Shown here: positions 1-64,000 of the stretch, one piece after another
How the letters are laid out: each line of letters starts with the position of its first letter
Numbering within the stretch: the stretch's first letter is position 1
Assembly: GCA_026413225.1 (NCBI GenBank)
Contig: CM048560.1
Span: forward strand, 13,596,001 to 13,660,000
Direction: 5' to 3'
Length of the DNA: 64,000 bases
Source: Otis tarda
Taxonomy: Eukaryota; Chordata; Aves; Otidiformes; Otididae
Notes under the pieces: generated by a model
The model's database searches: none
Told to the model about the DNA's origin: nothing
The model's input: the letters and a program-made list of their open reading frames with translations, nothing else
Program-made: the position numbers and the translations under genes

Positions 1-3
1 TAC

Positions 4-42
4 CGGTTTCCCAGAATAAGTGCTTCCTGAGCTAGAGAAACC
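4..42 (-). CDS. Exon 72: [13 protein letters not shown], last exon in window
   Basis: A 39-nt phase-0 exon, acceptor TTATTTTACAG and donor CCG/GTA at the window edge. It shares the G-K-P ending with exon 71. The intact donor shows that the gene continues to the left. Confidence 0.84.
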
Positions 43-2510
43 CTGTAAAATAATTATAAACCATTTATTTTTTGTTCTATGAGACACCTAGTGAATCGTG
101 TCCAAAGAGCACACAGCAGTCTTGAAAATGCCCTAGGTATTAGTAGTTTTGATACTGACTTTGATTTATCTTTTTCCTTCTACTTTTTTCCCCTACTTTA
201 ATTGAATGGTCTCAAGTAAACACAACAGTCCTCTCTATTCCATGAATAAAGTTTCAGAGGATTTTCAAAGCAATATCATTGACTGAACTACAAAGTTTGC
301 AACTGAAAGAGTTATTCTGGTATTTAAATACATCATTCTTAATAGAGTGATCCAAGCATGTTCCCTATGAGTAAGTAACAGAATACAGCAACACTTTCCA
401 ATGAATACTGCCGCATCCTGAAGTTCAAGTTTGAACAAAATGGTAGAATCATAGAATAGTTTGGGTTGAAAGGGACCTTTAGAAGTCATCTAGTCCAACC
501 TCCCTGCAATGAGCAGGGACAAAAATATTCCAATTTTTACTGGTCAGTTTTCTCAGATATTTACCATTGTAACATAATTTTAAATTTCACCCTCATTGTT
601 ACCTATTTTAAAATACCAATATACATATTTCTAGCTTGGTTGTGGAATACTGAAAGAAGAATATCCTTACTGGCTTTCCTTGATGACTGCCTCCTGAGAA
701 AGACGAACCCTGAAAAAAGATACTCGTTTTCGACTCTAAGCCTATTTGTATTTAGTATATTCTTGCTGTCTAGAATAAAGGACCACAGGAGAACAAACAC
801 TGTTTTGTGTCCAGTCATCCAAAAATCCCAGGGAAAAGCTTATTTGAAATACAAATATTTAATATATTTCTGTTACAAGTATTCTTTTGAATGGTGCATT
901 AGTCAGAGAATTTAATTCAAAGTTTTCAAGAAGAAGGAGCTGTTTGGTAGTTCTGATGTGTTTAATACACAGAAAGGAAAAAAATAATAAGGTCCAATTA
1001 AACATTAATTCACCTGCAATCAATCTACAGTTAGATTTTGGGGGAGTAGAGGTAAGCGTTAAGAGTCCTTTACACCACTACTTGAAGAAAGCTCCTATAA
1101 GGAAGGTAACTGAACATAAAAGAGGATACTGAAAAATTAGAAGTTCTGCAAGAGTCTTACTCAGTTTTCTGGCAAAGTTGCTCTGCTTATTTGGATATCA
1201 TTGCCAACAGGAAATCTTACAAGCCTTGACTCTTTAAGAAATGCCATCAAATATACTAAACAAAATGCCTCAGCTTTATGATTCATGTATAAGAAAATGT
1301 AACATTTGTGCCCACTTTTTAATAACAGGTGGATACACTTTATTTTCTATAAGAGATAAGCTAAAACATTGGGTGTGTTCATTTATATCTCCTGTGATTA
1401 ATGACAACAAGAGAAAGGTCTAAATTACATAGTAAAAAAAAGTGGTCTGAAACAGAAGATGAAAATATGCACAGTCAAATGTCAATTATTATTTCCTTCA
1501 AAAAGAAAAAGAAAATATTTTCTTCAAAGCAAGCCAGAAATACTTAAGATAAATGCATATAAAACCAATGAAAAAAAGTGAGCCCTGAGCATAAAGTATA
1601 TTATTACTATTAATTTAAACAGAACTAACTGTTTAGAAGTAACTGTTCAGAAGTCTCTTATAAAAAAATAAAGATCCTGTAATCTAATTCTATGATTACT
1701 AGAACTAATCCAGATATTGACTAGAAGTTCAGTTACAGAGCAAAATGCTGGCTCAAAACTATGGAACTGTGTGAAAATAAATACTGTATTTGCATTTGTT
1801 GAGATTATAGCAGGTAAGTAAATCATGTGACACACTTTGCATATGTAAGTAATTCTCAGAAAAATGTCTAGCCCATAACTAACTGGATATAATTTTTAAC
1901 AGGCTTATAAGAAAAAAGAAAAGTAAACTTGAAATTTTTTTACTTACTGGTTTACCGTGTTGTCTGCCTCCAGAAGAATATGGGCCCTGTAAGATGTCAA
2001 TCAAATATTTATTAATTCAGTGAAAAAATCTTCTATCACTGTCTTGAGACAATTTGTGCAGTACTGAGGACAAACTTATTTGGATGTTGTTTGAACAAAA
2101 AGTAACTGGGGTACCTGCACACCAAAACAATGGCAATTTGTTATTCTGAATCAAAAGCAGTGTTATGAAACACAGTATAGCTGTTATAGTACATATACAT
2201 AGAGTATATGCTCTGTTTTACACAGAGCAGTAATTCATTGTAACCAATTATTTTATTCAGCTTGCTGAAATGACTTTAATTAATATTACCTCAACTATTT
2301 AAGCTCAGTAAAATGGCCAAATGAATGTCTCTTTTAGCATCAAGTAACTGACCTCATCCAGACAGTACAGGGAAAGTTAGGAATGATGGGACGGGAAGAG
2401 AATATACTCACCTGCCCAGCATACTGGCTGCTTCCTGAGGGAAAAGATCCCTGTTAAAAAAAATCACAGGAAACTTAAGTGACTTAAGCGTTGGCAGAAT
2501 AACAGCAGTT

Positions 2511-2543
<33 letters not shown>

Positions 2544-5500
2544 AGAATGATACATCACAAAAGGACCTCTTGACAGGAGATTTCAGTAGGAATCTGGAAA
2601 GTATATTAAGCTAAAAGGATGCAGTGAAAGACTTTTGACTTAATTCCTCTAAGTTCCTTACCAGTTGAAAGTAGTAAATTTAGCAAACACTCACAAAACA
2701 TCTAAGACTGTTCTCTGACATAAATATATGGATATAAAGTCTCTTTAAGTATGGCTCTGTTCAAGAGAGAAAAAAATAATCTACTTTATTTGTGATATTC
2801 TGCTAGGTCAAACATGTTCAGAGAGCATCATGTGTATTATTGTAAGAGTATCTTTATTATTCTAGATAGGTAATTTGTGAAAAGTTTGTTTGCAGCTTTT
2901 AAAAATCCTCTCCATGCTACAAGAGAAATGATCTTCTTAACAAAGTGATACTGAACTCAAATGCTTGCCAATTGTCGTGGTTTTGTTAGTGAGGGGGTGC
3001 CTAAGGTGGTAGCTTCTGCAGGAAACTGCTAGAAGTCGCTCCCCTTTGTTCAGTGGACTTGGCCAGGCCTAGGGCGGACCTGCTGCTGGCCAAGGTCGAG
3101 CCGATTGGTAGCAGAATGTCCCGTGATAACGCCTCTGCGATAACGTATTTAAGAAGGGGAAAACAGAGAAAAAAAAGAGAGAAGAGAAGATGTGAAGAAG
3201 CTGAGCGGGGGCGGAGGCGCAGAGGGGGAGGCACAGGCCTCATGGGCCTTGCAGGCCTCACCCTCTGGCCTCTCGCCAGGCAGCCGACTGGGCCCGACTT
3301 GGTCCGGCCCGGCTGCAAGAAGTGGAAAGGAGATGAGAAGTGAATAAGATGTAAAAAAGATCCTGAGAGACATCTACCAGCCTGTTGAGAGGAACGGCTG
3401 CAGACACCAAGGTCAGTTCAGAAGGAGGGGGAGGAGTAATGCGGCTCCTGGCCAAGATTCCCCTGCAGCCTGTGGTGACGACCATGGTGGAGCAGGTTGT
3501 CCCCCTGCAGCCCATGGAGGTCCACGGAGGAGCAGAGATCCACTTGGAGCCCGTGAAGGACCCCACACTGGGGGAGGTGGATGCCTGAAGGCGGCTGTGG
3601 CCCGTGGAGGGCCCGCTGGGACAGCCGTTCTGGAGAGACTGTACTCCGTGGAAGAGATGACCCACGCCGGAGCAGTTTCGTGAAGGACTGTGGCGTAGGG
3701 GTGGGACCCCACAACGGAGCAGGGGAGGAATGCGAGGAGTTCTTCCCCCGACCATGAAGCAGAAGCAGCGGCGTGAAACAACATATGATGAACTGACTGC
3801 AACCCCCATTCCCTCTTCCCCCCTGTGCCGCTCGGGGGGGGGAAGGTAGTAGAGATAAAGTTAAGCTTGGGAAGAGGGAGGGGTGGATGGAGGTTATCTT
3901 GTTCCCTGTCTCATTATCCTGCTGTTTGTAGTAATAAATGAATAGTTTTCCCCAAGTCGAGTCTGTTTTGCCCGTGACGGTAACTTTAAGGATTTCTCCC
4001 TGTCCTTATCTCAAACCTCGAGCCGTTTTTCCTTATATTTTCTCTCCCTGTTCTCTCGGAGGGTGGGGGGAGTGAGAGAGAGACTGCGTAGTCTGGTCCT
4101 GATCAGGGCTGAACTATGACACCAATGGAGTAAAAATAAATTAAATTATTTTTTACTATAGCTGAGTGAAACATTGCTAACAGAATAATAACAATGAAAA
4201 ATATGTTCCACCTCCTTATTAGATAACCATCCATTACATCTGTTAACTATTTGAGCTAGTAAGATTTCTTGATCAGTGACAGACTATTAAGTCTACAAAA
4301 GGTACACAGGGAGCTGGTTACAGTAAGAGACTCAAATTGCAGCTGAAGATGAGGAAAGTAGTATTATTGTGGGTGACACACCAGAATTTATATTTTTCAA
4401 AGCAATATCTATTGGTATATTTTGTACCAAATTTCCAAGTATTTAATCTAAATAATGCAAACCCCCTGATAATTTCAATATAATTGAAAAATAACACAGA
4501 AAATAGATTGTGAACTGGTATCATAGCAATGTGAAAACGAAACACAAAGATAATTAAATAAAATTATCACTTGAGATAAGAGGCATTCTGAGGTAAAACA
4601 ACTAAAATTATGATCTATGCAGTTTCTTTCAATTGACAGTTGTTCATGCTGCGCCATTTCAGTTGTTGAGAAATGGCCCCTGTCTTCAGATATTTACTAA
4701 GAGTAAAATGACACTGAAAAACTGACTGGCAGTATATGCACTGCATCGTGTTTTTCATTTAATAAATAGCAAGTGGTAAGAAGATCTTGAAAACAAAGAA
4801 AAGTTGCTTGCCTGTCCACCATACTGACGGTTTCCAGAATACGATGGACCCTGTAAAAAGAATGTGAAGTTTTTGTAGATAATTCTTTTAAATACCTGGT
4901 ATGAAAAAAACCCTGAAACTAATCTAAACAATACTCATGACACTGACTAACTGGAAGAACTTTACACAATTATTAATGCAGTGGCAAACAGCTACTTATC
5001 CACACATCATATGAGTGGTTTATGCAATGAGATGAACCCTGTGAATTATTCTTCAGTATTTTTTTGAGGTAAGAAAGCTTCTGTAACTACAAAGTAAAAT
5101 CTTGGCTCTCATATATAGAAAGATATAACTAAACTGTCAAGAGTGATTCAACAAAAGCCACATGCACACTCTGGAATTATTGTCCCTATCTCTGTGACTA
5201 AACTGAACTCAATATTTAATGGCTTCTGGGCAAACATGGCAGCTGAGCCATGTTTATTCCTGAGGAACTAATCTGTAGAAAAATTGCCTACCTGTCCACC
5301 ATAGTAGCTGTTTCCTCCAAAAGAGCCCTATATTCAACAGAAATAGCAATGTTTACTCTGTATTAAATTCAATGCCATGTAGAGGGAAATCAAGAGAACA
5401 TACTGACCTATTGCAATGACCAAGTCACTTACACTCATTACTAGTATATGTTTCTATTTGGTTGATTAAACAAGTAAAGGATTTCGTTTCGATTTGTCCT

Positions 5501-8500
5501 TATTCCCTCAGATTATTTGCTTGCAAGGAGAAGTAAACAGATAATTTATATGTAGGTTTTGGCACTTCTGATTCTCAGAAGTGGCATATATATCATGAGT
5601 GGTATACTGATGGCATGTGGGTTTTGCTTCATTTCATAAGGGGAGAAAGAGAAGTAGTCATCTAAGCAATTTTGACTATACTGAGACAGCAGATAACTGA
5701 ACCCTCCCTCAAAAGTAAATTAGCTTAATTTCAGCAAAACAGTGGTGTTTTGTTTTTTAAAAGTATATACAAATGTATAGGGAATATATTAATTAGAAAA
5801 ATAGCTTTAACTTTTTAAATGTGTTGCTCTACTCCCAGTTGGAAGCATTTTGGGCCAGGATTTTAGATCTAAGTTTCACTAGTTCAATCACACTGTTAAT
5901 AATCATCCTAAGAACAGCACTATTACACACGAATCCAAAACTCAGCAGATATTTGGGAAACAGATTCTTAGAGAAGTCCCAGGCCTCTCTTACAAACCCA
6001 AAGAAATTAAACGCTTTGAAGCAGTTTTACCTGTCTGTATCTTTTACAGAAATAGCACTAGTATTCCTTTAGTACAGATATTGGGAAACATTACTACTTG
6101 TCTAATCCAGTGTGGGGAAAGAGCAATTTATTTCCCATGTATTTGTTTGAAAATAGAAACGCATCTGGGTAGCTGCTTTTGAATACAATACTACAGTTGC
6201 AAGTCACTTAATATTTTTAGCAAGTTCAAAATTTCTAATTTTAGCACAATGTGGAAAAAAAACCCCTTTCATTATACCTAGAAATTCACAGACAGAATTA
6301 TTTCAGGAAAGTAGTTCCTTGGGAATTTTCCAGTATGTGTTCATACTACGCAAAATATATAAAGACAAAGAATACTTACTGGACTTCCACCGGGGCACAC
6401 ACACCCACCCTGTATAAAACACAACCAAACTTATTTTCCTGAGTCTATGACTGGAAGAGGCCTCTAAATTAGTAAATAAAACTCACATTGTGCCACTGCA
6501 AGAAAACAGGCTATAAAATCGTGCTCATAGACTCACCAAGTTCCATCTAAAAAGTAGTTTATTTCTCTCTCTACTGTCCTTTCAGGCTTGCTGTGCACTT
6601 ACTGATCAATTTTTTTTTTTAATATAATCTTCTAGTTTCTCATTTAAAACTTACAGTAAAAACCTCACTCACCAAAAAGACAAGTAAAAAATTCTGAGTA
6701 GTACCATGGAATCTTGGTGGGGTTTTTTTGTTTTTTTTTGTTTGTTTGTTTGTTTTTTAACCTGAAGAGGCCAGAGCACCTGGAATACATGCAGTGCTCT
6801 TTCATGCTACAAATGTTACAGAAACTAGGTGATTTCTACTTCCTGTGAAGGAAAGATAGGCAAAGTCAACTGTGAGTGCCTGACACTAGCACAACTGAAC
6901 AGTGTGGAGAAAGAAAACCATACCTGTCCACCAAACTGGCTGCCTCCTGAGGAAAAGCCCTGACAAAAAAAAAAAAAGAGTAACTAATTATTTCTGTGTT
7001 ACTAAGTAACATTCTCACTTGTTCTCTGTAGGTCGTAGTCTTTAAAATGGCTTCTGTTTAAACATAACAACGAAAATGGGCTTCTTAGACCCACGGTCTA
7101 TGTAAGGAAGCGTTTCCGTGCAGTCACAGATGCCCTCGCATCGTTTGCTCATATCATGATCTGATGTACCAGACCCATACTTAGCAATCCTCACTCAGTT
7201 TGGCTTAAAAGCTATTCTTTCTTAGAATGTTGGTTTGGTTTTTTTTTGCAACAAATACAGGCCAGTTTTCCTAATGAGCTGTGTACCAACACAGCAAATA
7301 CTGTGAAAGTAGAAGTTTTACCTGTCCACTATACTGGCTTCTTCCCAAAGAAGCTATACCCTAAGGAAATGAGAAAGCATTCACATTTGCTGAACATTCT
7401 TTAACTTATCATCTGTCACAGAAAAGCACACTTTTATTTGTCTTCCATGGATTTAAGCGTCATAGGAATGTGAACACTTCCTTTATAACCACACTGAAAT
7501 GTATTGGCCTTTACAATGGCTACTGTTTAAACAGAACAATAAAGTTCAAATCAAACTCGGCTTCAGGCAGGTGTGGGTAGTGCTGCTGCACTGGATTGTG
7601 TGCTCAGGGCAGCCTCTTTACGTTTTACTTTCCTCAGTGGGCTGACACAGCAGAAAGGTCATATATTCATCTATTCTGCCTAAACATTGGTTTGCTGTAA
7701 GCCACTCCTTTCTAAAATACTCTGTTTTTCACAAAACAGAAGAAGAGAGAAAGGTGAGCAAAAGAAAAAACAACCCATAAACAGAAAAACAATTCTCACC
7801 TGTCCTCCATAATGGCTTCCCCCTGAGAAAGATGGGCCCTGAAGCAAAGGTTCCAATTATTTCTCTATCAAAAAGCTTCTTTAAGGGTTTGTGAAAGAAA
7901 GACTATTTTCTTTCTCTGTTGTACAATGAAAGATTACAGAAAGATAAACACTCAACCCATTCTTTTATGTATTCTATACAATCTGCTTCCAGCCACTCCT
8001 TACTGTTAGAGCTAACAAACCACACCAGAGCAGAAGGGAAATGGGTCCGGAACGAGGAGGGCAGGTCAGAGGGTAGAACAAGGCCAGAACTGCATTTACT
8101 GTGATACAACTGAAGTATTGGCCCTTCATAGTTTTTGTATTGCTTCAGATCATATATCTTTAGACACCTGATCATCTATCACCAGATTAACAGAGTTTAC
8201 TCGAAATATTATTTTTTCAGCCAATAGAAAAGTATCGAGTTTTGATGTAGAAGCTGGGTGTTAGGATAAGGACTACACAGGAAGAGATTCTCACCTGTCC
8301 TCCATACTGGCTGCCTCCTGAAGAAGGTGAACCCTGAACAAAAAAGAATTAAATTATCTCTATATCCATGTCATAGTATTCCTTTAAACCATGCTCCATA
8401 TGAAGGAGAGGTGCCTTTTTTCAGTGCAAAACTGAGTGGATTGAACCAAACTGTGCAAAAAAGGGGTGAGACTCATCTGGAATTACCATGATGCATCAGG

Positions 8501-11500
8501 AATTACATGTTCTAAAATCTCTCCTGAGGCTTTGTATCACATACATTTAGAACTACTATACACTTGGCAACAAATTAAATAAAATCTATTTAAAAAAAAA
8601 AAAAAAAAAATCAATCTCCTTAAAATGTTCTTTTACACAGAGAACTACCAAGTCTCATGGATAAAGCAGTAAACACTACAAGGGAAGAATTCTTACCTGT
8701 CCACCATGCTGGCTGCCTCCTGAGGAAGGTGAACCCTGAATATCAACAGAAAAGTAAACTGAGACCTCTTTACACCCATTTTCATAAAATCATAGAATCA
8801 CTTTATGAGGCTTTTAAAAAATTTTGGTCAGCTTCATGAAGTACTAATTTATTTCAGAAAGACACGACCTCTAGTCCTGCAAATTTCAGGAGCCAATTGA
8901 GTCAACCATGTATTTCACATTCTATTTTTTCTTAGTCTTAAATAATGGTCTTCATTTGAACTTGTTTTGTTTAATCACAGTAGCACCATAACACTACAGA
9001 GAAAGATTTACTAAGAAGATTTTAGACTAAGATAAATAAAGCTACAGCCACATAGACAATGAATGAACTACACGATTGCACAGGTCAAAACTACAGAAGT
9101 GGGGACTATTAATGCTTACTTGTCCACCATAATGGCTGCCTCCATAAGAAGATGGTCCCTGAAAAAAATATTGAAAAACAATTATTTCTGAATATCTAAT
9201 TTGTGAGGATGAGTGGCAAAGATCTGTATTTTGTTATTTGACCATTTGTTTGTAATCTTCCCAGAATAAACTCTGTATTTTTGTCTTCTATGAACTCACA
9301 ATATTACTACAGAGGATAGATCACTATAAAGTTTCTTGAAATATTAAATTGAAATAGTTATCTAGGTAATCCTGTACTTGGTAAGAGTCACATAATGGTA
9401 AAACAAATATGTCATATAAAATATTAAAAGTAAGAACTTACATATCCACCATACTGGCTAGCTCCAGAGGAATATGAATCCTGTAAAAAATACCAAATAA
9501 GTTAATTACCTGTTGTGGGATTTCCTTAAATCAAAACATGACTCTTCCAAGACAACAGGAGCAAGAGAGCAAGGTAAGAGTGAAGGCAGGTGAGCAGGAC
9601 TTCCAGTATCCTTTAATAACTAGAGTTCAAGCCTTACAAGGTACCTTGGGGAAATACTTGAGCTCCTAAGCAAGGGTGGAAGGCAAAAAAAAAAAATCCT
9701 ACTGCTTTGTTTGTGTGACTTGCTGGGAAGGTTAAAGTGGCATTCTTTCAAGTTTTTTCTCTGCTCATTTCTGGATAATGGTATTACTTTATTTGGAAAG
9801 CTGAATCCTGGGACAAAGCTAGCAATTAAAGATGGGCTACGTAACAGGACTCTGAAAACCAAATCAAGCAAGTTTACTGAAACCTTATACAACAAGAGGT
9901 CTCTTTAAAGAGGGTAGATTGGATTTGTTTTTCTCCTTAATGGAATTAGGTCACCTAGGAATAAAAAAGGCTAAATTTTGATTCATTCTTTCCCCACACC
10001 TATTTTTTGTGTGACCTTCATTATGCAAGTTTCACAAAAACAAGGGCCCTATTTGCTAAATAAGCCGTTGTGTATAATTTTTAGGACCTATCAAACTCAG
10101 TGATGAATTTCTCTTTAAACATAGTTCCCATATCAAAACTGAATTTAATTGAATTTGTGAATAACCATCAGTTTTAGAAGTGGCAAGCTGGCTCTCCTTT
10201 TGGAATGAGTGCTTACTTGGCTACTGTACTGGCTGCCTCCAGAAGAAGATGAGCTCTGGAAAAAAAAAAACAAAACAAAAACCAAACCACCAGTTATTTT
10301 TCTCTAACAGAACTATTTTAAAGCAAAACTTCTTGAAGGACAGCAGTATATAAATCTCTATTTTAAACTTTTTTTGCTTGTGTTTGAAATCCAATCAAAA
10401 TCTAAAAATCTAGCCTTCCCTACCTTTTTTGCAGTAAATGATACAAGAGAAATAGAAACACATAAATCCATGTCCTTAGAGGATATTTTGGCATAATTCT
10501 AAGGAAGCCAATGGAACTGACTCCCAGAGTAAATATAATATTGTTATGTACCTGTGCTTGTGCCAAGCAACATTTTTCATTCAAAGACTTCTCTTGGAAT
10601 GAGTACTATTTCAAATGGAAAAAGAAACTGAGTGCTGCATGAATGCCCTGGGTGTATTTTTGATTGTAACTAAGGTAGGTTATTTTCACAAGTGTTTGAC
10701 TTCTATTAGGTACTGACTCTTTTTAACCTCTCTAGCCATTCGAATGACAAAACAAACACAGAGCCCCCTTAAAAGCTGATGAACATTGCTTACATTTGCA
10801 GAGGAATCACTTCTGACTAAGGATCCACCCTTTAAAGGAGAAAAAAAAAAAAAGAAAAATTATTCTTTGATCATAAACTAAAAATGAAACAAAACCTTAG
10901 AATGCCTGTTCTATGGTATTTTAAAGGAAGAATACCACAGTCTGAAATTAAATTACACTTACAATTCACTTATTTTTCTTATTTGCCAAGATAGCAAATA
11001 GTCTTTTTCAGCATGGAAGACTGCAAATCACAAAGTATAATTTTGTATCTACCCATAACTCATTGCCTAGAAAGTAAGAATGCTACCCAAGGTGCAGGAA
11101 TGTCCTTTACATACTACATGTTGTGACCATACATGATTTGCTTTGGAGAGCATGTCTTACCCTATTTTACAGTCTTTAAATAATTTCATACGGACTTAAA
11201 AGCACAAATTGAGAAGTGGCTCAGTATTTTTTTTTTTTTATTTGGTAAACATTGATTTCTGAGACAATTTTTTATGGTTGGCAATTTTGTAGACTTGACA
11301 TTATTTTAGCTTCCATTCATTATAGATCTTTTGTCAATTAATTCTGCTATTTAATCTAATCTTTTTTTTTCCTTTTCTTTTTTTTTTTTTTTTTTTTTTT
11401 TTGAGAAGAGATACACATTTCTGTAAATACCATATGGTAACTGAAAGCCACTGCTCAAAGAATACACCTTGCTGCCAACTTTGGAGATTCCTGGCTTGTA

Positions 11501-14500
11501 TCAGAAATAGCGTGGCCAGCAGGACTAGGGACCAGCTGATCGTCCCCCTGTACTCAGCACTGATGAGGCTGCATCTCAAATACTGTGTTTAGTTTTGGAC
11601 TCCTCACTACAAGAAAGATATTGAGATGCTGGAGTGTGTCCAAAGAAGAGCAATGAAGCTGGTGAACGGTCTGGAGCACAAGTCCTGTGAGGAGCAGCTG
11701 AGGGAACTGGAATTTTTTAGTCTGGAGAAACGGAGGCTGAGGGGAGACCTTGTCGCTCTCTAGAACTACCTAATGGAGGTTGTAGTGAGGTGAGTGTTGA
11801 TCTCTTCTCCCAGGTAATAAGTGATAGGGCAAGAGGAGACAGCCTCCAGTTGTGCCAGAGGAGGTTAGACTGGATATCAGGAAAAATTTATTCACTGAAG
11901 GGATTATCAAACATTGAAACAGGCTGCCCAGGGAAGTGGTTGAGTCACCATCCCTGGAGGTATTTAAAAGACATATAGATGTGGTGCTCAGGGACATGTT
12001 TAGTGGTGAACTTGGCAGTGTTAGGTTTATGGTTGGACTCAATGATCTTAAATGTCTTTTCCAACCCAAATGATTCTATGATTCTGTATTGTTCATCTTG
12101 GCATAATGAGGAATAACTCCTACCATATCAGTAATATGTAAGTCACCAAAGGAACAATGAATATAAAATTAAGAGTACATTCAAATAAATAAGTTAGAAA
12201 TAAATATGACCACAGATAATTTTCCAGTGAAATTATTTAGTAAAAGAAAATGTATAATGAACAAATAACACTTACAGAACTTCCCCCAGAACAATCACAT
12301 CCACCCTGTAAAGAATGCAGAAAAAAATTTAGATATCAAGAGCATGAACGGGACTCGTTTCAACTCAAATCACTGCTTCTATAATCCCACGTATGCAAGC
12401 TGCAAGTGCTCAACATCTAGAAATTTGTCTATTTTTTGGTCCTTTCATCCTATGCAACTATTCCTGCACTTATTGCTCTGACAGGGCAAAAAACTTCTAA
12501 TTTTGTTATCTTCAAATTTGTTATCTACAACCTTACTCACCAAAAAGACGAGTAAAAAATTCTAAGTAGTACTACAGAAAGCAGGTTTTTTTTTTTCCCT
12601 GAAGAGGCCAGAATACCTGGAATACATGCAGAACTCTTTCATGCTACAGATGTTACAGAAAATAGGTGATTTCTACTCTGATAAAACTGAGAGGTGGCCA
12701 GGGGTTCACCATTCAGTGTCTCACTGTCCGCATTCAATCCGCATGAAATGTGTAAGAAGAAAACCGTTTAGCACCAAAGCAGGTACAGAAGCTCAAATAC
12801 AACTGCCATCCAGACTGTTACTACTGGCTGCTCTGGCCTGCGGGATGCGTGAATGACACGGAGAAAGAAACTAATGTGTTGCTGAGGCTTTGGGCAAGAA
12901 GGACAGTGGTGAAGGAAAACAGTTCTTGTGAAGGAAAGACAGGCAAAGTAAACTGCGAGTGCCTGACACTAGCACAACTGAACAGTGTGGAGAAAGAAAA
13001 GCATATCTGTCCACCAAACTGGCTGCCTCCTGAGGAAAAGCCCTGACAAAAAAAAAAAAAGAGTAACTAATTGTTTCTGTGTTACTAAGTAACATTCTCA
13101 CTTGTTCTCTGTAGTCCGTAGTCTTTAAAATGGCTTCTGTTTAAACATAACAACGAAAATGGGCTTCTTAGACCCACGGTCTATGTAAGGAAGCGTTTCC
13201 GTGCAGTCACACAGGCCCTCGCATCATTTGCTCATATCATGATCTGATGTACCAGACCCATACTTAGCAATCCTCACTCAGTTTGGCTAAAAAACTATTC
13301 TTTCTTAGAATGTTCTTTTTTTTTTTTTTTGCAACAAATACAGGCCAGTTTTCCTAATGAGCTGTGTACCAACACAGCAAATACTGTGAAAGTAGAAGTT
13401 TTACCTGTCCACTATACTGGCTTCTTCCCAAAGAAGCTATACCCTAAGGAAATGAGAAAGCATTCATATTTGCACTAGCACAACTGAACTGTGTGGGGAG
13501 AGAAAAGCATACCTGTCCACCTGATTGGCTGCCTCCTGAAGAAGCTGAACCCTGTAAATGTTATATTTTAATTTAAAATATTTTCTTTGACATGCATATT
13601 TGATTACAATGTATTTTCTTTTACTCTCTAAACTATGTTTGAAAAGATCTATATTGTTAAAAACACAATTTTATCTATAGAGAGATTAATGAGGATAAAA
13701 AAACCCACTCTAGTCTAGAACCTTATGTATTAACAATCTGGTAATATCTATTGAAATATGGACATTGGAAAAAAAGAAACACCAACCCAAAAACCAACAC
13801 TGGAGAAAAATTTCCCACCTGCCCACCATACTGGCTGTTTCCTGATGAGGATGAGTCCTGAAAAAAAAAAACAAACAAAAAAAATCACTTAATTTATATA
13901 TTTCAAATATAGATTTATATTTTTCAAATATAAATTAATACTGAATATTTATTACTATAATCTGTTTCCTGGTGTTAGAACATCAGTTAATACATGAATT
14001 GCATCTTGACCACTCTGCTTACACTTGGACTTTTATGCAGAGGTATAAAAGGAAAACGTGTACCAAATAATTTTCCTCCCAGTTAAAAAATTTGCTCTGA
14101 TACAATATGTAAGGACTCAAGCTTTTGTATAACAGGTATTTCAGGTAAAAAATACAAGGAGTTAGCATCTACCTGTGCACTGGAGTAGCCACCACCTTGA
14201 GAAGATGATCCCTGTAAAAAGTAGACCAAATTTTTTTTTTGTTTAAAATGGCTTCTGGAAAACAAGACTGTGTTGTTGAACAGTCATATATAGATTTTAA
14301 ATTTTTTTTTTAACTCTTTTTAAAGAACAGTTTGCCATTTGGTTTCATAAGATATGTCGTCAGATGTAATGAGAAATTCTAGGAGATAAACAGTTGGGTA
14401 TAATTTACTCATAAAGATAATTTTGAAATAGGACAACCATTTTGGAAGGGAACTGCAAATAATGAATAAAATAGATGCTTACATGTCCACCTGACTGGCT

Positions 14501-17500
14501 GCCTCCTGGGGAATAAAAATCCTGGAAAAATGTATTGAAATTACATGAAAAAAACCAAAAACTTCCTTTCTTTTGTAGTATGGAAAGATCAGGATGGAAG
14601 CTGAACACTCCTTCTTGCTTTTCCACATTCCTTCATTTTTCTCTCATGGATTGTTCAAGAACAAAACCAAAAAGATCTTTCTGTATAAAACAGCACATGC
14701 CCCTTTATGCCTGTTGATAATTGCTCTTTTGGTGAAAGATATTCCTTCGGATACAATGATTAAGGAGTTATATCTCCAACAAAATAATTTCTCAGTCTGT
14801 GTAATTTAATTCTCATTAGGATAAATAAAATGAGTGCCACGTAAAAATGACAGGTAAATGGACACCTTCATAAAGAAGTCATACAGCACAACAAAGCAAA
14901 GGGTTTCACTCAGAATAAATGCTGGGCAAATCATGGTATGGAAGCCTTCTGCAGTCAGGCAATGAGTAAAAAAGTACAAGAACCTGAACAAGTAAATTGT
15001 GGCACTGTGTTTGTAAGACAAGTTTGAGATTCAAGAGCACATCTCATCATCAGTTAGGATTTCTAGCGGTATTTCAACACTTTAGCCATATCCTCATTCC
15101 CTCTGTGCTTGAGGACTTTCTGTCCCAGACTGGAAGCTGGCACACCAGCTTCCACACGAGATGTAATTTAGATGGCTAACAGCTGCCAAGCACTGGGGCA
15201 GACACCCTGGCAACATGTAAGAAGGAGTGCTTACCCGTTCACTCTGCCGGCTGCTAGACGGCGAGGTGGAATCCTAAAAAAAATATTAGAATCTAGTTAC
15301 TGCATTGCAAAAATTTCTGCTTTTTCTAAGCAGGGGTGGAAGGCAAAGAAAGCTACTGCTTGTCTGCGTGTCTTGTTGGGAAGTTTAAAGATGTAGGCTG
15401 TAGGATAAGCAGCATTCTTTCAAGTTCTTTCTCTGCTCATTTAGGGGAATGGCATTTCTTTATTTGGAAAGCAGAATACTGATACAGCATAATAAAGAAA
15501 TGAGATCACATTTCAATCTATGTTATATCCTCTTAGAATGCTCTAGGGGAAAACATCAGCACTTTAAAAGCTGTCTTGGTTCTTCTTGTAAGACCTCAGT
15601 GGTACACACCAATGTTGCACATCTTAGTTTCTTTCAGACGGCCTTAGGGCTCTCTGCAGTATCATATTTTAGCTTTGCTGAATATCCACAATAAGATTTT
15701 GATACAAAAACTGCGCGAAAACTAATGACACGCTATACTTGTGGCTGAAATGCACAGCTGAATTTATAAAAATTTTTAGAGAACAATTTCCTACTAACCA
15801 GGACACTGGAAAATTGACTGTACTTTAACTGGATTTCTAGTAAGTCTATTACTCAAGACTCCGAGAAAATGAGACATTAAACTTGAAAAGTTTTATAAAC
15901 AACTTCACCAGAATTAATAGAAAATATACTTTAGTCAGCAGAAAAGGCATGTTCTCAAACAGAAAAGTAATCAGCTCTCGCTGCACTACATGAAAACAGA
16001 GCATTCCTATGCAATATATAGATAAAGGAACTTGATTCTAAATGTCTGGCACTGGAAAAACATGAATGAAGTGTAGTGTGAATTGGAAACAGAAGGAGAG
16101 GGAACTAGTCTGTGTAGTATTGATAAGGGACATTGTAGAAAAAGAACAAAATGAGATAATGATTCAGGATAAAATATGATGCGTTTTCTGAAAAACACAA
16201 GGAAAAGTTTAATTTTAAAATTAATCTGTATTTTAAGAGCAATTAAGTTTGAAAGTTTTAGTTTGTGGGAATTCTTATGAGAGTCCAGAGTAATAAACAT
16301 ATATCAAATGTACTCTTAAGGAAAGAAATCAAAATATAACCATTAAGAACAAGAATGGCTGATCTGACGTACTGATAGTACTGCTGTCGCAATGTTAAAT
16401 TAGTGTTATTGTATTAAATTAACCCACTGAGAAAGCAGCCAAATTAAATTGTTGGAAGTGAGAAGTATCTGGTTGTTTTGTATATCATGAGCGTATACTA
16501 ATACTGAGTTTCAATGGAAATTGAGAAATAAAGGAAAGAGCTTCTTTTGTAGATGCTACTTCTAATAACCAATTAAAAAAAAGATTGTTACAAGTCAGAA
16601 CTGTTGTAACTGCAATTTTAGTTTGCCAAGTCCTTATCATACCATAGCACAAATGACATAATTTTAAATCTATGTTTTCCTTTATCTACAGAAAAAGTAT
16701 CATTTCAAAGAAGTCCTGACAGAAAATTACTAAACAACACAGATTATTAGAATGTACTGTGAAGGAGCTCTTGAGGATGAGATGAGGTAAAGCTACGTGT
16801 AAGCACCTAGATACTTTAGAAGGTAGTAAATTCTGACATACATGCATGTGAGAAGAAATGCTTACATTGTCATCAGATTCACTGCCTCCTATGGATGGTG
16901 AATCCTGTAAAATAATGCAAAAACATTTATTTTCATTTAAAAAAAATGACTCTTACATGATCTTACTTGCAGAGACTATAAAATAGAAGAATAAAAATAA
17001 CCAGACACTTAGAACCTCCAATTTTTCCTAAACCAGGGAATGTGCAAGAAAAGCGAAAATACGTAATGCTACCTGTTACTTAAGCAGAAGAGGTTACAAA
17101 AAACCCTCCTTGTAAACGTGCATTTTTATAAGGGAAAATTTTAGATAAAGTTGATTTGCAAAATTAACCATTCTTTACATTCAAAAATTCTATTACCTAT
17201 GTTTTCTTTCTAGGTCTTGCACTAGAAGTAGCAGCACAATACAATTTTCTATGAAAAAGCAGTCTGGATTATGTTTTTTTTTTATTTTTAGTAAATAATT
17301 TGGTATGACTTCGGCTGGTTAAAATGTATTGCTGAGCAAAACATAAGGCAGTCCCTACAGAATGATCCCACAATGAAATTCACAATAAAGTAGTTAAAGA
17401 ATTCAATAGTCACAGTGGCACAATAAGCAGGATAGTGTATATAGAGCATCATCTTCCCTCCATTATGGAAACATTTGGAGTTGTAAAGCGGTAAATGAAA

Positions 17501-20500
17501 GTGAAGAGAAACAAAAGGTAAAATGGCATTTCCATGGTCATCACTTAAAAGTAATTGAAATATAGAACCCAGCACACATGAGAACAAACACAGCAAGCTT
17601 AAACTTTTGATGTATGAGGCAAATAAATATTTACCTGGCCATAAGATTCAGCACCACTATATGTGGAATATCCACCCTGTTCAGAAAACATAAATAATTT
17701 TCATACTGCAAATGGACTTTTTTGTTTGGATGCTTACTGCAGAGATGCTCCTCTGGTGAGATTTAAAAAATGTTAATATTTACTTATTTATCAGAATGGC
17801 TATTGAGCAACTCATAGTTATGTCCCTGTAAAACACTAATTAGGCTTATTTTTAACTCAAATTCTATTTTCACTTTTGAAGAGACCTTTATCTTGCAGAT
17901 AAATCAAACCCAGCACTGTTAAGGAGAATAAATTTTGATAGTTGGAGGCACCCCACTTTTAACTCCCCTATAAACTTTCATGCTACTTAGTTAAAAGTAT
18001 ACACAAATTCACTCTGCAAAGGAAAAAAAACCCACCTTCATTAAAATATAGCGTGAGACAAAATACAGAATACAGCTGTATATAGGAGGCAGGGTACTGG
18101 CCCTCAGCACCCTTTATACAAAGAGATAAAAATGGTATTTACCTGACCATAGGATTCACTGCTGCTGTCATAGACTGAAGACCCTCCCTATACAGAAAGT
18201 AAAAAAAGTTTATTGATTTGGTTCCCTCAAGAGTTTTCCTTCTTTCAAGGGCAGTATAGGAATGAAGGTAACAGAAGTCTGTTACCTTTACGAATGCGGA
18301 AGAACACTTACCTGTCCGTAAGATCCACCAGGATAGAAGGAAGACCCTCCCTGTGCAGAAAACACAAATATTTACTGTTCTGTAGTTGAAATGTTCTCTC
18401 AGAGAAGACTTTTAGACTGCCCCTGTGCAGGCACAATGACCAGAATATTTACCTGGTTACCAGAGTACGAGCTATGAGAAGAGCCTGGGCCCCCCTGAAA
18501 GAAAAACACAGACCAGCTACTTTTTTTTGCAGACGAGATGAGTATTTAAATACCAGTGTATCTGATTCTCAGTTTACACCATTTCTCCCAACGTTGACCT
18601 AACTTTTCTGTACCTACATAAAAATCAAGGCCAATATTGTTAAAGTGGAAGAAGTCTTCTGGTGGTAATTTTCTTAGCTGTCTGAAATTTGAATTCTGCA
18701 AGGGAACTGCAGATACCATTATATACTGTTCTCTGTCAAACTTCACATCACCAGGTTACATCCTAAGTTTTCTACTCTAAGGGACAACTGTCAGGTCTGT
18801 AATTATAACATGCCATAGCACCCACAACATCAGGAGTCTGGGAACCAGGATGATGGGAGTCTGTTATCTTGGTAAAGGAGGAAGAACAGCTACCTGCCCA
18901 TAGGATCCTCCAGGATAGAAAGAAGGCCCTCCCTGTACAGAAGACAGAATGGGTTACTGGTTTGTATTTGACTGTTCCTTCAGGGAAGGTTTTAGACAGA
19001 GCTTGTGAATAGAGCATTTTATCTGAATGTTTACCTGGTTACCAGAATATGTGCTGTATGAAGAACCTGGGGCTCCCTGCAATGAAAACATAGACTAGCT
19101 ATCTTCTTGCAAACAGGATGGTGTAAATAGCAATGTACCTGACTCTCACTTTAGGTCAATATTGTTAAAGAGTAATGAACTTGTTATTACTAATTTTCTT
19201 AGCTGGATGAAAGAGCATTTCATGGAAGTTGTAAACACAATTTTGTCTTTTCCTCTGACAGACTTCATGCTGTAAGTTACACAATGGTTTATTCAATTCT
19301 TGGGTATTTTGATATTTGACAACAGCCAGTATATAGGGAATATAGGAATGAAGGTAACAGAAGTCTGTTACCTTTACAAATGCGGAAGAACACTTACCTG
19401 TCCGTAAGATCCACCAGGATAGAAGGAAGACCCTCCCTGTACAGAAAACACAAACATTTACTGTTCTGTAGTTGAAATGTTCTCTCAGGGAAGATTTTTA
19501 GACTGCCCCTGTGCAGGCACAATGACCAGAATATTTACCTGGTTACCGGAGTACGAGCTGTGAGAAGAGCCTGGGCCCCCCTGAAAGAAAAACACAGACC
19601 AGCTACTTTTTTTTGCAGATGAGATGAGTATTTAAATACCAGTGTATTCTCTGATTCTCAGTTTACACCATTTCTCCCAACGTTGACCTAACTTTTCTGT
19701 ACCTACATAAAAATCAAGGCCAATATTGTTAAAGTGGAAGAAGTCTTCTGGTGGTAATTTTCTTAGCTGTCTGAAATTTGAATTCTGCAAGGGAACTGCA
19801 GATACCATTATATACTGTTCTCTGTCAAACTTCACATCACCAGGTTACATCCTAAGTTTTCTACTCTAAGGGACAACTGTCAGGTCTGTAATTATAACAT
19901 GCCATAGCACCCACAACATCAGGAGTCTGGGAACCAGGATGATGGGAGTCTGTTATCTTGGTAAAGGAGGAAGAACAGCTACCTGCCCATAGGATCCTCC
20001 AGGATAGAAAGAAGGCCCTCCCTGTACAGAAGACAGAATGGGTTACTGGTTTGTATTTGGCTGTTCCTTCAGGGAAGGTTTTAGACAGAGCTTGTGAATA
20101 GAGCATTTTATCTGAATGTTTACCTGGTTACCAGAATATGTGCTGTATGAAGAACCTGGGGCTCCCTGCAATGAAAACACAGACTAGCTATCTTCTTGCA
20201 AACAGATATTTAAGCGAGTCCATTTCTGAATTTCTATTCTTTCAAAATATAGCTTTCAAAACGGACATTACTGCAATCATTAAAAGAGAACACTGGTTAT
20301 TTTTGTTAAAGATAAGGAAACCTTTAGCAGGTATGATTCTATTCAGGTTAAAAGACCTGAATGAAATAATAACTTTTCATTTTACTCTTTCTAATCACAG
20401 AATCCTATGTTATACCTGGTAGACTCTGCATTTTTATAGATGATCATGACCCTGATCATGTTCTTAAAAATTTACAGAATACTGAACTCCCAAAGTGTAA

Positions 20501-23500
20501 ATAGGGTTTAGGAGAGCAGATTTTTCAGCTCACTACTCAAAAGAGAAGACTATTTACCAGTATATAACATCCATTATTACTGTCATATCCCATCCATATA
20601 CAAAACAGACAAAGTATTATTCCATGGTTACACTGCTTCCTCAGAGACTATTTGTAGACTGAGCTTTTGTCTTTAGATGAAGCTTAGAGAAAAAGTGGAA
20701 TAACTGCACTGTGAAGGATTTGGAGATCCACATAAAGAAACCTATTGTTTCCTTCAAAACAAGATGGTTTAAATATGTATAGCTTTGACTCTTAATTTAT
20801 AATCTTTCATAGATTTGAAGAGACCTTCATGTAATTCATAGCTTTTAAGTTTAGAAGGAAGCTTTTTGCAGGAATTTTCCTCCTGGGCTGAAGAATCCTC
20901 AAGAAAGTAGATAACTCTCTTTTATGTAAGATTTATTAATGCTTCTTTATTTATACATACACATCTACCTATATCTTGCTTTTTTATCCACAAGAAAGAA
21001 TCTGTCTATCATGGCTGATGAGTTTACATACTAATTTTAGGCACTGCTATTACCATAGATAGAGCATTGACCCCGGACAGAAAATCAAAGTAAGTCCTGT
21101 TTTTAATTCAGTCTTTTCCTTTGTAAACATTGCTGAACTTTACCTTTGGGTGAAGACAAAGATCAAGACTACTGCGACCTAGTTTATCATAAATTAATTC
21201 TATCAGCTGATACTATCATGAACTGAAATACAAGTCTCTTGTGTATCAAACTGGACACATCTGCACCGAGAACTGTTTGTCTAACGTGTCCAATTTAGAT
21301 GTCTTATTTGAAAATTATCATTTGAGAGCAACTAAATACACTCTCCTCCTCCCAGCCAAGTTGTAGTGGCTTGCTTCTTTTTGCACAAATTTAAGCATGC
21401 AAAGAAAAAGGCCCTATTAGGATGAAAACTTGCATAAAGAGGTCCGTCTTTTTCCTCATAAACGGATATGCTTATATAGCATTACAATCACACGACGAAT
21501 AAAGTTTTTTCTCAATGAAGTTTCAGTATTAGTTGTTTTAAAAGATGTAGGTCATGACTACTCCTCAGACTCAATTATATGAAAGAGGCGGTATTTTACC
21601 TGACCAGAATTACTATTGCTATATACTAAAGTTAATGACAGTTAAGTTCAGAAAACAGTAGTTTCTTTATACAATTAGTTTGTTTAAAAAGCATACTTTT
21701 TAATAGAAATAATAATATGATTCTTGTTGAAATTGAAAACTAAAAAAATATTATACCATTCAAATGGTTTTATGTAAATTCAGCTCCAATAAAAGCTTCA
21801 AAAATAAGTTTTCAGGTCGAAGATAGGTGTTTTTAAAATCCATGTTCACCTGGTGAAGCCAGAAGCCTTGTAAAGCTACTCTAGAATGCCCATGTAACCA
21901 CATTCGTTGGGTTTTTTCCTGGCACAGAGCTGTTGCCTAAGATAAAAGTTTATCCAGTGCCACTGATCATTGAATTGCAGTGATTCTCTTTATGGAAAAT
22001 AATAGTTTAAACATTAAGAGATTGCATTTTAAGATAATGATCAAATTTTGACATTTTAGTCACAATATGCTTTATTGCATCAGTGAGAAGGACAAAGAAC
22101 CTAAGTTGGATGCAATTAAATTCTGTGGTTATTACAGGGCATATAGACTCTGGTTTTTGAAAGTAATGAATAATTAGCACATAACAGTGAACTGACAGAG
22201 CATCTGGATTACCAATCACAGTTACAGAAAGTTTGTGGCCAAATGGTAATTATGCGATTAAAGTAAAGTGGGACTCATTCTTCGTTTCATTGTATAAAAT
22301 TCTGTCCATACTAAGGAAATTATCAATAATGTTTAGAGTTACCCAAGTGTCCATACTTACTGGGTGTTTAATTCAAAGTACTCCATTACGTAGATGAAAG
22401 TATAAACTCAGGAAAAATAATTACCTGTATATTACCAGTGCTTCCATCAGGACAAATGCAACCACCCTATAAATTAAAACAAACAAACAAACAAACAACT
22501 GTTTTGTGGAAGTTTAAAATAAAATCTTATTTTTCATGTGAAACTGTGTTTAGGGGAAGAAAGACTGTGGAACTGCAGATTAGCTGTGACCTTTCCTTTA
22601 CCTAGAATAAATGAGGGGACAGCATAACTCTATACATTTAATGCTTGCTTTAGAAGTTAGACTGATACTACATCTCTCAGTGCTATATCTCAATTACAGA
22701 TGCCTCATCAAGAGAGAATTATCTGAGTAGTTAAGAGCACAGAGAATCACCATTGTGCTTTCACCAATAAACTATGTGTAAAACTGAAACAGTGTTATGA
22801 AGTTATTTCAGAGAGCCATTTCAGATTCATTTAATCTGCACAGGGTCAATTCATTTACAATTTAATGCATAACATCACCAATCTCCTATGCAAAATTACT
22901 GGACTTAGAGTTTAAGTCCTGAATTTAATTAGTTGAATTACCAGGAAGCTGTCTGGACAAGACTAGATAAAAATAGAGAAAATCCTGACCTGACTACTTG
23001 ATCCACCACTGGTTGCAATGAATGATCCAACCTGTGAAAAAAAAAATTATTTTTAATAGAAGCATTTTATCAGAATCTAACATGTATGTATGTAGTGAGA
23101 AGTAAGGTGATAAACTCTTTGTACTACTTTCCTGAACCAACAAACATCTGTTCAGAACTCACTTTATGAATCACTGTGAAAACATGAGACTGGGTACAAT
23201 CCACGGGGAATGGATGTCAGGAAAACTAACAAAACTGTTACTCTCTGGAGCTCAGAGATCTGACTGTACTATTGAATTAGACTTCAAACTCTCTGAGACA
23301 GAGGACTATGGTAGTGTTACGTCTACATAATGCTGCGCATAGTGGGATTCCAGATCTCCGGGAAGCTGATGGCTACCAATACAGTACAAAATCTGAAGGA
23401 AAATAGAATCAGGCGCCACTTTGGATCAGTTAAATTTCAAATAATTCTGTAACATATACACTGCTGCAGCAGTACCTAAGTCTACAGAATATGAAAATTT

Positions 23501-26500
23501 GACCTACTTTTGTAACAGAAGTACATAATCACTAAGATGTACCTTGTTATCAAATTCTAAATGAAATAGATTCATGTATCTGGCCATTACCATCACTAGA
23601 GCAGGAATGTTTCTAAAAAAATATTCTAAAACTATTTAATTTATGTTTTGCAAACAACTTTTACAAAATGTATCTAAAGAAACACCTGCAATGCTTACCT
23701 GCTTAGTGAAGTGAAGGAATAGAGGAGACAGTATATTCTAGGCCCATTATCATTATTTACAGCTGTGCAAAATTACAACATCATAGGGAAAATGCTGACA
23801 AATCAAAATAGCACCCTTCAGCACAGATAAATTAGTGGAATCTAATTTTCAGAAATGAAATATAATTTAAATATTTTTTATATATTGCAAGGAAAGCTCC
23901 TTGCAATGAGATCATGCAGTAGACACTACATTCTTACCTGGAGGTTAGTGTGGCTGCTGTTTGAAGTAGAAGACTCATTCTGTGAAGAAAGAAGAAATTA
24001 CTTATTTTTCTGTAAGGGTAATAAATTAAAATACATAGTTCTATTGGGAAAGAACTACCTAACCCTAAACAGAATACTCTGTTATGGAAACTAGATCCTT
24101 ATTCTTCTTTTTGTAGGTAATACAACAAGGAGCTGTGAAACCAGCAGTAGTTCAGAAGAAGTGACAAGAATGGTTTACCTGTACATCATAGTCTCTTCTG
24201 CTCAAAACATGTGATGTATCCTGTAAAAAATGAGTACATTTACCATTAGGAGATGAAAACTCTATGGTCAGTGACAGCCCTTCTTTCTTCTCCGGATTAT
24301 TTATTTATTTATAACAACTCCAGACCCTGTAATGCATACATTGGGTAGGAATACTTTGTTATAAAATAAAAGATTATTTGCATGTAATTTTTATGGGCTA
24401 TTGCTGAGTCTGACTTGAAGCAACACAATACACATATCTGTATGTCCTCTACAGTATGCTGAACACAATAAATTACCAAACATTATTCTCTTACTTCATT
24501 ATTCATCTTCAGCTAAAATTTTAGCTGTCCTCTGTTTGTATGACACTCATTTAATTTCAGCTTTAACTTGGATCAACTCTGTATGTGCCTCCTGAAGAAC
24601 AGGAATTTGAGTGGTCCTATATCGCAGAGCAGGATTTTCTTGTCTTTTTTTCATATATATGTTTCCTTTCAAGTAAATTCAACCAAAGAGCAAATGGCTA
24701 AGCCATTTTATTTTACTTTTTCCTTTAAAAGGAGAATATTAATTAGGACAAACATAACTAGGGAGAAGATAGGTGTAATATGGACAAATTAGGTATACTT
24801 AGGGGAAAAATCCTACAAGCAGTGAAAAAAAAAAGAAAAAAAAAAACCAAACTTACTCGGGCAACAACTTTCTTGTTTGCACAACCAGAACTCTGTAAAG
24901 GAACCAGAAGTCAGTTACTACTTTATAGATGCAGCCATCCACATAGAATACTTCTAGCAAAAATCTACCTAAACTTGTCAAGGTGGCATATTTGAGGACA
25001 GAAAAATGTCCAGAGAATTGACCTCACTTTCACTAAATAAAACAGTGGAAAATGTTGTATTAGAGTTATTTGAAAATAGAAGTAACTAACATTGATAGTC
25101 TAGTTTTGGAGCAAGAGAGGAAAGGAAAGCGTCATTTATCTGCCGAAACCCCCATATTGTACAAATAGTAATGCAAACCACATCAGCCTATTCCTGTGGA
25201 ACCAATACAAAATTCGAACTACACCATAAAATACATCTGCTAAACACTGAGGTAGCAAAGTCTCACTTTCTTTTAGTGCTTTTTTGTTTGTTTGATTGTT
25301 TGTTTTCACAATTCAGTATGAAATTCTGAAAGTATAAACCAGTTTGTTTACCAAGCTATGTCTACAGTTTACTCAAAGGGTGATTCCAATTTGAAGTGAA
25401 TTGGCTTAAGTATCAGTAAAGGATGTATTGATAAAAGCAAAAAGTTCATGTCAAGCTCATCACTTGAATTTTGGCCAGTTTCTCAGGAGTTCTGCAGTCT
25501 ACCATCAGCTACACACTGCCACAGCTATCATCTTACTATCAGTAAGAGTCTTAAAAAAGATATTCTTCCTCTGTTTTCACCTTAACATTCCTTCATCAGA
25601 AGTTCCTGGCCAGTGGAGTCTCCCTCAGCTCAACCACTGTAGTTTAGAGAACAACCTGTATAATGAACTTCGTTGTTTTGTTTTGTGGGTTTTTGGTTTT
25701 TTTTTTTAACATTCTCCACCCTTCTTTGTGAGTATGTTCAGAAGCAAACTCTTTTACAATGAAGTCCAGCAGTATGCACTGGATAGGGATAACCAAGGGA
25801 ATAATAGCATCTTTTCTGAGCAAAGGAGGAGACTTAAACAGGGCCTGCTGCTGAAGGATTTTTTTAATGCAGAATCTTTTGCATTATACCTGATGCAATG
25901 CATTCAAGGTAAATAGACACAAAATCAAAAGATGTTTTCAGAAGGCCTCCTTACTTCCTAGTATACACGTTTGGTGCAGTGCTAAAATACTAGAGAGGAA
26001 AATATATTTCTGACTACTGAAGGCAAGTGGCTGTTGATAGAAGGTTACTCTAGATGGCAGTAAAACAAAAGAAGGCTGTAGCAGATGGGAAAAGCTTTTC
26101 TACGATCAGAAAGGAGTATGGGAAAATGTAATTTATTTACACAATATATTGGCTTGGTCACGATCTATCCAGGCCAATCACAGTTTCTGCTTGTAGAACA
26201 GATGGAAAGTCTTGACAGAAGGATTATTACCAGGGGATAAATGTTACTTTACAGTATTGGCATATATGCAAGTTTAAATTAGAACAAGTGGAAAAAGACC
26301 GAGACAGCTACACGCCTCACATACACAGATTTCAAAATATCTATCCAGTCACAGTGTATGTAATACAAAAAACCTGTGTTAGTATATATTCTTAGAAGTA
26401 CTGTGCAGTTTTAAATAATTGTGCAGCAGCCTTGAGAATGACTAGAAGGGAATGAATACAGAGAAATATAAAATCAAATATCCCATTCTTCAACTAACTT

Positions 26501-29500
26501 TTTGTCGGATATTATAAAGCAATCAGACTACAATTAGAGGTCCACAGGTCTAATGTAGAAGTGTTTAGTTACTAACACTGTAATTAATCATAAGAATTTG
26601 AATACTGTGGAAGAAAAAAAGCACTCACCTGACCATTGGCACTATAGGTAGTATCATTCTGGAAAATAATAAATTATTTCCTTCTTTAAGAATTATTTAA
26701 ATACAGCAAACTTAGAGGAACCCGATTCTTTCTGATACTGCATACAAACATAACAAAAATCATTTGTTGCTAACATACTCTACAGCCTTCTCAAAATTAG
26801 TTTGAAATCATACCATTCCAGTCTGAAAAACATTTTAATAGAAGCTTTAGACTGGTAGAAATGTAACATGAAAAGCAGTGGAATATCTGCCATTGTATCT
26901 CTCTTCTTTTTTTCATTGTATATATTTAAAGCTTGTCTTTGGGATTTTCTTTTTTTTTTGAAAATTACTGTAAAATGTATCCCTAAATCTTAGTCAAAAT
27001 CTTCTGTTAGTGTAAAGCCACTGAAATATTTTTATCCATATTTCATTTAATCAAGTTAAATGCATTTAAAAGCACAAAATGTATCTGTAAACATTTACAT
27101 GACAATTTTCAGTAAGAAAATATGCAGTTGTTGAAACAGCTATTAATATAGGAACTCAGCATTCTCTCTGGATCATTCTGCTCACAAGACTGCATCTAAC
27201 AGTGCAATATTTCCACATTCATCTATGTGAAAAATTTTGTGATTAAAATATATTGAAGCATACTCACATCATCACAAGCATTGGGATTATCATCTGAGAA
27301 ATCCTGTGAGTCCTAGAAGGACATCAGATACTAATTATTTCCTCATAAAAATGAATTATTAAAAATACTCTTTGATTTTGTACTCTGCAAGATAGAATTG
27401 AGGCTCATGCAAAGAAAAAGCTGCTGAGTTAAAGTAAGATCTTTATAAGGAGGACAAAGAGCCAAATACATGGCTGCAGTAGTTGCTTACAGGAAATGTT
27501 CCATTCTTCAGTAAAGAAAAAAACCAAAACCAATCCAAAACAAAAAGTGTACACAAACTATTATGTTTTATTACATCTATGAGAAAGATGTTGCAGAGAC
27601 TACAAATATTAGCATGAAATAATATATAACTAGGAGAAAGAAAGAACTAGTTACCTGACTATCATAATAGGTGTCTGAGGAGGACGATCCACCCTTTAAA
27701 ACAAACAAAGAAACCAAAATCAGAGAAAAGTAGGATACAGAAAATCTGATTTTCATCAGAGGCTAAAGCTTCTATGATGTGACATACAAGTAGGGAAACA
27801 GAGCATTACTTACTTGGCCACCACCATAGTTCTGTGAGAAGGATCCACCCTATAAAACAAGCAAATACAAACCCTGCTTCAGAAGAAACTGTGATTTTGT
27901 TTGGGGGCTGCAAAGCTGGAATAAACAACTGCCTCGGATTCTTCTGAACAAATACAACTTTCTAGATAACTTATTAGATATGATAAACATTCTTACCAGG
28001 AGAACATCAAGGTCTACCTACCTGGTTGGCACCATAATTTTGTGAGGATGATGATCCACTCTGCTGACAAAAAAAAAAACCCAAACAAACCCAAAGAATT
28101 AATATTACAATACTGCAGATCGGATATTGATAAGCTATTGTAGAATCTGTGTGAAGCAAAACCTCAGCAGGAGGAAATAGTAATCTAGTACTTACTTGGC
28201 TACCACCATAGTTTTGTGAGGAGTATGATCCACCCTGTGAAAACAAAACAGCAACTGTTACAATGCTGGAGAGCTGAATTTGATCAGAATCCACAGAGCC
28301 AGCTTTATTAGTTGCCAAGTTCTTTCTACGTAAGTGGAATTTCAGGGCTGATAAAAAGTATGTTTGAAGGGAATGAGTTACAGGCTGGAGCTGGGGAGTC
28401 TATATCCTCACGAGCAAAAAAATGATACTCTAGATTAGAACTCCTTAAAAACTTTTTATGAATAGATAATAAACATCTACCCACCTGACCACCCTGTGAT
28501 CCATCCTGTAAAATACACATAAATTACACATGCTTTAAACACTTACTGTTTGGCTATGGATTATATTTAATGAAAGCTACGATATTTGCTTAAAAGGAGT
28601 ACGGAGCAGTGGCAGATATGCAATACAGATACAATTTCCAGCATAGTAAGCATAGACTGCCAATAGTGAAAGACATGAGACATATGTCAAAGAACCACAA
28701 ACATTTATCTTTAAGTAATGCCTAGTACACTGATGAGTTTCATTCTGAACAGTCTCTAGAGAATGTATCATTTTTCTCCTATAGAAAATCTAATTTATAC
28801 AAATTGAATGAAAAATTCCCCTGGTAGCAGTATTACACAGCAAGCTGTGAGATACACTGGCCTTGAAGAAAAGGTTTTAAATAAAACACCCAGTATGTTT
28901 CGACATGCCCTCTTTAGAAGAGGAATGTAACTCCTCCAAGTGGAATCAGAAGAGATATTTGTAGGAGCGTTAGTGTCAAAAGTGCATAATAACAATAGTG
29001 AAATTCTGAGCTATTGAAGTGAGATGTTTGCCATTCACTAAGATGGGGCTGAGACTTCATTCAGAAGAGGCAAAAGGAATGAAATTAAAAGTATCATCTT
29101 TCAATGTTCTAGCAGTTTTTAGAACAAAATCTAAGTGTTCCCTTTAGTCTTAGAAATAAATAGTTCCTCTTTAAAAAACTTGAAAAGCTATTATAAAATA
29201 ATTGTATACCTATATCATACATTATTCTTTCAAGTTACAATAATGTTACCTACAGTGTATTGTATATATTACACACATTATAATAATATATTATAGCAGC
29301 ATCTATGTTGTTTGTATATTTATGAATATAGTATATATTTATATTGCTAAAATACGGTATTTGTTAACACAATGAATCAAACCAATTTTTCTATATCTTT
29401 TGAAAAATCAGTATGAATCAGGAGAAGTATAATGAATTTAAAAAAATACAAATCTGTTGCTGTTTTCTTACTAATTTTTACAATTTACAGAGATTGTTGC

Positions 29501-32500
29501 TTTAAACATTGAAGAAATATTTTAGGATAGTGGTTTTTTAGAGTTCCAACACTGAAACTTGTAATAAATTAAGATGATCAGAGGGCTGGAGCACCTCTCC
29601 TATGAGGACAGGCTGAGAGAGTTGGGGCTGTTCAGCCTGGAGGAGAGAGGGCTCTGGGGAGACTTTATAGTGGCCTTCCAGTACCTCAAGGGGGCCTACA
29701 GGAAAGATGGGGAGAGACTGTTCAGCAGGGCCTGTTGTGACAGGACAAGGGGTAATGGTTTCAAAATAGAGGGAGGTAGATTTAGATTAGATATTAGAAA
29801 AAAAAATTTTACACTGAGAGTTGTAGAGCACTGGAACAGGTTGCCCAGAGAGGTGGTGGATGCCCCATCCCTGGAAACGTTCAAGGCCAGGTTGGATGGG
29901 GCTCTGAGCAACCTGATCTGGTTGGAGATGTCCTTGCTTCTTGCAGGGGGGTTGGACTAGATGACCTTTGAAGGTCACTTCCAACTCTAACCATTCTATG
30001 ATTCTATAAATACACATGTAGCGATATACACTTCACAGCACAACCTAAATGAATTGTTAAGCCAGTCTCTTTCAGGAACCTCAAGTGGCAGTCCTAAAAT
30101 ATTTTATACTTTTGAAGGGAAAATTTCACAGAGAGCTGGTAAGCTCCAGCCCTGATTTAAGTAGTGCCAGTTGAGCAACTCTGCAGTGGACTTGCTCTTT
30201 CCAGAATCTAGCCTTCATATCCTATAGAGGTAGATATTTCACAGACATAATGCTAGGAAAAAGTGGGAAAAAAGACCTTCTTGTGTACAGCAAGACAGTG
30301 AGTTCCAGTCTCATCATTGGTAAGATTACATGGATTTGCACTTTATTAATATGAAGCTGGTACTAATTGAGGCAAAATTAATTTTGGATACATCTTAAAA
30401 TCAGAGGAGGAAGGCCATTTACCTGGTGGCAAGGATTGCTGTCATATGAAATACCCTGTTCAAAAACAAACAAACCAAAAGGTAAATGCCCAAATTTTCA
30501 TTTTCTTGCAAAGTAATTAGCTTTCTTGAAATTGCTTATGTGAGAACTAATGCAACAAAACTCAGCATAAAACTTTACAGAGGATGAGTTTAATTTTATT
30601 TAACCCTTTAAGTCTGTGGCTTTACTGTCTGTCACTCCCATACCCACATACTCACAAGCACCAAGGCGCACACACACGCATGATCAAAGCAGGTGCTGCA
30701 TGAAAAGTGAGGTAGGCTGGTAATTGATATCTCTCTGTATCATCCTAGTTCCTCTTGATTGGTAAAGATGAACTGGGTTGGGTTGTTTTTTGGTTTTGGT
30801 TGTTTTGGGTTTTGAGGGTTTTTTTGGACAGTCCTTTTAGGAATCAACAGTTACTGCTGTGTGACCATCTACCTCAGAATCTTGCTAGATACACCCATCG
30901 TAGATCTTACGCAAGGCTGCTGCCCAGTGCCCTTCATTTCCGTGTTTTGGGTATATTTTGGCCACAGCCAATCTTCCTCTTGATATAATAGTTTGAGAAA
31001 CAGTACACACAATGTGTTCTACCTTGGTTGTCACCCTCCCATTATTAAAGCACAGGTGTTCTGTTGATAAGTCAATTTGTAACACAGCTTTGGTGGAAGT
31101 AACACATTCTTCAGTGTTTATCAGTTTAATTGCTGTTGACTGTGTCCTTGTACAGCTTCTTATGATGTCTTCACGTGCATTTCCACTCGTATTTAACTCA
31201 TACCAATCCTAATATTTCTGCTAAAAAAGTCTGTATTTATACTTCTCTCTTATTCTCATTGCTTTCCCCAATATATTTGGGCATAGATTTACTAGTATGG
31301 CCTCATCCATGACCCTTTCGCCTGAGACCTCATCACTGTAGGCATACACAAGTTGAACTGGAACCAGGATGAATACTACTAATCTAATTCTTGTTCCACA
31401 GGAGCCACTCTCTGATCCTATCACTTTCTATAGGAACTAAATGGAGCAACATCCAAAAAATCATTCCCAAGTAAAGATTTTATCTGTTTACTGAGTAGAC
31501 AGATGGATCACCACTTGTCCATCTTATGTATGTAACACTAGATGGGAGAAGCCACTTCATTTTGGTTACAATGACCAACAATATCACCCTTTCTTGATCT
31601 CTCTGCTAGATAATTCCATGTAATAATGAAAACAAAAGATTCCAACTAATTTATTGAAATACACATTACTACTACAAAGATAGCTGAGTCTAGTTTACAA
31701 CTAGTTTGGAGAAAGAGGACTTACTTGTCCACAACCACTGCTGCCACTAGAAGCAGATCCACCCTGCTAGGGAAAAAAAAAAGAGAGGCTCAATAATCCA
31801 AATATTCTTTTTCTCAATTTAGGTGCCTGACTGCTTAAAAGGTAGAAAACCAGCTACATCGTCCTGTAAATTTTCCTATAAAGTAGTGTGTAAGCTGAAT
31901 ATTATAGTGCATCAAAAAGCTGACACCTACACACACTCCTTTCTATGTGGGAAAGAGCCTATTGTTCCCAGACACATATGAAAAAAAAAGTTGCTTCTAA
32001 AGAGAATTTACTATTTATGGCAAAAATTCTCAATACATATATGGGAACATCACATATATGTTCTATACTAACTAATGACTGACTGATGCTTACCTGGCCA
32101 TAGGAACTGCCACCTTGAGGTTGAGGTTGATAGCCCTGTAAGAAAGGCAAGAACTCATTAGTAAACAAAGCCATATTCTTAGCAAAGCTGCAACAGAAAA
32201 GCCCATTTCCACTAAAAGTTCCTCGCTACTGTGTTCTTTTTCCTTCATGGCAATTCAGTGGTATAAACCAAAATCAAGGACCACTCCAAGAAGGAAAAAA
32301 CCCAACCAACAACCAAAGTTCACTTATAAGGCAGGTCCCTACAGAGAAGCTCAATGCATTTCAGCAAAAAAAGTCTTACCTGGCCATAGGACTGGCTGCC
32401 TTGGGAACCCTTTAAAGAAAAAGAAGATAATTACCACCTGTCTATAAGGAGCATAAGGTTTATGCAAATACAGCTGCACAAGGGTTTCCCAAAAAGGCTC

Positions 32501-35500
32501 TTCCTGAGCCAAAGTAGACAGAGCAGTACGCTAGCATCTGTGCAGCAGATTGTCCTATTCTCAGCAAAAGCCCTGAATCAAATTGAGATGCAGACTACCA
32601 AAGGAAACCTCACTCTCAGAAATCTGCCAGTCATGGTGGCCACAGAGAGATCAGTGAAGAACTTCCTACAGAATATACAGTCTGCTTACCTGGCCATAAG
32701 AACTGCTGCTGCCTGAGTAACTTGGCCCACCCTAAGACAAGAACACCATTTGGTTACTTCCCTTTTGTCAGGGATCCAGCCTGCATTAGGAAAAGCAAGC
32801 AACTACATCCTAAAGCTATGCAGGGCAGTATGAAGAGCCTGGACTTCCTCCTGGCCTTCACCATGATGCTGAGGGTGATGATTTCACGTGCTGGGATGCC
32901 AGATAAATAAGTGTCATGTAGATACATTTTAGAGTGTGAGACTACACACTTTTGGAGAAAATGTCCTTTACAGTTCAAATTCTGAGGGATTGCTAAGTGC
33001 TTTTGCAGTGCCACGGCACTCCACTTTCTCCAGTGCTCTTATTCTGACTGATGCTTACCTGGCCATAGGAACTGCCACCTTGAGGCTGGTAGCCCTGTAA
33101 GAAAGGAATTAGTGATTCATAATTATTGTATTTGTGATATAGATGCCTTTTTCATGTTTGTCTCTTTGTGGGGAGAAAAACTTAGAATAAGATAAAGAAT
33201 TTATAGTTTTTGTTGCTTAACTAGAATTATTTTTGTATTTCTTATTCTCGATGAACATCTGATCATACTGTATTTATGAAACGACAATCATAGATTAGTT
33301 TTACATCCATCTCAGATGAGACTCTAGTCTTATGAAGGGTTTCCAGGACATTGAAGGGATGCAACATTTTCTTACTATGTTTCTTTTGCCTGCTCTTTCT
33401 CAGACATTGGGCTTAGATGGCTAATGACAGGTTAATACTGACTTCCTGTATTTCTATTTCTCGTGGGCCCCAGTTGCACAATTCCGTTAATCTGAGGCAA
33501 AATAGAAGTGAAAAATAATTAAAAAAATAAGGAAGAATCCTATTTAAAAAATAGATTAATAAAATGAAAACAAAATGGTGCAATTAAAAGTAGCTGGTCA
33601 AATGAATTAGTCAAGGATGATAGTGCGTTTTGAAAAACTTTCAGTAATATAAAGTTACTCTCAGTAACTGTAAGCTGCTGATGCAATCTGCCTTCAATAT
33701 AATGTCAAAAAAGAGCAGAGGTTTCATGTAGATGCAGACCTGTGCCACAGCTGTCTGGGAGAGTCATGAAGACAGGGATTACCAAAAAGGATTTGAAGTA
33801 TCTTGTCTATTTCTGCTATCTCACATCAAATCGTGACAAAATTCATAGCTATCTTAAGGCTGCTTTAATTCACATAAAAACCGAAGGGAGGTAAACATTC
33901 ATCAGCTGCAGGCTCTAAGACCAAATCTTCCTGCAGCTGAGGACTTGACGCAATGTCCTTTCGCTCCTCAACGCTGTTTCTCTGTCCTGAGATGAAAGAA
34001 GACAGTAAAGAACTGACTACAAATTTGTCTTGTACCATGTAAATCAACTGGAACAGGAACAGCACCATATAGACTATTTCAACCAAAGATTTTAAAGTTC
34101 CATACCCACAGAAAAGATCAGATAGCAATGGGAACCCATGCTTCCCACAGACACCCATTAAAACCACAACTGCCAATTTCACAACAGAAGTTTTGAAATG
34201 TATTCAGAGGCTGGGTTTTTTTTTTTGTTTTTTTTTTAAGAGCTCAATATAAATTGAAAAAAATAAACTCTGCAACTTTTTGAAGTGCCGTGGCTCTCCA
34301 CTTTCTCTAATGCTTTTATTCTGACTGATCCTTACCTGGCCATAGGAACTGCCACCTTGAGGTTGAGGTTGATAGCCCTGTAAGAAAGGCAAGAACTCAT
34401 TAGTAAACAAAGCCATATTCTTAGCAAAGCTGCAACAGAAAAGCCCATTTCCACTAAAAGTTCCTCGCTACTGTGTTCTTTTTCCTTCATGGTAATTCAG
34501 TGGTACAAACCAAAATCGAAGATCACTCAGAAACACCAAGAAGGCAGAAAACCCAACCAACAACCAAAGTTCACTTATAAGGCAGGCCCCTACAGAAAAG
34601 CTCAATACATTGCAGCTAAAAATGTCTTACCTGGCCATAGGACTGGCTGCCTTGGGAACCCTTTAAAGAAAAAGAAGATAATTACCACCTGTCTATAAGG
34701 AGCATAAGGTTTATGCAAATACAGCTGCACAAGGGTTTCCCAAAAAGGCTCTTCCTGAGCCAAAGTAGACAGAGCAGTACGCTAGCATCTGTGCAGCAGA
34801 TTGTCCTATTCTCAGCAAAAGCCCTGAATCAAATTGAGATGCAGACTACCAAAGGAAACCTCACTCTCAGAAATCTGCCAGTCATGGTGGCCACAGAGAG
34901 ATCAGTGAAGAACTTCCTACAGAATATACAGTCTGCTTACCTGGCTATAAGAACTGCTGCTGCCTGAGTAACTTGGCCCACCCTAAGACAAGAACACCAT
35001 TTGGTTACTTCCCTTTTGTCAGGGATCCAGCCTGCATTAGGAAAAGCAAGCAACTACATCCTAAAGCTATGCAGGGCAGTATGAAGAGCCTGGACTTCCT
35101 CCTGGCCTTCACCATGATGCTGAGGGTGATGATTTCACGTGCTGGGATGCCAGATAAATAAGTGTCATGTAGATACATTTTAGAGTGTGAGACTACACAC
35201 TTTTGGAGAAAATGTCCTTTACAGTTCAAATTCTGAGGGATTGCTAAGTGCTTTTGCAGTGCCACGGCACTCCACTTTCTCCAGTGCTCTTATTCTGACT
35301 GATGCTTACCTGGCCATAGGAACTGCCACCTTGAGGTTGAGGTTGATAGCCCTGTAAGAAAGGCAAGAACTCATTAGTAAACAAAGCCATATTCTTAGCA
35401 AAGCTGCAACAGAAAAGCCCATTTCCACTAAAAGTTCCTCGCTACTGTGTTCTTTTTCCCTCACGGTAATTCAGTGGTACAAACCAAAATCGAAGATCAC

Positions 35501-38500
35501 TCAGAAACACCAAGAAGGCTAAAAAACCCAACTAAAACCCAAGTCCATTTACAAGGCAGGCCTCTACAGAAAAGCTCAATACATTGCAGCAAAAAAAAAA
35601 GTCTTACCTGGCCATAGGACTGGCTGCTTTGGGAACCCTTTAAAGAAAAAGAAGATAATTACCACCTGTCTATAAGGAGCATAAGGTTTATGCAAATACA
35701 GCTGCACAAGGGTTTCCCAAAAAGGCTCTTCCTGAGCCAAAGAAGACAGAGCAGTATGCTAGCATCTGTATAGCAGATTGTCCTATTCTCAGCAGAAGCC
35801 CTGAATGAAATGAGACACAGACTGACAACCTTTTGCATGTTGAGTAGTTGTGATGTTGAGTACTGGCCTCCCTGTGGCCTTGATCTCTAGAAGTCATATC
35901 TACCTTTCTGAAACATTTTCCTAGTTGTGTATAGTGGTACAGAGAATATTGACAGGTATTTTCCTTCCCCCTCCCCCTCAAAGAGGAGGAGGCTTTAAAT
36001 AGCCTTCATACTTGAGTTCATAGTATGAATATTCTCATGTGTTACTCTGCAACAATATATGTTATCATCATGTTAGTATTTGTTAAAATCATATGCTTGT
36101 TTTTCAGACAAGTTTATCTGCATGGCTTAAAAAGTTGTTGCACATAGGGACACTGTTATGATTCTCCATCATTCTTGATATGGATAAGCAACTATCCTTC
36201 ATGACTTATTGAAATTTATATTGAAATAATATACATGGGGTCTGAATCTACCAGAATGGGACTTATGGTGTGATACTGAGCCTAGAAACACTTCCTCTCA
36301 GTGACACGACTTCTGTGCACCTTTTAGAGGACACATGGAGTGGAATACAGTAATTTAATTTCAACCAATAACACATGGAAATGCATTTGTGAGCGTTCCA
36401 AACAAAAAATATTTGAACACCAATACCAGATGACAATTTTATGAAAAAAAAAAAAATAAAATCAGAGAAACAGAAGAATCTGCACCCTGTGAAATAAATT
36501 TTTAAATATAGGAAATATTTTGTGAAGTCTACAGGAATATTTCTAGTCCTTTTTAAGTTCACTTACCTGAACGTAAGTACTGCCACTGCTGCTTTGCTGT
36601 CTTTGCCCACTCTACCCAGGACCAAAAAAAAAAAAGGTTATTTATTTTTAACAGGTTTGCTCACATACTAAGACTTTTCAAGAGGCAGCTCTATCCTTAT
36701 ATCTACTAGATAGTTTGAAAGCCAGAAAGAGTTCCTTATGCCCTTTCTTACTTTATTTATGCCATCTCCATGTGCTACAATGTTCAATACTTCTGTATAT
36801 AAAGATTCTTCATAAATTCTCATAGGAGTATTTATACAACTTGATGTAATTTTCTTAATGAAAATTCATCATATAATACATTGTTGTGTCATATTGTGGT
36901 ATTTCAAATGAGTTTAAATAATTCTGTCTTTCAAACATATCACACAAATCGCCATTAAACTCATATCCATTTATATTCATATTATGACTGATTTTTTTCA
37001 CGAATAAGCAGAAAAAAAAAAAAAAACCTGGAAAAGCCATAGTTAAAATTTAACCAAAGTAAAATTCACTGTAGAGAATCTTTCAATTCCCGTGAAGTAC
37101 GTCGATTATGAGAGCAATCAAATATTCTTCAATTTTATTGATATATACACACTGAAAATACCTAACCCATGTAATCAAGACACTGTACATTTACATTAAG
37201 ACATAAAATAATAAGGAAATCTTAATCCTTTCTCTGCCAGCATTCATTACTAGTTGTGGAATAATCTAATGCTATACATTTTGAAAGCAATGATTTTCAA
37301 AAGACAAATTTCAGCTGGGGTAACCTGCTACTGATCTTTCAATGAAAGTGAGAATTTGTTGTCACAGTCTGAAATACTATCATATGAAGGAAGGGAAGCC
37401 TAAACTCTGAAGAGTGGTAGGCAGGTTAAAATTGCAAAGGACCCAGAAAAAATATGGCTGCGTGATAGGTATAATACTTTACAAACATGTTTTTAATGAC
37501 CTTCAGTTGTAAACCAACTTCCCAAGCGCCTAGTTATCAAGAAGCAATGTTATAAATACAACAGCAAACAAAAGTTCACCTAAACACTAACTAACAGGGT
37601 TTTTAAAAATGTAATGCTGAACTAGTTGTTTCCATTTAAAAAAAAATAGACTGTATAAATGAACATGGAACTATGCAGGTTATGATTTATGCATATTGGA
37701 TTTAATATTGAATAACATTCAAGCTTAAGTTCTAGAAATCCATCTGCCTTCTTGAGATTCCTGACTGAGATGGTTAAATTTTGCAAATTTTGAGAGCACT
37801 ATGGAATTAGCATACAGTGGCTTTCATATTTTATGACTGTAGATAACAGCTGGAAAGGTATTTAATAAGCAGCCAAGGAGGATATCCACTTTGCTGTAAC
37901 TACAGAAATGCTCTACTCCACCACTGTAGTTTGTGGATGTTTAAGATATCCATGAGTTTTCCATGCTTATTTATTCCCAAAGAGATGAATCATTATTTAG
38001 TTTACTGAGACAGGGCTTCAGTTAAAACTCAAGTACAATGGGGAAAGCATTTCTACCTGTATTATGATCCTAGTAGCAGAACTTCCCAAACTCTGAAAAA
38101 AAAACCCAAAAGACAACAGAGAACATTTAATTTGACTTGTTCAAATACAATGCAGTTAAACAGAAAATATCGAGTTGTACTATTTTGCTTGGCAGAATAA
38201 AGGGAAAGGTTGTATGTGTGATGTACTGAGTACCAAATTCTCAACATCCAGCATTAAACTCTATCCTCAGTTCTGAAAGTGTGGGGAGGCAGCTTGACCC
38301 TACTAAGTAATTTTCTACACTTGCATCTGCTTCTATTACAGCTTACGTGCAGAGCAGCAGAGCACAGGCTATGCCCTTTTTGCACTACCAGTCAGCTTGG
38401 CTTTTCCAAATGTGGTGAGTGAAGGTAAGACATCATCATCCCTCCAACTTGTCTCACTGTCACCTGGATTAGACATAGATCACCACATATATTAATTCAA

Positions 38501-41500
38501 TTCTTAATGCAATAATTTGCTGATTTTTGGGGCATGAGGAACAAATGTAAAAGCGTAGCAGACACCCTCCTGAGGCAACTGGTTTGATCTCATAAGAACT
38601 GTATTACAATTATGGAAATCATAAGAAAAAAGTATTCTTACCTGGGGGTAGGTATGACGCTGCAAATGAAACAAACCAATCTTTAATTATTTTGCACAAG
38701 GGCTTGTCCAAACAGAATACTGCAGCAGAAAAAGAGCCCTATCTTTTAGACGCAATACACAACCAAATGTGAAAGAAAGATGCGGAAAGGGTAGCATAGA
38801 GCAAATGCATCTTAACCTTCATTCAGGTTAGAACAACAACATGTGTGATTAGAACTAGACATCAGAAAATCATATATATCAAATGTTATGTCATACAAAC
38901 TCACTTTAAGCACCTTGAGGCTAAATTTACTTTTGTCTGACTATATGAATTCCAAGTAAGCAGAGTGGAAATTTCATAGTTTAAAAATGAGAGTGGAATT
39001 GAATTTACAAAAGAAAACTGCAATAGAAACAGAAAATCAAAACTATTCAGGAACACAGAAGCTGTATACATTGAGAGACCTGGAATCTGCAGCTAATCCA
39101 ATATCTCTGCAAGTACTGACAGCAATCATAGAACCATGAGATTTGTAGCTACCTTACTACTGGCTTTCCCTGAGGATAATTATGCACCTATGGTAAACCT
39201 TGCCTGCTAAAGAGTTGTCTCCATACACCAGGAATCTTTCTGACAAATTAAGCCTATAGATATTTGAAAGCTTTTTGAGTCAAAATTCTGAGCATTGTAG
39301 AGAAAAATGGCTTACCACAGGTGGAAACGGGTTGCTGTTGGCAACAACCACTACCTATGAAGAAATCAGAGAAAGCTGTTTACTCATCATAGAGTTTATT
39401 TAAATAGTTAAATATGCTAGGAAAATGACAAATACTGAATTGTCTAAATTTACAAACTCTGACAATAATGCTATGGATGATCACTTTTATAAAATACTAT
39501 TTCGATAAAAAAAAATTAATACACATTACCAAGCAAAGAAGAATATACACGGTTTACACTAGAGCATAAAGAGATAAAAGACTCGCTCCCAGTCACACAA
39601 TGTCTCAGCTGTAGAGGCAGAAGCAGGATTTCATGTATTGTGCCATATCTACTGGCCTATACTCTATGTCCTTCTTGATCTTCAACTTTCCATTCCAAAC
39701 TGGAAATTTCTTTTTCTCTTTATTCAGTATTATGCTAAAAAAAGGCTTAATACTGAGTCTATTAAAAAAAAAAAAAAGCCAAATGCAGTAGTAGTATATT
39801 CTGGTTAGGTTTTAATGTTTTCTCATTAGAAGCATTTTTTCCTTTAATTTTTTTTTAAACTGACAACAGTTCGTATTTCCCAGTGGTGTAAAAAGGAAGA
39901 GGAGAGCTGGTACTATCAGAAGTAAAGAATTCTAATAGAAAACAGGGAGAAGTATTACTTTTTTAAAACTGAGTTATTAAAAAAATAATCTATCAGTATG
40001 TTTTGCATTCTTAAAACAATGGCAAATTAAAATGAAAAAAAAAAAAAATACCTGTGAAGACATGAATGGGTACACTGTGTGTCTACTGGACACACCACAG
40101 TATCAGCCCTGAGCTTCCCAGGCACTGAACTGAACGGAAGAGTCCATGTCAATACTGAGAGTCCAATTCAACAGTAATGTGAATTCTGTTGATTTCATCT
40201 GCTTTGAGTCACGCTCATTCTCCAGTCTCATCTGAATAATAATTACATAATCTATATCCTTAAAAGTCCTAATTTCCATAAACTTGTATGAAATTCTATT
40301 TTATACACAGTTAAGTCAACTACCAACAAAAGCCACCACAGCACAGCTAGTTAATACAAGGCATCTAGGAATCAAACTGATTCAAATCATATTAATCAAT
40401 CTGGGTTAAAAACTTGAAAAGCCTTAACTGGTAAAAGGAACTGTAGTACTGCTGAAATATAAGGAGTCATACCAAGTTACGACTGTAAGAATTTTTTCCC
40501 TTTGAATTAAAAAGAAAAGAAGTGCTTACCTTCTTACTGGACTCTGAACTGCTTGAAGGGACAGACTGTAAAGAACACAGAATCCTTTTTTTTGCTTAGG
40601 TAAATGTATGACAAATTAACTACAGCATTATTTTCCACAATAATGTTATAGCTAACATCATTTCCCTAAAGTACCAAATAAAATAAGGTTCTGAAGAAAA
40701 ATACTAATGTATTGGCAATTAATAAATGAACAACTGAAATAAACCAACTTTTAAATAAAACAACTTTTTAATAAAGAATTTTTTTTCTACAAATCACCAT
40801 TATTTTGCTAGTTTTACACAGCACTGTATAAAAGCTGCAAATGTTTAATCTAACATAAAATTGGAAGTTTGTTTATAATAAAATAATTGTTAGGAAAAAA
40901 AAACCAACCCAAACTCCAGAACCTATCCCTCCAAAACTAAAAAACCTACCATTGAAATATAAACTGGAATAAATGGGATGCGCCCATTTACAAAGAATAC
41001 AGATGTTTTAAATAAAGCATAAAATAACATGCAGCAAAGTCTTCAATTTCATCAACCTATAGGTACCATTGCATAGGCAAAAGCCACAAAAAATACTTTT
41101 AATTCTTTGTAACTATCAAAGAAAGCACTGACTTTCAGAAAATCACAATAAAAGTAACTGGTATTCATTTACAGAATAAATGTGCAAACCAGAAGTAACT
41201 AACTTCTAATAAAGTTGGTATCACAACAGACACTAACCATGTAACTCATCTATTGAAGTTATTTCCAGACATGATTATTATTTAACCATTTGAAGACAGT
41301 TCTCCTTTATCTCCTTCCATGAAATTTATTATTGTTTGGTAAAATTTGGGCATATCTGCTTAGTTTCTGAATAGCTTAGGAAACTGAAAACATGTTGGAA
41401 AGCACATAGTTACCTGGCCATACGTAAGACCACTGCTGGATGCACCCTAAAATAAAAACATAAATTAGGTATTTATTTATATAATAATTATTAATTATAT

Positions 41501-44500
41501 CTAGAAGTCACCACTTTTTTCCTTAGAGGATGTACACTTCAAATCAAACTCATTTCATCTATACTTAAATAAATCTAGGGCAATAGTAGAGTACACTGAA
41601 CTTGCTTAAAGATAACTGAAGTAAAATTTTCCAACATCCTACTGTAGTCATAAGATTAATGTTGCTCTATCGCAAATATAGTTTACACTTATATATTAAA
41701 CAAAGATAAAATATAGTTAATATTTAGGAATTAGTATAAATAATGATGTATTTAAAGTTAAGCATATGATCAAGCAGTTTTTGGCTAGGGTTTCAGTTCC
41801 TAACAGGCATTAGAGAATGCTGTTCTGATAGATTTTTTTACTTGCTTTTATGATTTAAAAAATGGAAAATATGTTACATTTTAAAATAAACCTCTTTTCA
41901 GGTGAAAATGACGTAAATAAGATTAACAATAGAAATTTATCTAATTAAAGAATTATTGGATTAATACTCAAAGACTGTAAAAAACCCAAATAATATTGCA
42001 CAATATGCAATATCCAAAGACAATTACTGTAACAGATAAAAAGCATTATGCAGTAAGAATTCTGAAATTTTATTAGGCTAACAAATTAAGCATTTATAAT
42101 AAGTGATAAGTAGTCCCTATAACATGAATGATTACACTTTGAGGCAGTGACAATGTAACAACTTTTAATTTTGGTTTTCAACCTCAGACTGTCACCATTG
42201 TCCTTAACATATTTAGGAAGAATAATACAACTTTGCAGAAGAGAATCAAATGCAATTTGGAATAAGGAGATGGGTTGAGAAGCATAGCAGTAGACAATCA
42301 GTAAATATGTATATAACCAGCTTACATCTTGACAGGCGTGTTGACTATATACACCAGCAGCACCTCCCTAAGAAAAAAAATGAAAACGGTTATTTCTTTT
42401 CTATAATTGCTTAAGAAGAAAAGGTACACTTCAGAAACCCTCAGTTCTGACCAATCCTTACATAGAACATGCAAAGAATAGATGATAGGAGTGTACTCTC
42501 CACTAATAATGTGTGAGAACCCACGTGTGAATATAAGAGAAAGGCACATTAGCCCTTTGTATATAAGTGATTGTCTAGTGGTACTCAGGAAACATTTTAA
42601 AACAGACACTGCCAAGACATTATTTTAATAGAAATATATCTCTATATAAAATTATATATATAATGATATAATTATATAAATTCACTTATTATTATTAATA
42701 CAATATTCTCCCCAAAACTGTAATTTTGTTGTTCTTTGCAAAAACCCAATACACATTGTGACAAATTTTACAAGTACTGATTACATGAATGTTCTACATT
42801 TTTTGAAACATTGTCCTTTTTGGCACTGAGTCATCCCCATTTTTCTAGTTTGAGGTGACAACTGATAGTGCTTGGCAATAGAATTACATGACTAGCTATT
42901 TTTGTTTACTTGCTATACCATGAAAAACAAGCAAAAAACCCTGTCATTTACATAGAAAGAAACTTGACTGTTTCATTTACTTTTCAAGTTTTTTCTCATT
43001 TTTTATACTGAGTAAATGTTTGAACATAGTAACTTTGCATTATAAAATCTTATCCTGTAAATGCTGAAAATAAATCCAAGTAATTATATCTATTTGACAT
43101 AAATCTACAGATATTTGAGTCTGTACAATTAGTCACCATCTTAATAAAAATGCTTCAGCTAAGTTTTTTATCTATTCAGCACCACGTTAGAGTACTCTTG
43201 CATCTTTCATCTATTTCTGGTTTGACCTGTCTAGGATTCATAACTTCACAAGTATCCCTGCTGCATTAAAGAATGAAAAACTGAAAAAGCCTTAGTTATT
43301 ATAGATATCTGTGTGATTGCTTCTGAGAGGAGGAACAACTTTGAACATGCAGACCAATTCACACCAGTCTTGTCTTGGTAGAAGGGGAGAATAGACAACC
43401 TATATAATGAGTGTAATGTAAATCTAACACACAACCTCCTCCAGTCCTTTTCTCATTATTCTATAATCTGTATGTTTCTATTTAACTTTTTAACATCTCT
43501 GTTTGCCAACTACTTCATATCATTGAATAAACTGTAATATTAAACCTCTAGCTCTCTCTTCATTATTCTCTAGTGGCAAGAGAAACCCCCACAGAACGCT
43601 CATAAATAGCGCAATTGAAGGCTAGGAGTTACTATGAATATAGATATGTTGGGGACAAAAATGTAAATGTAAGAAAAGTGCTTACAGGGCCACATCCACT
43701 CTTGCTTATAGTGTAGACTACTCCTTTCTGAAATAAAAACAGAAGTCAATTATTTCCATGTTAAAAAAAAAGCGGGGGGGGAGGCAGGAGTCAGAATGAA
43801 AAAAAAAAAAAAGCACCCTGCTGTTTATAGCATGAAAATGAAAATCTGTGCAACTAACAATGTGTATGAGCAAGTACAGAGGCTGCCAGTTCACTGGCAA
43901 CTTACTGTTACAATTCTAATTTAGTATGAAACATTAGTCACCACCTGGTTTTCATATAACTTTTCCATTGGTCATGCAACCTTTCAAAATCCACAAGTTG
44001 TTTTACTAAACAGCCTATAATTTAGAAAAAATAAATAACTTCAGGTTATTTACATACATGACATTTACATTTACATTACATTTACATGTAAATTTACATT
44101 TACATGACAAGATAATAAACTCAGCTCTTCAAAAAGAGTACATGTTATATATGAAAGAAATACAATGAAGAAAATCAGTATTTAGTATATACATCAAAAT
44201 AACTGGCATTTCTCAGAGTCTGGTAATTCCACTTACAAGTCGTGAAGGTTGAACAAATGGAATATTACTAGATAGTTCACTAATAAATATAGTCATTAGT
44301 AAGCAGTAAGAAATATATCCTTGGAGAAGCTCAGTTCAAGAAACTGGAGACGTACCAGAAAGCATCTGACAGTTCAAGTGTAAATAGGCACATTATGGTT
44401 GTGGAGATAATTAACCAAAAAGCAAGTATACATTTCTGTGATTAAAGAAGTGAAAGTGATCAGTGAGATTGCAGACATAAATACCCTAGAAATTTTAAAA

Positions 44501-47500
44501 CCCTAATTAGACAGTGAGATCCCCAAATTTTCAACTGCAAACATAATCCGGTGTTAAAAGTGATACTGGAGCTTTAATATACACATGAATATCCAGTGAA
44601 GTTTGGAGAAATTTTGCATATTTTTGTGGAGAAAAGAAAGAAACACAAGTATAATTAGTTCTTTTGTTTTCATTACTAAAAGAAATAAGAAAAATGCCTA
44701 ACAAATCAATTAATAATAAGTACAGTTTCTTTTTCATTATGCCAGATGCCTCTGAAACTATAAAACAAATGGTTTGTGACTGTGTTTGCATGCACATGTG
44801 CACACACAGGTAGGAATCCTCTAGGAAGATGGAAGAAATCTTTTTTTTTTCCTCAAAAGGGTCAAATTATCGTTTGATAAAAATGTTTAATGTGTGAAAT
44901 GGGAGGTGGAGGAGCATCTTATAGGTAAGAATACTGACAGCCAAGCTATTGAGTTCAATAGAGTGTAGGTAGCTGAACCTAGTACATGTACCGAACATAC
45001 AGTTTACTGGATTAGTAACTCTGACATTCTGTGCTAACTAGCAGAGATGATATTTCAGTACTCTGTAGTTACAGAATTTTAGTTGTTTGAGGTTACTGAA
45101 GGAAAATGTACAAATGCTGGAAGTTAGTACTCTTACCTGACTGCCTGAATAGCTGCTCTGAGAGGAACTGGAAGGTCCAACCTGTAAAGAAACCAAAATG
45201 CAATTTATTATTTTGCAGAAAATTTATTTTTATATAAATTACTTTCAGGAAAGAAAGATCTACTTAGTGGGAAAAGGAAGAACACAAAGTATTTTTCTGT
45301 GACGTCGTTCCACCAACTCATACTACTAAAATTATTTCAGAGATCTTTAAAGTCAAATAAGCAAAACTATACCAAAACAGCTCTTATAAATTAACATAAT
45401 TCTGCTGTTTGCACCCTTTTTTATCTGGTCTCCTCCATCATTAAGGAGATGACCATTAAACGTAGATGAAAACTTTTGACTGATGTGACTATGTAATGTA
45501 GGGCATATTTGCTGGAAGGAAGGAAAAGGAGAAAAAGAGGCTTCTCCACAGAGCTGAAAGTCATAGTTTACAGAAAAAAAAATCAAATAGTTGAATTTTA
45601 TATCTAGATCATGATTTGCAAAAGGTAAAGTTTCAGAGCTGTTGAAATAAGTGATCTTGAAAAGCAAGCAAGCACTATGACTGAAAAGTGAAGACAGGAA
45701 GAAAACTTCTATTTGAAAGTTACTCCAGATTAGCTAGAGAGAACCTGTAGAGGAAATGGTAACAAGACCAACAACCATACAGAATGTTTGGGATTTTAAT
45801 CAACCAAGGTAAATTGCCAAAAAGAAAAATAAATTGAGCAACAAGAGGGATAAAGATGTGACTAGAAACAGCTTTTGACTAGGTCTTGAGATCTTGGGCT
45901 ATTAGCAGTATGTCAATGTCTTTAGAGAAAGAATATTTACCATGATGCATCGGCCTTGTGTAGTGTAAGTCCCTCCACGCTGCAAGAAGATACAGGTTCC
46001 AGTTACTGTTTATTGACTGGTGTATCAATATGAAATTATTTTAAACAGGAAATCAACTGAATTCACGTTCATAGCCTGAGTGAAGAAGTCAAGCGTTTCA
46101 TTTCTTAAAATGCCTTACACATTGTAACAATCTGATCAGAGAACTGACATTAACTAATCAAAGATACCTTCAAAACTGTATACAAAAATGTAAGCATAAA
46201 TGAGATCTCGCTAGCAAAGTAATTTGAATGGTATGATATAATCTTCATTCTACAACCATGAAACAACTGGACCAATAGGACAAGAATTCTAAAACTGAAG
46301 TAATTGAAAATTGAGAAGTTGAAGAAAAATTGCCCTTACCTTGTTACATTCTAATTCTATCATAAGCTGTGAAAAAAAAAAAATGAGGAAACATTTACAA
46401 GTTATTTACTAGGGAAAAAAAGCAGCTTTTAGGAAACAAGAAGTACATTCAGTGAGGCGAGGGACAAAAGACAAGTGTTCATTCTTGGTAGGATCACCAG
46501 AGGACACAAATCAGTGTTGCTACAGTCAAGAACCAATACAGCAGATTTGAACAGACTTTCTTCACTTTAGCTGCCTATTGTATTTAAGATGTTTCATGTA
46601 AGCATAATTCTTGGCCAAAAAATAAACAAATTCATTTCTAAGAATATGTACACAGCTGTAGTTGCCAGGGATTGGGGCAGCAGTTAAGAACAGCACAGTA
46701 CACCAGAAGTACAGCAGTTCTCCTTATGACCAATATTCTTTTCTTTGTCTTTATGCTATGCATTGTTTTGATAACTAGATTATTAGCTTCCTTATTTCTG
46801 TGAGAGAAAAAAATAATATTTATTTTACTTTTTCATCAATTTATTAAGATGATTAGGCAGTTAAATTAAAAGTGTTGAATGTTGAAAATATCTAATGATT
46901 TTGGCCATTTCAGTTAATGAATTCATGACAAGGAATGTATGTCTTGTATCAAGTCAAAGATATTTTAATTTAGTGTACTAATTTCTAGTCTGCAAATACA
47001 CACAAAACATACCTTCCTTTTACTTTTTCCTGTCCCATTAACTGACTCAGAACGCGTAGGTGTGAGAGTTTCACTTTGAATTCCAACCCAGAATTTCTCT
47101 AGATCTTGAAATACAGTTGCACTGGACAGAAAATAAATTAGTCATTATTTTTCTATGAAAATATTTCAGTATAAAATACAAATAAACGCTTCTCCCTCAC
47201 TCAGAGAAGAAAATCCACTCTATTTTGATTTTAAGGGTATACAGTAAAAGTTTGAAAAGAACATAATCACTTTCCAGAACACTTTTCCAGTTACTGTATT
47301 ATCATCCAACATAATTTTGAAGATAAATAAAATAGATGCTGAGAAGGAACAGAAGAGGAATGGACACTATTTGAAGAAGCACTGACTCCAGTGGGGAGTA
47401 TCAGCTCAAATATCCATAAAAACTGTTACACAACTTTCCCATTCTGACAATCTACATCTATGATGGTGAACTGATCTTCATCGCATTAACAAGTGGAAGT

Positions 47501-50308
47501 AATTGCGTTTCAAATTTGTGTTCTTTTGCTTCTTTTCGTATTCCTCAAGATTTAGTGAAGCAAGGCCAAGATGTCCCTATCATAAATCTACACTTCAAAC
47601 AATATCAAGCTATCAAATATTTAGATATTTTCCAATTACATCAAGCATACATTTTTTTAGACTAGGTGATATTTTCACAAGCTTCAGATCTGCAAGAAAA
47701 GTAGCATTAAATGTAGGATAAATTTGTCTTCTCCTGTTTTCAGCAGTTAGTTATGGGTTGTAAACTTATTTTTACATTTATCTTGCAAGCATCTACATCA
47801 AACTACTATTCTTCTGCTGTTCAAAATAAAAAAGTTATAATTGAAAAGAATCTGAACTTCATTTATTCAGGGAACTAGTTACATTCATATTGTTGTTCAA
47901 TATAAAGTATAAAAACTTGTTACTCAAAAATCCATTAATAACACTGTGCTTATTGGAATTGTTCACATATGTTAACATCTGTAGGACTGTGTTTACCTTT
48001 TATGATGATATCTTGAAATGGATATCATGTTATTTAATGGACATAGTGGGAAATTATGACAAATTATTAAAATATCCATGATTATGGCAAGACAAGAACA
48101 TCAGAAACAGCAAGACAGATCCATGTCAAAATAATCCATACAAATAAAATTTCAAGGAAAAAAAAAAAGAAAAACAATTATTTACATAAACTGAAGATCT
48201 CTAACATCACGTGGAGCAATCCATGTTGTTGTAACTTGCTGCTTCACATCTGAATTTGCATGCCTTACTGCTGAATTCTGCAATTAAAAAGAAATACATA
48301 TAATTATCTAAGATGCGAAAGTGACTTTTACCTATATTATTAGGGGCACTGCCTCTACTACAACAGGTAACACTGGCGTCCTCCTAAAAAGTGCCAGGTA
48401 GCTTCTGTGTTAGATTCATATCATATTCATATAGAAGATAGATTTATTTATTGAGAATGTCTAAATCTTTAAACTCTACTGATAAAATAACTTTGCCATA
48501 TAAAAATTGCTCACTATTTCTATTAATTGTGATCAAAATATTTAAAAGGAAACCAAGTTTAAGTAAGTATTGCAAAGACCAAACACATACCGTCACATTA
48601 TGACACTCCAAGCCTTTCGTGTTTGGATCTGTAATTTTAAAAGTACCAACAGGAACATCTCCTTCTATTTCTCGAGCTTGTAGATGAAATTCTCTAAAAC
48701 CAACATCTTTCAGTGCATTTAGAGTCACTGTGAGAACAGACATTTTGAGAAATTTAATTTCCATACACAACTAAAACCTCTTAAATGTTTAACAACTAAT
48801 TTCCCTCACTCCAAAGCACAAGACTGCATGTACAGAAATTACTTAAAACTTTTTACAATCTTAAAAGATGTTGGGATTCATTACAGTTTTTATTAATTAT
48901 CAAGAGAATGATGATAAAGGAAAAGATCACAGATGTGACCATAAGAGCGTTGGCAGGTGGCATGCCACAGGTGAAATGTCAATATGCTCAAAGGGCAACC
49001 TGATGCAGCTCCCTGAGAGCAGGTACTGGATACTTACAATAGAAAAGTAGTGCTAAAGCAAGAAAAGCATAGTTAGGGAAAACAAAACAAAACAAAAAGG
49101 TTAGCAGCATCTAGGATTCAATATTTTTTCAATATATTTAAATCTATCCATCATTTTCCTGGCAATACTGTTTAAAAAATAGCTATCAGTAATCAAACAG
49201 CCCTTGCATCCTTGAAGGAGTTATTCACACGTTTTTCCCAGAATGCCAGCTATAATAGGACTCTAACACTTCTCCATTCTTCCGTCAACATATCACTCTC
49301 TGTGGAAGCACATCCATGCTACTAGGCTCAAGTAAAACAGAATCGCAGCTGAACAGTAGCTACTTAGTGAATAATGTTCTTTTTCAGCTGCAGAGATACA
49401 ACAGGTGATGGGTTACAACTCACTTCCAGTTCCATGCTGCTTCTAGCAAACGGCTAGAAAAAGAAGCATTCACAAGCCACTTAATGTGTGACAGCACCAT
49501 GAGATGGCATCATAGTGTGGGGAAACAAGGCTGTCAAAGTGTGCCACCCAGAGAGCAATTTCAGATTAGGAAGACAAAAAGGTTGTTTAAGCCACAATAG
49601 CTCCACTCCCTGTAATTTGATAAAATCTGGGATGCAGCTCTTAGAAGGATGACTCAAAATGTCTCACTCTTGAGTTGTCTTATACTGCATCCTGAATTTT
49701 TATTTTCCTGTAAGATGACAGCATGTGAAGATCTAATGAGTAGGATACCTTTGTATTGCAGAGCGCTGATACAACAGCAAATACTCAAATATGAATTTAA
49801 AGAGCAACTAATTATTAGTCCAGTTTGGCCAGCTGTCCCATTTCATTTTCATTTTGTAATAAAAACTATAGCATGAAGTTATGGTATATTTATCAGACAG
49901 GAAAAAGAAAAAAAATATTTTCAGTTATACAAATATATACTTACATATATATAAAAAACGTTTCAAAAACATTAATATCTCAGGTATAGATGAAAAATAT
50001 TGAAATTAAAAAAGTAATTTAACTAGACTGAGAGGGAAAAGGGGGAATTTTGGTGAAGACTAGTAATTCTGGGAGACACAGAAAAAGATTTTATGTCATT
50101 CAGATTATTTACCTTTGATTTCATTTCCTGGGTCAAAGTTATTAAAAGATGCAGTAATAACATATGGTGGTACAGATGACTGTGGTTCAGCTTCATAGTT
50201 TGGTAACATAGAATCACAATCAATTGAAGTATTTGTCTGTGGGAAACCAAGAATTCCGGGCAAAAATATCCCACAGAACAGAAAAACAAAGCAGGAGTGT
50301 CTCCTCAT
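4..50308 (-). CDS. Secreted Reeler-domain protein with long G/S/Y/Q-rich mini-exon repeat tail (partial, 3' end outside window)
   Basis: This is a split gene with 72 coding exons placed from splice sites and frame, giving about 1038 codons in the window. Residues 1-21 are a hydrophobic signal peptide and residues about 22-165 form a Reeler domain: CDSMLP near the start, Cys31 and Cys107, W130 and the FWVGIQS strand near the end. Residues 174-177 read KSKR, a possible proprotein convertase site. Exons 5-72 add 860 residues of short Gly/Ser/Tyr/Gln units, one per exon, all separated by phase-0 introns. Lengths are 39 nt (28 exons), 42 (16), 36 (9), 30 (6), 45 (4), 33 (2), 27, 21 and 18. Reeler domains occur in reelin, FRRS1, REELD1 and insect defence proteins, usually in secreted or membrane proteins. 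The tail is unlike any family I know; a structural or adhesive secreted protein is inference. No stop codon or polyA signal of this gene is in the window. Confidence 0.85.
443..520 (-). mobile_element. CR1 LINE 3'-end fragment
   Basis: The block AGAATCATAGAATAGTTTGG followed by AAAGGGACC and TCCAACCTCCCTGC is the reverse complement of the conserved avian CR1 3' end. Confidence 0.8.
1948..1986 (-). CDS. Exon 71: [13 protein letters not shown]
   Basis: A 39-nt phase-0 exon, acceptor CATCTTACAG and donor CCA/GTAAGT. The unit ends G-K-P instead of G-G-Q. Confidence 0.85.
2412..2450 (-). CDS. Exon 70: [13 protein letters not shown]
   Basis: A 39-nt phase-0 exon, acceptor TTTTTAACAG and donor CAG/GTGAGT. 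The intron before it contains the solo LTR at 2973-4121. Confidence 0.86.
2515..2536. repeat. Poly-T tract
   Basis: An uninterrupted T run in the exon 69-70 intron. Confidence 0.95.
2973..4121. mobile_element. Solo LTR of an endogenous retrovirus, 5-bp target duplication
   Basis: A GC-richer block of 1149 bp starts TGTCGTGGTT and ends AACTATGACA, i.e. LTR-type inverted termini. It is flanked by the direct repeat CCAAT (2968-2972 and 4122-4126). An AATAAA lies near 3932 in the second half, suggesting plus orientation. No gag, pol or env sequence is attached, so it is a recombined solo LTR. It lies in the intron between exons 69 and 70. The open frames inside it are chance frames. Confidence 0.82.
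4812..4850 (-). CDS. Exon 69: [15 protein letters not shown] donor
   Basis: A 39-nt phase-0 exon, acceptor CTTTTTACAG. The donor is CAG/GCAAGC, fitting the strong consensus of the rare GC-AG introns, so I treat it as functional. Confidence 0.83.
5292..5327 (-). CDS. Exon 68: [12 protein letters not shown]
   Basis: A 36-nt phase-0 exon, acceptor GTTGAATATAG and donor CAG/GTAGGC. Confidence 0.86.
6380..6409 (-). CDS. Exon 67: [10 protein letters not shown]
   Basis: A 30-nt phase-0 exon, acceptor GTTTTATACAG and donor CCA/GTAAGT. It has a C-x-C motif and pairs with exon 57. Confidence 0.84.
6720..6759. repeat. T-rich (TTTG)n simple repeat
   Basis: Repeated TTTG units with T runs. In the duplicate (near 12586) this tract is only a short T run. 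Confidence 0.9.
6924..6959 (-). CDS. Exon 66: [12 protein letters not shown]
   Basis: A 36-nt phase-0 exon, acceptor TTTTTGTCAG and donor CAG/GTATGG. It is the intact duplicate of broken exon 56. Confidence 0.87.
7322..7360 (-). CDS. Exon 65: [13 protein letters not shown]
   Basis: A 39-nt phase-0 exon, acceptor TTTCCTTAG and donor CAG/GTAAAA. It is the duplicate of exon 55. Confidence 0.87.
7800..7838 (-). CDS. Exon 64: [13 protein letters not shown]
   Basis: A 39-nt phase-0 exon, acceptor TTTGCTTCAG and donor CAG/GTGAGA. Confidence 0.88.
8295..8333 (-). CDS. Exon 63: [13 protein letters not shown]
   Basis: A 39-nt phase-0 exon, donor CAG/GTGAGA. This is the best representative of the 13-residue consensus unit. 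Confidence 0.9.
8697..8735 (-). CDS. Exon 62: [13 protein letters not shown]
   Basis: A 39-nt phase-0 exon, donor CAG/GTAAGA. It is close to the consensus unit. Confidence 0.88.
9120..9158 (-). CDS. Exon 61: [13 protein letters not shown]
   Basis: A 39-nt phase-0 exon, acceptor TTTTTTCAG and donor CAA/GTAAGC. Confidence 0.88.
9442..9480 (-). CDS. Exon 60: [13 protein letters not shown]
   Basis: A 39-nt phase-0 exon, acceptor TTTTTTACAG and donor TAT/GTAAGT. The terminal Gln is replaced by Tyr. Confidence 0.86.
10217..10255 (-). CDS. Exon 59: [13 protein letters not shown]
   Basis: A 39-nt phase-0 exon, acceptor TTTTTCCAG and donor CAA/GTAAGC. Confidence 0.87.
10794..10829 (-). CDS. Exon 58: [12 protein letters not shown]
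   Basis: A 36-nt phase-0 exon, acceptor CTCCTTTAAAG and donor AAT/GTAAGC. Confidence 0.8.
11362..11402. repeat. Poly-T tract
   Basis: A long, slightly interrupted T tract just left of the CR1 copy. Confidence 0.95.
11482..12088 (+). mobile_element. CR1 LINE, 5'-truncated 3' part
   Basis: A sense-strand stretch translates to [20 protein letters not shown] and other pieces of the C-terminal end of CR1 ORF2. It then runs through the typical 3'UTR (CCAACCCAAATGATTCTATG) with ATTCT-type terminal repeats. Frames are broken. It sits in the intron between exons 57 and 58. Confidence 0.85.
12276..12305 (-). CDS. Exon 57: [10 protein letters not shown]
   Basis: A 30-nt phase-0 exon, acceptor TTCTTTACAG and donor TCT/GTAAGT. 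It has a C-x-C motif and pairs with exon 67. Confidence 0.84.
13007..13042 (-). pseudogene. Exon 56: [12 protein letters not shown] with destroyed donor (AT for GT)
   Basis: The 36-nt unit has an intact acceptor (TTTGTCAG) and frame. The two bases after CAG are AT instead of GT, where the duplicate exon 66 has GT. It is probably skipped; because all introns are phase 0, skipping removes 12 residues and keeps the frame. Confidence 0.75.
13405..13443 (-). CDS. Exon 55: [13 protein letters not shown]
   Basis: A 39-nt phase-0 exon, acceptor TTTCCTTAG and donor CAG/GTAAAA. It is identical in peptide to exon 65. Confidence 0.87.
13513..13551 (-). CDS. Exon 54: [13 protein letters not shown]
   Basis: A 39-nt phase-0 exon, donor CAG/GTATGC. 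Its downstream intron flank (13472-13512) matches the flank of exon 56, showing that the exon was copied with its intron. Confidence 0.87.
13819..13857 (-). CDS. Exon 53: [13 protein letters not shown]
   Basis: A 39-nt phase-0 exon, acceptor TTTTTTTCAG and donor CAG/GTGGGA. Confidence 0.87.
14173..14211 (-). CDS. Exon 52: [13 protein letters not shown]
   Basis: A 39-nt phase-0 exon, acceptor TTTTTACAG and donor CAG/GTAGAT. Confidence 0.86.
14483..14521 (-). CDS. Exon 51: [13 protein letters not shown]
   Basis: A 39-nt phase-0 exon, acceptor ATTTTTCCAG and donor CAT/GTAAGC. Confidence 0.86.
15235..15273 (-). CDS. Exon 50: [13 protein letters not shown]
   Basis: A 39-nt phase-0 exon, acceptor ATTTTTTTTAG and donor CGG/GTAAGC. 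It is a divergent, charged unit. Confidence 0.78.
16866..16904 (-). CDS. Exon 49: [13 protein letters not shown]
   Basis: A 39-nt phase-0 exon, acceptor TTATTTTACAG and donor AAT/GTAAGC. It is an acidic variant of the 13-residue unit with the G-G-S core kept. Confidence 0.82.
17635..17676 (-). CDS. Exon 48: [14 protein letters not shown]
   Basis: A 42-nt phase-0 exon, acceptor TTCTGAACAG and donor CAG/GTAAAT. Confidence 0.87.
18143..18187 (-). CDS. Exon 47: [15 protein letters not shown]
   Basis: A 45-nt phase-0 exon, acceptor TTTCTGTATAG and donor CAG/GTAAAT. It is the intact relative of the decayed copies near 20558 and 21600. Confidence 0.87.
18312..18350 (-). CDS. Exon 46: [13 protein letters not shown]
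   Basis: A 39-nt phase-0 exon, the duplicate of exon 42. Confidence 0.88.
18453..18494 (-). CDS. Exon 45: [14 protein letters not shown]
   Basis: A 42-nt phase-0 exon, the duplicate of exon 41. Confidence 0.88.
18894..18932 (-). CDS. Exon 44: [13 protein letters not shown]
   Basis: A 39-nt phase-0 exon, the duplicate of exon 40. Confidence 0.88.
19035..19076 (-). CDS. Exon 43: [14 protein letters not shown]
   Basis: A 42-nt phase-0 exon, the left-hand duplicate of exon 39. Confidence 0.88.
19398..19436 (-). CDS. Exon 42: [13 protein letters not shown]
   Basis: A 39-nt phase-0 exon, donor CAG/GTAAGT. Its peptide is the same as exon 46. Confidence 0.88.
19539..19580 (-). CDS. Exon 41: [14 protein letters not shown]
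   Basis: A 42-nt phase-0 exon, acceptor TTTCTTTCAG and donor CAG/GTAAAT. Its peptide is the same as exon 45, with silent differences. Confidence 0.88.
19983..20021 (-). CDS. Exon 40: [13 protein letters not shown]
   Basis: A 39-nt phase-0 exon, acceptor TCTGTACAG and donor CAG/GTAGCT. Its peptide is the same as exon 44. Confidence 0.88.
20124..20165 (-). CDS. Exon 39: [14 protein letters not shown]
   Basis: A 42-nt phase-0 exon, acceptor TTTTCATTGCAG and donor CAG/GTAAAC. It is in the right-hand copy of the 18-20 kb tandem duplication and is identical in peptide to exon 43. Confidence 0.88.
20558..20594 (-). pseudogene. Degenerate repeat exon with lost acceptor
   Basis: The stretch ends CTG/GTAAAT and reads [10 protein letters not shown] in the frame set by the donor, like the YDSSSESY unit of exon 47. 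The expected acceptor ATAG is ATATG here, so no splice site remains at that position. Confidence 0.5.
21600..21625 (-). pseudogene. Degenerate repeat exon (frame and acceptor decayed)
   Basis: A good donor (CAG/GTAAAA) follows ...VYSNSNSGQ in frame, matching the [15 protein letters not shown] unit of exon 47. The only nearby AG (CTTTAG) would give a 26-nt exon that breaks the frame. The G-G-S start is unrecognisable. I read it as a dead copy. Confidence 0.5.
22425..22466 (-). CDS. Exon 38: [14 protein letters not shown]
   Basis: A 42-nt phase-0 exon, acceptor TTTAATTTATAG and donor CAG/GTAATT. It has a G-G-C-x-C start, shared with exons 57 and 67. Confidence 0.82.
22477..22498. repeat. (AAAC)n microsatellite
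   Basis: Five or more AAAC units directly upstream of the exon 38 acceptor on the minus strand. Confidence 0.93.
22990..23031 (-). CDS. Exon 37: [14 protein letters not shown]
   Basis: A 42-nt phase-0 exon, acceptor TTTTTTTCACAG and donor CAG/GTCAGG, which is weaker than most here. Confidence 0.78.
23938..23979 (-). CDS. Exon 36: [14 protein letters not shown]
   Basis: A 42-nt phase-0 exon, acceptor TTTCTTCACAG and donor CAG/GTAAGA. It has two N-x-S sequons. Confidence 0.8.
24179..24220 (-). CDS. Exon 35: [14 protein letters not shown]
   Basis: A 42-nt phase-0 exon, acceptor TTTTTTACAG and donor CAG/GTAAAC. Confidence 0.8.
24857..24892 (-). CDS. Exon 34: [12 protein letters not shown]
   Basis: A 36-nt phase-0 exon, acceptor CCTTTACAG and donor CGA/GTAAGT. 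It has one Cys and is basic at its end. Confidence 0.77.
26629..26658 (-). CDS. Exon 33: [10 protein letters not shown]
   Basis: A 30-nt phase-0 exon, acceptor TTATTTTCCAG and donor CAG/GTGAGT. It carries an N-D-T sequon. Confidence 0.8.
27268..27312 (-). CDS. Exon 32: [15 protein letters not shown]
   Basis: A 45-nt phase-0 exon, acceptor GTCCTTCTAG and donor GAT/GTGAGT. It is strongly acidic (six Asp) with one Cys, unlike the neutral units around it. Confidence 0.78.
27655..27693 (-). CDS. Exon 31: [13 protein letters not shown]
   Basis: A 39-nt phase-0 exon, donor CAG/GTAACT. It has two adjacent tyrosines. Confidence 0.84.
27814..27849 (-). CDS. Exon 30: [12 protein letters not shown]
   Basis: A 36-nt phase-0 exon, acceptor TTGTTTTATAG and donor CAA/GTAAGT. 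Confidence 0.86.
28022..28060 (-). CDS. Exon 29: [13 protein letters not shown]
   Basis: A 39-nt phase-0 exon, donor CAG/GTAGGT. The acceptor is a tandem CAGCAG, allowing one extra Gln. Confidence 0.84.
28196..28234 (-). CDS. Exon 28: [13 protein letters not shown]
   Basis: A 39-nt phase-0 exon, acceptor GTTTTCACAG and donor CAA/GTAAGT. It belongs to the S-Q-N-Y-G subfamily with exons 29 and 30. Confidence 0.87.
28485..28505 (-). CDS. Exon 27: DGSQGGQ
   Basis: A 21-nt phase-0 exon, acceptor GTATTTTACAG and donor CAG/GTGGGT. Confidence 0.75.
29575..30008 (+). mobile_element. CR1 LINE 3' fragment with residual ORF2 frame
   Basis: A 128-codon frame reads [20 protein letters not shown] and later [20 protein letters not shown], the C-terminal end of CR1 ORF2 protein. 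A short 3'UTR ending ATTCTATGATTCTATAAA follows. The open frame suggests a fairly young copy, though it is 5'-truncated. It lies between exons 26 and 27. Confidence 0.88.
30423..30455 (-). CDS. Exon 26: [11 protein letters not shown]
   Basis: A 33-nt phase-0 exon, acceptor TTTTGAACAG and donor CAG/GTAAAT. It has one Cys. Confidence 0.8.
31725..31763 (-). CDS. Exon 25: [13 protein letters not shown]
   Basis: A 39-nt phase-0 exon, donor CAA/GTAAGT. It has one Cys. The acceptor is a tandem TAGCAG, so an extra Gln could be included. Confidence 0.84.
32094..32135 (-). CDS. Exon 24: [14 protein letters not shown]
   Basis: A 42-nt phase-0 exon, acceptor TTTCTTACAG and donor CAG/GTAAGC. It is the duplicate of exons 17 and 20. 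Confidence 0.88.
32380..32409 (-). CDS. Exon 23: [10 protein letters not shown]
   Basis: A 30-nt phase-0 exon, the duplicate of exon 19. Confidence 0.87.
32690..32731 (-). CDS. Exon 22: [14 protein letters not shown]
   Basis: A 42-nt phase-0 exon, acceptor CTTGTCTTAG and donor CAG/GTAAGC. It is the duplicate of exon 18. Confidence 0.88.
33059..33094 (-). CDS. Exon 21: [12 protein letters not shown]
   Basis: A 36-nt phase-0 exon. It is a shorter relative of exons 17, 20 and 24, lacking one Pro-Gln pair (6 nt). Confidence 0.88.
33110..34290 (-). other. Intron spacer between duplicated blocks
   Basis: Unique AT-rich sequence separating the copies of the 32-36 kb duplication. No exon with both splice sites was found. 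Confidence 0.6.
34336..34377 (-). CDS. Exon 20: [14 protein letters not shown]
   Basis: A 42-nt phase-0 exon, a copy of exons 17 and 24. Donor CAG/GTAAGG. Confidence 0.88.
34631..34660 (-). CDS. Exon 19: [10 protein letters not shown]
   Basis: A 30-nt phase-0 exon, acceptor TTTCTTTAAAG and donor CAG/GTAAGA. Its peptide is the same as exon 23. Confidence 0.87.
34941..34982 (-). CDS. Exon 18: [14 protein letters not shown]
   Basis: A 42-nt phase-0 exon. It is a copy of exon 22 with one change (AGC for GGC), turning the usual Y-G-Q ending into Y-S-Q. Confidence 0.87.
35310..35351 (-). CDS. Exon 17: [14 protein letters not shown]
   Basis: A 42-nt phase-0 exon, acceptor TTTCTTACAG and donor CAG/GTAAGC. 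It encodes the same peptide as exons 20 and 24. Confidence 0.88.
35608..35637 (-). CDS. Exon 16: [10 protein letters not shown]
   Basis: A 30-nt phase-0 exon, donor CAG/GTAAGA. It is a near copy of exons 19 and 23 ([10 protein letters not shown]) and lies in the third, partial copy of the 32-36 kb duplication. Confidence 0.87.
36567..36611 (-). CDS. Exon 15: [15 protein letters not shown]
   Basis: A 45-nt phase-0 exon, acceptor GTCCTGGGTAG and donor CAG/GTAAGT. It is Gln/Ser-rich. Confidence 0.82.
38057..38092 (-). CDS. Exon 14: [12 protein letters not shown]
   Basis: A 36-nt phase-0 exon, acceptor T-run then CAG and donor CAG/GTAGAA. Confidence 0.75.
38642..38659 (-). CDS. Exon 13: RHTYPQ micro-exon
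   Basis: An 18-nt phase-0 exon, the smallest seen, with acceptor TTTCATTTGCAG and donor CAG/GTAAGA. Both sites are strong and the peptide ends in Gln like its neighbours. Confidence 0.68.
39316..39354 (-). CDS. Exon 12: [13 protein letters not shown]
   Basis: A 39-nt phase-0 exon, acceptor TTTCTTCATAG and donor GTG/GTAAGC. It is an unusual Val/Pro unit without Gln or Tyr. Confidence 0.75.
40530..40565 (-). CDS. Exon 11: [12 protein letters not shown]
   Basis: A 36-nt phase-0 exon, acceptor GTTCTTTACAG and donor AAG/GTAAGC. It is Ser-rich. Confidence 0.8.
41414..41446 (-). CDS. Exon 10: [11 protein letters not shown]
   Basis: A 33-nt phase-0 exon, acceptor TTTTATTTTAG and donor CAG/GTAACT. 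It has the classic Y-G-Q ending. Confidence 0.85.
42326..42367 (-). CDS. Exon 9: [14 protein letters not shown]
   Basis: A 42-nt phase-0 exon, acceptor TTTTTCTTAG and donor GAT/GTAAGC. It has one Cys. Confidence 0.8.
43686..43727 (-). CDS. Exon 8: [14 protein letters not shown]
   Basis: A 42-nt phase-0 exon, acceptor TTTTTATTTCAG and donor CCT/GTAAGC. It is a Cys-bearing divergent unit. Confidence 0.78.
44051..44108. repeat. ACATTT/ACATG simple repeat
   Basis: Repeated TTTACAT units with one inverted join (TTTACATGTAAA) near 44092. Confidence 0.85.
45137..45181 (-). CDS. Exon 7: [15 protein letters not shown]
   Basis: A 45-nt phase-0 exon, acceptor TTTACAG and donor CAG/GTAAGA. It is the first clear Ser/Gly/Tyr/Gln repeat unit. 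Confidence 0.85.
45941..45979 (-). CDS. Exon 6: [13 protein letters not shown]
   Basis: A 39-nt phase-0 exon, acceptor CTTCTTGCAG and donor ATG/GTAAAT. It has one Cys. Confidence 0.78.
46340..46366 (-). CDS. Exon 5: LMIELECNK
   Basis: A 27-nt exon, acceptor T-run then CACAG and donor AAG/GTAAGG. It encodes 9 residues with one Cys and is the first mini-exon after the Reeler domain. Confidence 0.75.
47013..47121 (-). CDS. Exon 4: end of Reeler domain and KSKR basic site
   Basis: The exon is 109 nt. The acceptor TTTTCTGTCCAG completes Ile142, and the donor is AAG/GTATGT (phase 0). It encodes [17 protein letters not shown], the last conserved Reeler strand. A linker then carries an N-G-T sequon (N170) and ends KSKRK, which fits a K-x-K-R convertase site. 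All later introns are phase 0. Confidence 0.9.
48186..48277 (-). CDS. Exon 3: Reeler domain, Trp strand
   Basis: The exon is 92 nt with acceptor TTTAATTGCAG and donor TTTAT/GTAAAT (phase 2). It encodes [10 protein letters not shown] then [12 protein letters not shown], the typical Reeler H-x-N...K...W-x-A-P motif (W130). Confidence 0.9.
48591..48727 (-). CDS. Exon 2: Reeler domain core
   Basis: The acceptor TTCTCACAG restores Val66 across the junction with exon 1, giving VTLNAL. It reads on through FREFHLQAR and VGTFKI to GLECHNVT, the central Reeler strands with conserved Cys107 and an N-V-T sequon at 109. The length is 137 nt and the donor is ACG/GTATGT (phase 0). Confidence 0.92.
48728..50112 (-). 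other. Intron 1 of coding region
   Basis: A phase-1 intron of 1385 bp with GT-AG ends. I see no repeat or extra exon in it. Confidence 0.8.
50113..50308 (-). CDS. Exon 1: start codon, signal peptide, start of Reeler domain
   Basis: The exon encodes 65 codons plus one base. The ATG follows directly on a good acceptor (pyrimidine-rich tract then CACAG), so at least one non-coding 5' exon must lie upstream. The first 21 residues ([20 protein letters not shown] plus G) are a basic then hydrophobic signal peptide, probably cut before FPQT. An N-T-S glycosylation sequon is at residue 26. The stretch CDSMLPNYE with a later PPYVITAS and FDPGNEI is the typical opening of a Reeler domain. The donor is AAAG/GTAAAT, leaving phase 1. 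Confidence 0.9.
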
Positions 50309-53029
50309 CTGTGGAACAAAAAGACAATAGACTTTATAGTAACTTCTTTTTACTAGTTGCCATGTTTGACAAATACCTGCTTTTCTCCAGGGCAGAAAAC
50401 AGATCAAGCCTAGAAAGGTGGGCTTTCATTGCATTCACGTATTTTGAAGAAAAGAAATTAAAATAAAATACCTGTACACACTGGCAGAACAGTGCAATAA
50501 ATAACACAAATATTTCTATTTTAAAATATTGAATTATTAATGGAAGTTTACACACTGTGGTTACATTACAGCAATCCATTAACAGCCATGTCTGCTGCAT
50601 TACAGCTTTGGACTAGAAAAGGCCTTAAAGAAATTCCTTGTTGTTGAGCCGGTAGATTCAGCTTAGCTCCTTTGTTATTCAAGAACTAAGACATAATCCT
50701 TGGTCTCTCAAACTGCTTTTTGAAGATATAACAATGACTAGCATGCTCTCTTTTGACTGTTTTGTCTACTCCCACTTCCAAGAGACAGCCAAGAAATCTA
50801 CAGTTATTTAACTTTGAGAACTTGGAGAACTCTTAGAAGTTTTTCAAAATATTTGTTTTCTGAAAGACTTAAAAAAAGACTTCTGCAAAGTCCTTTGAAA
50901 TGTCTAAACAATTTAAAAATGCCAAATTGTTAGCGCATGTTTCCTATGGGTTAAGAACAAATTATATTTAATACAGAAATTCACAAAAATAATTAAGATG
51001 CAGGACTGAAGTCCAGTCTTCAAGCATTGTCAGTGGAAAGAAAATTTATATTTTCTTTATAATTCACCTTTACTACTGACACTGACAGTAAACTGTTTCC
51101 AAGAAAGAAAGGAAACATTTCCCAGCAGTATTCTCAGGTGTTTAATACTAGATTTTTTGGGCCGTGTTCCAAGTCTAAACATTCAACCACAGAACCAAGG
51201 CCATTACATCTTATGACTATCTCACTGTTCTAGTTACAAAAATGCTGATACCACTGTTAAGTCACAAGTATTTAATAATGCTATTTTTAATGCCTGTCTG
51301 CTACAGGGTAGCCTTGTGTGATACAATAGGCTGGAACAGAAAGAATGGAGATATTTACTTGAGATTTTAAAAAGCATTTTAAATACAACGTAAGAGATAT
51401 GCTCAGTTTGTGTCATCTATCTGTGTATCTTAATTTGTGCATGAATGCGTAAGACCATTCAGTTTTGTATGTGCTAATGAAACAAGTAACAGAATCATTT
51501 GGAAGGAGGAGGAAAAACTTCAGTACACAATTCCAAACACTCGTGCCCTTAATTTTGACCTTAAACAACGTTTTAAAAAGTCACTGAATCAATAGACAAT
51601 AAAACAAGTGACTGTGAAGTGTTGAAAGATTTCTTATAGGGTGATGATGAAGGTTTGCACGGTGTCACAACCGGTAAGTGCAGCAATCAGGAAAGCTACA
51701 TATGCAAGTTATCACGTCTTTAAAGCAGATGAAAACTCTCTCTCCCAAAAGTCTAATGAAAATGTCACTTAAATGGGATCCTGGTAAGCATTGTGTTTTG
51801 GTATCAGTACGCTGGGTGCGGTTATCCAATCTCTCATGACAATTTTGACATGGCCCACCTCTAATTAAATTTTAAGTACAGCATGTAGGTGCTATTATAT
51901 CAACAGATGTGGTAAACAGTGATTTAACATGAACCAGCCTATGTGTTGTTGAAATCTTTGTCTGACTAATGGAGAGATGGAAAAAAAGAATCTGTTTCAA
52001 ATTAGATGTTCTATTTCAAAGCACAGAGTCATTAGCACTAGTTCAGCTGGGATTGGAAAATCATCTCGAGCTGCACTCTGCCGCAAAACAAGACCAGCCT
52101 GAAACCTCCTCTCCTCTTTTTCTGGCTAGAAGAGAGTCATAAACACAAGCACAAGAAGCTGAAACATAGCTGAGATGCCTTCTCTTTGCATCAGCTCTCT
52201 GATTTAACTGTTCAAGAGCTATCCTAAGAGTCTGATCATGCCCTCCTTTGGAACTAGGTTTTAGATGGGGAAGAGAGAGATATTAGCGTCTTAGAAAATT
52301 CCAAGTCCAGACTTGAGGGAAGCAGAAAATAATTTCCATGGAACCAAAGTTCCAATACGTATTCAAGGCAATGATGTTATCTTGCATCACAAATTTACCG
52401 TTTCTCCATGAAAAATGTAAAGAAACTAAAAGTAAATATTTACAAAACAGAAGCACAGGGAATTCTAGCAAATAAATATTATTTGCAAATTTCTACTTGG
52501 ATATAATTATGAAAAAATAACTGTATCCTCAGTTCCTTCATCTGATGGAAAAATTCTAATTCTTTTTTTACCACAGATACCATCTCTTCTTTCTGTGAGA
52601 CTATATGGCCCTCATCTTTGCAGTACCTGAGATGCCACCTTGAGAATCCTCTTCCACATTTAGCCTAGTATGACTTCAGGCCAACAGTTAAATCCGTGGG
52701 TGCTAGTTAGTTGGCTATTGTGTTCAAAGTCTAGTGGACTCGGGAAGAGATGCTTTGGTGGTTTGCTTATCCAGAGCCCTGGGCAAACTTCTGAATATAG
52801 ACAAAACTTGTTTTTAAAGCATTTACATATAGAGCATTTCATTAATATGATAAATATTTTTCTGTAATTTGAGAAACACAGTTCTGGCAAGTCCATCCTG
52901 CCAACAGTTTAAGACTCAGTCCTATATACCCCTTTCTAGTCCCATTCTTTACGAGTATTTTTCTCCTTTTCTCCTCCTAAATGCTCTTGATGAGCCATAG
53001 ACTTACTGTTTAGCCTTTGAGAATCAGTA
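50309..53029. other. Upstream region, no gene seen
   Basis: AT-rich sequence immediately 5' of the start exon. It must contain, or be followed upstream by, the 5' non-coding exon. Possible donors on the minus strand are CAG/GTATTT after 50377 and CAG/GTATTT after 50472. Neither has independent support. Confidence 0.45.
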
Positions 53030-53335
53030 TCACCAGTCAGCGTACTCCCTGTCCACCACATCCCCAACTACACACCTTATCGACCGAGTGATGATGTGTG
53101 GGCATCCTCCCGTCCCTCTATGGTCAGTGTGGAAGAGCTGCAGCCAGGCAGCGCAGGTGCCCCAGCCAAGATGAGAGAGAGGAGGTGGAAGGCTCGGCCA
53201 ATCCGCAGCAAGGCGGGGAGCCAGCGCGGCCAATCGGGGCCAACCATGCTTCTGCCGTGGAAATTAGGACACCGCAGGTGGGACTCTCCTGCCCAGATGG
53301 GATGATGACAACACACACTCCTCATAGGTGAATCA
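53030..53335. other. GC-rich patch with CCAAT motifs
   Basis: A locally GC- and CpG-rich 300-bp block in AT-rich surroundings, with GGCCAATCCG near 53197 and GGCCAATCGGGGCCAACC near 53229. It lies 2.7-3.0 kb upstream of the start codon. It could be a promoter element, a 5' non-coding exon region or an unrecognised transposon fragment; the sequence alone does not decide. Confidence 0.4.
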
Positions 53336-56300
53336 TGCCCCCTCTGACCTTTACCTAGGCATCTGTGATAGGTAACGCTTCTGAAGTTTGATAGCCTAAA
53401 CTAGTATGTTGACTAAAATCTAATCTTACTAATATTTCATGAGCAGTTCCAGTAAAATATTCTATGCTAGTGTGTTTAATTTGACTTCAGAGTATTCTGC
53501 TGCTAGTTTTTCACTTTACTCCTTTCTTACAGTTGAAGAAGACATAGAAAATTCCAATCATCATAACACCACCAAGCATCTTCTCACAGCAAAGAGTTAA
53601 TGAGGCTATTTTACCTCATGTACCTTGTGGGAAGGATCTGAAGTTATTGCATCTGACCCGCATTAAGGACTAAACAGTTTTGTTGGCTTTTTTTTCCTTC
53701 AAAAGCATTTTCACAAGCTCTCCGCTGGGAGAAATCCAAAAGCTGGATGACATGAGACAGACATTTCTATTTAACCAAGGAATACCAGGAAATCCATGAA
53801 TCAAAGGCTGTTCATGAGAAACTTCTTCAACTTCTTGATGTTTATGTATCTAAAATGCACTTAAAATTCAAAATGCTGATAGCATTTTAAGAACACTGTC
53901 TATTTTTAAGATTTAGCATTTTTAACTAACTGTATTCTCTTTCAGTTAATCACTTTTAATTAACAAGTAGCATTTTATTTACATTATTCCATTATGAAAG
54001 GCATTATTTCCTATCTGCTACTATCCATTGGGGAAGAGATCATAATCTTTCTTCTCTTACTGTACCACCAGACTTACCATTGATACCACTGTTATAATTA
54101 GTAATTTTAAAATGCACACTACACACCACAAATGCAATAGCATACTGGCAACGCTGTCAAATAAATGACACAGTAAAAGAATGTCAACTGATTGCATTAG
54201 AAACACATAAACAAAGAGACGGGGTCTTACAAATGCATATATGCAACACCTCCTTCAGCACCAGCTAGGCGACACTGAGAGGTAACCAGAGGGATCAGAA
54301 CTATCACTCCAGGCTGCTCTGAGCAGCAATGAGTATGAATATGAATATTTGGTTTGACGAGCAGCTATATAAATGTCAGACAATGAAGTGCTGTAATCTC
54401 GGTAATATTATAGCTACAAGCAAAGATAAGGCAAACAATATGCTTATGTTGCCTATAACACTATTAAAGTACTATACTGAGTAAGTTGGTAAAGACTCAA
54501 ACCATTAGGTTACAATGTGAGAGTTGTAAACCTGCTGTTACAGCTCTTACACAACATACTGCTTGTGGTTTATTTCAAAGAAACACTATTTCCACTGACT
54601 CAAACATGGGACAGTGATTCAGTATTAATTTACCTGTATTCCAGAATTGCCAGTTAAAAAAAAAAAAAAAAGTCTTTTGCAGGTCTCCACACTTGAAAGA
54701 GCAATCCCGAGATCACAAATCAAATATTGACTGAACTAGTGGTGAATTCCTGACTCTGGTGAAACTATGACTGCAAAGTCTGCTGTGTACTGAAACTACT
54801 CTGCAAGTGCAGATCAACCCAACGCTGTATGCACCTGGACTTCCCTGGTGCTTGGAATGCCTTCAATGCATATTCCTGTGGGAATCTTCCACAAGTCAGA
54901 GAACATGGGAGAGAGGGCAGAGTCCAGGACAATGAAAGGAAGGGGATCCCTACTGTGCAGTGGGTGGAAATTTTAAAGGGTACATGGTGGACAAAGAGGA
55001 GGCCATCTACCCACCTAAGCAAAAGAGTATCTTCTTGAATAGAGGACTGCAAACCCTGGCAGAGTTTTCTAGAAATACTTTATTTCTACTAAAGGCTGTT
55101 TACACTACATCAGAGGAAGCAGCCTGTTTTCTTTTTCCTCACTGACATTAGGATGTCCAACTGCCCTCATGACCCTTAACAGCCTTCAGCTTGCTCTCTA
55201 CAACTTCTGAGCCAAAGATTATTTTTGAGCTTGTAACTTACATTGCAACTGGAAATGGTAGAAAGCATAACAAAGCTTCAGCTAATGTCAACATACATAC
55301 ATAAATAAGGTAAAAGACGTGAGGGTTATTTTTGTCAGGGACTGGTATCATTATCAAACTGCTTTGATGTCTCCAGTACACAGTACTAGTACACCACTGA
55401 GTCTTGGACTTTGCAAGAGAATTTACAAACTAATTGCTTGGATACCTCACGTGTTCTGGGAGACAATGAATGATAAAACAGTAACCACTCCAAAATTATT
55501 TCAGAGAAAAAGTGTATAAAAAGTGGTTGTATAGATACGAAGAGGTGAGATTATAACGAAATACATCATTTGTTGAGACCTCCAAACTGACTCTGTTTCA
55601 CAATAAAAGTGAATGGGAAGGGAGAGAAAGAAAATGTTTCTTCCAAACAGTATTTTCCACAATTCTGACAAAAAACTATTATTACTGAACATCCTTGCCT
55701 CCTTTTACGTGTCAGCTGTCTTCCAAGCTCTCCCTGTCCTTTTCTTTGTTTTCTCCTTGCTCAAAAGGGAAGGCCAAGAAAAATTCTTATAAATGTTTAA
55801 AATAAAATTTGCCTTCCTGAGTCAAAAGACATTTCTGCAATATCCTCCATCTCATCTCCAAATGAAAGTGGTTTGCTCCATGTACAGTATTAGTGCTATT
55901 AGGAGGATGTTGTCATTGTTGCAATCCTCGAGCATACTTTCTGTAGCTCAAAAGGACTCAATTTAAGTTATTTTGAAACATATTCTATAGTCTGAATTTA
56001 GTGTTGCGGATTCTTAATAAGCTATGTGAATTGTATGATAATGATTACATAAAGAGATATATTTATTTACTTTTCCTTCAAAACCAGTATTTCTTCTGCC
56101 TTATACAACTGTGTCAATATTTATATCCTATTTCCAAGCCCTTTAAGTATTGCTACATTTTTTTATTATAAGAGAACATTATACTTCCTACGTTCAATAA
56201 TTATATGATCTTCTTAAAAATACACCAACAGATCATGGAGTAGAGTTACTTAGTGCTCAAAATAGCTCTAGCTATAACTAAGTATAGTGTTGTTCTTCAG

Positions 56301-58214
56301 AAAAAGATTATTACATTAAAATACTGCATTGTAAGAACTAACTAAAATTTACATAGTGTAAAATTATGGAAATTATGGAAATACAGGAAATGTACTCTTG
56401 AAAAATGTGTAACTATCTGATAATTCAGTAAACCAGTAATTTATATATTTTTCTAGGAAAAAAAAAAAAGAAAATTATCCTTTCTCACATATTAAAAATT
56501 TCCAACTCCTTGCTGTCTTTAATTTCTTGTCTTTGCTCATGTTAGTGCTCTTCTTGTCTGATTTAAACCTTGCCAACATTAATGTAGGTCTGGTACTCTA
56601 TAAATAACATAATGTTCCACACCCTGAAAGTCCTAGTCATATGATGTCATTGGGAGCCTTACATGAGAATTAGTGAGCAAAAAAAAAAAAGGTGTGTGAC
56701 TTGAATACAAAAAAGCAGAAAGGGAGTGATCAAGTGGATTACCTTCTACTGAACTTTTTTGCCACAGTAGAGATGAGGGCAAAAAAGACTGTGTGTAGCT
56801 TATCAATGCCATACACTTAGGTGCTGCTCAGGAGAAACACCCGACATGAACAGCACATACAACAGCAATGATATGTGAACATTGCGTCATCTTATCTCAT
56901 GCATTGTGCAAGCTACCAAGCAGTATTGTCCCTATATGCTTCTAAGGTGAGTGCTTGGGTGTGACTGCAAATGTATGCAGTACTTCATATAAGCCACAGC
57001 GACTGCCATTTGTTAGGGACCTACCAGACTCTATATTCAGATTTAAGTAAACGTAAAAATCTGTTCGCGGAATGGAAGACATTACAGAAGAGGGATCCCA
57101 TTACTAAGGTATGCAGTCCAAAAGAAAACTGGAGCCTTAATATCAACAATCAAAATCCATTGTTTTCACAGTCATAGAGAAGCTAAATGGTCTCTCTTAC
57201 ACGTATCACCCCTGGGTATATTCTGTTTGTAAGTAATTTGTATCTATGGACCCAGAATACTCCAAGCATACCTGAAATACGTTTACCCGCAATTTGTAAT
57301 TCCCTGTGGCCTAGAGGATTCACCTGTTCAGTGCAGCTAATGCAATGCTTATACATGCCGGTGTGGGCCACTCATGAGTGAGCAGTTAACGTTCAGTAAT
57401 AAAAGTTTAGCTTTAGAGCTTCTACCAATCTGACAGTAATGGGTCAAAAATATTGTAGCTACATGATACAAAACACTGACTGGTATAAACTCACTTTGCT
57501 TATGCACTCTCATTCAATCAAAAATTCTGGCTGCTTAGGCTAACTGAGTTTTGGCTAATTTGAGAGAAATGTTGTTGCATGTCCATAACTGATACCCATG
57601 AAATCTGCACTACTATGTGATCAAACAACACACAGATCTTAAGTTAATAAGCATAGAGCTGCAGCTTACAACAGTTTCTTTCAATTTCCTAGGCCAAGAG
57701 GGAGATTCTTACACTAGTGAACGTTCCTTTGGACTTCAAAATCAACTTAAACACTTGGGATCCTCTTCTTTGAAACTATAACTAAAGGACGTTTGTTACT
57801 TATCTTTATGTCAATCTATACAGGAACTTCCCAGGTAAGATAATGTGATAGTAGCTTTGGAGAGTCTCGAGTTCGTCATTCGTAGAAGCCAAAAAGCAAC
57901 CATCACAGAAAGAGGCATACTTTTTTGATAGGCAGAGAGGTTGTCTAATTTTACCTAACAACATGTGCACAATTGCTTGAATACAAGAGCATAAAGGAAG
58001 CAGAGGAAAAAGAGAAGGTATGATGGGCTCATGTGGTTTCTGACAATATCAGATTCCCAAGCAATAGCCAGTTACTAATATATTCTCCAGGACATGATCA
58101 ACAAGACATTTGATATTGTACAGGTTTCCAGCAATAAATAACCACGCTTCCACTGCATTTTTTGTATTTGTCTCTGAACACACCTTGAAAACAGTAATGA
58201 AGTAATCCCCACAG
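53336..58214. other. Intergenic, no gene seen
   Basis: AT-rich sequence with short A and T runs. Open frames are short and show no family resemblance. A donor-like CAG/GTAAAT on the minus strand after 54632 could belong to a distant 5' non-coding exon. Confidence 0.5.
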
Positions 58215-58380
58215 CTCCTTATGAAGCAGGGAAGTGTTATTATTTGTATCTAAATCTGCAGATGAGGAAACCAAGTCACAGAGGGATTAAGTGACTCGGC
58301 CAAGGTCATACAGAAAGTCTGCTGCCACTCATGGTATGCGTCAGTCTTTGTCAGCACTCAGTGACACTCCCTGAAAAGTT
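58215..58380 (-). mobile_element. MIR/CORE-SINE relic
   Basis: GCAGATGAGGAAACCAAGTC, then ACAGAGGGATTAAGTGACT and CCAAGGTCATACAG match the remembered reverse strand of the MIR core. It is an old, diverged copy. Confidence 0.72.
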
Positions 58381-58810
58381 CACTCAACCCCTTTCTCTGT
58401 GTATGCCAGCATCTTTAAGATTTCATAAGTATACTCTTCCACAGTAACCCTGGCTGAAAGAAGAAACTTCTTCAGCCCAGGTGAGACGCAGGCTGAGCAT
58501 GATCGCCAGTTAATGGCTTTACTGCTGTTTCATTTAGGACTCCTGGTCATCGCCAGGATTCTACTTTCGTTTCGCCTCTGACAGGAATTCCTCCTAATGG
58601 ACTCCTCTAATTTAAAACTTTGCAGCTGGACAGGATAATATTGCACACATAGACCATACAATAAATACATGCAGTAATTATTTTCAAAGATACATATGTA
58701 TTTCTCTCAGAACACACACAGGACACAAACCTCCTAATTTCTACTCCTGCATTTAAAAATTCCTACACAATACAAATCAGCTTAAAGTTTCATACAATTC
58801 ATGTCATACT

Positions 58811-58830
58811 ATGTGTATATATATACACAT
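58811..58830. repeat. 20-bp perfect palindrome
   Basis: ATGTGTATATATATACACAT is self-complementary. It looks like a TG/TA microsatellite turn-around. Confidence 0.9.
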
Positions 58831-60269
58831 ACAGACAAACCACAAACAGCATAATACCTCCTGTACAGTTATACTACAGATGGAAATGTCTAAGTAGATA
58901 ACCCTTACAGTAAAAAAAATTGCAAAAATAATCTTAAAAAACACACATGCTAAAGTATTTCAATTTTACAGTATCTTTACAATAATAATCTCTGATATAT
59001 TTTATGTATAAGCATTTATGTAATTTCATTATGTGTGTGTGTATAAGAATAGTTAGTGTACTTAGTTCAGGCGATGTCTAAGGTGAAAAACTTAAGTGCT
59101 GATCATAATTTCACTTTCTCCTTGCTGGTAAAGCAGAAACTTGAGCTTTGTCTTAGATTTTCGCTTGCCCATACTCTGTCTTGAGTTATGAAATTTCTTC
59201 ATATCTTCCTCACCTTAATTTTTCTGTTCCTGAATTTGAACAAACACCCTGAATCTTTTATTTCAAAACTCTACTTTGTGCATGTAACAATGGAATTTTT
59301 TTTTACTGTTCAATAGTTTGTAAATTATACACTTTGAAATTTCAAAAGACCTTGATAGCAGAAATACCTTTTGTGATTTACTTTATTTTTAACTTACATT
59401 ATGTTAATTTGCATTTCATATGCAGATTAGGAAAGAGTCTTTCCACTCTATGCTGGTCTTTTTGGAAGATTAACATGGCAGACAATAAATAGAGCAACGA
59501 ACTCTGTGAAGTAAAAAGCTGAGGTCAGTAACAAATAGTCAATGTGAATTTGGGGGAATTGTGGTTAACCCATAAGGAGAAATTAGCTGTGTTGGATGGG
59601 GAAAGAGAGAAACATTACTCTTTCATCTGTGTTAAACTATAGATTGAGAAACTGGACACAGCCCATGAATTAGCAATTAAATACAGGCCTCCTCATACAC
59701 AGCAAAGGAATTACCATGGATACATATACGGGCCACAGAACTCATCTATGCCTTTTTCACAGACTCGAGAAGAGACAACACCGCTATCAGCCCCAGTGAC
59801 CCACACAGTGAAGACTACATTTTGCTCAGTTTAAACAGAAATGCTGGCATTCAGCCACAGCCAAATCAAGAAGCCCAAGAATAAGTCCGTATGTTCAAGA
59901 CTCAAGACCAGATTAAAGCTGTTTCTTCTGTGCTGGTCATACTAGATTTCTGGTGCTGCATCAAACTGCTGAAATTCCCCTTTCCTTCCCTCACCTTCTT
60001 CAAAATCAGGTCTAGGATTCGTGCATTCTTCGTAACCTATCTCTACTTAAAAGCAATCCTATACCAGTAATATCTCAGTTCCTCCATTATATTAGTAGAA
60101 AATAAACAGAGCCACTCTTGTTTTTTTTTTCTTACACTGATTCAGTAATGCACTTTTTCAGTTCATGCATTAGTAGTGCTGCTCTATAACCAGGTGTGAC
60201 TTTTCTTTGGGACAGAGAGAGTCCTTTTGTAAACAAAAGAACAGGCATGCAAGCTGGGGGAGCTACCAT

Positions 60270-60445
60270 CTGTTCCTTGCTCTGTCACAAATTTCCTGTG
60301 TGACTCCAGCAAGTCACTAATCTCTATATGCCTCATCTAGAAAATGGGATAATGATATTTAACTATTTCATTGGGAGGCTTAATGGTTGTGAAATGTGCT
60401 GAGCTCTTTGGATAGAAGGAAGCTGCTGTCAGAGTAAGAGTAATA
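60270..60445 (+). mobile_element. MIR/CORE-SINE relic
   Basis: TGTGTGACTCCAGCAAGTCACT, then CCTCATCTAGAAAATGGGAT and GGAGGCTTAATGGTTGTGAAATGTGCTGAG follow the MIR sense order (core, then TTAA...GCGCTnAG-like tail). It is diverged. Confidence 0.72.
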
Positions 60446-63400
60446 GCATGATTATGTTTGCTGGGAAGGTTTTAGGAGAGTCACTTTGTAACATCAATAT
60501 CACTACATAGACAAGTCTGGCTAGTCAAGTGAGTCACTTGCCAAGAAATTTGTGTTTTACTTCACTTGCGGTATCTATGCATACTGTCTGGACCCCAAAG
60601 TCAAGAGGAATTGTTAACACCCTGTAAGTCTGTGGAAAGAGATACCTTATTTAGAGAATGACACATGCTTTCTCTAGTCTTAGAATCTAACTGCAAGCAC
60701 TAGCCTACAAAAGATTTAGAAACATGCCTATGGGCTTTGAAATCTGCTACAGACTAGTACATCCCACTATATGACAGATCAGAGTCATAGATAGCACAGA
60801 TATTAGCTCCTTGTTGATTTTTCCCTCTGATATTCTAAAAGAAAATGGGTCTTGAACTAATGTATCTGGCATTCACATACTCTTATTCAAGAACACAGCT
60901 TTGGATTCTAAATGAATTTGTGAAAAATGATCTAATTCATTCAGTCAGTGCGAATCACAGATGTTTAGAACAGCTAAAAAAAAACATATAACCTTTTTTG
61001 AAACTTCTCTACGGATGTAGATACCTAATGTTAAACACATATACTCAGCAGTTCTAACTTCCCAAAGCCTCACCTCTCTCCAGTGTCCCATTCTCTCCCT
61101 CCTTCTCATCAATATTTCCTGTGTTTGTTTTTTTTTTAGGTTTATATCCCTTTAACTGAGAAGAGAGCATGACATCAAATACTCTCCTATGCTGCTTTTG
61201 GCCAGCATAATATGAAAAATGTTGTGACTATCTCCTACAGCCTCAAACAACTCATGCTGACAAAATGACTAGTAACTTAATTTTGGGCAACAACTTGAAG
61301 CTCATTCTTCTGCTTCCACCACAGCAATCCTCATTTCAATTATGATAAGGGATTAATATTGGTCACCTAAATCCTCTGTGATGTGTTAATGTTGGTACAA
61401 CATCAATGAACGTGTGCTGTTTTCTCTTCAAATTAAAAGGTCACCTAAAGTAAATATACCTGTTTACATACACTGTTTGTAAATACCTAATACTCCACTA
61501 CTGATACCTTAAAAAATTAGTGATATTCACAGCCAGTACCTTGACTACAGGAAAAAACCAAGCAACTTTCTTACTTGAAAAAGGAACTTAATCAAGCATT
61601 CACTTTCAGCAAATACATGTTACTAAATAACAAGGAATTAGGACAGCTTATATAATAGAGAAAATAGTATATTAAGAGCCAGAGAAAGCTATGCTTGTAT
61701 CCCTGTCTACAGAACACGTTCTCAAAAGGTAAGGTATGGCTTTCTTGAGATTACTAGGAATGTTATTACAATCATAGCAGAAATAAAGTCTTCTAATGGT
61801 AGTGGCACTAGAAACTGTGGCATTGGTCCTATCTAATAATTTCAATTCACAATGCTTTTGAAATTTAACTGAATTTTCTCTAGGAAACATTGTCCACAGG
61901 AGATCTGTATTTCAGAAAAAAATATGAGAGATCTTGGGATAAACATGAAGTTCACATATTATTCTGTCAAACACAGGGCAGCTAGCTAGCTAACCAGTTT
62001 TTAAGATTTCATTACACCATTTTGCAATCTCTCCACAGCACACAGCTGAATAAGGATCCTCTCACACCTAAGTCACATTTCATGGTTTCATATTTTAATG
62101 ATCAGGACATTCCACAACATCACTAGAGTGCCCATTTCACTGCTGTCTCGTTGGAAAGTGAGCAATTCTGAGTGGAGCCAAAAGACATGATTTAAGTAGA
62201 TTTGTAGGTAGCTGCACTTTGGAGTTCCATCACCAAATGATTTGATTCATGTCAACTCATGTAAAACAAAAGACCAGCTATAAGTGGTCAGAACTCATAT
62301 AGTAGATTAGTGGGTTAAATATTCATTCTACAACCAGCACCTTGGCAAACACCCATGAGATAATTAGTTGAAATCCCCAAAAGAAGAAAAAATTACCATT
62401 TACTATAGCAATTTTCAAGAATGCAATCACAAATGAATGTTGAAATAGGAACCTGTAACACAGGACCGCTCTGGTTGTTTCTGTTTCTCCTAGTAGCAGT
62501 ACATTAAGTACATGACAAATTATTAATTATTATGTGAAGGTTACAAATCTGATGCAGAAGCACCTGAATGGACTGCTACTCTCCTCTTACTGTTTTCTGC
62601 CTGCTTCTGTACTCCGGTGAGCCTTTGTGACAAGGACAATTTTAATATATATGTCTTCTAAAGTGCTCAATACAGGCTTTTGCAAGACACACCATAGCAA
62701 ATATACTACAGGCGACAGCATTAAACCTCTGAAAAACTTCTGGATTAACTTTACTCCAAGTTTTAAAACAAGAAGGATTCAACTGTTTGCAGATTGCTGT
62801 AAAATAGATACGCTATGACAAGGCCTAGCCAACACCTAAAACTGATCATCCATTAAAGATGCAGATTTTCTAATACGTGTTTATACTCCAGAAGCTGTGG
62901 TTCTAAAATTAAACGAGGTCACGTAAATTGCAAATATTCACTTTCAGCAAAAGGAATGCAGTAACTATACACTGTATAAACCGACATCACTGACAAGTCT
63001 ACACTTGCTTATAACAACACGGAGGTTTACAACTGAGAATGAGCCCTACTTTCAAGTCAGAAGGCAGTGTCTGCCAGCAGGACCTAACACTCAGTGGAGA
63101 AAAATGTAAGTTTGGCATGACTAAGGTAGGCATTAGAAGTTGTACAGCTAGGAGTGGATAAACTGGAACAGGCAAGGTCGGGACTATTAAAATTTGGCCT
63201 AGTTCTTCTACTGAAATGCTCACTGAAGGATTGTACAGGGACAAAGTACCATACAGTTGGTATGTAAAAAATAGTAAAAATAAACTACTCCCCAAAAAAA
63301 AAAAAAAGTGTTAGGGAGAAGAATGTGTATGACAAGTTCATGCAAAAAAAAATTAGGAAAATGTGAAGAGGCACTTAAAACACTAAAGGAAGAAATTACA

Positions 63401-64000
63401 GATTACTTATTTTCCCTTGAATCTTGCTCTCGATATGTATTTGCCTTTACAGGTGGTAAAAAAGGATATAACATTGTATAGTATGCCCAGCTCATTCTCA
63501 AACTCCCCAGTAGATTCTCCTTCCATCTAACTTGACCCGTGTGAAATTATAAAGAACATACCACACCACGCAGCTACAGAAACTACTGTGCCAAGACTGT
63601 AGAGCTCTTAAATTGTACAAACTCTTGTGCCTTGCTAAGAAGGTAGGAGCTTATAATGGCCGAAGTAATAGAAGTAAAAGAGGAGAAAGGAAATCAGAGA
63701 AATAAGACCTCCACTAGACTAAGTCCTCAAAGCAAGAACTGTAAACAGTATAGAATTTCCAGTTTAATCTTTTCAAAGCTTCAGGCCTGAGTGACCCTAA
63801 AGTAGCTCTAAAGGACTCAGAAGAAAACTAAGTGCTACCTTCAAACACAGCTCTTTCCCATTCAACTTTTGGTGAGAGCAATGAGTAGGTCTTTGAAAGT
63901 CAGAAGCTGTATGTTTTGTCCCCGTATAAACTCCCCCATACAGAGAGTTACAAGAGCAAGTCATAGATAACCAACAAAACGATCAATGGCCTAGCTACTC
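60446..64000. other. Intergenic, no gene seen
   Basis: AT-rich sequence without recognisable coding exons, RNA genes or clear repeats. Confidence 0.5.

Follow-up and report, generated by a model that had tools for sequence, protein, structure and literature searches.

What kind of protein is encoded by a gene in which a Reeler domain is followed by dozens of exons, each coding for little more than a dozen residues? This question is raised by a locus of Otis tarda contained in a window of 64,000 nucleotides (C9:13596001-13660000 of a genome of 1.198 Gb), to which all positions below are relative. Taken from anatomy to role as one statement, the reading that we favour with reasonable but far from full confidence is that of a Reeler protein, secreted or displayed at the surface, whose stalk is disordered, modular by exon and tunable by splicing. 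The anatomy of the gene is close to certain, while its surface or matrix role is put forward tentatively.

Splice modelling combined with homologues yields a gene of 74 coding exons spread across about 51.5 kb of the minus strand and encoding 1082 amino acids with zero internal stops. It is composed of four Reeler exons, 69 mini-exons and one terminal exon. The mini-exons thus make up 69 of the 74 exons and 872 of the 1082 residues (81%); all are in phase 0 and every length is a multiple of 3. The gene runs past the left edge of the window, which holds 68 mini-exons (46366-4), the final mini-exon and the terminal exon being located outside. The earlier note had claimed a single minus-strand gene with a complete Reeler domain followed by 68 mini-exons of 18-45 nt in this window. 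Both the count and the lengths were confirmed and, in a first model of 1007 aa, Pfam PF02014 matched from 1 to 131 of its 131 positions on the four exons between 50308 and 47013 (98.7 bits for a cut-off of 21, E 5e-28). Reeler is the sole domain of that model, in which Pfam gave no match to S100, DOMON or cytochrome b561. This agrees with the earlier statement that the architecture is unlike that of FRRS1. The first exon also encodes an N-terminal hydrophobic segment, read as a signal peptide. A search as far as 95000 did not reveal the upstream start exon of other birds (MPTHQ...DK), and the Rfam search of the window returned zero matches. Among solved structures, the Reeler part had two weak and irrelevant matches (E 0.19 and 0.7). 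The head and the first mini-exons, which form the neck of the protein, are as follows.

50113..50308, minus strand, E1: start codon, signal peptide, start of Reeler; ends in phase 1
48591..48727, minus strand, E2: Reeler; ends in phase 0
48186..48277, minus strand, E3: Reeler (NSAV...); ends in phase 2
47013..47121, minus strand, E4: end of Reeler, linker, basic site KSKRK; ends in phase 0
46340..46366, minus strand, neck mini-exon LMIELECNK, Cys 1 (bird homologues)
45941..45979, minus strand, neck mini-exon of 13 aa, Cys 2 (bird homologues)
45137..45181, minus strand, neck mini-exon of 15 aa (scan and bird homologues)
43686..43727, minus strand, neck mini-exon of 14 aa, Cys 3 (scan and bird homologues)
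42326..42367, minus strand, neck mini-exon of 14 aa, Cys 4 (scan and bird homologues)
41414..41446, minus strand, neck mini-exon of 11 aa (scan and bird homologues)
40530..40565, minus strand, neck mini-exon of 12 aa (scan and bird homologues)
39316..39354, minus strand, neck mini-exon of 13 aa (bird homologues)

Exons of this size call for chance controls. The splice-site and composition model returned 65 phase-0 candidates on the minus strand from 47000 to -1300, 63 of which belong to the final set. A chance origin of the tail exons is ruled out, since 20 first-order Markov sequences gave a mean of 0.5 candidates (maximum 2) and the plus strand of the same interval gave 0 in phase 0 (2 of another length class). 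The minus-strand flanks of 78.7 and 117 kb contained 1 and 0 candidates, respectively. Since exons of this gene served to train the model, these controls gauge its specificity, not its independence. Lengths not divisible by 3 produced 15 and 7 candidates, with only 1 and 1 clear of phase-0 exons, and a looser length limit gave 3 weak minus-strand matches in the left flank and 4 plus-strand ones in 244 kb. Matching splice-bounded candidates to ten bird proteins led to 72 mini-exons. Three weak and doubtful ones (at 40473, 27491 and 9510) were removed ahead of the final count of 69. Six of the 69 had been missed by the first splice model and were accepted via homologues: four for their unusual composition or donor (46340, 45941, 39316 and 4812) and two below threshold (27268 and 24857). 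The mini-exons of the tail, supported by the splice and composition scan together with a match to bird proteins unless stated otherwise, are listed with the terminal exon.

38642..38659, minus strand, mini-exon RHTYPQ
38057..38092, minus strand, mini-exon of 12 aa
36567..36611, minus strand, mini-exon of 15 aa
35608..35637, minus strand, mini-exon of 10 aa
35310..35351, minus strand, mini-exon of 14 aa
34941..34982, minus strand, mini-exon of 14 aa
34631..34660, minus strand, mini-exon of 10 aa
34336..34377, minus strand, mini-exon of 14 aa
33059..33094, minus strand, mini-exon of 12 aa
32690..32731, minus strand, mini-exon of 14 aa
32380..32409, minus strand, mini-exon of 10 aa
32094..32135, minus strand, mini-exon of 14 aa
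31725..31763, minus strand, mini-exon of 13 aa
30423..30455, minus strand, mini-exon of 11 aa; turtle and lizard models hold a near-identical stretch
28485..28505, minus strand, mini-exon DGSQGGQ
28196..28234, minus strand, mini-exon of 13 aa
28022..28063, minus strand, mini-exon of 14 aa
27814..27849, minus strand, mini-exon of 12 aa
27655..27693, minus strand, mini-exon of 13 aa
27268..27312, minus strand, mini-exon of 15 aa (homologues; below threshold of first model)
26629..26658, minus strand, mini-exon of 10 aa
24857..24892, minus strand, mini-exon of 12 aa (homologues; below threshold of first model)
24179..24220, minus strand, mini-exon of 14 aa
23938..23979, minus strand, mini-exon of 14 aa
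22990..23031, minus strand, mini-exon of 14 aa
22425..22466, minus strand, mini-exon of 14 aa
20124..20165, minus strand, mini-exon of 14 aa (A)
19983..20021, minus strand, mini-exon of 13 aa (A)
19539..19580, minus strand, mini-exon of 14 aa (B)
19398..19436, minus strand, mini-exon of 13 aa (B)
19035..19076, minus strand, mini-exon of 14 aa (A')
18894..18932, minus strand, mini-exon of 13 aa (A')
18453..18494, minus strand, mini-exon of 14 aa (B')
18312..18350, minus strand, mini-exon of 13 aa (B')
18143..18187, minus strand, mini-exon of 15 aa
17635..17676, minus strand, mini-exon of 14 aa
16866..16904, minus strand, mini-exon of 13 aa
15235..15273, minus strand, mini-exon of 13 aa
14483..14521, minus strand, mini-exon of 13 aa
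14173..14211, minus strand, mini-exon of 13 aa
13819..13857, minus strand, mini-exon of 13 aa
13513..13551, minus strand, mini-exon of 13 aa
13405..13443, minus strand, mini-exon of 13 aa
13007..13042, minus strand, extra copy of a 12-aa mini-exon, donor AT for GT; outside the count
12276..12305, minus strand, mini-exon of 10 aa
10794..10829, minus strand, mini-exon of 12 aa
10217..10255, minus strand, mini-exon of 13 aa
9442..9480, minus strand, mini-exon of 13 aa
9120..9158, minus strand, mini-exon of 13 aa
8697..8735, minus strand, mini-exon of 13 aa
8295..8333, minus strand, mini-exon of 13 aa
7800..7838, minus strand, mini-exon of 13 aa
7322..7360, minus strand, mini-exon of 13 aa
6924..6959, minus strand, mini-exon of 12 aa
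6380..6409, minus strand, mini-exon of 10 aa
5292..5327, minus strand, mini-exon of 12 aa
4812..4850, minus strand, mini-exon of 13 aa, GC donor (GCAAGC), good match to other birds (bird homologues)
2412..2450, minus strand, mini-exon of 13 aa
1948..1986, minus strand, mini-exon of 13 aa
671..709, minus strand, mini-exon of 13 aa
4..42, minus strand, mini-exon of 13 aa, last inside the window
-742..-713 (C9:13595258-13595287), minus strand, last mini-exon, outside the window
-1234..-1136 (C9:13594766-13594864), minus strand, terminal exon, outside the window; predicted from DNA

The typical tail unit has about 13 residues and is mostly of the form G...Q, with glycine first in 45 of the 69 mini-exons and glutamine last in 50. 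A length of 39 nt is found in 28 of them and 42 nt in 17. Serine (27%), glycine (24%), glutamine (11%) and tyrosine (8%) dominate the 872-residue tail, which contains 10 lysines and has a pI of 5.8 and a GRAVY of -0.97. Judged from this composition, the tail is presumably disordered. The earlier description of one G/S/Y/Q-rich peptide per exon holds for most units but not for the first eight to ten, which constitute a cysteine neck. Mini-exon sequence accounts for 5.6% of the 47-kb array span. Among the introns, a GC-richer piece at 3000-3900 is a dispersed repeat, whose 40 scored copies, out of 6195 first-look candidates in the genome, are 96-100% identical (window included); an open reading frame of 183 aa at 3258-3809 was rejected as a chance frame within this repeat. 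Another open frame, at 29568-29957 on the plus strand, resembles the terminal part of a CR1-type retroposon protein, and frames like it recur about 61 to 63 kb to the left of the window (-61 to -63 kb).

The gene has relatives in other sauropsids. Matches from birds, crocodile, turtles, lizards and snakes came out of three protein searches (63 of 83, 46 of 478 and 56 of 221 candidates), the remaining results being ten entries lacking a name or organism and one frog protein (40%) with a Reeler domain and without such a tail. Mammals were absent from the named matches, an absence that is not proof, given that a match had to share words of 5 residues and be of similar length. For the Reeler part, a bustard, Ardeotis kori, provides the nearest named relative (97%). 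NCBI/UniRef includes long models of the orthologues in duck, swan, crow, sparrow, ostrich, cuckoo, crocodile, turtles and lizards. The suspicion that the protein may be undescribed is thus not supported, even if its naming in databases is poor. The orthologue models join the head, the tail and the terminal exon. The latter was first predicted from DNA and recurs as the end of the swan, duck, crow, jay, ostrich, cuckoo and turtle models; its motif was recognised in 43 of the 129 proteins stored, of which a single crow contributes 28 as isoforms, and the remainder includes many partial records. In all six orthologue models scanned (6/6), Reeler is the only Pfam domain.

Conservation of the tail was evaluated on 70 units, i.e. 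the 69 mini-exons plus the terminal exon. Units at least 70% identical amounted to 58 in Corvus, 55 in Cyanocitta, 54 in Anas, 50 in Cuculus, 42 in Struthio and 40 in Cygnus, against means of 8.0-11.8 when exon order was shuffled (10 shuffles per bird model). The exons had been selected with ten proteins that include these six, and order alone, controlled by the shuffle, is the independent test; the long models of sparrow and tree finch were left out of it. On the basis of these alignments, exon order is conserved in the six bird models tested. Outside birds, the aligned units drop to 4 in Crocodylus, 3 in Mauremys, 5 in Gopherus and 3 in Podarcis, for shuffled means (maxima) of 2.4 (5), 1.5 (3), 1.5 (3) and 0.5 (2), respectively. 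The tail is barely alignable in crocodile, turtles and lizard, and conservation of the tail itself therefore does not extend outside birds.

The neck behaves differently from the remainder of the tail. Its four cysteines and a tyrosine ahead of the last one align in all of 14 chosen sequences (the window, four other birds, a crocodile, two turtles and six squamates), and the motifs YG[QH]S and P[FY]P are each present in 13 of the 14 (one excerpt is truncated). A conserved module is therefore encoded by the first eight to ten mini-exons, whereas the remainder evolves fast. Between the Reeler domain and the neck lies a basic cluster. The loose motif [RK]x[KR]R occurs in 96 of the 111 proteins with a readable linker (window included, 28 being isoforms of one crow), while the strict furin motif RxKR occurs in 8 of the 111, the window not being among them. 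Crocodile and turtle linkers are basic, yet without even the loose motif. At the other end, the protein reads SSAG, a spacer, about 16 hydrophobic residues and then TSKWSI. This C-terminus is compatible with a GPI signal or with a short span of the membrane, a lysine near the end of the segment being untypical for GPI signals. The hydrophobic end is kept in birds and turtles, whereas ten squamate proteins (geckos, other lizards and snakes) among the 129 stored end in ...RC without such a segment. As a side observation among squamates, the model of the gecko Euleptes europaea contains two Reeler heads, each having a neck of its own, which looks like a fusion of two tandem genes.

How did such an array arise? 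The serial duplication of phase-0 mini-exons proposed earlier is supported by a self-comparison of the window (19 matches), in which the four largest segmental duplications measure 1043 bp (97%), 865 bp (98.5%), 574 bp (94%) and 551 bp (96.6%) and each holds exons plus introns. One module, consisting of 27 residues (A) followed by 27 residues (B), is present in two copies in the window. In crow, sparrow and cuckoo, both A-B copies have residues in common that the window lacks, ostrich displays five near-identical units and the jay model a single A-B pair. Since the A-B copies are alike within species, the repeats look homogenised or re-duplicated per lineage. The array has apparently grown by local duplication of exon plus intron, afresh in separate bird lineages.

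Signs of coding constraint accompany this growth. Differences between exon paralogues fall 18, 19 and 37 times on the first, second and third codon positions (37/74 third; binomial p 0.002) for nine exon pairs within the window picked by nucleotide identity. This test was preferred to a dN/dS of 0.18 obtained from eight pairs, which was discarded as biased because the pairs had been selected for amino-acid similarity. In two duplicated segments with intron divergences of 4.0 and 5.4%, exons differ at 1/147 positions versus 46/972 for introns (p 0.015), these two pairs having been selected after the fact out of nine, with a dead exon copy treated as exon. A third pair, which overlaps, gives the same picture (exon 1/72 versus intron 25/444), while exon and intron show no difference in the two most recent pairs (3/150 versus 13/878 and 2/162 versus 8/700) and differ little in the three oldest exon-bearing pairs (15/81 each versus 45/206, 43/204 and 34/164); one duplicate pair carries no exon. 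The exon copy at 13007-13042, with its AT donor, is probably dead or dying and leaves the frame unharmed.

A protein with this tail could be a secreted, cross-linkable material, silk- or elastin-like and rich in tyrosine and glutamine, in which the tail does the work and the head is released at the basic site. The composition of the tail, the widespread [RK]x[KR]R site and the ten squamate models without a hydrophobic end would suit such a material, as would the homogenisation of its repeats within species, which is a habit of structural repeat proteins. Fibrillar collagen and elastin genes are also long and built from many small, in-frame and serially duplicated exons, in phase 0 too for collagen; unlike in these proteins, neither a Gly-X-Y run nor a VPGVG-type repeat is seen here. 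Besides, a long uniform repeat is absent, 10 lysines in 872 residues would restrict transglutaminase links, and a hydrophobic C-terminus is retained in birds and turtles. Six related names were also sought, without success, in the main text of a zebra finch eggshell proteome (PMC4666066). We regard this material as unlikely, albeit as the most serious competitor of the reading given at the outset.

According to the favoured reading of a Reeler protein on a stalk, the product would be a secreted precursor comprising a signal peptide, the Reeler head, a convertase-like basic site, a disulfide neck and a flexible stalk of variable length, closed in birds and turtles by a hydrophobic, anchor-like segment. 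The tail would lengthen and homogenise via local segmental duplication of exon and intron. The protein would be extracellular, at an epithelial surface or in a matrix, where its Reeler head may bind a partner (matrix, glycan or microbe) and its tail may act as a splice-tunable spacer or a cohesive coat. The anchor-like terminal exon and the conserved neck with its four cysteines go beyond what the earlier note had described, and are new together with the conserved basic site, the lineage-specific homogenisation of repeats and whole-exon differences between isoform models. What the data establish is the exon anatomy, its conservation and the gene order; disorder, anchoring, cleavage, the use of splicing, the site of expression and the binding role belong to the interpretation.

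These differences come from Corvus kubaryi, for which 27 isoform models, all database predictions, were compared with the longest of 28. They include single units (39 protein letters and 10 protein letters, not shown) that correspond to window exons. The differing blocks mostly count 10, 12, 13, 22 or 26 residues, which is equivalent to one or two units (block edges checked in part), longer blocks also occurring and one isoform being divided 6 + 34 by the aligner. As mini-exons are symmetric and in phase 0, skipping or duplicating any one leaves the reading frame intact, and splicing could in this way yield many stalk lengths from a single gene.

Splicing diversity might even be the very point of the gene, which would then be a vertebrate counterpart of the schistosome micro-exon genes and produce many surface variants for immunity or recognition. 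Insect Reeler proteins are tied to defence, every tail exon is symmetric and the crow isoform models, although predictions, vary by exon-sized blocks. The gene also has two hallmarks of micro-exon genes, a signal peptide and a coding sequence made mostly of symmetric micro-exons. However, many mini-exons encode similar low-complexity units and the variants differ mainly in length, which makes this explanation an improbable one. A related formulation, a vertebrate micro-exon gene whose stalk is recombined both in evolution and in the cell to give an isoform repertoire for recognition or coat tuning, appears to us slightly less improbable. Excerpts of PMC4015677 describe micro-exon genes and SmVAL6 on the same plan, i.e. 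a signal peptide, a domain on ordinary exons and then symmetric micro-exons, with skipping of whole exons (for SmVAL6, the text has four ordinary and seven small exons, the figure legend 38 exons). The plan is alike but the resemblance is an analogy only, presumably reached independently, with 69 mini-exons and 81% of the protein here in one vertebrate gene.

The genomic neighbourhood helps to settle what the gene is not. The following neighbours were located, with gene names assigned from the Pfam families for TRMT13, AGL and PALMD, and with the help of record titles for SLC35A3 and MFSD14A.

-72 kb, TRMT13 (Pfam PF05206)
-41 to -47 kb, MFSD14A (tblastn with database fusion proteins)
-17.5 to -26.4 kb, SLC35A3 (tblastn with database fusion proteins)
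+90 kb, AGL (Pfam PF06202)
+135 kb, opposite strand, second Reeler gene, 85 kb from this gene on the same contig
+157 kb, PALMD (Pfam PF03285 Paralemmin)

The second Reeler gene is, from its position, presumably FRRS1, and the gene order reads SLC35A3 - this gene - AGL - FRRS1 - PALMD. Database proteins of duck, swallow, antbird and turtle fuse exons of this gene to SLC35A3 or MFSD14A-like parts; those of the first three map to this locus. The fusions are either read-through transcripts or annotation errors. By eye, the Reeler introns of FRRS1 have phases 1, 0 and 2 at matching places, as expected if an old duplication had taken place. The Reeler exons studied here would thus probably derive from an ancient duplication of those of neighbouring FRRS1, identity being 31% over 67 residues of the first Reeler exon. 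FRRS1 has DOMON and cytochrome b561 parts and is not known to have a mini-exon tail. A further Reeler gene of this genome, at C4:14859792-14860037 and probably REELD1 according to its position, has the Reeler domain in common (32% identity over 68 residues); a scan of 10 kb there did not reveal an array of mini-exons.

Database names of the orthologues include hornerin-, filaggrin-2-, loricrin-, spidroin-2-, sericin 1- and dentin sialophosphoprotein-like as well as FRRS1 reductase. They are misleading and appear to follow composition or the Reeler match. Taken at face value, the first three would designate a cornified-envelope gene of the epidermal differentiation complex (EDC), an assignment backed by the names of long orthologue models and by a low-complexity tail rich in Gly, Ser, Gln and Tyr. 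This assignment is very improbable and already contradicted by Pfam, which gives Reeler and no S100 here and in the 6/6 orthologue models, and by neighbours (SLC35A3, AGL, FRRS1 and PALMD) that are not those of the EDC cluster. Moreover, the excerpt of PMC11431283 attributes two coding exons to S100-fused EDC genes and one to the others, versus 74 and a signal peptide here. The last option, by which the gene is FRRS1 itself or a fragment of it ("FRRS1 reductase, partial", as most bird matches to the Reeler head are named) and the mini-exons are unrelated or an intronic curiosity, is barely credible since the Reeler gene on the opposite strand at +135 kb is distinct and has the position of FRRS1, matches to DOMON and cytochrome b561 are absent from the model, and orthologue models link head, tail and terminal exon.

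In the open-licence PMC literature, no paper on this gene or architecture was found among the matches listed. Some reports may nevertheless touch on it. An excerpt of a microarray study (PMC8273767) mentions 36 "hornerin-like" transcript variants whose levels are reduced in the muscle of wooden-breast chickens at 7 weeks; so many variants would fit this gene, to which they may belong. Likewise, REELD1, a name that may or may not denote this gene here, is cited among the genes higher in green mallard feather samples in PMC8692775, and such a result is also mentioned in the introduction of PMC11050116.

To conclude, if the reading of a Reeler protein on a splice-tunable stalk is true, sauropsids would possess a Reeler head mounted on a stalk that varies by cassette duplication and homogenisation as well as by skipping of symmetric exons, which number 69 in the gene studied here. 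Due to the misleading names, expression studies would file this gene under skin, silk, tooth or iron-reductase proteins. The locus brings within experimental reach, in an ordinary animal, the questions of how such an array expands, keeps its frame and is spliced, and of what a splice-tunable disordered stalk may do for a secreted domain. It offers for this purpose a clear vertebrate case of a gene built mostly from symmetric mini-exons.
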